From: Haloferax sulfurifontis ATCC BAA-897
Lineage (GTDB): Archaea; Halobacteriota; Halobacteria; Halobacteriales; Haloferacaceae
Reading direction: 5' to 3'
Length of the DNA: 60,961 nucleotides
Assembly (NCBI RefSeq): GCF_000337835.1
Contig: NZ_AOLM01000026.1
Location: forward strand, 1 to 60,961
Both the position numbers and the translations under genes were made by a program. Below, one piece after another: positions 1-60,961 of the stretch (position 1 is its first letter; each line of letters opens with the position of its first letter). A model generated the notes under the pieces. That model did not search any database. It was not told where the DNA came from and saw nothing but the letters and a program-made list of their open reading frames with translations.

Positions 1-1
1 C

Positions 2-838
2 CTGCTCGGGTCGTCCGTGGCGACGGGCGCGCGGGACGCCGACGACGCGCTCGCGTTCCGCGACGCCGACGGGACGACCCTCGAAGCCCACCTCGACGCC
101 ATCGACTTCCGCGGGACCGACACCATCGACGCCGAAGAGTGGGACGCGTGGGCCGAACTCCACATCGAACAGGGGACCGTACTGGAGTCCGCGGGCGCGT
201 CGGTCGGCGTCGTCGACGCCATCACCGGCATCACGACCTGCGCGGCCGACATCGTCGGCGAGGCCGACCACGCGGGCGCGACGCCGATGGACGAGCGCCG
301 CGACGCGCTGGTCGCCGCCAGCGAGTTCGTCGTGGAGTTCCGGGCCGCGGCCGACGACGTGGCGCAAAATCGGAGTCCGACCGCCGTGGGGACCGTCGGC
401 CAGTTCGACGTGGCCCCGAACGCGCGCAACATCGTCCCCGGGGAAGTCAGCCTGCAGATGGACATCCGCGACGTGGACTACGGCGCGATGGACGCCATCG
501 CCGAGCGGGCCGACGCGGCGCTCGACGGACTCGAAGCCGCGCATCCGGTCGAGACGGACTTCGACCGCTACCGCGACCAGCGCCCGAGTCAGATGGCCGA
601 CGACTGCGTCGACGCCGCCTTCGACGCCGCCGCGGCCGGGGATATCGACGCGAAACGGATGCATTCCGCGGCGATGCACGATACTGCAAATGTTGCCAGC
701 GTCACCGATGCCGTGCTCCTGTTCGCCCCGTCGGCGGACGGCCTCTCGCATAACCCCCGCGAATGGACCGACTGGGCGGACTGTGCGACCGCGGCGACGG
801 TTCTCGCGGGGACGCTCGCTCGCCTCGCCGGCGCGTGA
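2..838 (+). CDS. N-carbamoyl amino acid hydrolase / hydantoinase-carbamoylase (M20 family), C-terminal part
   Basis: The reading frame is already open at the window edge, so the gene begins upstream; the GTG at 17 is internal, because LLGSSVATG before it is family sequence. Visible motifs are ELHIEQG (the dimerisation/substrate segment of allantoate amidohydrolases and carbamoylases), DHAGATPMDERRDA, and a C-terminal HDTANVA followed by LSHNPREWT, which carries the late metal/substrate histidines. About 279 residues remain of a family usually 400-430 long. The family hydrolyses N-carbamoyl amino acids or ureidoglycolate-type compounds in nucleobase or hydantoin catabolism, using two metal ions. 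The exact substrate cannot be told. The next gene on the same strand, an IclR regulator, may control it. Confidence 0.85.
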   Translation: MLGSSVATGARDADDALAFRDADGTTLEAHLDAIDFRGTDTIDAEEWDAWAELHIEQGTVLESAGASVGVVDAITGITTCAADIVGEADHAGATPMDERRDALVAASEFVVEFRAAADDVAQNRSPTAVGTVGQFDVAPNARNIVPGEVSLQMDIRDVDYGAMDAIAERADAALDGLEAAHPVETDFDRYRDQRPSQMADDCVDAAFDAAAAGDIDAKRMHSAAMHDTANVASVTDAVLLFAPSADGLSHNPREWTDWADCATAATVLAGTLARLAGA

Positions 839-1463
839 GTCGCGGTGGGCGGCCTGCCGCTCTCCGACCCGCCTCAGCTGAGTGGCGGTGACATACTGCC
901 ATGGTCGCGGCTCTTCTGTGGTGTTCCTCGCGGTCGCGCCGGTAGTTTCGATATGTGACACTCCTCCTCGACGGGAACTCCTGTCGTGGCTTCGGCCGCG
1001 TTCCCCGATGTGATAGCCACGCTCGGGCGCTGGGTATCGTTTTTGTAGACAACTGCCCCTCACCGGCCGAGCGCTCGCCCGCCAGCTATCGGCTCTTTCT
1101 GGGGGAACTGAGCGCTCTACCGCCCCGTTTCGATATGTTGTCAGTAAATACAACGGCTTAGACATCGGCTCGCGGTGAGAACCGAACCAAAACCGGCGAG
1201 ATAGCAGAAGACTGGGAGAGAAGCGATTCCACACATCTGACAGCGATGGGTTCGAGAGGGCTGGGCGTCGCTTCCATCGCGTTACGCGTGACGCGCTCGT
1301 TCGCGCGCATCACGGAGACCGGTCGTCTCGCGGGCGCGCCGCCTGTTGGACAATCATCGAGCGATATCGGCTCAGCTCGACGGTCTCGACAGCGATTTCA
1401 CTCCCACGTTTTGATTGCAAGATATTCGGAACAGCTATGCCACCGGATAGACGTTCTCGTAGC
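839..1463. other. Gene-free spacer, 625 bp
   Basis: No convincing gene is seen on either strand; the short frames here lack haloarchaeal codon bias. GTTGT-N8-ACAAC at 1137-1154 is a small dyad containing TTGTCAGTAAATA, a 13-mer found again at 6003. An AT-rich stretch near 1409-1430 probably holds the promoter of the IclR gene. Confidence 0.5.
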
Positions 1464-2282
1464 ATGCCCGAGAACCCCAACACCGATGCCCCGTCCCGGA
1501 CCCTCAGCACGGTGGACACGGCGGTCAGCGTCGTCAGGGCGCTCGAGGAGTTAGACGGTGCGCGCGTCGCCGAGTTGGTCGACTACCTGGGCCTCTCGAA
1601 ATCTACGGTGTACAACCATCTGGCGACCCTGCGGAAGAACAACCTCGTCGCCAAGGACGGCGACAGCTACCACCTCAGCCTCCAGTTCCTGCTTCTGGGC
1701 GAGTACGTGCGCAACCAGCAGATACTCTACCAAGTCGGCAAGGAGGAAGTCGAGGCGCTCGCCGAGAAGACCGGCGAGTACGCCCACCTCTCGACCGAAC
1801 AGCACGGCCTGCGCATCAGCCTGCTCAAGGTGCGCGGCGAGCGCGCCGTCGGGAGCCAGTACCAGCGGTCGAAGATTCAGCGCCCGGACAACCTCCACGC
1901 GTCGTCGACCGGCAAGGCCATCCTCGCGTTCCTCCCGCGCAGTCGGGTCGAGGAAATCGTCGACCAACACGGCCTGCCGGCGAAGACCGCCGCGACCATC
2001 ACCGACCGCGACGCGCTGTTCGACGAGCTCGACCAGATACGCGAGCGGGGGTACGCCTGCAACGACGAGGAGGAAATCGAAGGCCTCCGCGCGGTCGGCG
2101 CGCCGATACGCGACCGCAACGGCACCGTCCTCGGCGCGCTGAGCGTGTCCGGCCCGACGAGTCGCATCAAAGGCGAGCAGTTCCGCGACACCATCCCCGA
2201 GATGGTCACGAGCACGGCCAACATCATCGAGGTGAACATGAACATGGCCGCGCGGAGTTCGAACAACGGGCGCTTCGACTGA
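1464..2282 (+). CDS. IclR family transcriptional regulator
   Basis: A 272-residue protein with an N-terminal winged helix-turn-helix (about residues 20-80; LGLSKSTVYNHLATL is the recognition region) and an IclR effector domain (about 90-260; HASSTGKAILAFLP and EEIEGLRAVGAPIRD are typical). IclR proteins bind DNA as dimers or tetramers and sense small metabolites. I take the ATG at 1464 rather than an in-frame ATG at 1437, because the protein from there begins directly with the usual short haloarchaeal lead. An AT-rich element near 1421 lies about 40 bp upstream. Its position after a carbamoylase gene suggests control of nitrogen-compound catabolism (inference). The full-length family size suggests it is intact. 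Confidence 0.9.
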   Translation: MPENPNTDAPSRTLSTVDTAVSVVRALEELDGARVAELVDYLGLSKSTVYNHLATLRKNNLVAKDGDSYHLSLQFLLLGEYVRNQQILYQVGKEEVEALAEKTGEYAHLSTEQHGLRISLLKVRGERAVGSQYQRSKIQRPDNLHASSTGKAILAFLPRSRVEEIVDQHGLPAKTAATITDRDALFDELDQIRERGYACNDEEEIEGLRAVGAPIRDRNGTVLGALSVSGPTSRIKGEQFRDTIPEMVTSTANIIEVNMNMAARSSNNGRFD

Positions 2283-2884
2283 GCCGCCCGGCCGGTTTCC
2301 ATGACAGGGGTACGCGTGTAATCCTTCTCGGGCACTCGCACTCGCCGGCGTCCGATGTCCATCCGACCAGTTCGGCGTGTCGAGGCCGATACGCCGCGCT
2401 CCGACTGTGGGAACGTACTCGGCTCTGTCCGTCTCGAAACACATATCAAAAATAAAAACTGAATGGGATAGTATCGAATATCAAACTGTTTTGGAGTCGT
2501 TGACTCGATAGCGCGTCTCTGATGACGAAACCGGCGATAAACAGCGGTAGTACGCAGTTTCATGCGCTCTAACTGCGCATGTCGGCTGACCGACTTCGAT
2601 GTGCGATTCTATTCCCGTCTGTCTCAGATAATCCAGAGTTAGCACGCTTGAGGCTTGTATCCCGACAATCGGATGATGAGAACAGAGCCGTTCACAGACC
2701 GTTCCTGACGTTCGGGAATCGAAACGTGTCCGATATCGATTCATTTTTTCTACTTGTCAGTATGTCTCGTTCGCGCCGAGTCGAACGCGGCCCTCACGCG
2801 GCGATTGACGAGCGGTCGGCTCGCCGACTGCGTTCGGTCGCCTCGGAACGCGCGGCTCGTCATCACGCCACCGAGGGCGGTCCG
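2283..2884. other. Gene-free spacer, 602 bp, AT-richer than surroundings
   Basis: The stretch lies between the convergent IclR and fructose-bisphosphatase genes. It includes an A/T-rich run at about 2440-2500 and a T-tract near 2742-2749 that could end transcription. ACTTGTCAGTA at 2752-2762 recurs at 6001. No gene is supported. Confidence 0.45.
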
Positions 2885-3754
2885 TCACTTCAGTCGCGCT
2901 TCCAACGACTCGACGAGCGAATCGTTGCCGATGTAGACCGGCACGCGGTCGTGGACGCCCTCGGGCGTCCCCGAGAGGAGCGACTTCTCGCCGTCGGACG
3001 ACCGCCCGCCCGCGCACTCGATGATGTAGCCGATGGGGAAGCCCTCGAACTGCTGGCGGAGCTTCCCGCCCGGCGCGTCGGTCTGTGCGGGGTACGCGAA
3101 GACGCCGCCGTAGTGGAGAATCTGGTTCACGTCGCCGATCATCGACCCGCCGTAGCGGAGCTTCATCCCCTCGGTCCGTTCGGTCTCGCGGGCGAACGCC
3201 TCGAACTCGTCGAACCAGCGGTTGACGCGGCCGCCGAAGCTGAAGATGGCCGGGTCGTCGGGGAGCGTCAACTCCTCGCGGAGCGGGCGCTTGATGCCCG
3301 ATTCGAGGATGTACTCGCTGACGACGCCGTCGCGGGCGGCCACGAGCGTCGTCACCGGGCCGTAGAGGATGTAGCCCGCGGCGAGCAGGTTCTCGCCGCC
3401 CGTGGGGAGCGGTTCGTCGTAGACGCTGTAGAGCGTCCCCATCACGTTGTTCGGCTTCAGGTTCGTCGACCCGTCCAGCGGGTCGAGCGCGACCGACACG
3501 CCCTCGCCGACGTCGATGACGTCGGAGCGCTCCTCGCTGGCGTACTCGCCGACGCCGTCGAGGGGGCGAAGCCGCTTCAACAGCAGTTCGTCGGCGTAGG
3601 TGTCGGCTTCCAGTTGACGCTCGCCGCTCGGGTTCGTCCCCTCCTCGTAGACGCGCCGGCCGGGCAGTCCCGCCCGAATCGAGGGCGCGGCCGCACAGAG
3701 CGTCTCGACGACGGCGTCGACCACGTCGTCTTCCCGACTCGATGCGTCTGTCAT
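2885..3754 (-). CDS. fbp: Class I fructose-1,6-bisphosphatase
   Basis: A 289-residue protein with the class I FBPase signatures: the acidic pair in YASEERSD (about residue 92) and the metal-binding DPLDGSTN (about 112-119), followed by a conserved fold including GGRVNRWFDEF and YGGSMIGDVNQILHYGGVF. It removes the 1-phosphate from fructose 1,6-bisphosphate in gluconeogenesis, with Mg2+. The gene stands alone, with long spacers on both sides, and the ATG at 3754 gives normal family length. A TATA-like element further upstream (rc of 3870-3880) would imply a leader; this is uncertain. Nothing looks broken. Confidence 0.93.
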   Translation of the reverse strand: MTDASSREDDVVDAVVETLCAAAPSIRAGLPGRRVYEEGTNPSGERQLEADTYADELLLKRLRPLDGVGEYASEERSDVIDVGEGVSVALDPLDGSTNLKPNNVMGTLYSVYDEPLPTGGENLLAAGYILYGPVTTLVAARDGVVSEYILESGIKRPLREELTLPDDPAIFSFGGRVNRWFDEFEAFARETERTEGMKLRYGGSMIGDVNQILHYGGVFAYPAQTDAPGGKLRQQFEGFPIGYIIECAGGRSSDGEKSLLSGTPEGVHDRVPVYIGNDSLVESLEARLK

Positions 3755-4378
3755 GCGGTCGATACACCCCGCGGAGTCGCGGGCGCGCCGAAGCGGTTCG
3801 ACGGAGCGCCGACGGGCGGTGCACGGACGGGCGTCGGGGTGGTCGTCATTACCTACTGGTCCCGTGGACGAAGTATAGTTCTGTCCCCGCGCGTAAGCGT
3901 TGCACGACGCCGACGACGGAGTTGGCGGCGGGTTTTCGACTCCGACTCTGTTGATGCCTTCGCTGGTGGCGGTTGTTGGATTCGTGCTGAATACAGGCGC
4001 GAGTCGGTTATCGGTTCAGCACTCAATATGGACAGCTCAAATCGCTACGTACAGAAGAACCTCTTTTCGCCTCGGGTTTCCTCGCTTCGCTGCGGGAACC
4101 GCTCGGCGAAACCCCGCTCATGCCAAAAAGCCGGTCTCGATTCGCTCGACCGCTGAATCGCTTCACTACCGGGTCCTTCGGACCGCTCGTTCGCGCGAAT
4201 GCTTTTCGTTCACTACGCACGCGCCACCGAACGGTTAGTTCAGCGTCGGTACGATGGAATAACGAGGCCCCCGTGAGAGCTACACCGTCTGTCTGTTTCA
4301 CACTCTTTTTGACAGAGTTTCCAGTCATCGGTTGAAACTGACGGCTCTAGTGATGCACCAACGCCGGGACAAGGACCA
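3755..4378. other. Gene-free spacer, 624 bp, with IS-end-like hairpin
   Basis: Frames on both strands look like shadows. The stretch includes GTGCTGAA (3984-3991) facing TTCAGCAC (4015-4022), a perfect 8-bp dyad that is part of a repeat also seen at 9619 and 10325. A copy of CCGTCTGTCTGTT lies at 4285-4297. It reads like decayed intergenic or mobile-element DNA. Confidence 0.45.
3984..4022. repeat. Dispersed repeat copy A (GTGCTGAATA...GCGCGAGTCGGT) with terminal dyad
   Basis: GTGCTGAATA at 3984-3993 and GCGCGAGTCGGT at 3997-4008 match the copy at 9619-9644 base for base apart from a spacer of 3 rather than 4 nt. Here the left arm is also mirrored by TTCAGCAC at 4015-4022. It could be the end of a lost insertion sequence or a MITE fragment. 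Confidence 0.45.
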
Positions 4379-4657
4379 TCACGCATCTGTCAGAGAGAAC
4401 AGATAGAGAAACAGGAGAATCGAACTGCCAAACGTCAATGCGCCGTACAGAGGCAGAGACTTCCACGAGGCGGTTCGGCTGAACCGATTCGACACGAGAG
4501 TTCCGACTGCTGACAGTCCCAGAAGGCCATACACGACCGGCAGTCCCTCTAACGAGAGATAGCCGCCGATAACCTCCACAGCAATCATTGTCGAAAGGAG
4601 TCCACAACAGAGAGCGAGGATGCCAGCGGTGGACCGTCGGTTACTAGTCAGTCCCAT
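4379..4657 (-). CDS. Small hypothetical membrane protein, three predicted TM helices
   Basis: Ninety-two residues if begun at the ATG at 4657. A TATA-like TATATT (4683-4688) lies about 28 bp upstream of it, the expected leaderless geometry; the alternative start at 4672 is five residues longer. The sequence has three hydrophobic segments (ILALCCGLLSTMIAVEVIGGYL, VVYGLLGLSAVGTLV and LPLYGALTFGSSILLFLYLF) and little else. GC is lower than in neighbours. I do not recognise a family. It sits just downstream of the orc gene on the same strand but has its own promoter. Confidence 0.6.
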   Translation of the reverse strand: MGLTSNRRSTAGILALCCGLLSTMIAVEVIGGYLSLEGLPVVYGLLGLSAVGTLVSNRFSRTASWKSLPLYGALTFGSSILLFLYLFSLTDA

Positions 4658-4711
4658 GCTGAGTTGTGACACCCAGTTGTACTATATTCTTTGTCGATAA
4701 GTGGAAACGGA

Positions 4712-5878
4712 TTACTGAGCGGCGAACAGCCGTTCGAACACGACCGTCGGGAACTGCGGTTCGAGTCGGCTCGGCGGCCGCCCCTTCCGGTCGACGCGCT
4801 CCGCCGTGACTCGGCGGGTGATGCCGTCTTCGGCGAGTTCGTAGAGGATTCGCTTGACCGTCGTCGCCGAGAGGTCGACCGATTTGGCGATGTGCTGGCT
4901 CGCCGCCTGTACCGACTCCTGTTGGTCGGGGCGCAACGCGAGGAGTTCGTGGAGCACCTGCTGGCGGTTCTCCGGGAGCGCGAGCACGCGGCCGAGCGAG
5001 ACGCAGGGTTGGGGGACCGCGGCGATGCCCGCGGCGACGTCGGCGGCCGTGATGCTCCGGTGTCTGTTGCGGACCGCCTCGTCGGCCGCGCCGAACAGCG
5101 CCGCGAGCGCGTCGTGGGCGTCGCCGTCGGCCCACTCGGCGATGTCGCGGGCGAGGCGGTGGTCGAGCGTCCGCCGCGAGCCGGCCGCCGCCGCCCGCGT
5201 CATCAACACGTCGATGAGCACCTGACTCTGATAGGGCTCGAACTGGACCTCGTCGGCCGTGTAGTCGGTCAGCACCGTCTCGTCGGGCGGCGCGCGCCCG
5301 ATGGCCAGCCAACTGACCTTGCTCGGAAGTCCGGCACAGAGGTCGACGAACGCCTCGCCGTCGAGCGTCCCCGGCTCTCCGAGATGGTCGACGGCGACGA
5401 CGGCACCCGTTTGGGGGGCGTCGAGCGTCGCTTTGAGCCGCGACTGGAGCGCCTCCGTCTTGATGCCCTGCTTCGGCACCGACTCGTCGACGAGCGCGTC
5501 GAGCACGGCGTGGTAGAACGCGAACGCGCTCGTCGTCTCGCGCGCGTCGACGTAGACGAACCGCGGCGCGAACGTCGCCTGCACGCGGGTCGTCGTGTGG
5601 ATGGCGGCGTTGCTGACGCTCGACGCGCGGACGAGGTGGTCGAAAAGCGCCGTCACGACCGCCGACTTCCCCGACCCCTTCGGGCCGTAGACGTAGGCGT
5701 TCGGCGGGAGATGCCCGTCGAACACGGGGTCGAGGTAGTCGAGCAGTCGCTCCAGAACCGGCCCGCAGTTCACCGGGTCGTCGGTGTGTGCGACCGGCGA
5801 GAGCGAGTCGTAATCGACGAGGAGGCGAGGCGTTCCGTCTCGGCGTTGCCGACGTTTAATCCTCGCTTCGATGTCCAT
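4712..5878 (-). CDS. Orc1/Cdc6 family AAA+ ATPase (divergent paralogue)
   Basis: A 388-residue protein of the archaeal origin-recognition family: the PPNAYVYGPKGSGKSA segment carries Walker A (about residues 65-72), and a C-terminal winged helix (about 300-388) contains a QHIAKSVDLSATTVKRILYEL recognition region. Walker B reads VVAVDHLG (about 160), with His where an acidic residue normally follows the Asp. ATP hydrolysis may therefore be weak or lost (inference). Haloarchaea carry many Orc paralogues, only some tied to active origins. TCATATGC at 5905-5912, about 27 bp upstream, supports the leaderless ATG at 5878. No canonical ORB element was found nearby, but short repeats flank the gene. 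Confidence 0.85.
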   Translation of the reverse strand: MDIEARIKRRQRRDGTPRLLVDYDSLSPVAHTDDPVNCGPVLERLLDYLDPVFDGHLPPNAYVYGPKGSGKSAVVTALFDHLVRASSVSNAAIHTTTRVQATFAPRFVYVDARETTSAFAFYHAVLDALVDESVPKQGIKTEALQSRLKATLDAPQTGAVVAVDHLGEPGTLDGEAFVDLCAGLPSKVSWLAIGRAPPDETVLTDYTADEVQFEPYQSQVLIDVLMTRAAAAGSRRTLDHRLARDIAEWADGDAHDALAALFGAADEAVRNRHRSITAADVAAGIAAVPQPCVSLGRVLALPENRQQVLHELLALRPDQQESVQAASQHIAKSVDLSATTVKRILYELAEDGITRRVTAERVDRKGRPPSRLEPQFPTVVFERLFAAQ

Positions 5879-5904
5879 GTCGTGGTGGTAGTTCCGAGAT
5901 GAGA

Positions 5905-5912
5905 GTCATATG
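5905..5912 (-). promoter_or_regulatory. TATA element of the orc gene
   Basis: TCATATGC centred about 30 bp before the ATG at 5878 fits an archaeal TATA box for a leaderless transcript. Confidence 0.5.
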
Positions 5913-6311
5913 CGTTCTGACCGCTTACGGGAGCGGTGCCGAACCGACCGGCATCGGTCTGTCTGTTCCGTTCTCCTCCAATTCGTTATCGGTGATATAC
6001 ACTTGTCAGTAAATAACATGTTGAATGGGTATAAACATATCTTTCAGACCAGAACATCGGCAGTTCGGCTCCGGGAGCGCGCGTCGGCAGACCAGACCAG
6101 ACCGTCTGTCTGTTCGTCCATTCCTGTCTGCGTAGATGCCACTCGAATCTGTGAACTCGCGATGCGTCGGGGGAGTCGTGTTCCCGAGTTCTCGAACTGG
6201 CGGGCCCCGTGGCTCCCGTGGCGGTACTGGTCATCGCCGGCGACCCCCGTGGAAGCTGTATATTTACTCCCTCCCGGCGACGAGTAGTATCGATATCACC
6301 CGCCGCGTGAG

Positions 6312-6323
6312 CGAACGTGTTCG
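6312..6323 (+). promoter_or_regulatory. NarO-like palindrome CGAACGTGTTCG
   Basis: A near-perfect 12-bp dyad whose end lies 40 nt before the DUF2249 start at 6364. It is the first of the series that marks the denitrification island. Confidence 0.75.
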
Positions 6324-6363
6324 GGGTAACCGACTCGGCGGTCCCCCGTGAGGTACGACACGT

Positions 6364-6597
6364 ATGGCAGACACCATCCTCGACGTCCGCGACCTCCCGC
6401 CGGCGGAGCGCCATCCGAAGATTCACGCCGCCTTCGACGACCTCGACGCCGGCGAGTCGCTGACGATTCTCAACGACCACGACCCGAAACCGCTGTTCTA
6501 CGAGATGCAAGCGGAAGTCGACGCCTTCGACGCCGACAACTACGCGGTCGAGAAGCAGGGCCCGAACGAGTTCGCGGCGACCTTCCCGAAGCGGTAG
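6364..6597 (+). CDS. DUF2249 domain protein (TusA/SirA-like fold)
   Basis: Seventy-seven residues, essentially one DUF2249 domain: ILDVRDLPPAERHPKI, then ESLTILNDHDPKPLFYEM, then a C-terminal strand with FAATFPKR. DUF2249 proteins are small, TusA-like in fold, and often found beside anaerobic respiration and NO-response genes. Their biochemical role is not settled, but a part in sulfur or metal-cofactor handling or in NO response is suspected. The NarO-like box ends 40 nt upstream with no leader needed. It is followed after 111 bp by the NnrS-like gene, which has its own box. A second DUF2249 gene lies at 12428. Confidence 0.85.
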   Translation: MADTILDVRDLPPAERHPKIHAAFDDLDAGESLTILNDHDPKPLFYEMQAEVDAFDADNYAVEKQGPNEFAATFPKR

Positions 6598-6658
6598 CGT
6601 CGCGGCCGCGGGTCGTGACCGCGGTGCCGACCCGGCTCCTCCGTTTCTCCATCCTCGG

Positions 6659-6670
6659 CGAATATGTTCG
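6659..6670 (+). promoter_or_regulatory. NarO-like palindrome CGAATATGTTCG
   Basis: One base off the perfect dyad. Its end is 38 nt before the ATG at 6709. It also favours that start over the in-frame ATG at 6664, which would lie inside the box. Confidence 0.75.
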
Positions 6671-6708
6671 GCGTCACCGGTAGGACTTCGCGCCGCGCTA
6701 GTCCGCGT

Positions 6709-8049
6709 ATGAGCGCCATTCCCGCCGAGGTCGACACGGCCCGACAGCCACCGATGACGATTCCGCTCCGGCACTTCGTCGTCGCGCTCGGCTTCCTCAC
6801 GGCCGCGGTGGGCCTCCGAGTCGCCCTCGCCGCCGGCGTCGTCGCCGGCACCGCTCGTCTCGCGCACGTCCATCTCCTGCTCGCGGGGTGGGTCTGCGTC
6901 ACCATCATGGGCGCGATGACGCAGTTCGTCCCGGTCTGGTCCGGCGTCGACCTCTACTCGCGGCGGCTCGCGACCGCCCAACTGTGGGCCGTCGGCGTCG
7001 GCCTCGGCGGCCTCGCGGCGTGTTTCCTCCTCGGCGCGTTCGCGTGGCTTCCCGTCTTCGGTGCCGCCGCGCTCCTCGGCTTCTGGACGTTCGCCTACAA
7101 CGTCGCGCGCACGCTCTCCCGACTCGACGACTCCGACGTGACCGAGCGCCACTTCGGCCTCGCACTCGGCTTTCTCGCGGTCGCCACCGCGCTCGGGTTC
7201 CTGCTCGCAGTGGACTTCACGCGCCCGCTTTTCGCCGGCGTCGGCGCGACGCACGGGAGCGTCCGCGCGGCCCACGTCACGCTCGCCGTCTTCGGCGTCG
7301 TCGTGACGACCGTGGTCGGCGCGCTCTACCAACTCGCGACGATGTTCACCCAGACGAAGCTCCGCGGCGTCGACGTGTGGCTCCGGCGCGTCGAAGAAGT
7401 CGGCTACCCGCCGGGCGTCGTCGCCCTCGCCGGCGGCCGACTCGTCTCCGACCCGACGCTCGCGCGGGTCGGCGGCGCGCTCGTGACCCTCTCGCTTCTC
7501 GGCGTCGCCGCGATTCTCGCCCATCGCCTCGTCGAGTCGGCGGTCGACTGGACGCCCATGCTCACCCGGTACGCCGTCGCGGCCGTCGCGCTCGCCGGGT
7601 GGGCAGTCCTGACGCTTCCCGCGTGGCTCGCGGCCCCGCTGGCCGGCGACCGCCTGTTCGGCGCGCCCGGGACCGGCTCGCTGTTCCGCCTCGGCTTCGT
7701 CGGCTTCGTCGTGCTCGGGACGCTCTACCACGTCGTCCCCTTCATCGTCTGGGTCCACCGCTACAGCGACCGCCTCGGCCTCGAACCCGTGCCGATGCTC
7801 GACGACCTCTACAGCGCTCGCCTCGCTCGCCTCGATTTGGGCCTCGTCGTCTCGGGCGTCGCCGCCGTCGTCGCGAGCGACCTCGTCGGTCTCTCGACGG
7901 CCGTCGAGACGGCGGGCTGGGCGCTCGTGCTCGTCGGTGTCGCGGCGTTCGCCGCGAACCTCCTGCGAGTCATCTGGGTCCACAGCCCGCAGTCGTTGGT
8001 CGGCGGCGCGGCCGCATCGGCCGCCGATGCGGACGACAGCGCGGACTGA
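6709..8049 (+). CDS. Polytopic membrane protein, NnrS-like / heme-copper oxidase subunit I-like
   Basis: 446 residues with about 12 hydrophobic helices. Conserved-looking histidines lie in membrane segments: LAHVHLLLAGWV (about residue 47), RAAHVTLAVFGV (about 188) and TLYHVVPFIVWVHRYSDRL (about 345-360). The pattern recalls NnrS and the related short relatives of cytochrome oxidase subunit I seen near denitrification genes. Such proteins are thought to bind heme/copper and to relieve NO stress. Exact activity is unknown, and I cannot place all the copper and heme ligands of a true oxidase, so catalysis is not claimed. It is NarO-box controlled by position, and the start ATG at 6709 fits the box spacing. 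Confidence 0.7.
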   Translation: MSAIPAEVDTARQPPMTIPLRHFVVALGFLTAAVGLRVALAAGVVAGTARLAHVHLLLAGWVCVTIMGAMTQFVPVWSGVDLYSRRLATAQLWAVGVGLGGLAACFLLGAFAWLPVFGAAALLGFWTFAYNVARTLSRLDDSDVTERHFGLALGFLAVATALGFLLAVDFTRPLFAGVGATHGSVRAAHVTLAVFGVVVTTVVGALYQLATMFTQTKLRGVDVWLRRVEEVGYPPGVVALAGGRLVSDPTLARVGGALVTLSLLGVAAILAHRLVESAVDWTPMLTRYAVAAVALAGWAVLTLPAWLAAPLAGDRLFGAPGTGSLFRLGFVGFVVLGTLYHVVPFIVWVHRYSDRLGLEPVPMLDDLYSARLARLDLGLVVSGVAAVVASDLVGLSTAVETAGWALVLVGVAAFAANLLRVIWVHSPQSLVGGAAASAADADDSAD

Positions 8050-8081
8050 GTCAGTGCGTCGGAGACGCGTCTCGAACTCTC

Positions 8082-8381
8082 TCACATCCCGAGCAGTTCG
8101 GGCGCGAGAAAGAGAAGTGCGAGCAGGCTCGTTAAGACGAGAATCGACGCGAGACGCAGGATGCCGGTCGCTCGTCGCCGGTTGTTCGGAAGCGATTCCG
8201 CGATTCCGGACAGGGCGATCCCGGCTATCATGAACAGGAGCCAGCCGCCAGACATGGACTGTTCCACGACGGCGTACTGCCAGTAGAGCCCCGACATGAC
8301 GAGCGCGCTACAGAGCTGGACGAGTGCAAATGGGCCGCCGGAGGGCTCGCTGAACACGATTTCGTTCACGATGGAGGGCAT
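8082..8381 (-). CDS. Small hypothetical membrane protein, three TM helices
   Basis: Ninety-nine residues from the ATG at 8381. The upstream in-frame extension to 8429 lies in the region before a box and looks non-coding. Three hydrophobic spans are visible (ALVQLCSALVMSGLYW, WLLFMIAGIALSGIA and LASILVLTSLLALLFLAPELL). It is convergent with the NnrS-like gene, with only 32 bp between their ends. No family is recognised. The size and topology resemble other haloarchaeal proteins of three helices, such as the one at 4379, but sequence similarity is not obvious. Confidence 0.6.
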   Translation of the reverse strand: MPSIVNEIVFSEPSGGPFALVQLCSALVMSGLYWQYAVVEQSMSGGWLLFMIAGIALSGIAESLPNNRRRATGILRLASILVLTSLLALLFLAPELLGM

Positions 8382-8451
8382 CGAACGCGTCGACTCCCGG
8401 GAGGGAAAAATAACTCCTGCATTCGCCACCTCGTTGGCCGCGCTCTACCTC

Positions 8452-8463
8452 CGAACACGTTCG
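8452..8463 (+). promoter_or_regulatory. NarO-like palindrome CGAACACGTTCG
   Basis: Perfect dyad ending 41 nt before the cupin gene start at 8505. Confidence 0.78.
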
Positions 8464-8504
8464 GCCGCAGGCTTACCGACCGCGCGGCCGACAGTTCACC
8501 CGCA

Positions 8505-8810
8505 ATGGTAGAACACGCCGCGCTCGCCGACCTCCCGCCGGTGATGCACGCGCCCGTCTTCGAGACCGACCGCCCGAAAACCGTCAGGCTCCGCCTCGAA
8601 GCCGGCGACGAGGTGCCGGCGCACTCCCACCCCGGCTTCGACATCGTCTTCCACGTCGTCGATGGCCGGATGGAACTCACCCTCGACGGCGAGACGCACG
8701 AGGTCGCGGCGGGAGAGCTGATGCGGTTCGGCGGCGACCGCGATATCTCGCCGCGCGCGCCGGTCGACTGTAGCGCGGTGCTCGTGTTCGCGCCGACCGC
8801 CGACGACTGA
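8505..8810 (+). CDS. Small cupin-domain protein
   Basis: A 101-residue single cupin barrel. Motif 1 is present as VPAHSHPGFDIVFHVVDGRMEL (His47, His49 and the acidic/His positions after them) and motif 2 as GELMRFGGDRDISPRAP. Motif 2 lacks the usual His, having Asp/Arg at the position of the last metal ligand, so the metal site may be incomplete. Small cupins range from metal-dependent dioxygenases to sensors, so no reaction is assigned. The NarO-like box 41 nt upstream makes it a member of the anaerobic regulon, and its neighbours suggest a role in NO or nitrite metabolism (inference). Confidence 0.8.
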   Translation: MVEHAALADLPPVMHAPVFETDRPKTVRLRLEAGDEVPAHSHPGFDIVFHVVDGRMELTLDGETHEVAAGELMRFGGDRDISPRAPVDCSAVLVFAPTADD

Positions 8811-8843
8811 ACCGCAGGGCCAACCGGCGGGCGAACGCCCACC

Positions 8844-9458
8844 TTACTCCGGCTCGCTCGACAGCCGCTCCAGTGCCGCCTCGAACTCCTCGGACAGCGA
8901 GACCGCACCCGACTCGTCGCCGTCGCGCTCACCCGTCGGCGACCCGGTATCGGGGACCGAGTCGTCCGTCTCCGCCTGCGCGTCAGCGGGGCCCATCGCG
9001 TCGAGTTCCGCGTTGATGGCGTCGGCCTGCTGGTGCATCGGTGCGACGCGGACCCGGACGCGGTCGTAGTCGTGGCGGTCGGCGAGGCCGTTCCACGCCC
9101 GGAACGCGCCGACGGTGAGCGTCTTCGACTGCGGGCAGAACGGCGTCGTCGGCGTGAACTCCGCGAGAAGGACCGACGGGTCGTTCCGGTCCTCCGCGTA
9201 GCGGAAGCCGGCGTCCGGGTGGCGTCGGTCGAGGTTCAGCCGCGCGAGGTTGTAGCCGAACGTCACGTCGTAGACGCCCCGCGCTTCGAACAGGTCGCGG
9301 GCGACCCGGTGGACGGCGACGTGGTCGTCGCCGTCGAGGACGCGGTGGCCGTCGAGAAAGGCGTCCGGGTCGGGCAGGTGCTCGGGGACGAACTGGTCGA
9401 TATCGTCGAAGCGGTCGGCCCGCGACCCGCCGCCGAACAGGGACGGAATGTCTGGCAT
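8844..9458 (-). CDS. Conserved haloarchaeal protein with a DUF59/MIP18-like cysteine motif
   Basis: 204 residues from the ATG at 9458; the longer frame to 9503 runs into the NarO-like box. A central region reads VYDVTFGYNLARLNLD, then LLAEFTPTTPFCPQSK, then DYDRVRVRVAPMHQQADAINAEL. The T-P-T-T-P-x-C-P element resembles the cysteine motif of DUF59/MIP18/PaaD-type Fe-S assembly factors. The C-terminal 60 residues are acidic, probably disordered, and end in a short helix. If the likeness is right, it could help mature Fe-S or metal centres for anaerobic enzymes. The assignment is from motif reading only, and a plain hypothetical protein remains possible. Confidence 0.6.
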   Translation of the reverse strand: MPDIPSLFGGGSRADRFDDIDQFVPEHLPDPDAFLDGHRVLDGDDHVAVHRVARDLFEARGVYDVTFGYNLARLNLDRRHPDAGFRYAEDRNDPSVLLAEFTPTTPFCPQSKTLTVGAFRAWNGLADRHDYDRVRVRVAPMHQQADAINAELDAMGPADAQAETDDSVPDTGSPTGERDGDESGAVSLSEEFEAALERLSSEPE

Positions 9459-9496
9459 AGTCCGAGGTAGGGTCGCCGCGGGCGTAGGCCCACCTC

Positions 9497-9508
9497 CGAA
9501 CACGTTCG
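9497..9508 (-). promoter_or_regulatory. NarO-like palindrome for the DUF59-like gene
   Basis: CGAACACGTTCG. The gap to the start at 9458 on the minus strand is 38 nt, the same as for several other genes of the island. Confidence 0.78.
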
Positions 9509-9618
9509 ACTCACCGTTCGGGGTGCGGCGCTCCGGCGGGGTTTAGATGCAGGTCGGTGGTGCGGTTGAAATCCGTAGTCAGTGGTAGTTTGTCGAGTCC
9601 GGATAGTTTGCCGAGTCC

Positions 9619-9644
9619 GTGCTGAATAGCGTGCGCGAGTCGGT
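9619..9644. repeat. Dispersed repeat copy B, left of the low-GC gene
   Basis: GTGCTGAATA-gcgt-GCGCGAGTCGGT. It matches copy A at 3984 in both arms, and copy C at 10325 in 21 of 26 positions with the same orientation and spacing. Copies B and C bracket the low-GC gene at 9668-10252. Confidence 0.5.
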
Positions 9645-9667
9645 CGTCCGAATCAGTAGATTGAGGG

Positions 9668-10252
9668 CTATTCTTCGATCGTGAGTGTATAGCTCCACTC
9701 AAACGCTTCCCATGCCGTGTCCGCTCTAGCTTTCGGCACAAATGATTCGGTAAAGCGGTGTTCCTCTGCGGGAAGACAGCCCATATCTTCGGGGCGATTG
9801 CTCACCCACTTGTCCATCGTGGCCTCCAATATTTCCCGCTCCGGGTAATGCAGTACGGTGTATTCGGTCTGAATGCACTCTCCCGCATCGAGTGACTGCC
9901 ATCTAAGCACGTCAGGAAGAACGAAGTGAACGAGATTCGTCTGCCAGCAACCCTCGACCGGGCGGTCCGGAATAATCTGTTCGTCTGTTCCAAAGGCGTG
10001 GTTCTGTACCTGACGGTCACTCGGAATGAGAACAAGCCATCCTTGGCCATCACTCCAAATACTGGAGTACGGCTGGATTGAGCCGAAGCCAACCGTTTGT
10101 GCTTCGGGGGAAAGGTTCTCAAATGAACTCCGAATCTGGGCAGGTGCATCGGATGAGAAATCCCGTAGCTTCTCAACGCTGAGCTGGAAGGGTTCCTTGC
10201 TGGGTTGAGAGCCTTCAGCAACCGTGATACGGGGGTAGCGCCCAGAAGCCAT
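9668..10252 (-). CDS. Hypothetical protein, low GC
   Basis: 194 residues from the ATG at 10252; GTTACTT (rc of 10276-10282) lies about 27 bp upstream as a TATA box, so I prefer this over the TTG at 10276. The protein is soluble, without signal peptide or membrane segment, and contains YSSIWSDGQGWLVLIPSD and a cysteine pair about 50 residues apart. I do not recognise a family. The gene is clearly poorer in GC and uses more A/T-ending codons than its neighbours. It breaks the denitrification island and lies between two direct repeats (9619 and 10325), which points to insertion by transfer. Confidence 0.6.
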   Translation of the reverse strand: MASGRYPRITVAEGSQPSKEPFQLSVEKLRDFSSDAPAQIRSSFENLSPEAQTVGFGSIQPYSSIWSDGQGWLVLIPSDRQVQNHAFGTDEQIIPDRPVEGCWQTNLVHFVLPDVLRWQSLDAGECIQTEYTVLHYPEREILEATMDKWVSNRPEDMGCLPAEEHRFTESFVPKARADTAWEAFEWSYTLTIEE

Positions 10253-10324
10253 AGCGAATAACGACGCCCCACTCAAGTAACATCATTGACCCAATTTTGT
10301 CGATTTGGGAAGGTCTAAGCGGGC

Positions 10325-10350
10325 GTACTGAATCGAGTGCGCGTCTCGGT
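10325..10350. repeat. Dispersed repeat copy C, right of the low-GC gene
   Basis: GTACTGAATC-gagt-GCGCGTCTCGGT, in direct orientation with copy B and five mismatches from it. Confidence 0.45.
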
Positions 10351-10464
10351 CACGAGACGGGAGGTGCTGATGGGGCGGGCTAAAGAGCGGTACAGACAGA
10401 GCGGACACGTCTCGGAACGCAAGTCACCGAAATATCGCAACGACAGAGGCCACTTCGGACGCAC

Positions 10465-10785
10465 TCACCTCCGATTTATCAATCGCTGTATCCGGTCGCG
10501 AACGTCGTCCGCGGAGTCGTAAATTTCGTTGTCAACCGAGGCGAGCACCTCGTCGACTGGTTTCGACCCACCTTGTGTTTCGACCTCGTAGTCGCCGTAG
10601 TTCTCGACGAGTTGCTCCGTTGTGGTCGGATAGTCCTGGATTTCGAGTGCATCGTCGAGGTCCCCGAGTTGCTCCCCGGGTTTGGGTTCGTCGGCGCGGT
10701 CACGCGCCTCTTGGAGCGCTCGCTCGCGTTGGCGCTGTTCTTCGTTGGCCGCTTGCTTATCTCGGCCCTGTTTGTCGTCTGGCAT
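10465..10785 (-). CDS. DUF5789-like small acidic haloarchaeal protein
   Basis: 106 residues from the ATG at 10785; CATTAT (rc of 10811-10816) about 28 bp upstream supports this start over the ATGs at 10794 and 10812. The N-terminal half is a highly charged helix (KQAANEEQRQRERALQEARD), followed by ALEIQDYPTTTEQLVENYGDYEVE and a C-terminal helix DVRDRIQRLINRR. This layout is that of DUF5789 proteins, which are common in haloarchaea and have no known function. It stands just downstream of nirK on the same strand but has its own promoter and no NarO-like box. Confidence 0.65.
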   Translation of the reverse strand: MPDDKQGRDKQAANEEQRQRERALQEARDRADEPKPGEQLGDLDDALEIQDYPTTTEQLVENYGDYEVETQGGSKPVDEVLASVDNEIYDSADDVRDRIQRLINRR

Positions 10786-10887
10786 CCTTGGCATTTTGAA
10801 AGCGAACGCCATAATGCTGTGGTCGCTTCAACAGAGACAGATAGAAAAACAGCGGTCAGTCGGTGAGTACCGGTCGGCCCGGTGGGA

Positions 10888-11967
10888 CTACTGCGGGTCA
10901 GGGTCGGGGTCGAATATCTCGAGGTCCTCCGGGCCCTCGGCGCGGACGACCGCCATACAGCCCTTGCGGACGACGCGGGACAGCGAGTGGTCGACGAGCT
11001 TGAAGTCGCCGGGGACGGGCGAGCTCATCGTCGCGATGGTCGTGCTCCCCGGCGGCACCTGCCGCGTCTGGATGTGGGTCTGCGGCTCGGTCGTCAGCGA
11101 CCCCTCGGGATAGAGCGTCTCCCAGACGCTCCCGATGGGGTGGAAGCTACTGGAGAGGTTCGGTCCGCCGTCGACGAAGTACACCCGGACCGTCTCGCCG
11201 GTGCCGACCGTCGCGGCCGGTCCCCGGCCGTCGGGCGTCCACGCGTACTTCTCGCCGTTCATGAGGACGTACGTCGGCTCCTCGTTCCGCATGGCCTCGT
11301 AGTCGAATGCGTGCTGGCCCTCCTCGCCGGCGTCCTTGTCGGTGTAAAGTTCGTGCTGGCCGAGGTATATCTCGTGGTCGACCTCCGGCAGTCCCTCTGG
11401 CGGCTCGACGAGGATGAGGCCGAACATCCCGGCGCTGATGTGCATGTCCATGTTCGGCACGGCGCAGTGGTAGATGTACGCGCCGGGATAGGTCGCCTTG
11501 AACCGCAGGTGCGCCGTCTCGCCGGGGTTCGTCATCGTCGCTTCCGCGCCCCCGCCGGGGCCGGCGACGGCGTGGAAGTCGACGTTGTGCGGCATGGTGT
11601 TCTCCTCGGGGTTCTCGAACGTCAGGTTCACCGTGTCTCCCTGCCGAACGCGGACGAGCGGGCCGGGCACCTGCCCGTTGTACGTCGTGTAGGTGAACGT
11701 CACGCCGTCTTCGACCTCCGCGGTCACCTCCTCCGGCCGGAGCGTCACGTCGACCTCCGCGGGCTCGCTCCGGTCGATGGGGCCCGGGATGTCCGTCGGG
11801 CCGGCCGCGACTTGGTCGACCAGGTTCGTCGAACCCTGCCGTGTCGGTTCCCCCGTCTCGTCGAGCGACTGCGCGGTCGTCGGTGCCTCGGTCGCACAGC
11901 CGGCGAGCGAGGCGGCGCCGCCGAGTCCGAGCCACTGGAGCGTCCGCCGCCGAGTCGTAGATAGCAT
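10888..11967 (-). CDS. nirK: Copper-containing nitrite reductase
   Basis: 359 residues from the ATG at 11967, which is preceded by GGAGGGAG, a good ribosome binding site. The N-terminus has a Tat motif (TTRRRTLQWLG) and a lipobox LAGC (Cys24), so it is exported folded and probably lipid-anchored. Copper ligands are visible: His127-x-x-Asp130-x-His132, His167-Cys168, His176 and Met181, then SSFHPIGSVW and LVDHSL for the second-domain His residues. It reduces nitrite to NO outside the membrane, with electrons probably from the nearby halocyanins. The 5' region holds an imperfect NarO-like box, a separate perfect dyad and a TATA box. Confidence 0.95.
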   Translation of the reverse strand: MLSTTRRRTLQWLGLGGAASLAGCATEAPTTAQSLDETGEPTRQGSTNLVDQVAAGPTDIPGPIDRSEPAEVDVTLRPEEVTAEVEDGVTFTYTTYNGQVPGPLVRVRQGDTVNLTFENPEENTMPHNVDFHAVAGPGGGAEATMTNPGETAHLRFKATYPGAYIYHCAVPNMDMHISAGMFGLILVEPPEGLPEVDHEIYLGQHELYTDKDAGEEGQHAFDYEAMRNEEPTYVLMNGEKYAWTPDGRGPAATVGTGETVRVYFVDGGPNLSSSFHPIGSVWETLYPEGSLTTEPQTHIQTRQVPPGSTTIATMSSPVPGDFKLVDHSLSRVVRKGCMAVVRAEGPEDLEIFDPDPDPQ

Positions 11968-12006
11968 GTTGTCTCCCTCCGGTTGAATCGAGTGCCCGGA
12001 CACGGG

Positions 12007-12012
12007 TATAAA
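12007..12012 (-). promoter_or_regulatory. TATA box of nirK
   Basis: TATAAA on the plus strand, read as TTTATA on the minus strand. It places the start site near 11983 and gives a short leader containing the Shine-Dalgarno sequence. Confidence 0.6.
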
Positions 12013-12029
12013 CGGACAATGGTTGTCCG
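12013..12029. promoter_or_regulatory. Perfect dyad CGGACAA-tgg-TTGTCCG upstream of the nirK TATA box
   Basis: A 7-3-7 inverted repeat directly abutting the TATA box and unlike the NarO-type palindrome. It is a candidate operator for a second regulator of nirK. Confidence 0.55.
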
Positions 12030-12045
12030 GTTTGGAGACGCGCTC

Positions 12046-12057
12046 CGAACATCTTCG
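12046..12057 (-). promoter_or_regulatory. Imperfect NarO-like box of nirK
   Basis: CGAACATCTTCG has one arm mismatched (GTTCG to CTTCG). It lies 78 nt from the nirK start and about 33 bp from the TATA box, much farther than in the other promoters. Confidence 0.55.
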
Positions 12058-12135
12058 CGAGCCGTACCACGCCGTGAGACGCCGCGAAGCGCGACCGCTA
12101 TCGAGCGCGTGAATACAGAGAAGACGAACGGGGGT

Positions 12136-12288
12136 TCAGTCGTCGCCGACGAAACGGTCGCGGCGGTACCGACACTGCTCGCAGAAGAACTGCGCGACCC
12201 CCGCCGGCTGTGTGCCGGTGAAGGCCATTTTCGTGCCGCAGTCGGGGCACCATTCGGAGTGGGTGGTATTCGTGTGGTCTGAACTCAT
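12136..12288 (-). CDS. 50-residue zinc-ribbon microprotein
   Basis: A short frame that reads MSSDHTNTTHSEW, then CPDCG, an 18-residue linker, then CEQC and a basic/acidic tail RYRRDRFVGDD. Two CxxC knuckles make a typical single zinc ribbon. GTTATTAC at 12311-12318 sits about 27 bp before the ATG at 12288, the usual leaderless spacing, so the gene is likely expressed on its own. It has no NarO-like box. Small CPxCG zinc-finger proteins are numerous in Haloferax and some affect stress or swarming, but this one has no known role. It lies between nirK and a DUF2249 gene on the same strand. Confidence 0.75.
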   Translation of the reverse strand: MSSDHTNTTHSEWCPDCGTKMAFTGTQPAGVAQFFCEQCRYRRDRFVGDD

Positions 12289-12406
12289 ACCACGTACAAA
12301 CGCCCGGGGTGTTATTACATTAACGATTATGCCAAATTAGGCTCGGTTGATACGTCTCGGGGCGCAAGCGGCGTAGAGACCGGCGCTGGAGGGGTAATAC
12401 CGGACG

Positions 12407-12430
12407 TGAGTCGGCGCAGTCGCCGACTCA
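12407..12430 (-). terminator. Stem-loop at the end of the DUF2249 gene
   Basis: TGAGTCGGCG and CGCCGACTCA form a perfect 10-bp stem with a CAGT loop, overlapping the stop codon of the gene at 12428. There is no clear T-run after it. Confidence 0.5.
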
Positions 12431-12688
12431 GGGCACCCAGATTGCGGTGGCGACGCCGTCGTCTCGTTCGGCGGAGCAGTAGGCGAACCCCCGGTCGTCG
12501 AGCTTCGGGTAGAGGAACTTCGGCTCGCGGTCGTTGAGCTGGACGAACACGGTCTCGCCGTCGAGGTCGGCGAGGCGGTTCATCGTCTCCGTGAGCGGTT
12601 CCGGCGGCGGCAACTCCCGCACGTCGAGGAAGTCGACCGCTCGGTCGGTCGGTGCGTCGAGTCTGTCGAGGTACGCCTCGTGCTCCAT
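12428..12688 (-). CDS. DUF2249 domain protein, second copy
   Basis: 86 residues from the ATG at 12688. The core reads DFLDVRELPPPEPLTETMNRL, then DGETVFVQLNDREPKFLYPKLDDRGF, which matches the DUF2249 pattern of the protein at 6364 (VRDLPP..., LNDHDPKPLFYEM). A single Cys (AYCSAE) is not shared by the first copy. It is divergently transcribed from the radical SAM gene, and each has a NarO-like box. The upstream in-frame stretch to 12835 crosses both boxes and is not translated in my view. Function is unknown; the domain recurs beside NO and anaerobic metabolism genes. Confidence 0.82.
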   Translation of the reverse strand: MEHEAYLDRLDAPTDRAVDFLDVRELPPPEPLTETMNRLADLDGETVFVQLNDREPKFLYPKLDDRGFAYCSAERDDGVATAIWVP

Positions 12689-12726
12689 ACCAAAGCCGTG
12701 GGGGCGACAGCGCAGGAAGCTCACCC

Positions 12727-12738
12727 CGAACGTGTTCG
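12727..12738 (-). promoter_or_regulatory. NarO-like palindrome CGAACGTGTTCG of the second DUF2249 gene
   Basis: Its edge is 38 nt from the start at 12688. It forms a pair with the box at 12763; the two are 24 bp apart. Confidence 0.78.
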
Positions 12739-12762
12739 TCTCGGTTCCCCCGGCCAGTCGGC

Positions 12763-12774
12763 CGAACACGTTCG
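12763..12774 (+). promoter_or_regulatory. NarO-like palindrome CGAACACGTTCG of the radical SAM gene
   Basis: It ends 45 nt before the ATG at 12820, slightly more than in other promoters of the set. Confidence 0.75.
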
Positions 12775-12819
12775 GGGCGTCGCTCACCTCCCGCGCCCTC
12801 GAACCACCCGGCCAGAGCC

Positions 12820-13992
12820 ATGTCTCGACCGCCACACGTCGACACCGATACGAACGCGGGAAGTGACGCGGACGCGCCGCCGACGGCGACCGCCCCGGCT
12901 GACCCGTCGAGCATCGACACCTCGCGGCGGCCGTTCGTCCTCGTCTGGGAGGTGACGCAGGCGTGCGACCTCGCGTGTGACCACTGCCGGGCGGACGCGA
13001 CGCCCGCGCGACACCCCGACGAACTGACCTCCGCGGAGGGAACGCGCCTGCTGGAACAGGCCCGCGAGTTCGGCCCCGGACAGCTCGTCGTCCTCTCCGG
13101 CGGCGACCCGCTGGCCCGCCCCGACCTCGTGGACCTCGTCGAGTACGGCACCGACCTCGGCCTCCGGATGACGCTCACCCCGAGCGGAACGTCGTCGCTG
13201 ACGCCCGAAACGGTCGCCGACCTCGCCGACGCGGGCGTCAGGCGCATGGCGCTCAGTCTCGACGGCGCGACGGCGGCGTCGCACGACGCCTTTCGAGGCG
13301 AGGACGGGAGCTTCGAACAGACCGTCGCGGCCGCCCGCGCGGCCCGCGAGGCCGGCCTCCCGCTCCAGATAAACACGACCGTCTGCGCCGAGACGGTCGC
13401 CGAACTCCCCGCGCTCTGCGACCTCGTGGCCGACCTCGGGGCGGTGCTCTGGTCGGTGTTCTTCCTCGTTCCCGTCGGGCGCGGACGCGTCCTCGACCCG
13501 ATATCTCCCGAGCGCGCCGAGCGCGTCATGGAGTGGCTGACCGAGGTGAGCGAGGACGCTCCCTTCGGCGTCAAGACGACCGAAGCGCCTCACTACCGGC
13601 GGGTCGCCATCCAGCGCCGGCGGGACGCGAGCGACGCCCCCCCGACCGACGGCATCGGCCGCCGGCTCGGCATCACCGCGGGCGACGGGTTCGCCTTCGT
13701 CAGCCACACCGGCGAGCTGTTCCCGTCGGGCTTTCTCCCCGCGTCCGCCGGCAACGTCCGCGACGGCGGGCTCGTCGAGCGATACCGCGAGAGCGACCTC
13801 TTTCGGTCGCTCCGGGACCGCGACGCCCTCGGCGGGAAGTGCGGCGCGTGCGAGTTCCGCCACGTCTGCGGCGGCAGTCGCTCGCGGGCGTACGCCCACA
13901 CCGGCGACCCGCTGGCCAGCGACCCGCTCTGTGCGTACGTCCCCGCCGAATACGACGGCCCGATGCCGACGACTCGGTCGGCGGGCGACTGA
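12820..13992 (+). CDS. ahbD: Radical SAM/SPASM enzyme, AhbD/NirJ-like (candidate heme synthase)
   Basis: 390 residues from the ATG at 12820. The radical SAM cluster is C49-x3-C53-x2-C56 (TQACDLACDHC), followed by LVVLSGGDPLARPDL for SAM binding. A C-terminal SPASM region (GKCGACEFRHVCGG and a late DPLCAY Cys) binds auxiliary Fe-S clusters. AhbD decarboxylates Fe-coproporphyrin III to heme in the oxygen-independent siroheme route used by archaea; NirJ-type relatives act on heme d1. NirK here is a copper enzyme, so heme d1 is not needed, while NorB needs heme, which favours AhbD. The alternative is a peptide maturase acting on the CGCGG protein at 17789. The symbol is given from memory of Haloferax annotation. 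Confidence 0.75.
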   Translation: MSRPPHVDTDTNAGSDADAPPTATAPADPSSIDTSRRPFVLVWEVTQACDLACDHCRADATPARHPDELTSAEGTRLLEQAREFGPGQLVVLSGGDPLARPDLVDLVEYGTDLGLRMTLTPSGTSSLTPETVADLADAGVRRMALSLDGATAASHDAFRGEDGSFEQTVAAARAAREAGLPLQINTTVCAETVAELPALCDLVADLGAVLWSVFFLVPVGRGRVLDPISPERAERVMEWLTEVSEDAPFGVKTTEAPHYRRVAIQRRRDASDAPPTDGIGRRLGITAGDGFAFVSHTGELFPSGFLPASAGNVRDGGLVERYRESDLFRSLRDRDALGGKCGACEFRHVCGGSRSRAYAHTGDPLASDPLCAYVPAEYDGPMPTTRSAGD

Positions 13993-14025
13993 CCCTCGGA
14001 AAGTGGCGGCGCGCGGGAGCCACCC

Positions 14026-14037
14026 CGAACACGTTCG
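14026..14037 (+). promoter_or_regulatory. NarO-like palindrome CGAACACGTTCG of the halocyanin gene
   Basis: It ends 39 nt before the ATG at 14077. GATAAC immediately after it may act as a weak TATA element. Confidence 0.78.
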
Positions 14038-14076
14038 GGATAACCGCTTGCATCCGTCGCCGCCGAGGTGTAGCTG

Positions 14077-14631
14077 ATGACGCGCGACACAACCTTCACG
14101 AGACGGCGCTTTACGGCACTGACTGCGACGGCGGCGCTGTCGACGGCGCTCGCCGGCTGTTCCGGCTCCGGCGACGACGCCGCGAACGCGGCCGAAGCGG
14201 ACGGGGGCGGCGCGACGACCGCCGAATCGACCGCCGAATCCGGCGGCACGACCGGCGGCGACGACGGTTCCGGCGACGGGAGCGCCCCGCAATTCGACGG
14301 CTGGTTCGACAACGTCGACAACTACGACGGCGTCTCGGACGAGACCGGGAGTTCGACGGTGACGGTGACGGTGGGTGCGCAAGCCAACGGCGGGGCGTTC
14401 GGCTTCGGCCCGGCCGCCGTTCGCGTCTCACCGGGCACCACAGTCGTCTGGGAATGGAACGGCGAGGGCGGCTCGCACAACGTCGCCGCCGACGACGGCT
14501 CCTTCGAATCGGAGTTGGCGGGCAGTAGCGGCCACACGTTCGAACACACCTTCGAGGAGGCCGGGACGTACACCTACGCCTGCACCCCGCACGAGACGCT
14601 CGGGATGAAGGGCGCGGTCGTCGTCGAGTAG
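14077..14631 (+). CDS. Halocyanin (blue copper lipoprotein)
   Basis: 184 residues. It has a Tat signal (TRRRFTALT) and lipobox LAGC (Cys28), then an acidic/Ser/Gly linker and one plastocyanin-like domain (about 95-184). The copper ligands are visible as His134 (GGSHNV), Cys169 (YACTPHE), His172 and Met177. Halocyanins carry single electrons at the outer face of the membrane. Placed between the radical SAM gene and norB, and behind a NarO-like box, it is the likely electron donor to NirK. The start codon fits the box spacing. A T5 run just after the stop could end the transcript. Confidence 0.92.
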   Translation: MTRDTTFTRRRFTALTATAALSTALAGCSGSGDDAANAAEADGGGATTAESTAESGGTTGGDDGSGDGSAPQFDGWFDNVDNYDGVSDETGSSTVTVTVGAQANGGAFGFGPAAVRVSPGTTVVWEWNGEGGSHNVAADDGSFESELAGSSGHTFEHTFEEAGTYTYACTPHETLGMKGAVVVE

Positions 14632-14646
14632 CGTCCGACCGCGTCG

Positions 14647-14651
14647 TTTTT
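14647..14651 (+). terminator. T-tract after halocyanin gene
   Basis: TTTTT about 15 nt past the stop, followed by TTTT at 14659, which is enough for archaeal intrinsic termination. The assignment is tentative. Confidence 0.4.
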
Positions 14652-14723
14652 CGGTCTGTTTTCGCCCGTCGTCGGTTCTTCACCGCCCGCGAGCTTCATC
14701 TCCCGGTGCGCCGAATCTCTCGT

Positions 14724-15257
14724 ATGCCTCGGTCCTCGGTCCTCGCCGCCGCGCGCCGCCGCCCGTCGCTCACGTTCGCCCTCGCGGGCGGCGCGTTCGC
14801 GCTCTGGTACGTTCTCGCCGACCCGGTGACCGCGCTTCTGACCGGCGGCGACCCGGCCGTCCCCTCCGGACCGACGGCGGTGCTCGTCGTCGGGGGGTTT
14901 CTCGGCGGCGGTCTGCTCGCCAGCCTGCTCTGGCGGCGACTCGGCGGGCCGAACTCCCGCGTCCGCGGCGCGCTCGTCGGCGGCCTCGTGGGGTTGCTCG
15001 CGCTCCCGGTCCCGATGTACCTGCTCGAACTCGCGGTGGTCGTGATGGAGGGCAATCCATTCGAAACGCCGGTCGGGGTGGGGGCGGTGGCGGCGCTCGT
15101 GAGAGGTGTGGTCCTGTTTCTCGTCGTTCCGCTGTTCCTCGGGGCGCTGGGCGTGATTGCGACGCTCGGCGGGACGGTCGTCGTCGGGGCCGTGACGGGG
15201 TTGGTGCTCGCGTGGGAGAGTCGGGAGTCCACCGGCGGTGAAAAATCGGGAACGTGA
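14724..15257 (+). CDS. Hypothetical membrane protein, four to five TM helices
   Basis: 177 residues from the ATG at 14724; the GTG at 14706 is less likely. Hydrophobic helices are visible at about 16-35, 50-70, 80-110 and 120-165, rich in Gly, Val, Leu and Ala, with no charged catalytic motif. I do not recognise a family. There is no NarO-like box before it, and a spacer of 92 bp separates it from halocyanin. It ends 130 bp from the end of the convergent norB gene. It could be a passenger of the island or be expressed by read-through. Confidence 0.6.
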   Translation: MPRSSVLAAARRRPSLTFALAGGAFALWYVLADPVTALLTGGDPAVPSGPTAVLVVGGFLGGGLLASLLWRRLGGPNSRVRGALVGGLVGLLALPVPMYLLELAVVVMEGNPFETPVGVGAVAALVRGVVLFLVVPLFLGALGVIATLGGTVVVGAVTGLVLAWESRESTGGEKSGT

Positions 15258-15387
15258 ATCAGCCGTCAGTGGCTCTGTTGAATTCCGCTTCTTCGACGGG
15301 TCTGGCGCGACAGTGACGCGTGCGCGTACAACAGAAGTCGGTCTCAACAAGCGAGCAGAAAAGAAGCGGTTCGACAGCGCTCGCCCG

Positions 15388-17670
15388 TTAGTCGTCGCCC
15401 AAGATACCTTCGGCGACGGCCATGTCCTCGACGCTCGGGTCGTCGGCGGACTGCCGGAGGACGAACCGCTTTCTGACGAGGTCGGCCGCGTAGATGATCG
15501 TCCCGAGGATGATGAGCGTGTCGCCGGGGAGCCGCGCCCAGAACAGCGTCTGAATCAGCGGCTGGTCGTAGAAGGCGACGCTCCGCGCGGCGGCGTAGCT
15601 CCCGGTGAACGCCGTCTCCAACTGGAGGAAGCCGACCGGGAGGACGGAGACGAACACCATCAACACGAGGCCGACGTTCCAACACCAGAAGGCGGCGCGG
15701 AGCCACGAGCCGTCCCAGCGGTCGGCGTCGATGGAGAGCTGGAGCATGTAGGTGACCATGCCGAGCGCGAGGAAGCCGAACGCGCCGAACATCGCGGCGT
15801 GGGCGTGGCCGACCGTCAGGTAGGTCCCGTGTTCGTAGTAGTTGATGAGCGGGAGGTTGATGAAGAAGCCGAGCACGCCCGCGCCGACGAAGTTCCAGAC
15901 GCCGCTGGCGACGATGAACATGAACGGCAGGCGGTACGGGAACGACTCGCCCGACATCGCGCGGTACTGCCCGAGCGCCTCGTAGAGGATGAACACGAGC
16001 GGGATGAGTTCGAGCGTCGAGAACACGCTCCCGATGGGGACCCACATGTCGGGCATGCCGACCCACCAGTAGTGGTGCGAGACGCCGATGATGCCCGTCC
16101 CCATGACGAGAAGCGCCTGAAGCATGACCGCCTTCTCGGCGCTCCGGCGACTGAGGAGGTTCATCGACACCAGCGTCAGGCCGACGATGGCGACGATGAA
16201 GAACTCGAAGGCCCCTTCGACCCACATGTGGACGACCCACCAGCGCCAGAACTCCGTGACGGCGATGTTCGTCTCGGGGGTAAACAGGAAGCCCGCGGTA
16301 AACAGGAGGGCGATAGAGCCGCCGGCGTACAGAATCATGTGCGCCAGCCCGTACGGCGGCTCCTTGTCGAGAAGCGGCTTCAGGCCGCGGACGGCCAGCC
16401 CCGCCCAGATGAGGAAGCCGGCGAGGATGCCGAACTGCCAGAGCTTCCCGACTTCGAGGTATTCGAGCCCTTCGTTGCCGAGAATCCACCACAGCGAGCC
16501 GTCGATGTAGCCGTTCGCGCCCAGCCAGATGCCCGACAGGCCGCCGACCACGACGACGACGATAGCGCCGAGGAGGACGTTGATGTACGTCGACTGCTTC
16601 GGCGGCTCGTAGCCGGTCAGAAGCGGGGGGAGGAACAGCCCCGCGCCGAGCCACGTCGCGGCGATCCAGAGGATGCCGAGGTCGATGTGCCACGTCTTGG
16701 CGATGGCGAACGGGAGCAGTTGCAGGATGGGCACGCCGAATACCGACTCGACGCCGAAGAAGCCGGCGCGCTCGATGTAGAAGTGCGCGAGCAGGCCGCC
16801 CAACAGCACCTGCGCCAAGAACAACCCGGCGGCGACCGGGATGAACCGGAGCGCCGCCCGCTGGCTCGGGAAGACGCTCACGTCACCGGGTTCGGGCACC
16901 GCGATGTCCTCGGCCGACGGCTCGGGGAGTTCGACCGACTTGTACAGCCAGATGCCGAGGCCCGCGCCCGCGACGAGGAGCACCATGGCGACGACGCTCC
17001 ACGTCATCGAGGCGGCGGTGGCGTCGTTCCCCGCGCCGGGCTGGTACGGCCAGTCGTTCGTGTACGAGTGGGTGCCGCCGGGGCGGTCGGTGTGGGAGAA
17101 CCACGCCGTCCACATGGCGAAGTCCGCGAACGCCCGCGCCTCCTCCTCGGAGTCGATCATGTTCGCGGGGACGCCGCGCTCGTGGTCGCCCTCGTGATAG
17201 CGCTCGACGTACTCCTGGCGGACCTGCTCGTGGGCGTACACCTCGGCCGCGGTGTACCGAATCGCGCCGCCCTCGTAGCTGTCGTCGAGGTCGGATTTCA
17301 CCACGTCGGCGACGGCGGCTTGCTCGGCGGAGTCGAGTTGGTCGTAGGTCTCACCGTACCGCTCTTGGGCGTAGTAGTTCCGCATGAACCGGACTTTCGA
17401 GTCCAGCGCGTCTGCGGTGTAGTCCGCCCCGTAGTACGCGCCGTTGCCCAGTATCGACCCGTGGTTCATCAGGCCGTCTCGCTGGAACACCGTCTTTCCC
17501 TCTCGAATCGCGTCGCCGCTGACGACGACGTCGCCGTCGGGTCCGACCACCTCGTCGGGGATGGGCGGGGCCTCCTGATAGGCGAACCACGCGCCCGCAC
17601 CCATCACGGCGAGGTTGAAGACGAACACGACGACGATTGCCTTCGCGATGGTCTTGCGTTGAATCTCCAT
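15388..17670 (-). CDS. norB: Quinol-dependent nitric oxide reductase (qNor)
   Basis: 760 residues, the single-subunit length of qNor, which is longer than the NorB of cNor. After a first membrane helix, a hydrophilic outer domain (about 35-220) includes the GKTVFQRDGLMNHGSILGNGAYYG segment typical of the family. About 12 helices follow. HMWVEGAFE (about 482), SHHYWWVGMP (about 532) and VGHAHAAMFG (about 622) hold the heme b3 and non-heme iron histidines and the family glutamates. It reduces 2 NO to N2O with electrons from quinol, removing the product of NirK. The promoter has CTATAG at 17694-17699, about 27 bp upstream, and a NarO-like box farther out. Confidence 0.95.
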   Translation of the reverse strand: MEIQRKTIAKAIVVVFVFNLAVMGAGAWFAYQEAPPIPDEVVGPDGDVVVSGDAIREGKTVFQRDGLMNHGSILGNGAYYGADYTADALDSKVRFMRNYYAQERYGETYDQLDSAEQAAVADVVKSDLDDSYEGGAIRYTAAEVYAHEQVRQEYVERYHEGDHERGVPANMIDSEEEARAFADFAMWTAWFSHTDRPGGTHSYTNDWPYQPGAGNDATAASMTWSVVAMVLLVAGAGLGIWLYKSVELPEPSAEDIAVPEPGDVSVFPSQRAALRFIPVAAGLFLAQVLLGGLLAHFYIERAGFFGVESVFGVPILQLLPFAIAKTWHIDLGILWIAATWLGAGLFLPPLLTGYEPPKQSTYINVLLGAIVVVVVGGLSGIWLGANGYIDGSLWWILGNEGLEYLEVGKLWQFGILAGFLIWAGLAVRGLKPLLDKEPPYGLAHMILYAGGSIALLFTAGFLFTPETNIAVTEFWRWWVVHMWVEGAFEFFIVAIVGLTLVSMNLLSRRSAEKAVMLQALLVMGTGIIGVSHHYWWVGMPDMWVPIGSVFSTLELIPLVFILYEALGQYRAMSGESFPYRLPFMFIVASGVWNFVGAGVLGFFINLPLINYYEHGTYLTVGHAHAAMFGAFGFLALGMVTYMLQLSIDADRWDGSWLRAAFWCWNVGLVLMVFVSVLPVGFLQLETAFTGSYAAARSVAFYDQPLIQTLFWARLPGDTLIILGTIIYAADLVRKRFVLRQSADDPSVEDMAVAEGILGDD

Positions 17671-17693
17671 ACACGTCGTGGTTCACACGCCTG

Positions 17694-17699
17694 CTATAG
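17694..17699 (-). promoter_or_regulatory. TATA-like CTATAG of norB
   Basis: About 26 bp before the norB ATG, consistent with a leaderless transcript; the NarO-like box is a further 37 bp upstream. Confidence 0.5.
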
Positions 17700-17736
17700 G
17701 CTCCACACGCCGCTTCCCGGCCTCGCACAGCCCGGA

Positions 17737-17748
17737 CGAACATGTTCG
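17737..17748. promoter_or_regulatory. NarO-like palindrome CGAACATGTTCG shared by norB and the CGCGG gene
   Basis: A perfect dyad. It is 40 nt from the + strand start at 17789, the canonical spacing, and 66 nt from the norB start on the minus strand. Confidence 0.8.
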
Positions 17749-17788
17749 GATAGTCGCTCTTTGAGCCGGAAGCCGTCTCTCGAATCGT

Positions 17789-18124
17789 ATGACGACCGAC
17801 TCGCGCCCCGCCGACCGCGACCGCGACCACGACCGCGAAACGCCCGACTCGGCGACCGACCGCGTCCACGACACCTCGTGGTCCGCGAACCTCGAACTCC
17901 CGCGGCACGCCGCCGACCGGAACCTCGTGATTTCGGAGGCCGTCGCCGCGGTCGAACACACCACCGCCGGCCACCACGTCAACCTCGTCACCCACGGCGA
18001 CCACGGCCACCCGGAGACGTACCTGTACGACGCGCTCGCAGAGCGGCTCGGCGAAGACGTGGCGTACGAGTACGTCGAGCGATGCGGCTGTGGCGGCCAC
18101 GTGACGCGGGTGTACGTGGAGTAG
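17789..18124 (+). CDS. CGCGG-motif protein (putative radical-SAM-modified peptide or small redox protein)
   Basis: 111 residues. The first 30 are charged and probably disordered (Asp/Arg repeats). A folded part follows, with ADRNLVISEAVAAVEHTTAGHHVNLVTHGDHGHPETYLYDALAERLGE, rich in His. It ends in the motif C99-G-C101-G-G just before HVTRVYVE. From memory, such CGCGG C-termini are annotated in haloarchaea as radical-SAM-modified RiPPs; I could not check this. The NarO-like box at the canonical 40 nt shows anaerobic control, and a SPASM-type radical SAM enzyme lies 4 kb upstream. The cysteines could equally bind a metal. Function is unproved. Confidence 0.72.
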   Translation: MTTDSRPADRDRDHDRETPDSATDRVHDTSWSANLELPRHAADRNLVISEAVAAVEHTTAGHHVNLVTHGDHGHPETYLYDALAERLGEDVAYEYVERCGCGGHVTRVYVE

Positions 18125-18177
18125 TCTCGGTTTCGAACCGCGGCTGGACGGCCCCCGCGCTCGCGTCGATAGCTGTA

Positions 18178-18185
18178 CTTATTTA
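18178..18185 (+). promoter_or_regulatory. TATA element of the XapX gene
   Basis: CTTATTTA about 28 bp before the ATG at 18210. Confidence 0.5.
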
Positions 18186-18209
18186 CCGGGGAACGCGGAT
18201 GACTCACCT

Positions 18210-18407
18210 ATGGCCTCGCAACTCGTTTTGGCCCTGCTGGCAGGCGTCTTCGCCGGAGCCCTGTTCGGCCTCATAGAAACGCCGATTCCGGCCCCACCCA
18301 ACCTCGCCGGGATTCTGGGTATCGTCGGCATCTACCTCGGCTACAAGGGAGTCCAGCGGTGGGGGTTCCACGTCGATATCTCGGGGGTGCTCGCGTCGCT
18401 GTTCTGA
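18210..18407 (+). CDS. XapX (DUF1427) domain small membrane protein
   Basis: 65 residues with two hydrophobic helices separated by the signature TPIPAPPNLAGILGIVGIYLGYKGV, which is diagnostic of the XapX domain. XapX proteins are short membrane proteins often encoded near nucleoside or aromatic transport genes in bacteria, but in haloarchaea they are scattered and of unknown role. A TATA box at the usual spacing and no NarO-like box suggest constitutive expression. The gene follows the CGCGG gene by 85 bp. Confidence 0.8.
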   Translation: MASQLVLALLAGVFAGALFGLIETPIPAPPNLAGILGIVGIYLGYKGVQRWGFHVDISGVLASLF

Positions 18408-18553
18408 ACACGCCACGCGAGAAAACGGAGTCGTCCGGCCCCGGAAACTCCACACACCCCCGCAGACGACTTACGCGTTCTCTTCTTTCGGACACGTCTC
18501 GCCCGCCGAGGACGGTTGCGGCGTTTGGGCGCTCGCGGCGAGACGGTTCCCAG

Positions 18554-19174
18554 TTATCCCGACGAATCGGGCGTGTCCGCGGTTCCGTCGTCGGCTTCGG
18601 CGAAGAACTCGAACGCTAGGTCACCATCGAGGACGTGCGTGTGCTCGAACGTCCCCGTCTCGACGAGTTCCACGGTACTGTCGACGACGAGTCTGCGGGC
18701 CGAGTCCGGCCATTCGGTGACCGTGAGGCCCATGAACGCGGTTTCGTCGGCGAGTTCGCCGAACCGATGGACTTCGACGACCGCGGCCGCCCCGTCTTGG
18801 AACAGCGACACGGACGGGTGGGGGCTGTGACCGGCCTCGAATGGCCCCCGTAGCGAGAGTTTCGGCGGGGACCCGTCGCCGTCGGGGGCCGCGAACCGCT
18901 GTGTGAGCGACCGAAGTTCGGTGTCGCGAGAGTGTGAAATCGAGACGGCGAGCGGCCTCGGGAGGGGTCCGGACGTGGGGTCGACGCCCACGGTGGCGAG
19001 GTCTCCGTCGTCTCCGTCTCCGTCGAACTGGAGGTACATTCCCCTGTCTCGGGGGTTGTCGTCGCGCTCGACCGCCGGGTCGGTGTGTTCGGTTCGCGGA
19101 CTGAGCGAGCTACATCCCGCGGTCAGGGTGGAGGCGGCGGTCAGGGCGGACGCGAGGAACGCGCGGCGGCGCAT
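18554..19174 (-). CDS. Tat-exported lipoprotein, hypothetical
   Basis: 206 residues from the ATG at 19174. The N-terminus MRRRAFLASALTAASTLTAGC has a Tat motif and lipobox, so the mature protein begins at Cys21 and is lipid-anchored outside the cell. The rest is acidic, with DGDGDDGD and a beta-rich domain (VAVISHS-like strands, SVSLFQDGAAAVVEVHRFG, FMGLTVTEW). I do not recognise the domain. It lies between the XapX gene and the two-domain halocyanin on the halocyanin strand, 152 bp downstream of it, without a NarO-like box of its own. Confidence 0.72.
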   Translation of the reverse strand: MRRRAFLASALTAASTLTAGCSSLSPRTEHTDPAVERDDNPRDRGMYLQFDGDGDDGDLATVGVDPTSGPLPRPLAVSISHSRDTELRSLTQRFAAPDGDGSPPKLSLRGPFEAGHSPHPSVSLFQDGAAAVVEVHRFGELADETAFMGLTVTEWPDSARRLVVDSTVELVETGTFEHTHVLDGDLAFEFFAEADDGTADTPDSSG

Positions 19175-19326
19175 AGCTGTCAACACGTTGGTAGCGATAA
19201 CAATGTTCTGGACCGACGACAGCGCCGGGAATATTCGACACCATCGCGACGGGTTGTCGCCGTCGTCTCGTCACGACCGCGTCGCAGTCGCCCAGTCTTT
19301 GAAAGCGTTGCCCGACCGTGGGTGAC

Positions 19327-20433
19327 CTACTCCGAGTTCTCCTTCGGATACGTCTCGCCCGCCGACTCGCCGCCCTCGCCTGTGAGCCACATGAACGCGC
19401 CGAACAGCGCGGGCGACGCCAGCATCGCGCCGAACGTCCCGGCCAGCGCGATGCCGCCGAGGCGCTCCGTCTCGGGGTCGCCGAACGGCTCGGCGACCTG
19501 CGCGTTCGACCCGCCCTCGTCGTCGGTGACGACGACCGCGCCCTTCATCCCGAGCGTCTCGTGCGGGGTGCAGGCGTAGGTGTACGTCCCGGCCTCCTCG
19601 AACGTGTGTTCGAACGTGTGGTCGCCGGCGCTGACGAGGTCGGACTCGAAGCTCCCGTCCTCGGCGACGACGTTGTGCGACCCGCCCTCGCCGGTCCACG
19701 TCCACGCGACGGTCGTCCCCTTCGAGACGCGAACCGCCGCGGGACCGAAGCCGAACGCGCCGCCGTTGGCCTGCGCCCCGACGTCGACCGTCACGCGTTG
19801 GAGGCCGGTCTGCGCCTCGACGCCGTCGAAGTTCGAGGTGTCTTCGAACCACGCGTCGAGGTCGGCGTCCCCCTCGCCGGCGCTGTCTGTGGCCGCCTCC
19901 GACTCGTTTTCGGCGTCCGAGTCGGTCGAGTCGGCCGCCTCGGTCGCGGTCGCGCCGCCGGCGTCGCCGACGACGATTGCGCCTTTCATCCCGAGCGTCT
20001 CGTGCGGCGTACAGACGTACTTGTAGACGCCCGCCGCGTCGAACGTCCGCTCGAAGGTGTGGCCCGCGTCGCCGACGAGGTCGGACTCGAAGCTCCCGTC
20101 TTCGGCCGCGACGTTGTGCGACCCGCCCTTCCCGGACCACTCCCAGACGACCGTCGTCCCGGGGTCGACGCGCACGCCGGCCGGGCCGAAGCCGAACGCG
20201 CCGCCGTTGGCCTCCGCACCGACTGTCACCGTCACCGTCGAACTCCCCGTCTTGTCCACCACGCCGTCGTAGTTCGAGGTCTGTGCGAACCACGAATCGA
20301 GGTCGGTCCCCGACTGCGCCCGCGCGGCGTCGGCGGCGCTTCCCAGCGCGGTCGCGGAGACGGCCGCGCCGCCGAGGAGTCGAAGTACGGTTCGCCGGCC
20401 GAGCGTCGGAGATGTGGTGTCGTTCGGGTTCAT
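19327..20433 (-). CDS. Two-domain halocyanin with C-terminal membrane anchor
   Basis: 368 residues. A Tat signal (GRRTVLRLLGG) is followed by ADAARAQSG, a signal peptidase I-like site without lipobox. Two halocyanin domains (about 45-155 and 190-310) each show GGSHNV, then C-T-P-H-E-T-L-G-M, giving His, Cys, His and Met copper ligands. An acidic/Ala/Thr linker (about 157-190) joins them, and a C-terminal helix (about 328-350) anchors the protein. Two copper centres in one chain suggest electron relay at the membrane surface, between quinol oxidation and NirK or the multicopper oxidase (inference). The nearest NarO-like box is 102 nt upstream, so shared control with the divergent regulator is possible. 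Confidence 0.9.
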   Translation of the reverse strand: MNPNDTTSPTLGRRTVLRLLGGAAVSATALGSAADAARAQSGTDLDSWFAQTSNYDGVVDKTGSSTVTVTVGAEANGGAFGFGPAGVRVDPGTTVVWEWSGKGGSHNVAAEDGSFESDLVGDAGHTFERTFDAAGVYKYVCTPHETLGMKGAIVVGDAGGATATEAADSTDSDAENESEAATDSAGEGDADLDAWFEDTSNFDGVEAQTGLQRVTVDVGAQANGGAFGFGPAAVRVSKGTTVAWTWTGEGGSHNVVAEDGSFESDLVSAGDHTFEHTFEEAGTYTYACTPHETLGMKGAVVVTDDEGGSNAQVAEPFGDPETERLGGIALAGTFGAMLASPALFGAFMWLTGEGGESAGETYPKENSE

Positions 20434-20535
20434 GATTGAAGGTGGCGAGGCGGCGGTCCCGCCCCGCTCGACACTCGACGGTCGGTGGTCCGGTGAAAAA
20501 CCCGCCTCGGTGGTTCCCGAAACGCGGCCGGAGGG

Positions 20536-20547
20536 CGAACATGTTCG
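20536..20547 (+). promoter_or_regulatory. NarO-like palindrome CGAACATGTTCG of the HTH_10 gene
   Basis: A perfect dyad ending 42 nt before the ATG at 20590. ACTATCT follows closely as a possible TATA element. It could also act on the divergent halocyanin gene 102 nt away. Confidence 0.78.
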
Positions 20548-20589
20548 GAACTATCTTTGTGCGGCGGGGACGACTTCGTTTCACTACCG

Positions 20590-21228
20590 ATGCCTCGGGC
20601 AACACTCTCCATCACGCTCCCCGAGCAGGTCTGGGTTTCCGACCTCTCGGGGCGGTATCCGGACGCCGAGTTCACCGTCCTCGCGGCGATGCCGGCCGAC
20701 GAGACGGGCGTCGGCCTCGTCGAGATACGAGCGGCCGACATCGAGCCGGTCGTCACCACCATCGACGAGTACGACTCGGTCGTCTCGGTGACGATTCTCG
20801 AAGCGCAACCGGAGCGCGCGCTCGTGCAGTTCGAGACGACCGAGCCGCTTTTGATTCTCACGCTCAGCGAGGTGGGCATCCCGCTGGAACTGCCAATCAC
20901 CATCGTCGACGGCGAGGTGACAGTCGAGGTGACCGCGCCGCGCGAGAACCTCTCGGAGCTGGGCGACCAGCTCGCGCAGTTCGGCATCCCGTTCGACCTC
21001 GTCTCCATCCACCAGTCGATAGACACGGAGTCGCTTCTCACCGACGACCAGTACGCCCTCCTCGAAACGGCCGTCGCCGAGGGCTACTACGACACGCCGC
21101 GGACGTGCACGCTCACCGAACTCGCCGAGGCCGTGGGGCTGGCGAAGTCGACGACGAGCGAGAAGCTCCACCGCGCCGAGGGCAAAGTGATGAAGGCGTT
21201 TCTCGCGCGGGACGACGCGGCGGTTTAG
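20590..21228 (+). CDS. Bat/DmsR-type HTH_10 transcriptional regulator
   Basis: 212 residues from the ATG at 20590; an upstream in-frame ATG at 20557 would lie right after the box. The N-terminal 150 residues form an uncharacterised sensory part without an obvious PAS or GAF motif. The C-terminus is HTH_10: LLTDDQYALLETAVAEGYYDTPRTCTLTELAEAVGLAKSTTSEKLHRAE, the bacterio-opsin activator type. Relatives such as Bat and DmsR regulate phototrophy and anaerobic DMSO respiration in haloarchaea. With its own NarO-like box, it looks like a second-tier regulator of the island. No Cys cluster that could sense oxygen is visible. Confidence 0.85.
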   Translation: MPRATLSITLPEQVWVSDLSGRYPDAEFTVLAAMPADETGVGLVEIRAADIEPVVTTIDEYDSVVSVTILEAQPERALVQFETTEPLLILTLSEVGIPLELPITIVDGEVTVEVTAPRENLSELGDQLAQFGIPFDLVSIHQSIDTESLLTDDQYALLETAVAEGYYDTPRTCTLTELAEAVGLAKSTTSEKLHRAEGKVMKAFLARDDAAV

Positions 21229-21250
21229 TTCTCGGTCGTCAGTTTAGTCT

Positions 21251-21619
21251 TCAGTCGTCGGTCTGCTCGCCGACGGCCGACCACAGCGTCGACAGTTGGT
21301 CCGAGGCCGACCGCGACGGCGACGACACCGAAATCGAGAGGTCGCCCGGTTCGCGCGTCACGACCACCTCCTCGAAGCCGACTGCGTAGCGGGCGGCGTC
21401 GCGGCCGCGGTCGCGTTTTTCGAGGAGTCCCGCCTCGACCATCTGTTCGAGTTTCCGGTACACCGTCGACCGCGGGAGGTCGCACGCGGCGGCGATGTCC
21501 GAGGCGGTCATCGGGCCGTCGAGTTCCTTGAGAACGGCCCGGCACTGCGGACTGGTGAGGGCGTGGAACACCGTCTCGAAGTCCGGTTCGAGCGCGTCTG
21601 AGAGTGGGTTGGTCGACAT
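21251..21619 (-). CDS. Winged-helix (ArsR/HTH_20-type) regulator
   Basis: 122 residues from the ATG at 21619. A single winged helix is seen: DFETVFHALTSPQCRAVLKELDGPMTASDIAAACDLPRSTVYRKLEQMVEAGLLEKRDRG, then the wing and GFEEVVVTREPGDLSISVS. This is the common one-domain haloarchaeal regulator. Two Cys (PQC, AAC) are present, but no metal-binding cluster. The gene is convergent with the HTH_10 gene (22 bp between stops) and divergent from the multicopper oxidase. Its product may act on that promoter (inference). There is no NarO-like box at the usual spacing. Confidence 0.85.
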   Translation of the reverse strand: MSTNPLSDALEPDFETVFHALTSPQCRAVLKELDGPMTASDIAAACDLPRSTVYRKLEQMVEAGLLEKRDRGRDAARYAVGFEEVVVTREPGDLSISVSSPSRSASDQLSTLWSAVGEQTDD

Positions 21620-21800
21620 CTGCGTGAGAGTGGGTTGGTCGGCGGCGACCCGCGCGCCGTCGGTTCGGCTCCCGATACTCCTCCGAGGCGTATGAAAGTC
21701 GCGGGGCACCAGCGTCGGGTCCGGTCGAACCGATGGCCGTCGATTCGGACTGGTACGCCCCGACTCGACCGTTTTTCGGCCCGGTACGTATCGACCTCGC

Positions 21801-21812
21801 CGAACATGTTCG
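21801..21812 (+). promoter_or_regulatory. NarO-like palindrome CGAACATGTTCG of the multicopper oxidase
   Basis: A perfect dyad that ends 67 nt before the ATG at 21880, a long spacing like that of norB (66 nt). Confidence 0.75.
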
Positions 21813-21879
21813 CCGGACTCCTGTGCGACGGGAACCGGCGAGACGGTATTCCACTCCCCCGGGCCAACGACCGACTGTA

Positions 21880-23034
21880 ATGCGAAACTACGTCGGTGCA
21901 CCCGGTTCGACGGTGTCGCGTCGCGAATTCCTCGCCGCAACGGGAAGCGTCGGAGCGCTCGGCCTCGCGGGGTGTACAGCGCCCACGAACGGTGACTCAG
22001 CCGCCGTCGGCGCGGACGAGACGACGGTCGCCCAGACGAGCGAGTCGAGTCTGCCGTACACCAGCCCGCCGGAGGTCGTACAGGTCGACGAGCAGGGCGG
22101 GAAAGTCACCCTCAAGAGCGCGCCGGCGCGCCACGCGGCCCACCCCCTCGAAACGATGGGCGGCCCGGTCGAACTCCCGCAGGTGTGGGCGTTCAGCGCC
22201 GACGACGGCGCGCCGAGCGTCCCCGGGCCGATTCTCCGGACGACCGAGGGCAACGACATGGAGGTCACGCTGGACAACACCGACGGGATGCGCCCGCACA
22301 CGGTCCACTTCCACGGCGTGCGGAAGGCGTGGAAAGACGACGGCGTGCCGACGACGACGGGCATCCGCGTCGACCCCGGCGAGAAACACACCTACACCAT
22401 CCCGGCGAACGTCCCCGGGACGCATCTCTACCACTGTCACTACCAGACCCATCGGCACATCGAGATGGGGATGTACGGCATCCTCCGCGTCGACCCCAAG
22501 GGGTACGAACCGGCCGACAGGGAGTACTTCATGACCGTCCGCGACTGGGACTCGCGGCTCCCCCGACAGATGGCCGGCGAGAACGTGACGTACGACCCCC
22601 GGAACCGGAAGCCGGACGTGTTCACCGTCAACGGCAAGAGCGCGCCGCGGACGCTCCACCCCGAGGACGGCTCGCCCATCATCGTCGAACGGGGCGACAC
22701 CGTCCGCATTCACTACGTCAACGCGGGCTACATGAGCCATCCGATGCACATCCACAACCACCGCTTCCAACTCGTCGAAAAGGACGGCGGCGTCGTCCCG
22801 GAGGCCGCCCGCCACGACATGGACGTGACGAACATCGCGCCCGCAGAGCGCCACACGGTCGAGTTCACGGCCGACGCCCAGCCCGGAATCTACCTCATGC
22901 ACTGCCACAAGGTCAACCACGTCATGAACGGGAACTTCTACCCCGGCGGCATGCTGAGCGGCGTCGTCTACAAGGAGGTGATGGACTCCGATATCTTCGC
23001 GAGCCTCATGGAGTACGCCGGCTACGAGGGCTGA
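21880..23034 (+). CDS. Two-domain multicopper oxidase, Tat-exported lipoprotein
   Basis: 384 residues. Tat motif SRREFL and lipobox LAGC (Cys32) mark an exported, lipid-anchored protein. Domain 1 has HTVHFHG (His140, 143, 145) and YHCHYQTHRHIEMGM (about 184-198). Domain 2 has SHPMHIHNHRF and MHCHKVNHVMNGNFYPGGM. These are the His/Cys/Met patterns of type 1 and trinuclear copper sites in two-domain multicopper oxidases. Such enzymes couple substrate oxidation to O2 reduction or act as copper-nitrite enzymes; the substrate is unknown. The presence of a NarO-like box means it is tied to anaerobic growth, which is odd for an O2-using enzyme. Confidence 0.88.
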   Translation: MRNYVGAPGSTVSRREFLAATGSVGALGLAGCTAPTNGDSAAVGADETTVAQTSESSLPYTSPPEVVQVDEQGGKVTLKSAPARHAAHPLETMGGPVELPQVWAFSADDGAPSVPGPILRTTEGNDMEVTLDNTDGMRPHTVHFHGVRKAWKDDGVPTTTGIRVDPGEKHTYTIPANVPGTHLYHCHYQTHRHIEMGMYGILRVDPKGYEPADREYFMTVRDWDSRLPRQMAGENVTYDPRNRKPDVFTVNGKSAPRTLHPEDGSPIIVERGDTVRIHYVNAGYMSHPMHIHNHRFQLVEKDGGVVPEAARHDMDVTNIAPAERHTVEFTADAQPGIYLMHCHKVNHVMNGNFYPGGMLSGVVYKEVMDSDIFASLMEYAGYEG

Positions 23035-23140
23035 GCGACGCGTCGTCGCGCCTTCGGGCTGTAAGCCGATAGCCCGCGTGCTCTGTCTCTCGGTCCTCGG
23101 TCTCTCTGTCTCTCTGTCCCTCGTTTCCGACCCGCCCGTC

Positions 23141-23170
23141 ACAACTGTTATTAGTTAGTTGTATCACTAA
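23141..23170. promoter_or_regulatory. Overlapping dyads in the thiC promoter
   Basis: ACAACT (23141-23146) faces AGTTGT (23157-23162), and TTAGT (23151-23155) faces ACTAA (23166-23170), both with 10-bp spacers. They sit 8-37 bp before the thiC start, within the TATA region. A ThiN-domain repressor such as ThiR, known for haloarchaeal thiamine genes, is the likely user (inference). Confidence 0.55.
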
Positions 23171-23177
23171 GTAATCA

Positions 23178-24626
23178 ATGGCGTCGACACAACTCCAACA
23201 CGCCCGAGCGGGACGCGTCACCCCGGCGATGGAACGCGTCGCCGAGCGCGAGAACCGCGACCCCGAGTTCGTCAGGAAACAGGTCGCCGAGGGGCAGGCG
23301 GTCGTCCCCGCGAACCGGAATCACGACTCGCTCGACCCGATGGTTATCGGCCGCGAGTTCGCCACCAAGGTCAACGCGAACATCGGCAACAGCGAGACGA
23401 CGAGCGACCTCACAGGAGAGTTGGAAAAGCTCCACACCGCGGTCCACTACGGTGCGGACACGGTGATGGACCTCTCGACGGGGTCGAATCTCGACGAGAT
23501 TCGCGAGGCGAACGTCGCGTACTCGCCGGTCCCCATCGGCACCGTCCCCATCTACGAGGCGGTCAAGCGCGTCGACAGCCCCGCGGACATCACCCGCGAC
23601 CTGCTCCTCGAAATCATCGAGAAACAGGCCGAACAGGGCGTCGACTACATGACGATTCACGCGGGCGTGCTGATGGAACACCTCCCGCTTACCGACGGCC
23701 GGAAGACGGGCATCGTCTCCCGCGGCGGCTCCATCCTCGCCCAGTGGATGGAAGAACACGGCGAGCAGAACCCGCTTTTCGTCGCGTTCGAGGACGTCTG
23801 CGACGTCTTCGCCGAGCACGACGTGACGTTCTCGCTGGGCGACGGTCTCCGACCCGGCTGTCTGGCCGACGCCGGCGACGACGCGCAGTTCGCCGAACTC
23901 GACACGCTGGGCGAACTCACGCGGACCGCGTGGGACTACGGCGTGCAGGTGATGGTCGAAGGTCCCGGTCACGTCCCGATGGACCAAATCGCCGAGAACG
24001 TCGAGCGCCAGCAGGAAGTCTGCGACGGCGCGCCGTTCTACGTCCTCGGGCCGCTCGTGACCGACGTGGCACCGGGCTACGACCACATCACGAGCGCCAT
24101 CGGCGCGACCGAGGCGGGCCGCGCCGGCGCGGCGATGCTGTGTTACGTCACGCCGAAAGAACACCTCGGTCTCCCCGACCGCGAGGACGTGCGCGAGGGG
24201 CTCGCCGCCTACCGAATCGCCGCCCACGCGGCCGACGTGGCGACCGACCTCCCCGGCGCGCGCGACTGGGACGACGCGCTCTCGGAGGCCCGCTACGAGT
24301 TCGACTGGGCGCGGCAGTTCGACCTCGCGCTCGACCCCGAGCGGGCGCGGTCGTTCCACGACCAGACGCTCCCCGGTGACAACTACAAGGAGGCGCGCTT
24401 CTGTTCGATGTGCGGCGTGGAGTTCTGTTCGATGCGCATCGACCAAGACGCGCGCGAGGCCGACGGCGAGATGGAGGGCCTCGCGTCCGCGACCGACCTC
24501 GACGCGTCGCCGGCGGCCGACGCGAACCTCCCCCCGGTCGGCGCGCACGACACCGACCGCGTCCCCGACGAAATCGAAATCGGCGGCGTCACGTTCACCC
24601 CCGAGTCCGCCCACGGCGACGACTGA
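23178..24626 (+). CDS. thiC: Phosphomethylpyrimidine synthase (thiamine pyrimidine branch)
   Basis: 482 residues, a little shorter than many bacterial ThiC proteins, as is usual in archaea. Conserved features are [59 protein letters not shown] and the C-terminal Fe-S motif C-SM-C-GVEF-C (about 409-417). ThiC is an unusual radical SAM enzyme that rearranges aminoimidazole ribotide into HMP-P. An acidic tail of about 60 residues follows the cluster. Gene context (exchanger, UspA) does not suggest an operon with thiamine genes. The promoter contains overlapping dyads, possibly for a ThiR-type repressor. Confidence 0.95.
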
Positions 24627-24701
24627 CGGCGGTTCGAGACCACGGACTGCTTTTCACCCGTGCCGGTGGCTTCTTTTCCCGCGTCGCTGAACGGGCTTCC
24701 A

Positions 24702-25736
24702 ATGGTCCTCGGCAGTCTCCTCCCGTCGTCGCCGCTCGCGAACGTCGCCGTGATTCTCCTGATGACCGCCCTCATCTGGCTCGGAAGCGGCTGGCTCGAA
24801 GCGTCCGCCGACCACCTCGCGTCGTACTACGGCCTCCCGGCGGTCGTGCAGGGCTCTATCGTCGTCGCCCTCGGGTCGAGTTTCCCCGAGTTCGCCAGCG
24901 TCGCCGTCGCCGCGGCCGGGGGCGTCTTCGACATGGGCGTCGGCGCAATCGTCGGCTCGGCCATCTTCAACATCCTCGTGATTCCGGCGCTGTCGGGGCT
25001 CGTCACCGACGGCCCCCTCGAGACCAGTCGGCTCGTCGTCTACAAGGAGGCGCAGTTCTACATGGTCGCCGTCGCCACGCTCGTCGTCACCTTCTCGCTG
25101 GCGGTCATCTACTTCCCCGTCCCCGACGGCCCGGCGCTGACGGGACAGCTCACCCGCCCGGTGGCGCTCATTCCCCTGCTTCTCTACGGGCTCTACCTGT
25201 TCATCCAGTGGCAGGACGTCTCGGAGTACGAAAGCGAGGAGGCGGGCGTCGCCGACGGCATCGGCCGCGAGTGGGCGCGGCTCCTCGGCGGCCTCCTCGT
25301 CATCCTCGTCGGCGTCCACCAACTGGTCGGGAGCGTCGAGTCGCTCAGCGCGACGTTCGGCGTCCCGACGTTCCTCGCGGGGGTCACCGTCGTCGCCGCC
25401 GCGACGAGCCTCCCCGACACGCTCGTCAGCGTCCGCTCGGCCGCCGACGGCAACAGCGCGACGAGCCTCGGCAACGTCCTCGGGTCGAACACGTTCGACC
25501 TGCTGGTCGCCATCCCCGTCGGCGTGCTCATCGTCGGGAGCGTCCCGGTGGACTTCGCCGTCGCCGTCCCCATGCTGGGCGTGCTGACGCTGGCGACCGT
25601 CCTGCTTTTCGGCCTGCTCCGGACGGACCTGTCGCTCACCCGGCTGGAGTGCTACGCCCTCGGCGCGGCGTATCTCGTCTTCGTCGGATGGGTCGTCGCC
25701 GAGACCGCGGGCGTCACGGGACTGCTTCGGAACTGA
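24702..25736 (+). CDS. Cation (Na+/Ca2+-type) exchanger
   Basis: 344 residues from the ATG at 24702; the GTG at 24660 would add 14 residues. There are about ten membrane helices with two alpha-repeats: GSIVVALGSSFPEFASV with IVGSAIFNILVIP in the first half, and VTVVAAATSLPDTLVSV with NVLGSNTFDLLVAIP in the second. The acidic residues in PEF and PDT are the usual ion-binding sites. The central loop is short. It likely exports Ca2+ or exchanges it for Na+ or K+; ion specificity is not visible. It begins 75 bp after thiC. Confidence 0.88.
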   Translation: MVLGSLLPSSPLANVAVILLMTALIWLGSGWLEASADHLASYYGLPAVVQGSIVVALGSSFPEFASVAVAAAGGVFDMGVGAIVGSAIFNILVIPALSGLVTDGPLETSRLVVYKEAQFYMVAVATLVVTFSLAVIYFPVPDGPALTGQLTRPVALIPLLLYGLYLFIQWQDVSEYESEEAGVADGIGREWARLLGGLLVILVGVHQLVGSVESLSATFGVPTFLAGVTVVAAATSLPDTLVSVRSAADGNSATSLGNVLGSNTFDLLVAIPVGVLIVGSVPVDFAVAVPMLGVLTLATVLLFGLLRTDLSLTRLECYALGAAYLVFVGWVVAETAGVTGLLRN

Positions 25737-25788
25737 CGGGGAAGCGGCCGGCGTCCGCCGACTCGGCCAGACGCCCGGCGACCCCGCC

Positions 25789-26715
25789 CTACTCGTCTCG
25801 CGGCTCTCTGACCGTCACCACCGGCACCGGCGAGGTCCGGACCAGTTTCTCGGCGACGCTCCCGAGCATGTAGCGGTCGAAGCCGGTGTGGCCGTGGGTC
25901 CCCATCACCACGATGTCAACGTCGTGTTCGTCGATGTACGCGAGGATGCCGTCGTGAATCGACACGTCGCGGCCGACCGACTTCCTGACCGTCTCGACGC
26001 CCGCGGTGGCCGCCGCGTCGCCCGCTTTTTCGACCGCATCGCTCGCGCGTTCTTCGAGTTCGTCGATGAGAAGCGGGCCGCGGATGTCCGCGCCGAAGGC
26101 GGCGACGTTGACGACCGACACCGCGTGGAGCGCCGCGTCGGTCGCCGCGGCCAACTCGCTTCCGAACGCGACCGCCGCGGTCGCACAGACGCTCCCGTCG
26201 GTGGGCGTCAACACGTCGGCGTAGGGGTACGCGAGGCCGGTCGCCGCGTCCGGCCGGACCGTGAGCACGGGCACGTCCGACCGGCGGACGACGCGCTCCG
26301 TGGTGCTCCCGAGGAGCAGTCGGCTCAGCCCCGTCCGCCCGTGGGTCGGCATGACCACGAGGTCGGCGTCCCGCTCGGCCGCGTACTCGGTGATGACTCG
26401 GTACGGCTCGCCGCGCTCGACGCTCGTCACGACCGACACGCCGGACTGCGACGCGCGGGCTTCGGCGTCGGTCACGAACCGCTCGCCGTCGGTTCGGCGG
26501 CGCTCGGTGGGGTCGGAACCGTCCGAATCGCCGGGGTCGGAAGCCTCGGTGTCGCCGTCCCCGTCGCGAAGATTCGGCCGGCGCTCGGGTTCCGCCGGGG
26601 CGACGTGCAGTAGGTGGAGGGTCGCGTCGTGGGCGGCGGCGATATCGACGACGTGGTCGAGGACGGCGTCCGCGCCGTCGCTCCCGTCGGTCGGAAAGAG
26701 GAGTCGGTCGAACAT
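25789..26715 (-). CDS. Tandem universal stress protein (two UspA domains)
   Basis: 308 residues with two Usp domains. Domain 1 (1-150) begins FDRLLFPTDGSDGAD and ends in MPTHGRTGLSRLLLGSTTERVV; domain 2 (about 165-305) begins DVLTPTDGS and ends in MGTHGHTGFDRYMLGSVAEKLV. Both have G-x2-G-x9-G-S/T ATP-binding motifs. An acidic insert (about 45-70) lies in domain 1. Usp proteins bind ATP and aid survival under stress; no partner is known. The promoter has a striking inverted repeat around its TATA element. The gene is convergent with the exchanger. Confidence 0.9.
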   Translation of the reverse strand: MFDRLLFPTDGSDGADAVLDHVVDIAAAHDATLHLLHVAPAEPERRPNLRDGDGDTEASDPGDSDGSDPTERRRTDGERFVTDAEARASQSGVSVVTSVERGEPYRVITEYAAERDADLVVMPTHGRTGLSRLLLGSTTERVVRRSDVPVLTVRPDAATGLAYPYADVLTPTDGSVCATAAVAFGSELAAATDAALHAVSVVNVAAFGADIRGPLLIDELEERASDAVEKAGDAAATAGVETVRKSVGRDVSIHDGILAYIDEHDVDIVVMGTHGHTGFDRYMLGSVAEKLVRTSPVPVVTVREPRDE

Positions 26716-26725
26716 GGTTCGATAT

Positions 26726-26753
26726 CCTCAGCGAACGCACATAACCGCTGAGG
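26726..26753 (-). promoter_or_regulatory. Perfect 8-12-8 inverted repeat around the TATA element of the UspA gene
   Basis: CCTCAGCG (26726-26733) and CGCTGAGG (26746-26753) are perfect complements with 12 bp between. The inner 12 bp include GTTATG (rc of 26740-26745), about 27 bp before the ATG at 26715, so the repeat straddles the promoter core. It is a strong operator candidate. Confidence 0.65.
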
Positions 26754-26895
26754 TGGGTTCGCTCGAAGTGAGAACGCGAGTTCGCAGTCCGCGGCCGACG
26801 CGACGAAGCCGATTCCGCGCCGCAGAGGGTCCTGTGCGTGTGATTTCGCACCGCCAGAGGGGAACTACTATTACAGCGGTGTCATATCGTTCACC

Positions 26896-27690
26896 ATGGA
26901 CGGGGTCGTGGACGAACTTCGGTGTCTCGTCACCTCACCGAACCGGTTAGCGGCGCTCCGGGCGCTCGACGAGGGACCGGCGACCGCGGGCGAGTTGCAG
27001 GCGACGCTCGACACGTCGCGGTCGACGGTCTGGCGGGTGATGAAGTCGCTCTCCGAGCGCGGTTGGGTCGCGAAGTCGGGCGAGGAATACGAGATTACGC
27101 CGCTCGGGGTCGTCGTGGTCGAACAGCTCCAGTCGGCCATCTCGACGGTCGAGGCGGCGACGGCGTTCGCCGAGAGCGACCTCCTGCGGTGGCTCCCGCG
27201 GGACGACTTCGGGTTCAATCTCGGCGCGCTCGCGTCCGCGACCGTCGTGGCTCCGACGCCGAGCGACCCGCAGGCCCCGTTGCGGCTCGCGGTGTCGCAC
27301 GTCGAGTCGGCCGACAGAATCCGCATCCTGACCCACGCCGCCTCGCCGGACGTGCTCGCGACGATTCACCGCCGCCGGAACGACGACATCGACGTCGAGG
27401 TCGTCATGACCGACGGGGCCTACGAGGCGATGGCGCGAAGCGAGAAGACGGCGAGGCAGTTGGCCGACCTCTTCGACGCCCCCGGCATCTCTCTGTACCG
27501 CTACGAGCGCGTGCCGTACGTCCTCTCGATTCTCGACGCCGACCGCGTCGGCATGGGCGTCGTCGACGACCACGGCCGCCCGCGCGCGGTGCTGGACGCC
27601 GAAGCCGACGCCGTGGTCGACTGGGCCCGTTCGACGTACACGCGGTATCGAGCCGAAGCGACGCCGGCCGACCGCGACGCGTTTCTCTGA
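26896..27690 (+). CDS. FilR1-type winged-helix regulator
   Basis: 264 residues. The N-terminal winged helix (about 1-75; SPNRLAALRALDEGPATAGELQATLDTSRSTVWRVMKSL) is followed by a FilR1/DUF1724-like domain (about 95-250) with ADRIRILTHAASPDVLATI and LYRYERVPYVLSILDADRVGMGVVDDHGRPRAVLDA. FilR1 was described in methanogens and the family is very common in haloarchaea; effectors are unknown. A TATA element at 26866-26872 lies about 27 bp before the ATG. It is divergent from the UspA gene and may act on the operator there (inference). Confidence 0.85.
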   Translation: MDGVVDELRCLVTSPNRLAALRALDEGPATAGELQATLDTSRSTVWRVMKSLSERGWVAKSGEEYEITPLGVVVVEQLQSAISTVEAATAFAESDLLRWLPRDDFGFNLGALASATVVAPTPSDPQAPLRLAVSHVESADRIRILTHAASPDVLATIHRRRNDDIDVEVVMTDGAYEAMARSEKTARQLADLFDAPGISLYRYERVPYVLSILDADRVGMGVVDDHGRPRAVLDAEADAVVDWARSTYTRYRAEATPADRDAFL

Positions 27691-27810
27691 GGCGGGGTGG
27701 TCCGCCGCCGCGACCGACCACTCGACAGCGACGCCGTTCACCGGCCGGCATCCCGCGAGTCGAAACGCCGTTTCACGCCCTGAAACACCGCTGTGACGTC
27801 AGTAACACAG

Positions 27811-27818
27811 AATTATAG
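27811..27818 (+). promoter_or_regulatory. Probable TATA box of the thioester-protein operon
   Basis: AATTATAG lies 75 bp before the start at 27893. A leader of roughly 50 nt follows and ends with GGAGGGA at 27875-27881, a Shine-Dalgarno sequence. This leadered layout is unlike the leaderless genes around it. Confidence 0.45.
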
Positions 27819-27892
27819 CCCCGCCGTGATGACACACGGTATCAGTCCGGATTTCGTGAGTATCGCGGGTTTCGGAGGGAACACGGTGGGGC

Positions 27893-30800
27893 ATGACAAC
27901 ACGCTATCGACATCAGGTAGGGGCAGTATCGCTCACGATTATCGTCCTCGTCTCGCTTTCGAGTCCGTTCGTCGCGGTCTCGGGGGCGGCGGCCGGGGGG
28001 TCGCTCGCGGGGTCGGTCGACCGCGCGACGGGCGCGCCCGCCGCGAGCGACGTCGTCCTCGCGGCGACCGAGGGGAGTGAACCGACCAACGACGAGCTAT
28101 CGGCACAGGGGGCGTACAACCTCACGGGGCTCCAGTCGAACGCCACGTACGACGTGAGTTACGTCGCCGCTAACGGGTCGCAACCCGGCTCGCCCGGCGC
28201 GTTTCCCCGGGACGGCTCGCCCGACGTGTTCGCGCTCCAGCGAGCCTCGCCCGGCGCGACCGCCGACCTCGGGAACGCGGCGCTCCCGGACGCGCACGTG
28301 GTGAACCTCTCTGTCGTCAACGAGACCGGCGCGCCCGTCTCGGGGGCGGCCGTGGCCTTCCAGCACACGAACGCGAACGGCGCGACGGTGAACACCTCGC
28401 AGTTCGGCGAGTGGTTCCTCACCGAGTCCGACGGCGACGTCCACCTCTCGAACGGGACGGCCGGAATCGAACTCACGGGCAACGTGACCGTCGCCGTCGC
28501 CCCGCCGCGACGACTCAGCTACGACGGCGGACTCGAAGGCGAGCCCGTCTCGTCGTCGAGCGGCTACGTCCAGCGCGTCTACACGAGACAGCTCGACGTG
28601 ACGGGCGACGAGACGGTGACGGTGACGCTCGAAGAGGCCGAGCAGTCGGGGGCGACCCTGACCGCGAACGAGACGGCCCCGGCGCTCGGGGTGCCGGTCA
28701 ACGTCTCCCTGTCGAACATCACGGGCGAGACGCCGTCGTTCTACACGTGGACGGTCGACGGCTCCTACGCGGGGTACACGACGCATCCGGACGCGAGCCT
28801 CGTCCTCACCGGCTTCTCCGACCCCGGTCCCCACACCGTCGCCGTCACGGCGCGGAGCGGGAGCGAGCAGTTCCTCTTCGAGGAGTCGCTCACGCTCGAC
28901 GCGGCGACGGCCGGAGACGGCACGCTCACGGCCGCACCGACGCCCGCCCGCGCGAATCTCGATACGGTTCGGTTCTCCCTGGCGAACGTCTCCGGCGTCG
29001 GCGACGGCGACTTCTACACGTGGACGTTCGGCGACGGCGACCGCGCGTCCACCCGACACCCGAACGCGACGGCGAACCACACCTACGACGCCGCCGGCGC
29101 GTACAACGCGACCGTTCGGGTCCGCGACAACCGCACGGAGGCGCTTCTGGTCGAAGAGACGCTCCGACTGAACGTGACGGCCGCCGGGTCGGGGACGCTC
29201 GTCGCCGCGCCCGACGCGCTCACCGAGGGCGAATCGGTCGCGTTCGCGGTTCGGAACGTCTCGCTCGCGGCCGGTCAGTCGGTCGGCGAGTACCGCTGGG
29301 ACTTCGACGGCGACGGGACCGCCGACGCGACGACCGCGGCCAACGAGACCGCCCACGCCTACGCCGACCCCGGCACCTACGACGCCGCCGTGACCGCCGC
29401 GAACGCGAACGGAACGCCGCTGTTCACGACCTCGGCGACGGTTGACGTCGCCGCCGAGGAGTTCGCCGCGCCGACCGACGGCTGGCCGCAGTTCGGCTAC
29501 GACGACGCCAACACCGGCGCGAACGTCGCCGGCGTCGGCCCGGCCGGACCGGTCGAGGTCCGCTGGAACGAGACCACGTCCACGCTCTACTCGCGGTCGC
29601 CGACGTTCGCGGACGGGCGGGTGTTCGTCGCCAACGGCTACGGTATCGTCGCCCGCGACGCCGCGAACGGGTCGACGCTGTGGTCCGCGAGCGCCTACCC
29701 CGACGAGGTGACCGCCCCGCCGACCGTCGAGGGCGACTCGGTGTTCGTGAGCAGTTACAACGACGCGGCGAACAACGAGCGCGACACGCTCACCGTGTTC
29801 GACGCGACCGACGGCACCGAACGCTGGTCGGTGTCGGTTCCGGCCGACAGCGACGGCCTGTTCACCGACGGCGAGCGGCTCTCCGCGCCGACGGTCACGA
29901 GCGACGCGGTCTACGTCGTCTCGGAGGCCGAGGACTCGCTCTACGCCATCGACCGGGGCACGCGCTCGCTCCGCTGGCGGAAGAACCTGACCGAACTCGC
30001 AACGACCGGGAACGCGCAGGCCGTCCCCGCGGTGGCGAACGGCACCGTCTACGTGACGCAGGGCTGGGACGGCGCGCGCTACACCGGCTTCGGCTCGCAC
30101 CTCTACGCCTTCGACGCCGACACGGGCACCGAGCGGTGGAACCGGAGCCTCTCGAACCACCGCGGTGCGGCACCCACCGTCTCGGACGGCGTTCTCTACG
30201 TCTCGACGTACGGTTCGCTCGTCGCCTTCGACGCGGCGAACGGCTCGACGCTGTGGTCCGCGGCCGCCGGCGAGACCGAGAGCCGCTCGTCGCCCGCGGT
30301 CGCCGACGGCGTCGTCGTCGACACCCGCGGCGGCTACGACGACGACGAGAAAGGCGTCGTCGCGCTCGCCGCGAACGGCTCGCGCGCGTGGAGTTACGAC
30401 ACCGACAGCGCCGTCCTCGGCGCGCCGGCCGTCCTCGGCGACACGGTCTACGTCGCCGAGTTCGACGGCACCGTCCACGCGCTCGACCTGCAGACGGGCG
30501 CGCCGGTGTGGAACGACTCGCTCGACGCCCCCGGCTTCGACACCACCGTCGCGAGCGCGGTCGTCGGCGGCGACGGCTGGCTCTACGTCCAGACCGGGTC
30601 GTCGTCCGACATCAACCGCTCGCTCGTCGCCCTCGGCGACGTGGAACCCCTCGCGTCCGTCTCTGGGTCGCTCTCGGCGACGCCCGCGAACCCGCGGCGC
30701 GCCGTCGAGAACGTCACCTTCGAGACGACCGCTTCGGGCGATACCGCCAGCATTGACGCCTACCGCTGGTCGTTCGGCGACGGCGCGACCGCCGAGACGA

Positions 30801-33751
30801 CGGCGCGGAACGCCTCGCACGCGTACGACCGGACCGGGACCTACACGGCACGCGCCACCGGCCTCGACGGCTACGACCGCCGGCTCTACACCGCGACGAC
30901 GACCGTGACCGTCCGTGACATCGGCTCCGCGGACCTCCGCGTCACCCCGACGCCCGCCGACGTGAACGTGACGAACGTCTCGTTCGCCGTCACCAATCGC
31001 TCGTTCCCGGCGTCCGTGACCGACGTTCGCTACGACTGGGCGTTCGGCGACGGCGAGACCGACTTCACGGCCGCGAACCGGACGACCCACACCTACGCGA
31101 CGCTCGGCGACGCGCCCGTCTCGGTCGAGGTGCTCGACGGGACGACCGAGCAGACGCTTGTGACGCTGTCGACGACCGTTCCGGTGGTCGACCGCGTGCC
31201 GCCGACGGTCTCGGCGAGCGCGCCGTCGCCGGTCAGGACCGGCGCGAACGTCACCGTCACCGCGACCGCGACCGACAACCACCGCGTCGCCAACTTCACC
31301 TTCGAGACCGACGAGGGGCAGTCGGTGACGACGGCGGCGAACCGGACGAACCTCTCGCTGGCGACGGCGGGGGCACACGACATCACCGTCACCGCGACCG
31401 ACGCGTCCGGCAACAGCAACGCGACGACGATCGCCGTGAACGCCTCGGCCGCGCCCGACCTCGAACCGCGAATCGAGGTCGAACCCGCGTACACCCTCGG
31501 CAACGACCGCGTGACCGCGAACGTCACCGTCGTCAACGACGGCACCGCCGAGGCGACCGGCGTCGACGTGCGACTGGTCGCGCGGACCCGCGTCGGCTAC
31601 TACGACGACGCCTCGACGACGTACACCCGTACCGTCGGCACGGTCGCGGCCGGCGCGAACGAGACGGTGACGGTCGACCTCACCGACCGGCTCCGCGGCA
31701 ACCTGAGTTCGGCGTACCCGGACGTGGAACTCGTCGCCGTTTCCGACCCCGACGACGCGGTCGCCGAGGGCGACGAGACGGACAACCGGACCGCGGCGAC
31801 GACCGAGGTCACCTACGCCGACCTCCGACTCTCGGTGAACGCTCCGTGGCGGGTCATCCCGACCGAGGCGGCCGAGACGCGCGTCTACGTCAGGAACAAC
31901 GGGAACGCCCCGAACGACCCCAGAACGGTCGAACTCGACTTCGGCGACGGCTCGCCGAACGAGACGCTTTCCGTGCCGGCGCTCGACCCCCGCGAGTCGG
32001 TCGTTCTCACGCGGAACCACACGTTCGCGGCCGGCCGGCACGCGGTCGTCGCCTCCGTGGACGACCCCGACGCGCCCCGCGGCAACAGCGACGGGGACGC
32101 GACGACCAGCCAGCCGTACGAACTCAGCGGACGGCTGTCCGCGGCCGACCCGGTGCAGGCCGGACAGAACGTCACCGTCTACGGCCGCGGGTACAGCAAC
32201 TACGAGAGCAACGTGACCGCGAACCTGTCGCTCCCGGCCGGCCTCGAATTCGCCGCCGGCGAGACCGCGACCAAGCACGACACCGACGACCGGTCGTACT
32301 TCGAGTGGACCGTGGTCGCCGCCGCGAACCGCGATGCGACCTACGACCTCGAACTGAACCTGAGCGCCCGCGGGGAGACCGAGACGGCGACCGAACGGCT
32401 CACCGTCGAGCGCCCGAAGACCCGCGTGGTCGACACGACGGCGGTGAACTTCACCGGCACGGGCGGCGACTCGACGACGCTCGCCCTCCGCAACGAGACG
32501 ACCTACGAGCACGACCTGACTATCACCACGCACCTCGGGACCGACGGGCGGACGCTCGCCGGCCTCGACTACCTCGTGCGGTACCCCCACGCCTGCGTCG
32601 AGCAGACGACCTCGCCGATGCTCGGGGCGCTGTACACCGGCCAGTACTACCGGCGCAACCCCGCACCCGGCGGGTACGACAGCGACCGCATCAACGACAG
32701 CGTCGGCGCGGGCGTCGCCCGTCTGACGACCGGACAGGACGCCCAGCACGCGAACGGCTCGTGGAGCATGTACGGGAACGACCCCGACGGCGACGTGTTC
32801 TACACGGCCTACGCGCTGTTCGGCACGAGCGCGGTCGGAAACGACCCCGTGCAGAGCGCCCGCGCCCCGGTCCGCGCCGACCTCGACGGGATAGACGCCA
32901 ACGCGACCGTCTCGTGGCTCGCGGCCGAACAGGCCGCCGACGGCCGCATCCGCAACGACAAGTTCTACTTCGACGATGACGCCGCCATGACCGGGTTCAC
33001 CCTCGTCGCCCTCGACCAGGCTGGCCCGTACAACGCGACCGCCGCACAGACCGCAGACCGACTCCGGGGCGACGCCGCGAGCTATCTCGTCGCCGCCCAG
33101 CGCGCCGACGGCGCGTGGGGCGAGGGTTCCACCCCGAACACGATGTCCACCGCGCTCGCCGTCTGGGGCCTCGAAGCCTCGGGCGTCGAGACGGCCGCCG
33201 TCCAGACCGCCATCGACGACGGCCGGACGTGGTTGCTCGACGCCCAAGCCGACGGCGGGGCGTGGACCGAGCGCCGCTCCGCCTCGTGGAGCGACGTCGG
33301 CACCACCTCCGAGACGACCGCCTACGCGCTCATGGCGCTCAACGCGACCGGCTTGGAGAACACGAACGCCTCCGTGCAGGACGGCCAGACCTACCTCGTC
33401 ACCGTCTACGACGACCGCGGCTCGTGGGGCTACACCCGCGCGACCGCGCTCGCCATCAACACGCTGTTGACGCTCGGGCAGGGCGGCGCGAACCCGACCC
33501 ACGACGTGACCGTCGCCTTCGGCACGGAGTCGAACCCGGCGCTCGTGACGAAGACGATAGACGTCGATTCGACCGACGCGCTCGACTCGGTCGAACTCAC
33601 CGAGAGCGAACTCCAGACGCTCCGGGACAACGCCGACGGGCCGATAACCGTGCAGGTCGACACGACCGGGACGGGCGTGCTCGTCGTCGGAATCGAAAAC
33701 GACCAACTCGTCGCGCGCGACGAGTACGCCGCGAACGAGGGAGGTGCCTGA
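27893..33751 (+). CDS. Giant secreted multidomain protein with PQQ propeller and CVEQ thioester domain
   Basis: 1952 residues. There is a Sec signal (1-33), then a beta-sandwich repeat region, PKD-like domains (about 257-520, with TWTFGDGD and YRWDFDGDG), an eight-bladed-type PQQ/WD-like propeller (about 527-916, repeats of DAANGSTLW and DATDGTERW), two more PKD domains, an Ig-like domain (about 1103), and CARDB-like domains (about 1189-1400). An alpha/alpha toroid (about 1540-1870) carries Cys1568-V-Glu1570-Gln1571, the C-x-E-Q thioester motif of alpha-2-macroglobulin/complement proteins, plus RADGAWGEG-type repeats. A beta domain ends the protein. No C-terminal anchor is seen. Many N-x-S/T sites suit glycosylation. 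It likely binds or covalently captures a target outside the cell (inference). Confidence 0.85.
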   Translation: MTTRYRHQVGAVSLTIIVLVSLSSPFVAVSGAAAGGSLAGSVDRATGAPAASDVVLAATEGSEPTNDELSAQGAYNLTGLQSNATYDVSYVAANGSQPGSPGAFPRDGSPDVFALQRASPGATADLGNAALPDAHVVNLSVVNETGAPVSGAAVAFQHTNANGATVNTSQFGEWFLTESDGDVHLSNGTAGIELTGNVTVAVAPPRRLSYDGGLEGEPVSSSSGYVQRVYTRQLDVTGDETVTVTLEEAEQSGATLTANETAPALGVPVNVSLSNITGETPSFYTWTVDGSYAGYTTHPDASLVLTGFSDPGPHTVAVTARSGSEQFLFEESLTLDAATAGDGTLTAAPTPARANLDTVRFSLANVSGVGDGDFYTWTFGDGDRASTRHPNATANHTYDAAGAYNATVRVRDNRTEALLVEETLRLNVTAAGSGTLVAAPDALTEGESVAFAVRNVSLAAGQSVGEYRWDFDGDGTADATTAANETAHAYADPGTYDAAVTAANANGTPLFTTSATVDVAAEEFAAPTDGWPQFGYDDANTGANVAGVGPAGPVEVRWNETTSTLYSRSPTFADGRVFVANGYGIVARDAANGSTLWSASAYPDEVTAPPTVEGDSVFVSSYNDAANNERDTLTVFDATDGTERWSVSVPADSDGLFTDGERLSAPTVTSDAVYVVSEAEDSLYAIDRGTRSLRWRKNLTELATTGNAQAVPAVANGTVYVTQGWDGARYTGFGSHLYAFDADTGTERWNRSLSNHRGAAPTVSDGVLYVSTYGSLVAFDAANGSTLWSAAAGETESRSSPAVADGVVVDTRGGYDDDEKGVVALAANGSRAWSYDTDSAVLGAPAVLGDTVYVAEFDGTVHALDLQTGAPVWNDSLDAPGFDTTVASAVVGGDGWLYVQTGSSSDINRSLVALGDVEPLASVSGSLSATPANPRRAVENVTFETTASGDTASIDAYRWSFGDGATAETTARNASHAYDRTGTYTARATGLDGYDRRLYTATTTVTVRDIGSADLRVTPTPADVNVTNVSFAVTNRSFPASVTDVRYDWAFGDGETDFTAANRTTHTYATLGDAPVSVEVLDGTTEQTLVTLSTTVPVVDRVPPTVSASAPSPVRTGANVTVTATATDNHRVANFTFETDEGQSVTTAANRTNLSLATAGAHDITVTATDASGNSNATTIAVNASAAPDLEPRIEVEPAYTLGNDRVTANVTVVNDGTAEATGVDVRLVARTRVGYYDDASTTYTRTVGTVAAGANETVTVDLTDRLRGNLSSAYPDVELVAVSDPDDAVAEGDETDNRTAATTEVTYADLRLSVNAPWRVIPTEAAETRVYVRNNGNAPNDPRTVELDFGDGSPNETLSVPALDPRESVVLTRNHTFAAGRHAVVASVDDPDAPRGNSDGDATTSQPYELSGRLSAADPVQAGQNVTVYGRGYSNYESNVTANLSLPAGLEFAAGETATKHDTDDRSYFEWTVVAAANRDATYDLELNLSARGETETATERLTVERPKTRVVDTTAVNFTGTGGDSTTLALRNETTYEHDLTITTHLGTDGRTLAGLDYLVRYPHACVEQTTSPMLGALYTGQYYRRNPAPGGYDSDRINDSVGAGVARLTTGQDAQHANGSWSMYGNDPDGDVFYTAYALFGTSAVGNDPVQSARAPVRADLDGIDANATVSWLAAEQAADGRIRNDKFYFDDDAAMTGFTLVALDQAGPYNATAAQTADRLRGDAASYLVAAQRADGAWGEGSTPNTMSTALAVWGLEASGVETAAVQTAIDDGRTWLLDAQADGGAWTERRSASWSDVGTTSETTAYALMALNATGLENTNASVQDGQTYLVTVYDDRGSWGYTRATALAINTLLTLGQGGANPTHDVTVAFGTESNPALVTKTIDVDSTDALDSVELTESELQTLRDNADGPITVQVDTTGTGVLVVGIENDQLVARDEYAANEGGA

Positions 33752-33752
33752 G

Positions 33753-34958
33753 ATGGCCGTCGCACGCGCCGTGACGGTGCTCTTGCTCGCCGCGGTCGTC
33801 GTTGCCGGCGTCGCCGCGCCCACCGCGGCCGCGCCCGGCTACGGCGTCTCCATCGACGCGCCCGCCGACTTCCACGTCGGCGACAACCGACTCGAAGTGA
33901 CCATCGACAACACGGAAAGCGGGACGGACCTGTTCAGCCCCATCGTCGAGGTGCCCCTCGAAACCGGGCTGTCGGCCCCGTCGGACCCAAACCCGGTGGT
34001 GAAATCGACCGACGGCACGCGGACGTGGGCCGTCCAGAACAGCACGATTACGAGCGGGGACTCGCTTTTCGTCTACGGACGGAACGTCCCGGCGGGCGAG
34101 TCGCGGACCTACGTGTTCACCGTCACCGTCGAATCGGCGGGCGAGCGCACCATTCAGGCGGACGTGCGCCCCCTGTACAACGAGTCGAACAACGTCCGCG
34201 CGCAGACGACCGCGACCGCCGCCGCCACCGGCGCGCTGTCGGTGGATGTCCTCGACGAGGCGGGCGACCCCGCGTCGGGCGCGACCGTCACCGTCGACGG
34301 CACCGACCGCGCGGGAGCCACCGTCCGCGACGACGTGACCGCGGGCGACCACACCGTCTCGGTCACCGTCGACGGCGAGTCCTACCCGGCGCTGAACGTC
34401 TCGGTCGCCGCCGCCGGCGAGACCAACGTGACCTACCGCCACGGCTCGCTGGACGACCCGACGGTCGTCGCCGCCACCGACGCGCAGTCGGTCGTCGCGG
34501 ACGGGAGCGTCGACAGCCTCGTCACCGAGGCCGGCAACGCCACCGCCCGCGCGCGGTTCGAAGTCGCGTTCCTCGCGGACGTGCCCGACGGCCGAGCGGT
34601 CGTCGGCGTCGCCGACCCCGCGGACTTCCCGTCCGGCTACCACGACGTGACGGCCACCGTGGACGGCCAGCAGGTCGCGCCCGAGCGCGACGGAAGCAGG
34701 ACGACCGTGGCGCTCGACTCGCCCGGCCTGCTCGACGTCGCCGTCGAGTTCGTCGGCTTTCGGGTCGGCGACGCGACCCGCGACGGGACCGTCGACGACG
34801 GCGACGCCGCGGACATCGCGGCCGCGGTCGCCGCGGTCGACGACGGCGACCCCTACGGCGACGTGGACGGCGACGGCGAGGTGACGGCCGTCGACGCGAT
34901 GCTCGTCGCCCAGTACGACGCCGGCAATCGCACCGCCGACTACGGAGGTGCGCGATGA
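33753..34958 (+). CDS. Secreted dockerin-domain protein
   Basis: 401 residues from the ATG at 33753, one base after the stop of the giant gene and behind GGAGGTG, so translation is coupled. Sec signal (1-26), a CARDB-like domain (about 28-130), a PEGA/carboxypeptidase-regulatory-like domain (about 155-230) and a further beta domain lead to a C-terminal type I dockerin (about 338-396). Its two EF-hand-like Ca loops read GDATRDGTVDDGDAADI and GDVDGDGEVTAVDAML. Dockerins bind cohesins with high affinity. A cohesin protein is encoded immediately downstream, overlapping by 4 bp. Confidence 0.85.
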   Translation: MAVARAVTVLLLAAVVVAGVAAPTAAAPGYGVSIDAPADFHVGDNRLEVTIDNTESGTDLFSPIVEVPLETGLSAPSDPNPVVKSTDGTRTWAVQNSTITSGDSLFVYGRNVPAGESRTYVFTVTVESAGERTIQADVRPLYNESNNVRAQTTATAAATGALSVDVLDEAGDPASGATVTVDGTDRAGATVRDDVTAGDHTVSVTVDGESYPALNVSVAAAGETNVTYRHGSLDDPTVVAATDAQSVVADGSVDSLVTEAGNATARARFEVAFLADVPDGRAVVGVADPADFPSGYHDVTATVDGQQVAPERDGSRTTVALDSPGLLDVAVEFVGFRVGDATRDGTVDDGDAADIAAAVAAVDDGDPYGDVDGDGEVTAVDAMLVAQYDAGNRTADYGGAR

Positions 34959-36433
34959 GCCATCTCGAACTCGCGCGGCGCTTCGTCGTCGCCGCGGTCG
35001 TCTGTTCGGTCGTCCTCGCGGGCGTCGCGCCCGCCGCCGTCTCCACGGCCGGCGCGGCGTCTTCGGCGACCGTCTCGGTCGCGGGCGTTAGTTCGGTCGG
35101 CGTGGACGAGACGGCGACGGCGACCCTGCGGGCCGCGGACGTCCCCGCGAGCGCGGGCGTCGGCGCGTTCGCGGTCAACGTCACCTACGACCCCTCGGTC
35201 GTCTCGGTGCGCGTCGCCGAAAGCGACTTCGCGGTCGAGACGGCCGCGCCCGAGCCGGGCGTCCTCAGAGTCGTCGGCTACACCGACGCACGAACCGGAC
35301 GGACCGGCGACGTCGCGCTCGCGGCGCTCGACGTGACCGGCGAGTCGGCGGGCGACGCGACGCTCGGCGTCGAGGTCGACACCCTCGCCGACGCGGACGG
35401 GTCGGCGATTACGCGGACGACGGCCGACGCGTCCGTCGAGGTGTCCGGCGGTTCCGGCTCCGGCGACGACCGGGACGACTCGGACGACGACACCGACGAC
35501 GACGGCGGCTCGTCGGGCGGCTCCGGCTCCGGCGGCGCGCGAACGTCGGTTCGCACGTCCGTCAGTGGCGGCGGCCTCGCGGTCGACATCCGAAACGCGA
35601 AGCCCGGCACGCCGGTCGACGTCGACTTCTCGGACGTCGAGACCGGCGGCGTCCGAGTCGACGGCCTCTCGCTCACGCTCGGCGCGAAGTCGGACGCGAG
35701 ACTCACGGTCCGGGCGCTCGACAGCGTCCCCGACGGGACGCCGGCGCTCGACGGAGAGCCGCTTTCCTACCTCGACGTGGCCCACGACGTGGACGACAGC
35801 GCCGTCGACGGCGTGGACTTCACCCTCTCCGTCTCGGCGGCGACGCTGTCGGACCGCGGTCTCGACCCGGCCGACCTCCGCCTCTACCGCTACAGCGACG
35901 GCGAGTGGCGGGCGCTCTCGACGAGCGTCGTCGCCGAGACCGACGGCGAGGTTCGGCTCACCGCCGCCTCGCCCGGACTCTCGGTGTTCGCGCTCGCCCC
36001 CGCGCCAGCCGAGGCGGCCTTCGCGGTCACGACCGGGTCGCTCCCGTCGTCGGCGGTCGTCGGCGACTCGGTCACCGTGACCGCGACGGTCGAAAACACC
36101 GGCCAGACCCGCGGCGAGACGACGGTCGACCTGACCGTCGACGGCGCGGTCCGCGACTCGCGGACGCTCGACCTCGCCCCCGGCGAGGCGCGGACCGTCG
36201 AGTTCGCCGTCGCCGCCGACGCCGTCGGGCGCTACGACGTCGCGGTCGCCGGCGTCTCGGCGGGGTCGCTCCAAGTCGACGCCGAGGAGACGCCGACGCC
36301 GACCGCGACGACCGCGTCGACCGAGTCGGAACCGGCGACGACTGACACCCGAACCCCCGGTTTCGGCGCGGTGTCCGCGGCGCTCGCGGCGGCGCTCGCG
36401 GCGCTCGTCGCACTCGCTCGTCGGCGGCCGTAG
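34955..36433 (+). CDS. Cohesin-domain surface protein with PGF-CTERM anchor
   Basis: 492 residues; the start overlaps the dockerin gene stop in ATGA and is preceded by GGAGGTG. After a signal peptide (1-34) comes a cohesin-like domain (about 36-160; VGAFAVNVTYDPSVVSV, LAALDVTGESAGDATLGVEV). Then follow an acidic Ser/Gly/Asp linker, a PGF-pre-PGF-like domain (about 195-350; LRLYRYSDGEWRALST, SPGLSVFALAP), a CARDB domain, a Thr-rich stalk and a C-terminal TPGFGAVSAALAAALAALVALARRRP. This is the archaeosortase A (PGF-CTERM) signal, which exchanges the peptide for a lipid anchor. It is probably the cell-surface docking point for the dockerin protein. Confidence 0.88.
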   Translation: MSHLELARRFVVAAVVCSVVLAGVAPAAVSTAGAASSATVSVAGVSSVGVDETATATLRAADVPASAGVGAFAVNVTYDPSVVSVRVAESDFAVETAAPEPGVLRVVGYTDARTGRTGDVALAALDVTGESAGDATLGVEVDTLADADGSAITRTTADASVEVSGGSGSGDDRDDSDDDTDDDGGSSGGSGSGGARTSVRTSVSGGGLAVDIRNAKPGTPVDVDFSDVETGGVRVDGLSLTLGAKSDARLTVRALDSVPDGTPALDGEPLSYLDVAHDVDDSAVDGVDFTLSVSAATLSDRGLDPADLRLYRYSDGEWRALSTSVVAETDGEVRLTAASPGLSVFALAPAPAEAAFAVTTGSLPSSAVVGDSVTVTATVENTGQTRGETTVDLTVDGAVRDSRTLDLAPGEARTVEFAVAADAVGRYDVAVAGVSAGSLQVDAEETPTPTATTASTESEPATTDTRTPGFGAVSAALAAALAALVALARRRP

Positions 36434-36477
36434 CGCCGCTAGAAACCCCTTTGCGTCTCGTCGCCTGTTCTTCCGCG

Positions 36478-36978
36478 TTACTCCCGCTCGACAGTCCGCA
36501 GTACCCGGAGCGAGAGCTCGTCCGCGCTGATGTCGCCGCGGTCGTAGGCCTCGAACCACGTCGCTTCGGCGCGCCAGCGGGCGACGACCGCGTCCGTGTC
36601 GTCGTCGGCCGCGACGATGGTCGCTTCGAGGCGCGACGCCGCCCATCCGGCGGCGACCTCCCTGAAGAACCCGCCGGCGACGGTCCCGATTTCGCCGCTG
36701 AGGCGGTCGGTGCTCCGCCCGTCGCTCTCGTAGGTGAGCGAGACGACCGACGCCCGCTCGTCGGCGGTCAGTTCCGTGAGGGCCACCGACTCCGATTCGA
36801 GGAACCGTCCGAACGAAGCGAGGTGGGACTCGTAGGGGTTCGGGGTCGGCGTCGGCGTCGGCGTCGCTGTCCGGGTCTCCGTGTGCGTCGTCGGGGCGTC
36901 GGTCGGCGTCGGCGACGACGCGCTACAGCCGGCGAAAAGCGAGGCGAGCGTCCCGAGGACGAGGCGACGTGATGGCAC
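36478..36978 (-). CDS. Small lipoprotein, hypothetical
   Basis: 166 residues with a GTG start at 36978. The N-terminus has SRRLVLGTLASLFAGC: a Tat-like twin Arg and a lipobox (Cys18). A Thr/Pro-rich stalk follows (TPTPTPTPNP), then a domain with helix-strand pattern including FFREVAAGWAASRLEATIV and ATWFEAYDRGDISADELS. I do not recognise it. It is convergent with the cohesin gene, only 44 bp apart. The stalked lipid-anchored layout suits a surface protein. Confidence 0.72.
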   Translation of the reverse strand: MPSRRLVLGTLASLFAGCSASSPTPTDAPTTHTETRTATPTPTPTPNPYESHLASFGRFLESESVALTELTADERASVVSLTYESDGRSTDRLSGEIGTVAGGFFREVAAGWAASRLEATIVAADDDTDAVVARWRAEATWFEAYDRGDISADELSLRVLRTVERE

Positions 36979-37024
36979 GCGTGAACGTTCGGGAGTCGGG
37001 AGTATAGCTCCTTCTCCGCCGCCC

Positions 37025-37222
37025 TCAGCGTCGGAGCGCCCAGACCGCCAGTCCGATGGCTTCCCGGAGCGTCACGCCCGCCGCGAACACGTACACCGTC
37101 TGCAACGGGAGTTCGAGGAAATCGATGGCCGCAACCGCGAGCGACATCACGATGGCCATCCCGACCCACCCGAGTGCGAACCGGCGCTCCGACGCCGACG
37201 TGTGTGTACCCAACTCGACCAT
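37025..37222 (-). CDS. Small hypothetical membrane protein, two TM helices
   Basis: 65 residues from the ATG at 37222, with hydrophobic helices at about 17-40 (ALGWVGMAIVMSLAVAAIDFLEL) and 42-62 (TVYVFAAGVTLREAIGLAVWAL). No family is recognised. Codon bias is typical. It lies 46 bp upstream of the lipoprotein gene on the same strand and could be co-transcribed. Confidence 0.6.
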   Translation of the reverse strand: MVELGTHTSASERRFALGWVGMAIVMSLAVAAIDFLELPLQTVYVFAAGVTLREAIGLAVWALRR

Positions 37223-37342
37223 ACCCTCTGACTCGGCCGAGTCTATTTAATTTCTCGTGCTGGCGCGCCCGAGCGGGCGGTCGCGGTGTGCCGTCGCCCG
37301 CCGGGCTACTCCGGCCGGAGCGCGTTACTCTGCTCGGGGCCG

Positions 37343-39598
37343 CTACTCCGCTTGGGCGTCCACCACGGCGACACCAGCCAGATTAACGATATCCTTGACC
37401 TCGTCGCCGCGTTGGAGAACGTGAACCGGTTTGTCCATGCCGACGAGTATCGGGCCGATGGCCTCCGCGCCGCCGAGGCGCTGGAGGAGTTTGTAGCCGA
37501 TGTTGCCCGCTTCGAGGTTCGGGAACACGAGCAGGTTCGCCGGCTCGTCGAGTTCCGCGAAGTCGTAGGTGTCGGTCAGCATCTCCTCGACGAGCGCGGT
37601 GTCGGCCTGCATCTCGCCGTCGACCGGGAAGTCCACGTCGGGGTCGGCGTGCAGTTGCTCGACGGCGTTCCGGGGCTTGCGCGTCCCCTCGTTCGTGACG
37701 CTCCCGAAGTCCGAATACGAGAGGAGCGCCGCGCGCGGTTCGACGTTGAAGCGCCGCGCGAGTTCGGCGGTGTGTTTCGTCACCTCGGCGAGCACGTTCT
37801 GGTCGGGGTCGAGGTTGACCGTCGCGTCGGCGCAGAAGACGACGCGGTTCCGGAACGTCAGCATGTAGACGCCGGCGGCGTAGTCGGCGTCGTCGGCCGT
37901 GCCGATAATCTGGAGCGGCGGGCGGAGCGCCGAGGGATAGTGGTGAGTCAACCCGGTGAGCATCGCGTCCGCGTCGCCCATGGCGACCATCACGCTGGCG
38001 AAGTAGTTCGAGTCGCTCCGCACGAGTTCGGCCGCCTCGGTCCGGGTGAGGCCCTTGCGCTGGCGGCGCTCGTAGAGGTGGTCCACGTAGTGGTTCCACT
38101 CGCCGCTTTCGGGGTCGGCGATGGTCGGGTCGAAGTCGAGGCCCAGCTCCTCGGCGGTCCGGAGAATCTCCTTCGTCCGGCCGACGAGGATGGGCTCGGC
38201 GATGCCCTCCTCGACCAGTTGGCTCGCGGCGCGAATCATCTTCTCGTCTTCGCCCTCGGCGAGCACGACGCGCTTGGGGTTCGACGCCGCCTTGTTGAGG
38301 ACGACACGCATCATCTCGCGGGACTTGCCGAGGCGGGCTTCCAGCTCCTCGCGGTAGGCGTCGAGGTCGCGCACGCGGCGGGCCGCGCCGCTCTCCATGG
38401 CCGCCTCGGCGACGGCGGGCGTCACCTCGTAGAGGACGCGCTGGTCGAGGGGCTTCGGGATGAGGTAGTCGGGGCCGAACTGGAGCGGGCCGTCGCCGTA
38501 GGCCTTGACGACCGCGTCGGGCACGTCCTGTCGGGCGAGGTTCGCCAGCGCTTCCGCGGCCGCGCGCTTCATCTCCTCGTTGATCTCGGTCGCGCGCACG
38601 TCGAGCGCGCCGCGGAAGATGAACGGAAAGCCGAGGACGTTGTTGACCTGGTTCGGGTAATCCGACCGGCCGGTCGCCATGATGACGGTGTCATCGCGGG
38701 CCTCTTTCGCGTCCTCGTAGGCGATTTCTGGCTCCGGGTTCGCCATCGCGAAGATGATTGGGTCGTCGGCCATCGACCGCACCATCTCCTGGCTGACGAT
38801 GCCGCCGACCGAGAGGCCGACGAGCACGTCCGCGCCCTCGATTGCGTCTTCGAGGTCGCCGTCGTCGACGCCGCGGGCGAACGGTTCTGCGTACTCGTCG
38901 AGGCCGCCCGCCTCGGCCCGCGACTCCGAGAGGACGCCGTCGATGTCGCACAGCGTGATGTTCTCGTGGGGGATGCCCAGCGAGACGTAGAACCGCGCCG
39001 TCGCGGTCGCGGCCGCGCCCGCCCCCGAGAAGGTGACGTTCAGCGACGACAGCTCCTTGTCGGCGATGTCGGCGGCGTTCAGAAGCGCCGCGCCGGAGAT
39101 GATGGCCGTGCCGTGCTGGTCGTCGTGGAACACGGGGATGTCCATCCGGTCGCGCAGGGACTCCTCGATTTCGAAGCACTCGGGGGCCTTGATGTCCTCC
39201 AAGTTGATGCCGCCGAACGTCGGCTCCATCGCGGCGACCGACTCGACGAACGCCTGCGGGTCGTCGTGGTCGAACTCGACGTCGAACACGTCGATGTCGG
39301 CGAAGCGCTTGAACAGCACGCCCTTGCCCTCCATCACCGGCTTCGACGCCTGCGCGCCGATGTCCCCCAGCCCGAGGACGGCGGAGCCGTTGGAGACGAC
39401 GCCGACGAGGTTGCCCTTCGCGGTGTACTCGTAGGCGGCGTTCTCGTCGTCGGCGATGTCGAGACACGGCGCGGCCACGCCCGGCGAGTACGCCAGACTC
39501 AGGTCGCGTTGGGTGTTCGTCGGCTTCGTCGTCGCTATCTCCACTTTCCCCGCGGGCGGACGCCGATGGTAGTCTCGGGCGTCGTCTTCGAGCGTCAT
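37343..39598 (-). CDS. maeB: NADP-type malic enzyme with C-terminal phosphotransacetylase-like domain
   Basis: 751 residues, the typical MaeB length. The malic enzyme domain (about 1-420) includes [43 protein letters not shown] (NAD(P) and substrate regions) and [23 protein letters not shown]-like domain (about 430-751) follows, which is regulatory rather than catalytic in this family. It decarboxylates malate to pyruvate with NADP+ reduction. TTACC-type TATA sequences near 39624-39632 give leaderless spacing for the ATG at 39598. No operon partner is seen. Confidence 0.93.
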
Positions 39599-39784
39599 TG
39601 CTCGTGATGGGTACGGTCAGGTAAGTAGACCCTTCGCTCCGACAGCGCCTCGTCAACGAGAGTCACACGCGGCGCGACCGCTCGTCGCGCCGTCTCTCCG
39701 TCGAGGAACCGGTGTACGGGCTGGACGGTGCGTTCGCGGCCGATGGCCCCGTCAGCAGTCCGTTCCACCCCGCGACCAGCCCAC

Positions 39785-40075
39785 TCACCGAAGCGCTTCG
39801 TGCGGCATCGTGTAGAGCTGAACGTTCTCCGCTATCGACACCTCCTCGAACTGACTCTCCGTCGCGAACAGGTCCGAAACCGCGTCGACTCGCTTTATGG
39901 GGTAGATGTGTTTCGCGTTCCCGTAGCCGTGGTACACCTCGACCGGCACGGCGAACGCCACCTCTCCCTCGTCGACCTCGACTGTCGAGCCGAACGTCAG
40001 CTCGTCGTCCTCGTCGGAAACTGTACAGATAGTTGACGGCACCGCGTCCCCTGCATCGTATCTGTCTTTGACCAT
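39785..40075 (-). CDS. Small hypothetical protein, member A of a tandem pair
   Basis: 96 residues from the ATG at 40075. It is about half identical to the product at 40524, sharing FAVPVEVYHGYGNAKHIYP, RVDAVSDLF and a LYTMPHEALR end. An extra acidic segment (about 20-40) sets it apart. No domain is recognised. AAGATAATG (rc near 40105) gives a TATA box about 30 bp upstream. The GTTGTCAACG just before the ATG is shared with the paralogue and could include a GTG start five codons earlier. Confidence 0.68.
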   Translation of the reverse strand: MVKDRYDAGDAVPSTICTVSDEDDELTFGSTVEVDEGEVAFAVPVEVYHGYGNAKHIYPIKRVDAVSDLFATESQFEEVSIAENVQLYTMPHEALR

Positions 40076-40523
40076 CCGTTGACAACCCACACTATTGTTC
40101 ATTATCTTGAGTAGTGTCTCTCCCCGCCCACTCTCCGGGGACAGAACTGCTCAGGTTTCAGCCACATATCCAACGAGTACCGCCATAACTATTACTCAAA
40201 CAACGGAACTATATGTGTGGTTGATACGTTCGGCGGGCGCGAGTCGGTGCGTCGCCGAGTCACCGCGTCGTAACCGACCGACGGGCCGCCGGTCTCGAAA
40301 CGAGGCTCGCAACGCGTCTCCCCGGCGGGGATGGGTGACCGATTCGAGACCTGCGGCTATCCCCCGAAAGGGAACCCACGCGTCAACCGTCGCGGCACCG
40401 AGAGAGCAGTCTGCCAGCTGTCCAGTCCGGTCGCTTGCATGTTGGCGTGTCGCGGGCCGGGAAGTCGATGGTCGGATTTCGGACAGTTCGGCTCGCGTAC
40501 ACCCCGTCGGTGCGGCGTCGAAC
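40076..40523. other. Spacer of 448 bp between the tandem paralogues
   Basis: The right part looks like ordinary spacer with no gene I can support. ACTATATG at about 40207 is a TATA-like sequence on the plus strand without an evident start after it, so a small RNA or a leftover promoter is possible. Confidence 0.35.
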
Positions 40524-40775
40524 TCAGCGGAGGGCGTCGTGCGGAATCGTGTAGAGGCGGACTCCGTCCGCGGCGGTCATCTCGTCGGGTTCGCCGTCGA
40601 TGACGAACAGGTCGGAGACGCGTTCGATCTGTTCTGTCGGGTAGACGTGCCTCGCGCTTCCGTAGCCGTGGTACACCTCGACCGGTACGGCGAACGTCAG
40701 CGCGTCCTCGACACCGAGAGCCGAACAGATGTCCGTCGGGACGGTTTCGCCTGCTTCGTATCGTTTGTTGGCCAT
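40524..40775 (-). CDS. Small hypothetical protein, member B of a tandem pair
   Basis: 83 residues from the ATG at 40775; the longer frame to 40952 enters spacer. It aligns with the protein at 39785 throughout: KRYEAGETVPTDIC against DRYDAGDAVPSTIC, FAVPVEVYHGYG, and LYTIPHDALR. The short form lacks the acidic insert. No family is recognised. Both proteins read like small single-domain proteins of a haloarchaeal group. The two arose by local duplication, with the sequence before the start also conserved. Confidence 0.65.
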   Translation of the reverse strand: MANKRYEAGETVPTDICSALGVEDALTFAVPVEVYHGYGSARHVYPTEQIERVSDLFVIDGEPDEMTAADGVRLYTIPHDALR

Positions 40776-41335
40776 TCGTTGACAACCCACAGTTCGTGAC
40801 GACTCTGAGCAGTATCTCACCCCACCACCTCTTGAGAGATTCTGTCGAGCTTCGACTACAACTCCAACGACCACGATGATAACCGTTACCCAAACGCGCG
40901 ACGGCGACTGACACGCGGCTGAGACGACGCGCGTCTGCGCTGACGCGCGCAATCAACATATTCACAACGCGAGCGCCCCGTGTTCGCGCGTGTCGTCTAC
41001 GCCGACGCGTGTGTCTTCGAGCGCTCGCGAACGCGTCAGACGGCGTTGCCGTTCAGTGTGATACTGATATGTCCGTTATACCTCTGCGACCGCTCGAACG
41101 TCGTCCGTCGTCGGCTCGCAGTGGGTCTCGTGCCGCGCGACAGCCGACAGCGGGCGATGTCACCGTTATTGTCACTGACAGTATCTCTGGGTTCGTGACC
41201 GCGGTGGCCACGCTGGGGGGTCGCGCGACGGGGCGTCGATTTCGACCGCGTGAGGACCGCCCGCGACGACGAATCGATTTTTCAGAAAGTTTTCCATTCA
41301 AAAGTATTATGGCGTTCGTATCTGTTGAGTGAGAC
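40776..41335. other. Spacer of 560 bp before the giant PGF-CTERM gene
   Basis: No convincing gene is present. The AT-rich end at 41281-41320 includes the TATA element of the gene at 41336. Direction changes here, so it holds two promoters at most. Confidence 0.4.
41302..41310 (+). promoter_or_regulatory. TATA element of the giant PGF-CTERM gene
   Basis: AAGTATTAT centred 30 bp before the ATG at 41336, with adjacent A-rich sequence for TFB. It supports a leaderless start. Confidence 0.6.
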
Positions 41336-44300
41336 ATGAGTCGTTACCGCAGGCTCTCCCAACAAGGGTTGAGTCTTGCACTCACTCTCATCGTGGTTTT
41401 CTCGGTTATCGCAGGCCCAGTGTCTGCGAGCGTCGGGACCACCACAGGTGAGGCACAACTGGGGGGACCGCCCGCTAACCAACTCGACACGGTCGACGAC
41501 GACCAACTGACACAGGCGTCGGAGAACATCAGCGTCTGGGACGGCGCGTTCCTGACGCTCCGGCCTGACGACACCGACCCGCGGCTCGATTCGGCCGCGG
41601 CGTATCAGGTCCAGTCGGTCAACACGTACGTACGGGTAGGTGGGCCGGAACAGTCCCTCCGAAAGAACCCGATGTACGTGTACAACGTCGGACAGGAGGT
41701 CCCGTTCACGTTCGCCGGTTCGAACGCCGGCGCTCCCCGCGCCATCGAGGACCAGGACGTCCAACTCGTCGCGGCCAAACTCGAGAAGGGCGCGTCGATT
41801 CCCCGGAGCATCTCCGGCGTCGCTGAGACGCTCACCAGCGACGACAGCGTGACCTCCTCGGTCGTCGGCTCGGCGCAGGGCGCGGCGGACGACAACTCGT
41901 TCGCGTTCACGCCCGACGAGTCCGGCATGTGGATGTTCGCGGTCGTCACCGTCGACGACGGGAACGGCTTTTCGGACGCCAACGGCGACGGCAACCTCGA
42001 AACCGACGGCAACGTCACGTTCGTCGGCGTCGACGCCCTGCCGGTCCAGCAGGGGTCGTCGTCGGTGAGCGCGCCGTCGCCCGCGGGCAACGGCCAGAAC
42101 GTGACGGTCACCGTTGACGCCTCGTCGCTCGACGCGACCGAGGTCAGCCACACCGTCGCAATCTTCAACGAGTCCGACCTCTCGAACTACGACCAGACCA
42201 TCAACGCGACCGACCGGTCGAGCATCTCCCTCGAAACCGAAATCGCGCGGGTCAACGGCACCAGTCAGATGCCGGCGGACGCGAACGTCATGGGCGTCAC
42301 TCCCGGTTCGCAGTCGTTCGTCGGGAGCCAGACGGCGATGTCGATCTTCGACCGCTTCAACGACAGCACGTCGCAGTTCGACGACGTCCGCGTCGTCAGT
42401 CCCGGCGCGACCGTCTACGGTTCGGCCGTGACCAAGGTCGCGGGCAACCGGACGACCGTCGAGGTCCCCATCCCCGACGGAGCCACGCCCGGCGACTACG
42501 TCGTGATGCACGTGGCGACGAACCAGTCGGGCACCGAGTCGGTGACGAACCGCGCGCCGCTACAGGTCGCCGAGAGCGTCCAGCTGAACCTGACGGCGAA
42601 CACGACCACGCCCGTCGCGGGCGACGACGTCGAGTTCACCGTCACGCGCGAGGACACCGGCGCGGCCGTCCAGAACGCCGAGGTCACCGTCGGCGACACG
42701 ACCGTCCAGACGGACGCCAACGGCGTCGCGGTCGTCACCGTTCCGACGGCCGGCGAGTACGACGCCATCGCGTCGAAGAACGTGACGAACGGCGAGGCGT
42801 TCGCCGACGCCACGCTCGCGCTCGACGTGTTCGAGCCGGCGACCTTCGAGTACAGCAACCTCACCGTCGAGCCCCAACAGGTCGTTCCCGGGACCGACGT
42901 GGTCGCGAACGCGACCGTCGAGAACGTCGGCGAGGTCAACGGGAGCTACGAGGCGGCGCTCACTATCGACGGCGAGGCGCAGTCGCCGTCCGACACCGGC
43001 GCGCTCCAGCCCGGCGAGTCGACCGAGGTGAGCTTCACGACCTCGTTCGACGACCCCGGAACCTACAACGTCTCCATCGACGAGCTCTCGACCGACGACG
43101 ACGAGCTCGTCTCGCGGACCGTCCGCGTCATCGCGCCCGCGAATACGAGCGTGACCGACGTCACCGTCGAGCCGACGAGCATCAACACGACCGAGCGCTA
43201 CACCGTCTCGGCGACCGTCGAGAACATCGGCGGGCTCTCCGACCTGGTCCGGCTCACGTACACGACGACCGGTGACGAGTCGGGCACGGAGGTCTACAAC
43301 GTCACCCGAACCGTCGCCGTGAGCCCCGACTCCACGGTCACGAGGAACGTGACCGCCCTCGCGCCGACCGCGCTCGGCTCCGACGACGTCGGCAACTTCA
43401 CCGTCGCCGTCAACGACGTCGAAGCGGATTCGACGCTGACGGTCACGCGGCGCGACCGGCTCCCGCCGACCGTCCGGCTTCCGGCACCCGCACAGGGCGC
43501 GGTTCCCTTCGGGACGCCCATCACGCTCAGCGTGAGCGACGAGTCGGACATCAGGCGCGCGACGTACAACTTCGGTAACGGCCCACAGCCGCTCTCGCTC
43601 GACGCCAACGGGAGTGCGACCGTCCCGACCGGCGACCTCGACGAGGGACAGACGACGCTGACGGTCAACGCGACCGACACGGCCGGGAACACGATTACCC
43701 GGACGTTCACCTTCGACTTCGTCTCCTCGCCGCGCGTCACGAGCGTCGCGCCGACCGACGTCGCCGGGCCGTCGAGCACTGTCTCGGCGTCCTTCGCGGA
43801 CGACCGCAACGGCGACTCGGAGTCCGGGATCAACGCCAGCGCGACGAGGCTCGTCGTCGACGGCACGGCCGTCGACCTCTCGGGCGCGACGACGAACACC
43901 AACTCGACGCTCGAAATCAACGTCTCCGAACTCGGCGTCCCGCTCGCCGAGGGGCCGACGACCGCGAGACTGACCGTCGTCGACGAGGCCGGCCACGCCA
44001 CCTCGCGGCTGTTCGAGTTCGAGTACGACGAGACCGCGCCGACCGCGAGTCTCACGCTCGACCCCGACTACGACGAGGACCGCGAGGACGTGAGCGCGAA
44101 CAACCCCGTCGACATCACGCTCGACAGCGCCGACGACAACCTCGAATCCGCGGCGTTCGTCGTCCGTAACAACGACGGAGACGAGGTCTACACGCGCGAC
44201 GTGACCTCGCTCGCCCGCTCGACCGGCGCGTTCGAAATCGAGTGGGACGGCACGAACGACGACGGCGCGCTCGTCGCCAGCTGTTCCTACAACCTCACGC

Positions 44301-47300
44301 TCGTGGGGACGGACGCCGGCGGGAACACCGGCGTCGCCAACGCCACCGTCTGCGTGGACAACGACGAGCCGACCTACGACGTGTCGGCCGTCGACGGGAC
44401 GACGGACACCGTTTACACGAACGGGAGCGTCGACGTCACCTACAGCACCTCGGAGAGCGTCACCGTCGAGTACACGTTCGAGTCCGACTCGGGCGTGACG
44501 GCGACGTTCGAACGGACGCCCGACAGAACGCCGGACGGCGAGACGGGGAACCACACGCTCGACGTGGCCTCGGAACTCCCCGACGGGAGCTACACGCTGA
44601 CGGCGACCGCGACCGACCTCGGTAACAACGACGTTACCGTGGAACGGTCCGAGCCCGTCGTGGTCGACACGACCGACCCCGGCGTCACCGCGACGCTCAA
44701 CACGACCGAGTCCGGTAACCTCTCGGTCAGCGTGGCGAGCACGGAACCGCTCGCCGACACCCCCGACGCGGAACTCACGTACCCGAACGACGACGTCGAG
44801 TCGCTGGCCCTCACGCGGCTCGACTCGACGACGTGGACCGCCGAGCTCGCCACGAACGAGTCCGGCGAGTACGCGCTCGACGTGACGGGGACCGACCGCG
44901 CCGGCAACACGGCGAGCGACTCCAGTACGGCGACCGTCACGAGCAACAACTTCTCGGAGCAGTCGACGCTCCTGCTCGTGAGCTCGAGCGGTAACACGTT
45001 CATTCGGATTAACGCCAGCGACGACGCGGACCTGCCCGCCGGGCAGACCGTCGTCACGCTGACGGACACGAACATCCCGCCGAACGCCCTCTCGCAGGGC
45101 ACGGCGGCGACGAGATACCTCGAAGCCAACGCCGGCCTCACCGAGGACCAAATCGAGGACGTCACCTACGGCTTCAGCGCCGACCTCGACACCTCCGGCA
45201 ACGGCTTCAACATCGTCTACATCGAGCGCGGCGGCACGCGGGTGCTCCCGACGACGCTCCAGACCGACCCGTTCGGCCTGTCCGGTGACTACTACACCGC
45301 GACCCGAACCGGTCTGTCGACCTACGGCGCGGTCACAAACGACACGGAAGCGCCGACCATCAGCTACGACGACCCGACCGAGGGCGTCGAGTTCTCCGAG
45401 GTCAACAACACGGTCTCGGTGAACGCGACGCTCTCCGACAACGTGGACGTCAACACCTCTTCGGTGTCGGTGACGGTCGAAAGCGACGGCCAGCTCAGAG
45501 ACGTGACCGACAACGCGACGGTCACGAACGAGTCGGTCAACTACACCACGCCCGGCCTCCCGCCGGCGGACTACACCGTCACCATCGAGGCGTCCGACAC
45601 GAACCTGACCGCCAACACGGCGACAGAACAGGTCAACTTCACCGTGCAGGACGACCGCGAAGCGCCGACGGTCACCGCGCTCGGCCCGACCGACGGCACG
45701 ACCTTCCCGTTCGGCACCGACACGGTGGAACTCAACGCGACCTACGAGGAAGCGAGCGACGCGGTGAACGACACCGGCGTCGACGCGGAGAACGTCACCG
45801 TCCTGTACGACGGACAGGACATCAGCGCCTCGGCCGCGCCCGACGCGACCGGGTTCAACACGACCGTCCCCGTGGACGACGACGAGACGCACAACCTGAC
45901 GGTTCGCGTGCCCGACAACGCCGGTAACAGCGTCGAGAGCACGACGAACTTCAGCATCGCCGCTGACGACACCGACCCGGCAGTCGAGATTTCGAACCCC
46001 GCCGAGGGCGACGAGCTCTCGAACACGACGACCTCGGTCAACGTGACCGCGAGCGTCGACGACGCCGAAAGCGGCGTCAACCTCAGCTCCGTGACCGTCA
46101 CCTTCGACGGGACCGACGTCACGAGCGAGGCGAACCTCGACGACCTCTCGAACGTCTGGTTCAACAAGACCGGTCTCGAACCGGGCACCAACCACACGGT
46201 GTCCGTCTCGGCGGCCGACCGCAGTGGGAACGAGAACGCCTCGACGGTGAACTTCAGCGTCGCGCCCGACCTGACGGCACCGAACGTCACGCGGGTCAGT
46301 TCCCGGAACGCCACCTTCGGGAGCGACGCTAACTTCTCGGTCGAAGTGAACTACACCGACCCCGAGAGCGGCATCGACGCCTCCGCGGTGACGATTCTGC
46401 TCGACGGCGAGGACGTGACCGACGACGCGACGGTGTTCCCGAACCCCGGCGCGACGCTCGATCTCAACTCGTCCGAAATCGACTCGGGCGACCACCAGCT
46501 CAGCGTGCGCGTCACCAACAACAACGGCGACACGACCACGAACGACACGACGTTCTCGGTCAATCAGGGGCCGGACATCGCGGTGACGTCCGTTTCGCTC
46601 GACCCGGCGACCGCCCAGACCGGCGACAAAGTCGAGGTGACCGCTGAGGTCGAGAACTTCGGCGACGAGTCGGGCTCGACCGACGTCGGCGTCACCGGCA
46701 CCAGTCAGGCGGGCACCACCGACTTCGGCGTCACGAAGTCCGTGACCCTCGCCACCGGTGAGAACCAGTCCGTGAACTTCGTCATCAAGCCGACGAACGC
46801 GGGCACCTACACGGTCGCGGTCAACGGGACGACCGCGACGAACGCGCTCGACGTGAGTTCGCCGACCGCCGACATCCAACTGCTCGGCGACTCGTCGGCC
46901 AGTCCGACGTCGCTCCTCGAAGGCGAGGAGACGACCGTCACGGTCAAACTCGGTAACCTCGGCGGCGCGAGCGGCAACGTCTCCGGCGACGTGACCCGGA
47001 ACGGGACGACGGTCGGGAACGTCTCGACCTCGCTCGCCTCCGGCGCACAGCGGACGTTCACCTTCACCGACACCCCGCCGGGAACCGGCGACTACGTCTA
47101 CGCGTTCAACGGCACGACCATCGACACGGTCACCGTCTCGGCGCGTGCCCCGGCGTTCAGCATCGACGCGGGCGCGAGCACCATCTCGCAGACGACCGTG
47201 GACACCGACGAGACGTTCACGGTCAAGGTGCGCGTGAACAACACCGGCACCGCGGAGGGGACGTACACCAAGGCGCTCACGGCCGGCCGCACGACGCTGG

Positions 47301-48115
47301 CCACCGAGAGCGTCACCGTCGGTCCCGGTTCCTCCGGCACGCTGACGTACAGCGTCTCCATCGACGACGCCGGCACGTACGACCTGCGGGTCGACGGCGT
47401 CACGATTGGCAGTATCACCGTCGAGGAGGCGAACGTCGGCGGCGGCGGTGGCGGCGGCGGCGGTAACAGCCTCCCCCACGACGACACCACGGACAGCGAC
47501 CGGCTGTTCTCGGCACCCGGCTTCGACGCGCAGTTCGACGGCGGGCAGGGCGTCTCCGCGGTGAGCATCACGTTCAGTCAGCGGACGACCGGTGAGATCA
47601 CCGTCAGCGAACGCTCGGGGCTCCCCGGTAGCGTGGGACAGCCCGGCGGCACGGCCGTCAGCTACGTGCGCATCGACGTGCCCGACAGCGCGCGCGACCG
47701 CCAGTCGACCCTCCGGTTCACCGTCAGACAGAGCCGGCTCGACGAACTCGGCGTCGAATCGTCCGACCTCGTGGTCCGGCGGTTCAACGAGGACGCCGGT
47801 TCGTGGGAAGACCTCGAAACCCGCGTCGTCGACAGCGGTGACGGCGCGGTCGTCATCGAGGCCGACACGCCCGGCTTCTCGTACTTCGCCGTGACGTCGC
47901 GGCAGGTCGTCACGACGACGACCGACGACGACACGACGACAACGACGACGCCGGACGACGGCACCACCACGGCGTCCAGTACGCCCGGCTTCGACGACGA
48001 AACGTCGACGACCGCGAGCGGCACGACCGACTCCCCCGTTCCCGGATTCGGCGCGGCGCTCGCCGTGGTCGCGCTCCTCGCGGCCGCGCTCCTCGCGGTC
48101 CGCCGGAACGACTAA
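41336..48115 (+). CDS. Giant PGF-CTERM surface glycoprotein
   Basis: 2259 residues. A Sec signal (1-32) and a unique N-terminal region (about 33-430) precede two CARDB domains (about 508-708) and a series of Ig-like domains. Four adjoining repeats of about 100 residues (about 1337-1745; DREAPTVTALGPTDG, DDTDPAVEISNPAEG, and so on) are followed by three more CARDB units (about 1745-2030). After a Gly run comes a PGF-pre-PGF-like domain (about 2050-2190; FSYFAV). A Thr-rich stalk and SPVPGFGAALAVVALLAAALLAVRRND, the archaeosortase A signal, end the protein. N-x-S/T sites are very many, so it is likely heavily glycosylated. It is probably a cell-surface component alongside the S-layer; binding partners are unknown. 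Confidence 0.9.
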   Translation: MSRYRRLSQQGLSLALTLIVVFSVIAGPVSASVGTTTGEAQLGGPPANQLDTVDDDQLTQASENISVWDGAFLTLRPDDTDPRLDSAAAYQVQSVNTYVRVGGPEQSLRKNPMYVYNVGQEVPFTFAGSNAGAPRAIEDQDVQLVAAKLEKGASIPRSISGVAETLTSDDSVTSSVVGSAQGAADDNSFAFTPDESGMWMFAVVTVDDGNGFSDANGDGNLETDGNVTFVGVDALPVQQGSSSVSAPSPAGNGQNVTVTVDASSLDATEVSHTVAIFNESDLSNYDQTINATDRSSISLETEIARVNGTSQMPADANVMGVTPGSQSFVGSQTAMSIFDRFNDSTSQFDDVRVVSPGATVYGSAVTKVAGNRTTVEVPIPDGATPGDYVVMHVATNQSGTESVTNRAPLQVAESVQLNLTANTTTPVAGDDVEFTVTREDTGAAVQNAEVTVGDTTVQTDANGVAVVTVPTAGEYDAIASKNVTNGEAFADATLALDVFEPATFEYSNLTVEPQQVVPGTDVVANATVENVGEVNGSYEAALTIDGEAQSPSDTGALQPGESTEVSFTTSFDDPGTYNVSIDELSTDDDELVSRTVRVIAPANTSVTDVTVEPTSINTTERYTVSATVENIGGLSDLVRLTYTTTGDESGTEVYNVTRTVAVSPDSTVTRNVTALAPTALGSDDVGNFTVAVNDVEADSTLTVTRRDRLPPTVRLPAPAQGAVPFGTPITLSVSDESDIRRATYNFGNGPQPLSLDANGSATVPTGDLDEGQTTLTVNATDTAGNTITRTFTFDFVSSPRVTSVAPTDVAGPSSTVSASFADDRNGDSESGINASATRLVVDGTAVDLSGATTNTNSTLEINVSELGVPLAEGPTTARLTVVDEAGHATSRLFEFEYDETAPTASLTLDPDYDEDREDVSANNPVDITLDSADDNLESAAFVVRNNDGDEVYTRDVTSLARSTGAFEIEWDGTNDDGALVASCSYNLTLVGTDAGGNTGVANATVCVDNDEPTYDVSAVDGTTDTVYTNGSVDVTYSTSESVTVEYTFESDSGVTATFERTPDRTPDGETGNHTLDVASELPDGSYTLTATATDLGNNDVTVERSEPVVVDTTDPGVTATLNTTESGNLSVSVASTEPLADTPDAELTYPNDDVESLALTRLDSTTWTAELATNESGEYALDVTGTDRAGNTASDSSTATVTSNNFSEQSTLLLVSSSGNTFIRINASDDADLPAGQTVVTLTDTNIPPNALSQGTAATRYLEANAGLTEDQIEDVTYGFSADLDTSGNGFNIVYIERGGTRVLPTTLQTDPFGLSGDYYTATRTGLSTYGAVTNDTEAPTISYDDPTEGVEFSEVNNTVSVNATLSDNVDVNTSSVSVTVESDGQLRDVTDNATVTNESVNYTTPGLPPADYTVTIEASDTNLTANTATEQVNFTVQDDREAPTVTALGPTDGTTFPFGTDTVELNATYEEASDAVNDTGVDAENVTVLYDGQDISASAAPDATGFNTTVPVDDDETHNLTVRVPDNAGNSVESTTNFSIAADDTDPAVEISNPAEGDELSNTTTSVNVTASVDDAESGVNLSSVTVTFDGTDVTSEANLDDLSNVWFNKTGLEPGTNHTVSVSAADRSGNENASTVNFSVAPDLTAPNVTRVSSRNATFGSDANFSVEVNYTDPESGIDASAVTILLDGEDVTDDATVFPNPGATLDLNSSEIDSGDHQLSVRVTNNNGDTTTNDTTFSVNQGPDIAVTSVSLDPATAQTGDKVEVTAEVENFGDESGSTDVGVTGTSQAGTTDFGVTKSVTLATGENQSVNFVIKPTNAGTYTVAVNGTTATNALDVSSPTADIQLLGDSSASPTSLLEGEETTVTVKLGNLGGASGNVSGDVTRNGTTVGNVSTSLASGAQRTFTFTDTPPGTGDYVYAFNGTTIDTVTVSARAPAFSIDAGASTISQTTVDTDETFTVKVRVNNTGTAEGTYTKALTAGRTTLATESVTVGPGSSGTLTYSVSIDDAGTYDLRVDGVTIGSITVEEANVGGGGGGGGGNSLPHDDTTDSDRLFSAPGFDAQFDGGQGVSAVSITFSQRTTGEITVSERSGLPGSVGQPGGTAVSYVRIDVPDSARDRQSTLRFTVRQSRLDELGVESSDLVVRRFNEDAGSWEDLETRVVDSGDGAVVIEADTPGFSYFAVTSRQVVTTTTDDDTTTTTTPDDGTTTASSTPGFDDETSTTASGTTDSPVPGFGAALAVVALLAAALLAVRRND

Positions 48116-48152
48116 CGACAACGACCGCACCGCGCGGTTCGTCTCTCCTTCG

Positions 48153-48159
48153 TTTTTTT
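48153..48159 (+). terminator. T7 tract after the giant PGF-CTERM gene
   Basis: TTTTTTT 38 nt past the stop, the kind of U-run that suffices for archaeal termination. Confidence 0.55.
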
Positions 48160-48206
48160 CGACCGGACCAGCGCCGCCCGCGGACGGCGCGACGAACTGC
48201 CTACAA

Positions 48207-48213
48207 GCTTTTA
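48207..48213 (+). promoter_or_regulatory. TATA element of the gene at 48236
   Basis: GCTTTTA centred 26 bp before the ATG; a leaderless start is likely. Confidence 0.5.
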
Positions 48214-48235
48214 CCACCGGTCAGCAAAACGAACG

Positions 48236-49315
48236 ATGATGCTACGACCCCGCGTCTCGATTCCCGTTCTCGTGGTCGCCGCGATGCTCCTCGCGGCCGT
48301 CGCGCCCCCGGCCGTGGGGGCCAACGGGGACTACGATATCGATATCGGCGGCTCCATCGACACCGTCGACAGAACCGTCTCGACCTCGCAAGGCGAGTTC
48401 ACCGTCACCCAAGTCGGCCGCGCCGACGCCGGCGACACCGTTTCGGTCTCCGTGGACGCGCCGAGCGACAGCGACTACACGATCACGATTCTCGACTCCG
48501 AACAGCGAATCCGGCGGTCCGCGTCGGCGACCGGTGACGCAGACCGCGAGTTCGGTACCGGCGGACTCGACCCCGGAACGTACGCCGTCGTCGTCGGCAA
48601 CCAGTCGACAGAAGAGGTGTACGCCGGCGAGCCGCTCGTGATTCGCGCCTACGCGGTCTCGACGCAGGCCGCCGGGAGCGTCGAGCAGTCGGACGACCTC
48701 GACGTGACCGTCGAACTCGACGAGGTCGCGTCGGGCGAGTCCGTCGAGGCCGTGCAGGTCGTCCTCGCGGACGACTCCGAGAACGTCCGCGTCGACGCCT
48801 CGGCGGTCAACGACACGCACTACTCGGCGTCCGTCTCCACCGACGACGTGGATGCCGGTGACTACTCGCTGTACGCGGTCGTCCGCGGCGACGACCGGGC
48901 CCTCGGCGAGAACGAGCTCATCGGCGTGAGCGACGCCTCGACGGTCGAGGTGGTCGAACAGGCGACCGACACGTCCACGCCCGACGACGGCTCCGGCGGT
49001 GCTGGCGGCGGCGGCGGCACGGGCGACGCCACGACGACCACCTCGGAGTCGACCGACACGTCGACGGCGGCGACCGACACCGCCGAGTCGACGACGACCG
49101 ACGCGACGGATACGACGACCGACGCCGACGAGACGGGAGATTCCACCGAGTCGACGGCGACGGCCCAGACGACGACCGACAACGTCGTGACGCCCAACGA
49201 GTCCACGTCGGCGACGGCCCAGACGACGACGTCTTCGGAAGTTCCGAACACGGCGCCGTACCTCCTGTTCGGCGCGCTCGTCGTCTTCGCGGTCGGCCGG
49301 CGACTCGTCGGCTAA
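48236..49315 (+). CDS. Secreted surface protein with Thr/Asp-rich stalk and C-terminal membrane helix
   Basis: 359 residues. Signal peptide 1-28 (VLVVAAMLLAAVAPPAVGA). Two beta-sandwich regions follow (about 35-135 and 145-240). Then come a Gly-rich hinge and a Thr/Ser/Asp stalk (about 250-332) of TTDTTTD-type repeats, which should be glycosylated. It ends in VPNTAPYLLFGALVVFAVGRRLVG, a helix with a short basic end. This resembles archaeosortase signals in position but lacks the PGF triplet, so direct insertion or another sorting enzyme is possible. It lies 120 bp after the giant gene but has its own promoter. Confidence 0.78.
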   Translation: MMLRPRVSIPVLVVAAMLLAAVAPPAVGANGDYDIDIGGSIDTVDRTVSTSQGEFTVTQVGRADAGDTVSVSVDAPSDSDYTITILDSEQRIRRSASATGDADREFGTGGLDPGTYAVVVGNQSTEEVYAGEPLVIRAYAVSTQAAGSVEQSDDLDVTVELDEVASGESVEAVQVVLADDSENVRVDASAVNDTHYSASVSTDDVDAGDYSLYAVVRGDDRALGENELIGVSDASTVEVVEQATDTSTPDDGSGGAGGGGGTGDATTTTSESTDTSTAATDTAESTTTDATDTTTDADETGDSTESTATAQTTTDNVVTPNESTSATAQTTTSSEVPNTAPYLLFGALVVFAVGRRLVG

Positions 49316-49341
49316 CGCTCTTTTCTCTCGCGTTACCACCG

Positions 49342-49347
49342 TTTTTT
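49342..49347 (+). terminator. T6 tract after the gene at 48236
   Basis: TTTTTT 27 nt past the stop, with CTTT after it. Confidence 0.45.
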
Positions 49348-49357
49348 CTTTGCTTGT

Positions 49358-49885
49358 CTACCGCTCCGCTCGCGCTCGCCGACGGTCGAGTCGGTTGACC
49401 AGCCAGAGCCCGAACGCGACGGCGGCGAGGGCGTACTGGAAGTTGTACCGCGGGTCGCCCAGCGATTCGAAGACGCGGACCCACGGCGGAATCGAGTCCG
49501 AGGCGTAGTCGGTCGCCGGGAACAGGGGCCACAGGAGGAACTGCATCGAACCCCAGTCGCCGGCGAGAAGCGCCCGGTAGGTGTCGCCGAGGTAGTGCGA
49601 GAGCGTCGCGACGACGAGGGCGGTCGCGTGCTCGCTGTAGCCAAGCCGGTGGCCGACGCCGACGAGGACGACGAGCACCGGAAGCATCACGAGAAGCGAG
49701 TGGCCGAGCGAGCGGCCGCTGACGAGGACGCCGTAGTACGCGAGCGGTTTGTCGATGAGGTCTGGCAACTGCGAGCCGACGAGCGCGGCGGCCAGCGTCC
49801 ACCCGGTCGGAAGCGGGCGTCGACGGCCGACTCGGAAGAGCGAAACCGAGAGATATCCGAGGGCGAGGTGGCCGATTGGGAACAC
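49358..49885 (-). CDS. YdjM/DUF457-type membrane protein (predicted metal-dependent hydrolase)
   Basis: 175 residues. The family pattern is visible: MFPIGHLALGY near the start, GSQLPDLIDKP (about 37-48), RSLGHSLLVMLP (about 58-70) and LSHYLGDTYR (about 95-105), each placing conserved His or Asp on helices. About four membrane helices. The YdjM/DUF457 family is predicted to be a membrane metal hydrolase and no substrate is known. It is convergent with the surface protein gene and divergent from the ABC transporter genes. Confidence 0.82.
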   Translation of the reverse strand: MFPIGHLALGYLSVSLFRVGRRRPLPTGWTLAAALVGSQLPDLIDKPLAYYGVLVSGRSLGHSLLVMLPVLVVLVGVGHRLGYSEHATALVVATLSHYLGDTYRALLAGDWGSMQFLLWPLFPATDYASDSIPPWVRVFESLGDPRYNFQYALAAVAFGLWLVNRLDRRRARAER

Positions 49886-50024
49886 TACCGAGGCGGACGG
49901 TGCCGAGGCTATTCAACCGTGGGGTGACGCGTGCCGACGCATCCCCGCGACTCTGGACGTTCGTCGGGTCGGGTCGGGTGGGTCAGCGTCACCCTAGCCC
50001 CGTCCCCGCGGCGGCCACGCACCA

Positions 50025-50032
50025 AGTATATG
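50025..50032 (+). promoter_or_regulatory. TATA element of the ABC exporter operon
   Basis: AGTATATG about 28 bp before the ATG at 50057, leaderless spacing. Confidence 0.55.
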
Positions 50033-50056
50033 TCACGCCGGGGACCACGTGGCAGT

Positions 50057-50806
50057 ATGTCTGATTCGGTCTCCGAACACCGTCCCCCCGACGCGGCGGA
50101 CGCGGCGGCGACTCTCCGTTGCGAGCGGGTCGTTCGGGAGTACACCCGCGGGTCCGACTCGTTTTTCTCCCGCGGGTCCGACGCCCCGACGGTCCGCGCG
50201 CTCGACGGCGTCTCGATTTCGGTCTCGACGGGCGAGTTCGTCGCCATCGCCGGCCCGAGCGGGAGCGGCAAGTCCACGCTGTTGCACCTCCTCGCCGCGC
50301 TCGACACGCCCACCCGCGGCGACGTCCGCATCGCGGGCACCGACGTCCGGTCGCTGTCGAACCGCGGGCGGACGAAACTCCGCCGGGACACCATCGGCAT
50401 CGTCTTCCAGCACTTCCACCTGTTGCCCTCGCTTTCGGCCCGCGGCAACGTCGCGCTCCCGCTCATCGAACGCGGCGTGTCGAAGCGCGACCGACGCGCC
50501 CGCGCCGAAGAACTGCTCGAACGGGTGGGCCTCGGCGACCGCGCCGGCCACAAGCCGGGCGAACTCTCCGGCGGCGAGCAACAGCGCGTCGCCATCGCCC
50601 GCGCGCTGGTCTCCGACCCCGCGGTGCTCATCGCCGACGAGCCGACCGGCGAGTTGGACACCGAGACGGGCCAACGCGTCCTCGACTACATCGAACAGAC
50701 CGCCACGGAGCGGGCGGTCGTCGTCGCCACGCACGACGAACACGTCATCGAGCGGGCCGACCGCGTCGTCCGCCTCCGCGACGGCCACGTGGTGAGCGAT
50801 GGCTAG
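50057..50806 (+). CDS. ABC transporter ATP-binding protein, LolD/MacB type
   Basis: 249 residues from the ATG at 50057. Walker [10 protein letters not shown] (about 66-74), Q-loop [11 protein letters not shown], signature [15 protein letters not shown] (about 169-183) and Walker [13 protein letters not shown] are all intact. An insert near residue 35 (SFFSRGSD) before the first strand is unusual. The LolD/MacB/FtsE group drives extrusion of lipoproteins, lipids or peptides by mechanotransmission rather than classic import. Two FtsX-type permease genes follow, each overlapping the one before by 8 bp, so the three make one operon. Confidence 0.92.
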
Positions 50807-52034
50807 GCGACACCGACTGTTCGGCGTCGTCGGCCTCGCGGGGCGGCGCGTCCTCGGCCGCCTGCGAACCACCTCCTCGAAGCAGGTGTTGTTGAGCGTC
50901 CTCGGCGTCGCCCTCGCCGTGACGCTCATGACGACCGTCAGCGGCATCGCCCTCGGCCTCGGCGCGGAAAACGCCATCCAGAGCGAGGGCGTCGACTACT
51001 GGGTCGTCCCCGAGGCCAGCACGGCCTCGTCGGTCGCCGTCTCGGTCGGCAGTCCGCAACTCGGCGACACCCACGCGATTACCGACCGGCTCTCACGCGA
51101 CGAGCGGGTGGACTACGCCACGCCGGTCCAGACGCAGTTGGTGACGCTCGCGCCCGAAGGCGGCTCGACCGACGAGTACGTCCTCGCGGCGGGCATCATC
51201 CCGCCCGAGAAACCCACGTCGGTCGTCGGCGTCTCGACGGCGTCGCTCACGCCGGGGGACCCCCACTACGCCAACGGGAGCTACGACGGCCCGCGGACCG
51301 GCGAACTCGTGCTCAACGACGCCGCCGCGGAACTGCTCGGCGTCTCGCCCGGCGACGAGGTGACCGCGAGCGTCGGCGGCTCGCGGGCCGCGTTCACCGT
51401 CGTCGACGTCCGCGAGGGGTCGCTGTCGTCGGGCGTCGGGCCCGTCCCGGTCGCGCTCGTCCACCTCTCGGAACTGCAGACGATGACCGGCTCGACCGAC
51501 GGCGACCTCGCGGACCAACTGCTCGTCAGCACCGACTCGCCGGGCGTGCGGTCCGACATCGAGGCGCTCTACCCGCGGACCTCGGTCGTCACGCAGACCG
51601 GCCTCGCCGTCCGCGGCGCGTCGACCTCCAGTCTCCCGCTCGCGATGGCCGCCGTCTCGCTCGTCGTCGCCGTCCTCGTCGGCGTGCTGTTCGTCGCCAC
51701 GATGATGGGCCTCGAAGTCAACGCCGACCGCCGGAACCTCGCCGTGCTCTCGGCGATGGGCTACCGGACGAGCTCGCAGATGTTGCTCGTCGTCGCCGAG
51801 ACGGTCGTCGTCGCCACCGTCGGCGGCGTCGTCGGCGTCGTGGCGGGCATCGGCGGTATCCACCTGACGAACGCGATTACGCGGGAGCTACTCGGGGTGC
51901 AAGTCGCGCTGTTCGACCCGGTGCTCGTCGGCTACAGCGTCGCGGTCGCGGCGCTCATCGGCCTCGTCTCCTCCGTCTATCCGGCGTGGCTCACCTGGCG
52001 GACGCCCACTCTGGAGGCGATGTCGCATGACTGA
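50799..52034 (+). CDS. ABC transporter permease, MacB/FtsX type (first)
   Basis: 411 residues. An N-terminal helix (about 27-50), a MacB-like extracytoplasmic domain (about 60-265) and three C-terminal helices (FtsX domain, about 275-400; VVAVLVGVLFVATMMGLEV, VVAETVVVATVGGVVGVVAG) make the four-helix plan of this class. Motif NLAVLSAMGYRTSSQML is the coupling-helix region. It probably pairs with the permease at 52027. The substrate is unknown; location next to surface and lipoprotein genes suggests a part in envelope traffic (inference). It starts within the ATPase gene. Confidence 0.88.
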   Translation: MARRHRLFGVVGLAGRRVLGRLRTTSSKQVLLSVLGVALAVTLMTTVSGIALGLGAENAIQSEGVDYWVVPEASTASSVAVSVGSPQLGDTHAITDRLSRDERVDYATPVQTQLVTLAPEGGSTDEYVLAAGIIPPEKPTSVVGVSTASLTPGDPHYANGSYDGPRTGELVLNDAAAELLGVSPGDEVTASVGGSRAAFTVVDVREGSLSSGVGPVPVALVHLSELQTMTGSTDGDLADQLLVSTDSPGVRSDIEALYPRTSVVTQTGLAVRGASTSSLPLAMAAVSLVVAVLVGVLFVATMMGLEVNADRRNLAVLSAMGYRTSSQMLLVVAETVVVATVGGVVGVVAGIGGIHLTNAITRELLGVQVALFDPVLVGYSVAVAALIGLVSSVYPAWLTWRTPTLEAMSHD

Positions 52035-53316
52035 GGACGCCGACCCGAACCGGGGGTCGGACGCGAGCACACTTCCGGCGTCGTCGCGGTTCCCGCGGCT
52101 CTCCCGCGTCCGCGCGTCGGCGGGAATCGCGGTCTCACAGCTCTCTCACGCCCGCGGGCGGACGGTCCTGACCGTCCTCGGTATCACGCTCGCGGTCCTC
52201 GCGGCGACGCTCCTTGCGGGGACGGGAATCGGCGTGATACAGACGGGCCAACAGCAGTTCGACGCGGCGGGCCGCGACGTGTGGATTACCGGCGGCCCGG
52301 TCCGGTTCTCGCCGACCGGCGTCGGCGGCTTCGAAAACAGCATCGTCGACGCCCACGGGTTAGACGCCGAACTGGAGGCCCGCGAGGACGTGAAACTCGT
52401 CACGCCGATGTCGTTCCAGACGGTGTACGTCAGGTCCAACGACTCCGACTACGAGACGCTCGTCGGCGTCGGCGCGCCCGCCCGCGGCGGGTCGGTCCAG
52501 ATTACGAACGGCTCGGGGTTCAACCGGACCGACGTCCACTACGCCGACGGCGACTACTCCGGGCCGATGACCCACGAGGTCGTCATCGACGAGCGGACCG
52601 CCGAGATGATGAACGTCTCCGTCGGCGACTCGCTGTACGTCGGCGGCACCACGGGCATCGCCCGCGAAAACGAGTTCACCGTCGTCGGCGTCTCGCCGAC
52701 GTTCTCGCGGTTCCTCGGCACGCCGAGCGTCGTGGTCCACCTGAGCGAACTTCAGGAGGTGACGGGCACGACCGGCGCGGACACGGCCACGCTCATGACG
52801 CTCACCGTCGCCGACGGGGCCGACCCCGAGGCGGTCGCGGCCGACATCCAAGCGGACTATCCGGACTACGACGTGCGGACGAACCAGGAACAGCTCACGG
52901 AGATTCTGCGCGACCAGGCGGTCATCATGGCCGCCGGCGGGAGCCTCGTCTTCCTCGCGCTACTGGCGGGGCTGGCGCTCAGCGTGAACGTCCTGCTGTC
53001 GCACGTCTACCACCAAACGCGGGAGCTCGCCGCGCTGAAGGCGCTCGGCACGTCGTCGTCGACGCTGTCGCTGACGCTCGTCGTGCAGTCGCTCGTTCTC
53101 GGGACGCTCGGCGGCCTGCTCGGGGTGGCGCTGTCGTTCCCGGCCGCGCGCGGTCTGAACCGACTGGCCCAACTGCTCGTCGGGTTCGGCGACGTGGTCG
53201 TCCTCCCGGAGACGGTCCTCGCCGGCGGCTTCGCCATCGCGTTCGTGATGAGCCTCGTCTCGTCGCTCGCGGTCAGCCGACAGATAGCCGGCATCCGACC
53301 GCTCGACCACCTGTAG
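52027..53316 (+). CDS. ABC transporter permease, MacB/FtsX type (second)
   Basis: 429 residues with the same plan as the previous gene: N-terminal helix (about 45-75, VLTVLGITLAVLAATLLAGTGIGV), extracytoplasmic domain (about 80-290) and three helices (about 300-425). The coupling motif is RELAALKALGTSSSTLSL. The two permeases are clearly related but not near-identical, so a heterodimer is likely. It overlaps the first by 8 bp. A 76-bp gap with its own TATA element separates it from the next gene. Confidence 0.88.
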   Translation: MTEDADPNRGSDASTLPASSRFPRLSRVRASAGIAVSQLSHARGRTVLTVLGITLAVLAATLLAGTGIGVIQTGQQQFDAAGRDVWITGGPVRFSPTGVGGFENSIVDAHGLDAELEAREDVKLVTPMSFQTVYVRSNDSDYETLVGVGAPARGGSVQITNGSGFNRTDVHYADGDYSGPMTHEVVIDERTAEMMNVSVGDSLYVGGTTGIARENEFTVVGVSPTFSRFLGTPSVVVHLSELQEVTGTTGADTATLMTLTVADGADPEAVAADIQADYPDYDVRTNQEQLTEILRDQAVIMAAGGSLVFLALLAGLALSVNVLLSHVYHQTRELAALKALGTSSSTLSLTLVVQSLVLGTLGGLLGVALSFPAARGLNRLAQLLVGFGDVVVLPETVLAGGFAIAFVMSLVSSLAVSRQIAGIRPLDHL

Positions 53317-53361
53317 TCGCGGCGTGGCGTCCGGGGGGTTCCCGACCCCCGCAAGCGATAG

Positions 53362-53369
53362 TTTAGTTA
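53362..53369 (+). promoter_or_regulatory. TATA element of the gene at 53393
   Basis: TTTAGTTA about 27 bp before the ATG. Confidence 0.5.
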
Positions 53370-53392
53370 TCCCGCCCCGTCCACGACCGTAC

Positions 53393-53668
53393 ATGGCAAC
53401 GGCACGACGCGAGCGGTTCATCCGCGCCCAGCTCGCCTGGATGCTCGGCGCGACGCTCGTCTTGGTCCTCCTCGACGCGCTGTCCTACGAGCTGGTGTTC
53501 GTCGTGTCCCTCATCGGCTTTCTCGTCGTCGTCGAACTCACCGCGCCGGTCGCGGTGACGCCCGCGTGGCGGCGGCGGCTCCTGTGGCTCATCGGCGGCG
53601 GCCTCGTCGCCTTCGGCTACATCGTGGTCAGACGCATCCTCGACATCCTCCCGCCGGGGGTGTTCTGA
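53393..53668 (+). CDS. Small hypothetical membrane protein
   Basis: 91 residues from the ATG at 53393. Three membrane helices are seen (about 14-33, 34-53 and 62-80). No enzyme motif. It directly abuts the DUF4350 gene (stop TGA then GTG) and so is probably translated with it. Small membrane proteins of this kind commonly precede DUF4350/MoxR genes in haloarchaea, from my recollection only. Function unknown. Confidence 0.68.
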   Translation: MATARRERFIRAQLAWMLGATLVLVLLDALSYELVFVVSLIGFLVVVELTAPVAVTPAWRRRLLWLIGGGLVAFGYIVVRRILDILPPGVF

Positions 53669-54574
53669 GTGCGCCTCGGCTCCCGCGAGGTCGGCTATCC
53701 GCACCTGTTGGCGGCGGCGCTCCTCGTCGCGATGCTCGTCGGCGTCGGCGTCGGCGCGGGCACCTCGTCGTCCACCTACGGCGCGTTCAACGCCGCGTGG
53801 GACGGCGGCTCGGGCATTCGCGGGGTCGCCTCGGACGCGGGTGCCGAGACGCAGGTCGTCTACAACACCACCGAGTACGACGAGGTCGAGCCGGCGGGAA
53901 CCGTCGCGTTCGTCATCTCCCCGGAGCGGGGCTACACCGACGCCGAGGCCGCCCGCGTCGAGTCGTTCGTCCGCGCCGGGGGGACCGTCGTCGTCGCCGA
54001 CGACTTCAGGCCGCACGGCAACGACCTGCTCGCCCGACTGGGCGCGTCGGCGCGCATCGACCGGACGCCGCTCCGCGACGACCGCCACCAGTACCGCGCC
54101 GGCGCGCTCCCGGTCGCCACGCGCGTCGCCGCGGACCCGCTCACCCGAAACGTGACGCAACTCACCTTGAACCACCCGGCGACGGTGACGTCGAACGAGA
54201 GCACTGTCCTCGTCCGCTCGTCGAACTTCTCGTATCTCGACCGCGACGACGACGGCGAACTGGACGACGCCGAGACGCTTCAGTCCTACCCCGTCGTGAC
54301 GGCAGAGCGCCTCGGCGCGGGCGACGTGGTCGTCGTGAGCGACCCGAGCGTGTTCATCAACGCGATGCTCGACCGCCCGGACAACCGGGCGTTCGCGGCG
54401 GCGCTCGCGGCCGACCGACAGACCGTCGTGTTGGACTTCTCGCACGCCGAGGAGCGCCCGCCCCTGCAGGTCGCGCTTCGGGCGCTCCGGGGCTCGGCCG
54501 GATTGCAACTCCTGTTCGGCGGCCTCGTCGTCGGCGCGGTCGCGCTCGTCGCCCGGCGGGGACGGTTCTCGTAG
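53669..54574 (+). CDS. DUF4350 domain membrane protein
   Basis: 301 residues with a GTG start right after the preceding stop. A first helix (about 12-30), an extracytoplasmic part (about 35-265) with VAFVISPERGYTDAEAARVESFVRAGGTVVVADDF, and a last helix (about 275-293) give the DUF4350 plan, a Rossmann-like fold related to glutamine amidotransferase-type domains but without a clear catalytic Cys. It occurs in many genomes with MoxR, DUF58 and DUF4129 genes, as here. The cluster is thought to act in envelope or surface protein assembly, but this is unproved. Confidence 0.82.
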   Translation: MRLGSREVGYPHLLAAALLVAMLVGVGVGAGTSSSTYGAFNAAWDGGSGIRGVASDAGAETQVVYNTTEYDEVEPAGTVAFVISPERGYTDAEAARVESFVRAGGTVVVADDFRPHGNDLLARLGASARIDRTPLRDDRHQYRAGALPVATRVAADPLTRNVTQLTLNHPATVTSNESTVLVRSSNFSYLDRDDDGELDDAETLQSYPVVTAERLGAGDVVVVSDPSVFINAMLDRPDNRAFAAALAADRQTVVLDFSHAEERPPLQVALRALRGSAGLQLLFGGLVVGAVALVARRGRFS

Positions 54575-54639
54575 GCCGTCGAGGCGCTCGGGGACGCGGT
54601 CGGCCCGCCGTCCGTCTCGCGGGCTCGCCGAGACCGCAG

Positions 54640-54646
54640 TTATATG
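54640..54646 (+). promoter_or_regulatory. TATA element of the MoxR gene
   Basis: TTATATG about 28 bp before the ATG at 54672, leaderless spacing. Confidence 0.55.
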
Positions 54647-54671
54647 TGGTCGCCGTCCCGACTGTTGCCAT

Positions 54672-55661
54672 ATGAGTGCTCCCGAAGAGGTCTACGAGGC
54701 CATCCTGGACGAGACGTCGCAACTCCTCGTCGGGAACGAAGACGCGATAGAGGCGCTCACTATCGCGTTGCTGACAAACGGGCACGTCCTCCTCGAAGGG
54801 GTTCCGGGCGTGGCTAAGACGACTATCGCCAACCTGTTCGCACACGCCGCGAACCTCGACTACCAGCGGATTCAGATGACGCCCGACGTGTTGCCGGCCG
54901 ACATCACGGGCACCCACATCTACCGCGAGAACCTCGGCGAGTTCGACCTCCAGCGGGGGCCGGTGTTCTCGAACGTCGTCCTCGCCGACGAGATTAACCG
55001 CGCGACGCCGAAGACGCAGTCGGCGCTCCTCGAAGCGATGGAAGAGGGGCAGGTGACGATCGAAGGCGAGACGCTCAAGCTCCCCTACCCGTTCATGGTC
55101 GTCGCAACGCAGAACCCCATCGAGTACGAGGGGACGTTCAACCTCCCGGAGGCCCAGCGCGACCGCTTCCAGTTCAAGGTCGTCGTCGACATCCCCGACC
55201 GGGCAGACGAGCGGGAGATTCTCGAACGGTTCGACCGCTCGCCGTCGCTCAAGCCCTCGGACATCTCGAACGTCATCGACGACGCCGACATCGGGGAGGC
55301 CCGACAGGTCGTCACGAGCGTCCACGTCGACGACAAGGTGTTCGACTACATCCTCGACCTCGTCGGCGCGACCCGGACGCACGCCGCGGTCGATTTCGGC
55401 GCGTCGCCCCGCGCCTCGCTGGCCTTCCTGCGGGCCGGGAAGGCCGCCGCGGCGATTCGCGGCCGCGACTACGTGATTCCGGACGACGTGAAGCGACTGG
55501 CTCCGATCATCATGTCGCACCGCCTCGTCCTCGGGACCGAGGCGGACATCAGCGGGCGCGACCCCAGAGACGTCGTCGAAGAGGTCGTCGACACCGTGCC
55601 GACGCCCGAAGTCGGCCTCGGCGAGTCGACGACCTCCTCGGTCGCGGGCGACGACGACTGA
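54672..55661 (+). CDS. MoxR family AAA+ ATPase
   Basis: 329 residues. Walker A GVPGVAKT (43-50), Walker B VVLADEIN (about 103-110), sensor 1 VVATQNP and the family's NLPEAQRDRFQFK region (about 160-172) are present, with the C-terminal lid domain. MoxR ATPases act as chaperones that help insert metals or activate partner complexes, usually with VWA or DUF58 proteins. The DUF58 gene lies close by, convergent, and the DUF4129 gene beyond it. It has its own promoter. Confidence 0.93.
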   Translation: MSAPEEVYEAILDETSQLLVGNEDAIEALTIALLTNGHVLLEGVPGVAKTTIANLFAHAANLDYQRIQMTPDVLPADITGTHIYRENLGEFDLQRGPVFSNVVLADEINRATPKTQSALLEAMEEGQVTIEGETLKLPYPFMVVATQNPIEYEGTFNLPEAQRDRFQFKVVVDIPDRADEREILERFDRSPSLKPSDISNVIDDADIGEARQVVTSVHVDDKVFDYILDLVGATRTHAAVDFGASPRASLAFLRAGKAAAAIRGRDYVIPDDVKRLAPIIMSHRLVLGTEADISGRDPRDVVEEVVDTVPTPEVGLGESTTSSVAGDDD

Positions 55662-55676
55662 GGGCGCGCCGGCGAC

Positions 55677-56684
55677 CTATCGTCGCTCGTCGGCTTCTGC
55701 TTCTGCTTCTTCGGGCTCACTTTCACTCTCCGACGCCGCGTCGGCTGACGATTCGTGTTCCCCGTCGTCTTCGACCTCCCACCGGCAGGTGACGGCGAAG
55801 TCCGTCTCCTCGCCGGCGGCGACCTCGGCGACGACCGGCGCGTCGAGGCCGCGGGCGACGACCACGGCGACGAACGACGCGACCGGCGTGTCGAACGTCT
55901 CGGCCGAGGCGAACCGGCAGTTTTCGACGCGAACCGTCAGGCGACCGTCCGCGGCGTCCGTCTCGGCGGTCGCGGTCTCGACGAGTTCGAACAGTTCCAC
56001 GAGGGCGTCGGTCGCCTGTCGCGCCAGCGTCCCGGGGTCGTCGCCGAGCGGGCCGTCGAGGCTCCGTGCGAACTCGTCGAACAGGCCGCCGCCGCTCGGG
56101 TCGAACGCGACGCCGCGGGTCAGTTCGTCGTCGGTGACGACGAAGGTGTCGCGGAGCGCCTCGGCGTCGGGAAGGGCGTAGTCGCGGTGCTCCGGGACGA
56201 ACAGGCGAACGCTGTCGCGCGCCCCGTCGGGGACGTAGACGGCCGCGTCCTGCAGGCCGAGCTCGTCGACGACGGCGGCGTGGTTGCGCGCGTGCGCGCC
56301 GAACACGGACGACCCGACACTGACGGGGATGAATCGCTCGGGGGTGAGATACCGCGTCACCGCGGCGGCGAACAGCCCGATAGCGCCGAGGACGACGAGC
56401 GTCTCCCGGACGGGCGGAAACAGCGCGCCGCCGATGAGGCCGGCGACGCCGAGTCCGGCCAGCGCGACGGCGGTCTGTCGATACCGGCCCGTTCGGAGCG
56501 CCTCGTAGCGCTGTCTGAGCCGGGCGTTCTCGCGTCGGAGGGTGGCGAGTTCGCCGCGGGCGTGGTCCGCCTCGTCGGTGCTCGGTCGGCCCTCGCCGTC
56601 GTCGCCGGTGGCGGCCGACACGACGGCGCGGGCGTCCCCGTTCGCCAACGCCGACTCCCGGTCGCGCGCGTCGTCCGCGCTCAT
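55677..56684 (-). CDS. Hypothetical membrane protein with coiled coil (third gene of the DUF58 operon)
   Basis: 335 residues from the ATG at 56684, which overlaps the stop of the preceding gene by 4 bp. A charged N-terminus leads to a coiled coil (about 45-70; LATLRRENARLRQRYEAL), two membrane helices (about 75-115) and a long soluble domain (about 120-300). An acidic Glu/Ala/Ser tail ends it. I do not recognise a named family. Operon position behind DUF58 suggests a role in the same envelope system. Confidence 0.75.
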   Translation of the reverse strand: MSADDARDRESALANGDARAVVSAATGDDGEGRPSTDEADHARGELATLRRENARLRQRYEALRTGRYRQTAVALAGLGVAGLIGGALFPPVRETLVVLGAIGLFAAAVTRYLTPERFIPVSVGSSVFGAHARNHAAVVDELGLQDAAVYVPDGARDSVRLFVPEHRDYALPDAEALRDTFVVTDDELTRGVAFDPSGGGLFDEFARSLDGPLGDDPGTLARQATDALVELFELVETATAETDAADGRLTVRVENCRFASAETFDTPVASFVAVVVARGLDAPVVAEVAAGEETDFAVTCRWEVEDDGEHESSADAASESESEPEEAEAEADERR

Positions 56685-57184
56685 CGCTCCGCCTCCGTCG
56701 CGTCGACGAGGCCGAGCGCGACGCGCTCGTAGCGGTGGAGTCCGTAGGCGACCGCCGCGGCGAGGACGGCGGCGACCAGCGCGGCCTGCCACGCCCACCG
56801 GAGCGTCGTCCAGAGCGCCCACGTGACCCCGAGGGCGACGACGTAACCCGCCGCCAGCCGAGCGAGTCGAGCGCGGTCCGGCGGCCGCTCGTACGCGGCG
56901 CTCGCGAGGAGCGGGAACGCGGCCAGTTGCGTGGCTCCGAGCGCGACGAGGCCCGCGTCTCCGAACAGCGAGACGGCGGTCAGTTGAGCGACGACGAACG
57001 CGAGCGGTCCCTCGCTCGCCGCCGCGACGAGGACGAGGACGCCCGCGGCGACCCCCCACAGCCCGTCTGTCAGGCCCACCGCGAGGGTGAAACAGAGGAC
57101 GCCCGCCGCGTCCATCGGGGTGAGCTCGTTCGCGTCCAACACGGTTCGAATCGTCCGTTCGCTCTGGTTCACAGGTGTCTCCAT
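56681..57184 (-). CDS. Hypothetical membrane protein (second gene of the DUF58 operon)
   Basis: 167 residues from the ATG at 57184, five bases past the DUF58 stop. After a short soluble start (TVLDANELTPMDAAG), four or five membrane helices occupy the rest, with a loop YERPPDRARLARL before the last pair. No family motif is recognised. Tight spacing on both sides makes a three-gene operon: DUF58, this gene, and the coiled-coil protein. Confidence 0.75.
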   Translation of the reverse strand: METPVNQSERTIRTVLDANELTPMDAAGVLCFTLAVGLTDGLWGVAAGVLVLVAAASEGPLAFVVAQLTAVSLFGDAGLVALGATQLAAFPLLASAAYERPPDRARLARLAAGYVVALGVTWALWTTLRWAWQAALVAAVLAAAVAYGLHRYERVALGLVDATEAER

Positions 57185-57189
57185 CGGTA

Positions 57190-58644
57190 TCACTCCGCGG
57201 CGGTGGCCCACCCCGTCGCCAGTCTCATCGCGCTCTTCGGGGCGACCTCGTAGGCGGTGACGTTCGGCAGGCGTTCGAGGCGCTTTCTGAACTCCTCGAA
57301 GGCGACGAACCCGGCCGCGTCGCCCGCTCCGTTCGCCCCGTTCGCATCGACGGTCTCGCCCTCGGCCGCGTCGTCGAAGAACGTCGTCGGCGTGAGGAAG
57401 ACGCTCGTCTGGGAGCTTCGTTTCGACGCGACGACGACCGCCTCGTACGTCTCGACTTTCGCCGAGTCGTCGGTGATGAGCACGAGGTGGTCCTGTCGGT
57501 CCGACCGCGAGCACGCGGACTTCACCGCGTCGAAAAGCGGCCGGTCGCTGACCCGCGAGACGTAGCTCTCGCCGTCTTTGAGGTACGGGCGGAGCGTCGC
57601 CGCGAACGCCGAGTCGTCGCCGTCGAGGCGGCGGCTCCGCTTGCGGGCGTCTTCCGGCGCGACCGGGCGGGACGCGCCGACCGGGCGGCGCGGGCTGGTC
57701 GTCGGCGCTATCGCGAGCAGTCGCCGCCGAACCGTCTGGTAGGCGTTCGACGACGAGGAGGGGCCGAACTCCCACGTCGTCGCGTCGTCCCCGACGAACT
57801 GCGCCGAAATGGGGTCGGAGTGGGACTCCGCGGCGTCGACGAGGCCGAGCGCGACCTCGCGGGCGTACGACAGCATCGTCCGCCCGGTCGGCCCGCGGTT
57901 CATGTGCGACCCGCAGTCGACCACGAGCGACAGCAGGTAGTCGGACTCAGATTCGAACTCGCGGATGTACGGGTGGTTCATCCGCGCGGTGGTCTTCCAG
58001 TCGACCTGCGAGAGCGTGTCGCCGGGGAGGTACTGCCGGGTCTCGTGGGGGACGTGCCCCGGGCCGGTCTGGTCGCTGGCGTGGTCGCCGAAGGTCGCGC
58101 CGACCAGTTCGCCGCCGCGGCCGACGTGGATGCCGTCGGGGGCCGGCGGTTCGACCAGACAGCGGGCGTCGAGGTCGAGCGTCACCGTCTCGGTGAAGAA
58201 ACCGGCGCGGCCCTCGATGTCGACGGCGGCCTCGTCGAACGCGATTCGCCCGGCGACGGGGAACTCGACACTGCACGTGACCGACCCCTCGGTCTCGCCG
58301 GGGTCGAACGCGACCGTCCGGCGGGACCGCTCCGGCGCGTTCACGCTCGGCGGCGCGACGAGTTCGACCTCGACGGGCGCGTCGACGGCCTCGGACAGCG
58401 ACGCCGTCAGCGTCACCGCGGCGCGGTCGCCGACGAACACCGACGTGGGCTCGACCGAGACGGTCGCAGAAAGGTCGCGGTCGACAGCGCGCATCGCCTC
58501 GACGGCGTCGACCTGCGCGACGACGAGCCACGCGGCGAGGCCGCAGGCGGCGACGAGCGGCGTCGGCTCGTCGAGGACGACCGCGTAAACGGCGAGAGAG
58601 CAGGCGACGCCTGCGAGCGCGGCCCACCGGCGGGTCGGAAGCAT
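57190..58644 (-). CDS. DUF58 domain protein
   Basis: 484 residues. Two N-terminal helices (about 5-45), an Ig-like beta domain (about 58-165) and the DUF58 domain (about 195-320) with YLPGDTLSQVDWKTTARMNHPYIREFESESDYLLSLVVD, the family signature. The following part is VWA-like (LVLITDD, about 390-396). DUF58 proteins pair with MoxR ATPases; the partner here is the gene at 54672. The function of the pair is thought to be assembly or maturation of extracytoplasmic proteins. The start at 58644 has AT-rich GTTGAATG about 27 bp upstream. Confidence 0.9.
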   Translation of the reverse strand: MLPTRRWAALAGVACSLAVYAVVLDEPTPLVAACGLAAWLVVAQVDAVEAMRAVDRDLSATVSVEPTSVFVGDRAAVTLTASLSEAVDAPVEVELVAPPSVNAPERSRRTVAFDPGETEGSVTCSVEFPVAGRIAFDEAAVDIEGRAGFFTETVTLDLDARCLVEPPAPDGIHVGRGGELVGATFGDHASDQTGPGHVPHETRQYLPGDTLSQVDWKTTARMNHPYIREFESESDYLLSLVVDCGSHMNRGPTGRTMLSYAREVALGLVDAAESHSDPISAQFVGDDATTWEFGPSSSSNAYQTVRRRLLAIAPTTSPRRPVGASRPVAPEDARKRSRRLDGDDSAFAATLRPYLKDGESYVSRVSDRPLFDAVKSACSRSDRQDHLVLITDDSAKVETYEAVVVASKRSSQTSVFLTPTTFFDDAAEGETVDANGANGAGDAAGFVAFEEFRKRLERLPNVTAYEVAPKSAMRLATGWATAAE

Positions 58645-58861
58645 CGTGGATTCGATTCGTGCCGGCCAAGTTGAATGTTTGTGTTGGGCGCGGGCGGCGC
58701 CTGCGAGTGCGCCCCGGACGACCCGGGGCGAACTCGGGATTCAATCGGCCGTTAAACCGGTTGTTAACCCGGCTCAGCCCCCCGAATCGCGCGACTCGCC
58801 CGTCCGCGGAGCGTCGGCCGAATGCCAAAACCCATTAGGTCCCCCCGTCTGGCTACGGGTA

Positions 58862-60961
58862 GTGCGTGGAGAATCGGGCCGCCGGGCGCGGTTGCTTTGG
58901 ACGATGTTCGTCGTCGCCTGTCTCGTCTCGACAGCGCCGGTGACGGTCGTTTCCGCGGGGACGGGGGCGTGGTCCGCCCCGCCCGGAGACGGCCCGGCCG
59001 CGACGACGTCAGCGCCGGTCGGTGCCGACCCGGGCCGCGCTTCGGCGCTCGGGTCGGCCGCGGGACCGCCGCGACAGACCGCGAACGAGACGAACAACAG
59101 CACCGGCGTCCTCCACGAGAACCCCGACGAGGTCGACGACGAGAACGAGCTCGACCGCCTGCTTTCGTACCTCTCGGGCGAACTCAACGGCGACATCGGC
59201 GCGAGCGCCCTGCGACTCAGTCAGGGCGAATACGCCGCCGCGAGGGCGGCGCTCGGCGACGACTACGACGACTCGCTCGCCAAGTACGTTGACGTGGAAG
59301 GCGAGACCGGAGACGACCGCACGGGCGAGGAGTACCGGACCGTCGGCGAGACCCAGCGGGCGTACGTCGACACCGTCAGCGAGTTCCGCGAGACCCGCCG
59401 CGAGTACGAGGCGGCGAGGCAGGCGGGCGACGACGAGCGCGCCCGCGAACTCGCCCGCGAGCTGACGCGCCTTGCCGAGGACGGCGAGACGCAGTCCGCC
59501 CGGCTCACGGACGCGTTCGAGACGATTTCGAACCGGACCGACGGCGACCTGACGGAGTCCAGCGCCCGAATCGGGGCGGTGCAGGCGAACATCTCCGAGC
59601 GGCGCGACGAAATCGTCTCCCGCGAGTTCGTCGCCACACGCCTCAGCGTCGACGACTACGACCGGAACATCTCCTTTACCGACCCGCTCGTCGTCTCGGG
59701 GTCGCTCGTCGCCGACAACGGCACGCCGGTCGCGGCGACGACCGCCCGCTTCGCGGTCGGTGGGCAGACGGTCCGGTCGGCGGTCGACCCCGACGGCTCG
59801 TTCGAACTGACCTACCGACCGACGCGGATTCCGGCCGACACCTCGGCGCTCGTCGTCCGGTATCTCCCGAACGACGCGTCGATGTATCAGGCGACAGAGC
59901 GGGTCGTCCCCGTCGCCGTCTCGCAGGTGAACGCGACCGCGGACCTGTCCGGGCCGTCCGCGTCGCCCTACGGCTACGCCGACGCCGTCTCGGTTCGCGC
60001 CGCGGTTCGTGCGAACGGGACGCCGGTGGCTGACTACCCGCTTTCGGCGACCTTCGCCGGGTCGTCGGCGACCGCGGCGGCGACGGACGCGAGCGGCCGG
60101 TCGACCATCTCGGCGACCGTCCCCGCGACCGCGACGGGAGCGGCTTCGATTCGCGTCGTGCCCGACGGCGACGACAGGGCGGTCACGTTCGCCCCCGCGA
60201 CGGCGTCGGTCCCGCTCGAAACCGAGGGGACGACGCTCGACGCGAGCGCCCGGGAGACCGGGAACGAGACGGTCGTCGTCGACGGCCGACTCGAAACCGA
60301 CGAGGGCGAGGCCGTGCGCGACCAGACCGTCGCCGTCAGCGTCGGCGGGCGCGCGGTCGCGTCGGCGACGACCGACCAGTCGGGCGCGTACCGGGCGACG
60401 TTCGACCTCCCGAGCGACGCCAGCGCCGAGAACGCGACCGTCTCGGCCGCGTTCGACGGCGCGGGGACGAACCTCGGGTCGTCCGCCGCGACGGCGAGCG
60501 TCCGGCTCTCGGACGGTGCCGCCGCCGGCGGAAGCGGCGCGTCCGGCGGGCTCCCGTTCGACCCGTTCGACCTCGCGTGGGTCGTCGTCGGGACCGCGGT
60601 GGTCGGTCTCGTCGCCGCCGTCCTCCTCCGGCGGAACGGCGCCGGCGACTCCGTGACGGCGGCGGTCGCCGACGAGTCGGGCGCGTCGGACGCCGGCGAC
60701 ACGGTCGACCCGGAACCGGCGGGGACGGGGACGACGGCGTTGGACTCGGCGGCCGCGGCCCTCGACGCCGGCCGGCCGAACGACGCGGTGGTCGTCGCCT
60801 ACGCGGGCGTCCGAGAGTCGCTCGGGACCGCCGCGGGGGTGGACGACGCCGCGACCCACTGGGAGTTCTGCGACCGCTGTGTCGACGCCGGCGTCGCGCC
60901 CGCCGACGCGCTCGAATCGCTCACCGCGGGGTACGAGCGCGCGGCCTACAGCGGGCTCTCG
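58862..60961 (+). CDS. Surface protein with CARDB-like domains and DUF4129-type C-terminus, partial
   Basis: The gene begins with a GTG at 58862 (ATTAGG about 27 bp upstream) and runs off the window end at codon 700. A signal peptide (about 8-31), an acidic helical region (about 80-200), beta domains (about 210-550) and a membrane helix near residue 580 (WVVVGTAVVGLVAAVLL) are followed by a cytoplasmic part that looks like DUF4129 (VVAYAGVRESLG, THWEFCDRC). DUF4129 proteins with MoxR and DUF58 form a recurring cluster, some with transglutaminase domains. It is divergent from the DUF58 operon and shares its 217-bp upstream region. Confidence 0.8.
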   Translation, partial: MRGESGRRARLLWTMFVVACLVSTAPVTVVSAGTGAWSAPPGDGPAATTSAPVGADPGRASALGSAAGPPRQTANETNNSTGVLHENPDEVDDENELDRLLSYLSGELNGDIGASALRLSQGEYAAARAALGDDYDDSLAKYVDVEGETGDDRTGEEYRTVGETQRAYVDTVSEFRETRREYEAARQAGDDERARELARELTRLAEDGETQSARLTDAFETISNRTDGDLTESSARIGAVQANISERRDEIVSREFVATRLSVDDYDRNISFTDPLVVSGSLVADNGTPVAATTARFAVGGQTVRSAVDPDGSFELTYRPTRIPADTSALVVRYLPNDASMYQATERVVPVAVSQVNATADLSGPSASPYGYADAVSVRAAVRANGTPVADYPLSATFAGSSATAAATDASGRSTISATVPATATGAASIRVVPDGDDRAVTFAPATASVPLETEGTTLDASARETGNETVVVDGRLETDEGEAVRDQTVAVSVGGRAVASATTDQSGAYRATFDLPSDASAENATVSAAFDGAGTNLGSSAATASVRLSDGAAAGGSGASGGLPFDPFDLAWVVVGTAVVGLVAAVLLRRNGAGDSVTAAVADESGASDAGDTVDPEPAGTGTTALDSAAAALDAGRPNDAVVVAYAGVRESLGTAAGVDDAATHWEFCDRCVDAGVAPADALESLTAGYERAAYSGLS

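Follow-up and report, generated by a model that had tools for sequence, protein, structure and literature searches.

The closest described system is that of Haloferax mediterranei, in which denitrification promoters carry the semi-palindromic motif CGAAYATDKTYG (PMC10062603, PMC11218638). The counterpart cluster of that species spans 12.5 kb and contains nirK, nor, halocyanin genes, DUF2249 genes and a bacterioopsin-like regulator gene, together with eight motif copies, and most of its genes are up-regulated under denitrification (PMC10062603, PMC11218638). Mutation of the box lowered the activity of the nos and nor promoters and had a non-significant effect on the nir promoter; the part of that report dealing with these mutations gives none of this kind for nar (PMC10062603). 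A second point of reference is the GvpE UAS of gas vesicle promoters, a two-part activator site adjoining the BRE, for which the close distance is essential: activation is lost after a 22-bp insertion beside the BRE (PMC4390858).

The cluster analyzed here lies in a 60,961-nucleotide stretch of Haloferax sulfurifontis DNA (the window). A dyad of the CGAAYATDKTYG type precedes nirK, nor and accessory genes, and the core dyad of the H. mediterranei motif is the same as the one found here, CGAAC-NN-GTTCG (dyad 1). Only the AT-centered copies at 6659, 17737, 20536 and 21801 fit the published CGAAYATDKTYG; six others are AC/GT-centered and these, together with the nirK copy, are one base off it. 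The longer dyad-to-start distances are also alike in the two species (norp 66, nirp 79 and nosp 69 in H. mediterranei; nor 66 and nirK 76 here). The core regulon was previously published for H. mediterranei, and the two promoter architectures are new here; the accounts of that species, where they treat the motif, describe no 38-nt class, second element or role of spacing and leave the binder open (PMC10062603, PMC11218638). The GvpE site differs from dyad 1 in sequence and is 20 nt long, and GvpE is leucine-zipper-like whereas the regulator of the present cluster is an HTH_10/BAT protein; the account of the GvpE site, as far as it covers promoter structure, includes no second operator of the kind reported below (PMC4390858).

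Distribution and spacing of dyad 1

The original prediction held that the dyad occurs at eleven sites, with near-constant spacing in nine promoters, and both parts stand. Eleven promoter copies occur in 15.5 kb, nine of them exact (6312, 8452, 9497, 12727, 12763, 14026, 17737, 20536 and 21801) and two with one mismatch each (6659, CGAATATGTTCG; 12046, CGAACATCTTCG). In nine promoters the gap to the start codon, with gene starts as predicted by the gene finder, is 38, 38, 38, 39, 40, 40, 41, 42 and 45 nt (class A). It is longer in four others (class B): 66 nt for nor, 67 for the multicopper oxidase gene, 76 for nirK and 102 for the double halocyanin gene. A cruder ORF scan also shows overlapping ORFs, absent from the gene-finder set, that start at 35–47 nt from several sites. 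Two further exact dyads, absent from the original prediction, were found, both within predicted coding sequence and judged to be chance occurrences. The main genes and all dyad 1 copies are as follows.

10888–11967, minus strand: nirK, copper nitrite reductase (TIGR02376)
12820–13992, plus strand: radical SAM/SPASM protein (TIGR04053)
15388–17670, minus strand: nor, nitric oxide reductase, NorB type (PF22085 and PF00115)
17789–18124, plus strand: CGCGG family putative rSAM-modified RiPP (TIGR03995)
20590–21228, plus strand: 212-aa HTH_10/BAT-domain regulator, predicted to bind dyad 1
6312–6323, plus strand: dyad 1, class A, 40 nt before DUF2249 gene 6364–6597 (PF10006)
6563–6574, plus strand: exact dyad, center GA, within DUF2249 coding sequence, judged chance
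6659–6670, plus strand: dyad 1, class A, 38 nt before the gene of a 446-aa membrane protein, 6709–8049
8452–8463, plus strand: dyad 1, class A, 41 nt before cupin gene 8505–8810
9497–9508, minus strand: dyad 1, class A, 38 nt before conserved uncharacterized gene 8844–9458
12046–12057, minus strand: dyad 1 with one mismatch, class B, 76 nt before nirK
12727–12738, minus strand: dyad 1, class A, 38 nt before DUF2249 gene 12428–12688
12763–12774, plus strand: dyad 1, class A, 45 nt before the radical SAM/SPASM gene
14026–14037, plus strand: dyad 1, class A, 39 nt before halocyanin gene 14077–14631
17737–17748, common to a divergent pair: dyad 1, class A, 40 nt before the CGCGG gene; class B, 66 nt before nor
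20536–20547, common to a divergent pair: dyad 1, class A, 42 nt before the regulator gene; class B, 102 nt before double halocyanin gene 19327–20433
21801–21812, plus strand: dyad 1, class B, 67 nt before multicopper oxidase gene 21880–23034
25486–25497, plus strand: exact dyad within predicted coding sequence 24702–25736, judged chance

The 15,501-bp stretch contains 10 CGAACNNGTTCG sites, including 6563, whereas 500 dinucleotide shuffles held 0.12 on average and never more than 2; genome-wide there are 43, and 1 for the reversed control. The refined form CGAAYRYRTTCG occurs 20 times in the 3.81-Mb genome, 10 times in this cluster, with 0 sites for the reversed control, and the density elsewhere would place 0.04 sites in the stretch in which 10 are observed.

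Dyad and spacing are also conserved in other haloarchaea, in support of the proposal that they define one regulon. Across 80 haloarchaeal nor loci 168 CGAAYRYRTTCG sites were found (reversed control 1), with box-to-start gaps peaking at 37–42 nt (97 gaps, including 50 at 38 nt) and 62–68 nt (31 gaps); 126 of the 168 fall in one or both slots, set at 36–46 and 60–82 nt. A whole-genome search for dyad 1 followed after 37–42 nt by ATG yielded 493 matches in 117 genomes (reversed control 5). The anaerobic character attributed to the regulon stands to the extent that it draws on published RNA-seq of the H. mediterranei counterpart cluster (PMC11218638).

The cluster regulator as candidate reader of dyad 1

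The regulator encoded at 20590–21228 matches PF15915 BAT (35.5 bits) and PF04967 HTH_10 (65.8 bits), both over the cut-off. It resembles the NarO and DmsR regulators (Pfam DmsR_N, PF24277) in its HTH_10 DNA-binding domain, its short length and the lack of PAS/GAF domains, and differs from them in lacking DmsR_N and the cysteine motif and in the operator found in the promoters of its own family. A DmsR_N match was absent at E 0.001, whereas proteins L051, L057, L059, L233, L255 and L257 do match. CxCx7C, which we take to be the N-terminal cysteine motif of NarO, is also absent, the single Cys being located in the HTH, and conserved Cys/His residues fit for direct NO sensing were not found in the N-terminal domain.

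Matches to this regulator, with at least 38% identity over most of the length, were present in all 50 nor-bearing genomes chosen from the 80 nor loci. Exact dyad 1 is located in the own promoter (up to 200 nt upstream) of 34 of these 50 best matches, 31 of them at 34–48 nt. The link between regulator and dyad 1 is weaker with distance from the cluster regulator: the exact dyad precedes 26 of the 30 best-scoring matches versus 8 of the 20 others, and in 9 of these 20 it is absent even at one mismatch. The lower-scoring matches without the dyad may be paralogues. The H. sulfurifontis genome encodes 31 HTH_10 paralogues, of which 29 were taken up and 27 scored, and exact dyad 1 was upstream of none of the 27. 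Within the order-wide sample, genomes with a regulator match at E 1e-40 (n = 86) have a mean of 5.1 class A matches versus 1.6 in those without (n = 31), or 5.4 versus 2.3 among genomes at least 90% complete, both comparisons ignoring phylogeny and genome size. Five genomes (G054, G142, G150, G152 and G158) have 4–6 class A matches without a regulator match at this threshold, so another protein may bind there.

These patterns suggest that dyad 1 is likely the operator through which the cluster regulator activates the cluster genes and its own gene. The original prediction had assigned the element to NarO. Binding by a DmsR_N-type, cysteine-bearing NarO, with oxygen control of the whole cluster, would accord with the similar motif in haloarchaeal nar, nir, nor and nos promoters credited to Hattori et al. 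2016 (PMC10062603), and the H. sulfurifontis genome does encode three HTH_10 proteins with CxCx7C (L051, L057 and L059), all with DmsR_N. However, exact dyad 1 precedes 1 of 27 scored homologues of a DmsR_N regulator versus the 34 of 50 above, and the motif works in H. mediterranei, for which the report notes no narO homologue (PMC10062603). NarO is thus an unlikely binder and the assignment is not upheld. The cluster regulator provides one testable candidate reader of the haloarchaeal denitrification motif, set apart from NarO.

Two promoter classes and the second element

In class A, which comprises accessory genes, dyad 1 ends 37–42 nt (mode 38) before the ATG across haloarchaea and abuts the predicted TATA. 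A TATA-like block, weak in this class, lies at +10 to +12 after dyad 1 in 72 de-duplicated promoters. Provided that the transcripts are leaderless, as are 72% of H. volcanii protein transcripts (PMC4983044), dyad 1 of class A would be directly upstream of BRE/TATA. A predicted activator dimer could recruit TFB/TBP there, a mode of action also proposed for GvpE at its site beside the BRE. Alternatively, dyad 1 would be a repressor site, its protein blocking access to BRE/TATA and being released on anaerobiosis. Among the 30 best-scoring regulator promoters, 6 have a second exact dyad 4–9 nt ahead of the start codon, and 1 of the 20 others has one at 3 nt; at such positions it would block initiation. 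Repression as the role of dyad 1 is nevertheless very improbable, since in H. mediterranei the nos and nor promoters lose rather than gain activity when the box is mutated (PMC10062603) and the TATA-like blocks of class A are weak, as in activator-dependent promoters.

In class B, which comprises catalytic and copper redox genes (nor, nirK, multicopper oxidase and double halocyanin), dyad 1 lies ~27 nt farther upstream and a second element occupies the near slot. The window contains the following half-sites of this element.

12023–12028, minus strand: GGACAA, nirK promoter, degenerate
17713–17718, minus strand: GGGAAG, nor promoter, 18 nt after dyad 1
20513–20518, minus strand: GGGAAC, double halocyanin promoter, 17 nt after dyad 1
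21830–21835, plus strand: GGGAAC, multicopper oxidase promoter, 17 nt after dyad 1

Information peaks in 48 de-duplicated class B promoters are at +8 and at +19 to +23 after dyad 1 and reach 1.31 bits, the largest value in 500 permutations being 0.40; AT-rich positions follow at +36 to +40. In many other haloarchaea the second element takes the form of a clear dyad, GTTCYCA-N5-TGRGAAC (dyad 2). The full dyad 2 is absent from the four class B promoters of the window: each has 5–6 mismatches of 14, as do many other places in the window. Only a half-site is present, and in two of the four promoters the right half is exact. The combination of dyad 1, 17–18 nt and GRGAAY yielded 60 matches in 37 of 117 genomes (control 0), the H. 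sulfurifontis genome having the two cluster sites only. Of the 35 rows examined, which come from 30 loci, 22 point to genes for NirK, Nor, a multicopper oxidase, halocyanin, SCO or a molybdopterin oxidoreductase and two to probable cupredoxins. Strict GRGAAY at 15–24 nt is present in only 15 of 51 class B-slot promoters with exact dyad 1 and in 11 of 32 with one-mismatch dyad 1.

Dyad 2 also occurs on its own. Followed by 38–44 nt and ATG, it gave 42 matches in 23 of 117 genomes (control 0), heading genes that include COX2/COX1 terminal-oxidase operons, Protoglobin-MCP globin-coupled sensors, Htur_1727 peptides and DmsR_N regulators. Dyad 1 is absent before the oxidase, sensor and DmsR_N genes, which argues against a single protein on both elements, as does the finding that dyad 2 (at up to 2 mismatches, here and below) is upstream of none of the 30 best-scoring cluster-regulator matches. 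Such a dual role, with the cluster regulator binding dyad 1 tightly and GGGAAC as a weak second site, would account for the GTTC/GAAC that the dyad 2 half-sites have in common with dyad 1, for the ~20 bp (two helical turns) between the dyad centers, and for dyad 2 upstream of 2 of the 20 lower-scoring matches, yet we consider it quite doubtful that class B depends on one regulator.

Dyad 2 is instead a predicted target of a DmsR_N-type, NarO/DmsR-like regulator, and class B would be a two-input promoter, the catalytic genes reading two inputs and the accessory genes one. Only 10 of the 27 scored DmsR_N-regulator homologues have dyad 2 upstream, at a distance that is not in every case 40 nt, and the three homologues in the H. 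sulfurifontis genome all lack it. Taken as a whole, it appears somewhat probable that the cluster regulator activates through dyad 1 and that class B adds a dyad 2 input from such a regulator. The presumed signals are an N-oxide- or NO-linked cue for dyad 1 and low oxygen for dyad 2; NO is apparently required for NIR and NOR, and hypoxia alone does not induce them (PMC7188791). A stricter two-operator code can be put forward tentatively. Dyad 1 at the BRE, read by a cysteine-free BAT/HTH_10 protein, would alone switch on accessory and nitrosative-defence genes. In class B, with dyad 1 ~27 bp up and the BRE slot taken by the operator of an oxygen regulator, expression of the reductases and copper electron carriers would require both signals. 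One spacing rule might in this way explain one-signal versus two-signal promoter responses.

Gene content and spacing matches elsewhere in the genome

The CGCGG label of the original prediction was borne out; 'NnrS-like' was not, as the 446-aa product of 6709–8049 has no Pfam match even at E 1. The 204-aa product of 8844–9458 likewise lacks a Pfam family match even at E 1. Dyad and spacing tie the DUF2249 proteins, the cupin, the 446-aa membrane protein, the 204-aa protein, a ThiS/MoaD-like protein and the radical SAM/CGCGG pair to NO and nitrite reduction beyond neighborhood.

A check for equal box density and spacing at unrelated genes came out mostly in favor of the proposed regulon. Six of the nine CGAAYRYRTTCG sites outside the window are in predicted coding sequence, one is 288 nt from the nearest gene start, and only two keep the spacing, before a ThiS-family (MoaD-like) gene (site C24:82157, 38 nt) and a truncated haemoglobin gene (site C11:61703, 39 nt); a cyanoglobin gene is also on the H. 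mediterranei list (PMC10062603, PMC11218638). All 32 NN-centered sites outside the window add one spacing match, C25:21625 (center GG), 45 nt before an unrelated membrane protein gene. The dyad with its spacing offers a way to find such genes in further haloarchaeal genomes. The ThiS/MoaD-like gene of H. sulfurifontis (on C24) was picked by spacing alone, and in other genera (among them Halorubrum and Halegenticoccus) this gene is beside nor, with the dyad at 37–38 nt there too.

The dyad and its spacing in the genome

The core of this regulon has already been described in H. mediterranei; what is new is a two-slot spacing rule, a second dyad with targets of its own, and the putative assignment of dyad 1 (CGAAC-NN-GTTCG) to a regulator that is cysteine-free outside its HTH. 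Within the denitrification cluster (6312-21812), the promoter copies of dyad 1 comprise nine exact ones together with CGAATATGTTCG at 6659 and CGAACATCTTCG at 12046. Two exact copies absent from the original prediction of an eleven-site anaerobic regulon, at 6563 and 25486, both lie inside predicted coding sequence. The ten exact copies in the stretch, including that at 6563, are far from chance: 500 dinucleotide shuffles gave a mean of 0.12 and a maximum of 2. The tighter form CGAAYRYRTTCG, matched by every promoter copy but that of nirK, has 20 sites in the 3.81 Mb genome of which the window is part, 11 of them in the window and 10 in the cluster, and its reversed control has none. The distance from dyad 1 to the ATG is 38-45 nt at nine window promoters. 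Nine CGAAYRYRTTCG sites fall outside the window; six are in predicted coding sequence, one has a gene start 288 nt away, and the other two show the rule spacing.

CGAAYRYRTTCG sites with rule spacing outside the window
C24:82157, 38 nt upstream of a ThiS-family (MoaD-like) gene
C11:61703, 39 nt upstream of a truncated haemoglobin gene

The published H. mediterranei motif genes include truncated haemoglobin/cyanoglobin (PMC10062603, PMC11218638). The ThiS/MoaD-like gene adjoins nor, with dyad 1 at 37-38 nt, in Halorubrum, Halegenticoccus and others. Sulfur carriers usually have a Gly-Gly tail; by reading, the regulon ThiS/MoaD-like proteins (L039:2534-2962 and homologues beside nor at loci L104, L127 and L148) have the C-terminus FCC or FCL. 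Among 32 NN-centred dyads outside the window, one more has the spacing (C25:21625, centre GG); the gene that starts 45 nt after it encodes an unrelated membrane protein. A crude ORF scan gave additional overlapping ORFs, all discarded by the gene finder. The window also carries two very long predicted genes on the plus strand, 27893-33751 (1952 codons) and 41420-48115 (2231 codons).

Two promoter classes across the haloarchaea

The window nor protein is 97-98% identical to its counterparts in Haloferax massiliensis, H. denitrificans and H. marisrubri. A set of 80 named haloarchaeal nor loci contains CGAAYRYRTTCG 168 times and its reversed control once; the box-to-start gaps form two peaks, at 37-42 nt (97 gaps, 50 of them at 38) and 62-68 nt (31). 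One or both slots account for 126 of the 168 sites; 8 are in coding sequence only and 34 elsewhere. Across 117 genomes of the order, dyad 1 followed by 37-42 nt and ATG has 493 matches (reversed control, 5). The original observation of the dyad is correct, and it is more general than first stated. An exact copy at about 37-45 nt precedes genes for DUF2249, a 446-aa membrane protein, a 204-aa protein, cupin, CGCGG peptide, radical SAM and the regulator, at some loci and not others; exact dyad 1 occupies this near slot at 5/20 cupin, 7/15 CGCGG and 15/31 regulator matches. The 204-aa protein (8844-9458), which has no Pfam or NCBIfam match, has 17 matches in the nor loci, 10 with dyad 1 at 38 nt.

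Two sets of promoters were aligned on dyad 1: those of nor, nirK, multicopper oxidase and halocyanin with dyad 1 at 60-108 nt (class B; 48 of 71 left after de-duplication) and those with the near spacing (class A; 72 of 97). Class B shows a T at +8, a conserved GGGAA block from +19 to +23 and an AT-rich stretch of positions from +36 to +40; 500 permutations of class B gave no value above 0.40 bits. The TATA-like block of class A lies at +10 to +12, so the class B promoter is shifted by about 27 nt, and where class A has dyad 1, class B has its second block. Strict GRGAAY at 15-24 nt occurs in class B at 15/51 exact and 11/32 one-mismatch copies of dyad 1, and in class A at 6/102 and 1/37, respectively.

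Most Haloferax volcanii transcripts are reported to be leaderless, and haloarchaeal promoters to have a BRE and TATA box (PMC4983044); a dyad ending 38 nt before the ATG would therefore abut the BRE. For GvpE, proximity of its site to the BRE is essential: inserting 22 bp abolishes activation (PMC4390858). By analogy, class A may be activated directly from its BRE-adjacent dyad 1, while class B, with dyad 1 about 27 nt farther away, would depend on a partner at the near slot. Such a scheme would be in keeping with the physiology reported for a Haloferax species.

The second dyad and its targets

Dyad 1 followed by 17-18 nt and GRGAAY has 60 matches in 37/117 genomes and none in controls; in the present genome only two cluster sites match, one ahead of the double halocyanin gene and one ahead of the multicopper oxidase gene. 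A full GTTCYCA-N5-TGRGAAC (dyad 2) is visible in many of the 60. Of 35 target rows read, from 30 loci, 22 are nirK (6), multicopper oxidase (6), halocyanin (4), SCO (3), nor (2) and molybdopterin oxidoreductase (1). Two more are probable cupredoxin lipoproteins, at L204 (just below the Pfam cut-off) and L206 (by likeness; no Pfam match); the remainder are one lipoprotein of no known kind, six rows without a gene call and four in coding sequence or remote. In the 80 loci plus the window, dyad 2 occurs 14 times at one mismatch or fewer (reversed control, 0) and 30 times at two (control, 4).

Dyad 2 followed by 38-44 nt and ATG has 42 matches in 23 of the 117 genomes (control, 0). Among the 36 rows that were read, which come from 30 loci and in which the members of a cluster are named after those tested, are small membrane genes at the head of COX2/COX1 operons, two Protoglobin-MCP sensors, two DmsR_N regulators, two TrpD-like genes and eight Htur_1727-like peptides, of which one adjoins a TIGR04053 radical SAM gene. 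Exact dyad 1 lies just upstream in 4/36; eight rows, including three of these four, have an ORF of 25 codons or fewer and no convincing gene.

In the window, the TIGR04053 radical SAM gene (12820-13992) and the TIGR03995 CGCGG peptide gene (17789-18124) lie about 4 kb apart, each with its own dyad 1 promoter. At locus L246, a TIGR04053 gene is divergent from an Htur_1727-like peptide gene with dyad 2 between them. Each is a candidate maturase-peptide pair, the first controlled by dyad 1 and the second by dyad 2. A DmsR_N regulator of the present genome with CxCx7C (G000 C3:98563, L051) lies near an Htur_1727-like gene, by reading, and a radical SAM-like gene.

Candidate regulators of the two dyads

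The cluster regulator (20590-21228, plus strand) has HTH_10 and BAT domains without DmsR_N, and a single cysteine, located in the HTH; across 31 sequences its N-terminal domain has no conserved Cys or His. The present genome has 32 HTH_10 matches. The regulator is matched in 50/50 nor-bearing genomes searched, with exact dyad 1 within 200 nt upstream in 34/50: 26 of the 30 best-scoring (25 at 34-48 nt) and 8 of the other 20 (6 at 34-48 nt). None of 27 scored paralogues in the present genome has exact dyad 1 upstream. Dyad 2 at two mismatches or fewer precedes 0/30 and 2/20 of the matches, respectively. For the DmsR_N regulator L233, 27 homologues were scored, 12 of them with CxCx7C as called; dyad 2 at two mismatches or fewer precedes 10 of the 27 (reversed control, 0/27) and exact dyad 1 precedes one. 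The attribution of dyad 1 to NarO is accordingly not supported (1/27 against 34/50), and the cysteine-free cluster regulator is the predicted binder. This is the least certain of the new parts: some genomes without a close match retain 4-6 class A matches, and most lower-scoring regulator matches lack dyad 1. Autoregulation is common but does not prove binding.

A second exact dyad 1 lies 4-9 nt before the regulator start codon in 6/30 best-scoring matches and at 3 nt in 1/20 others (loci L175, L176, L184-L187 and L288). In that position the dyad would overlap the start site, and negative feedback is a possible outcome.
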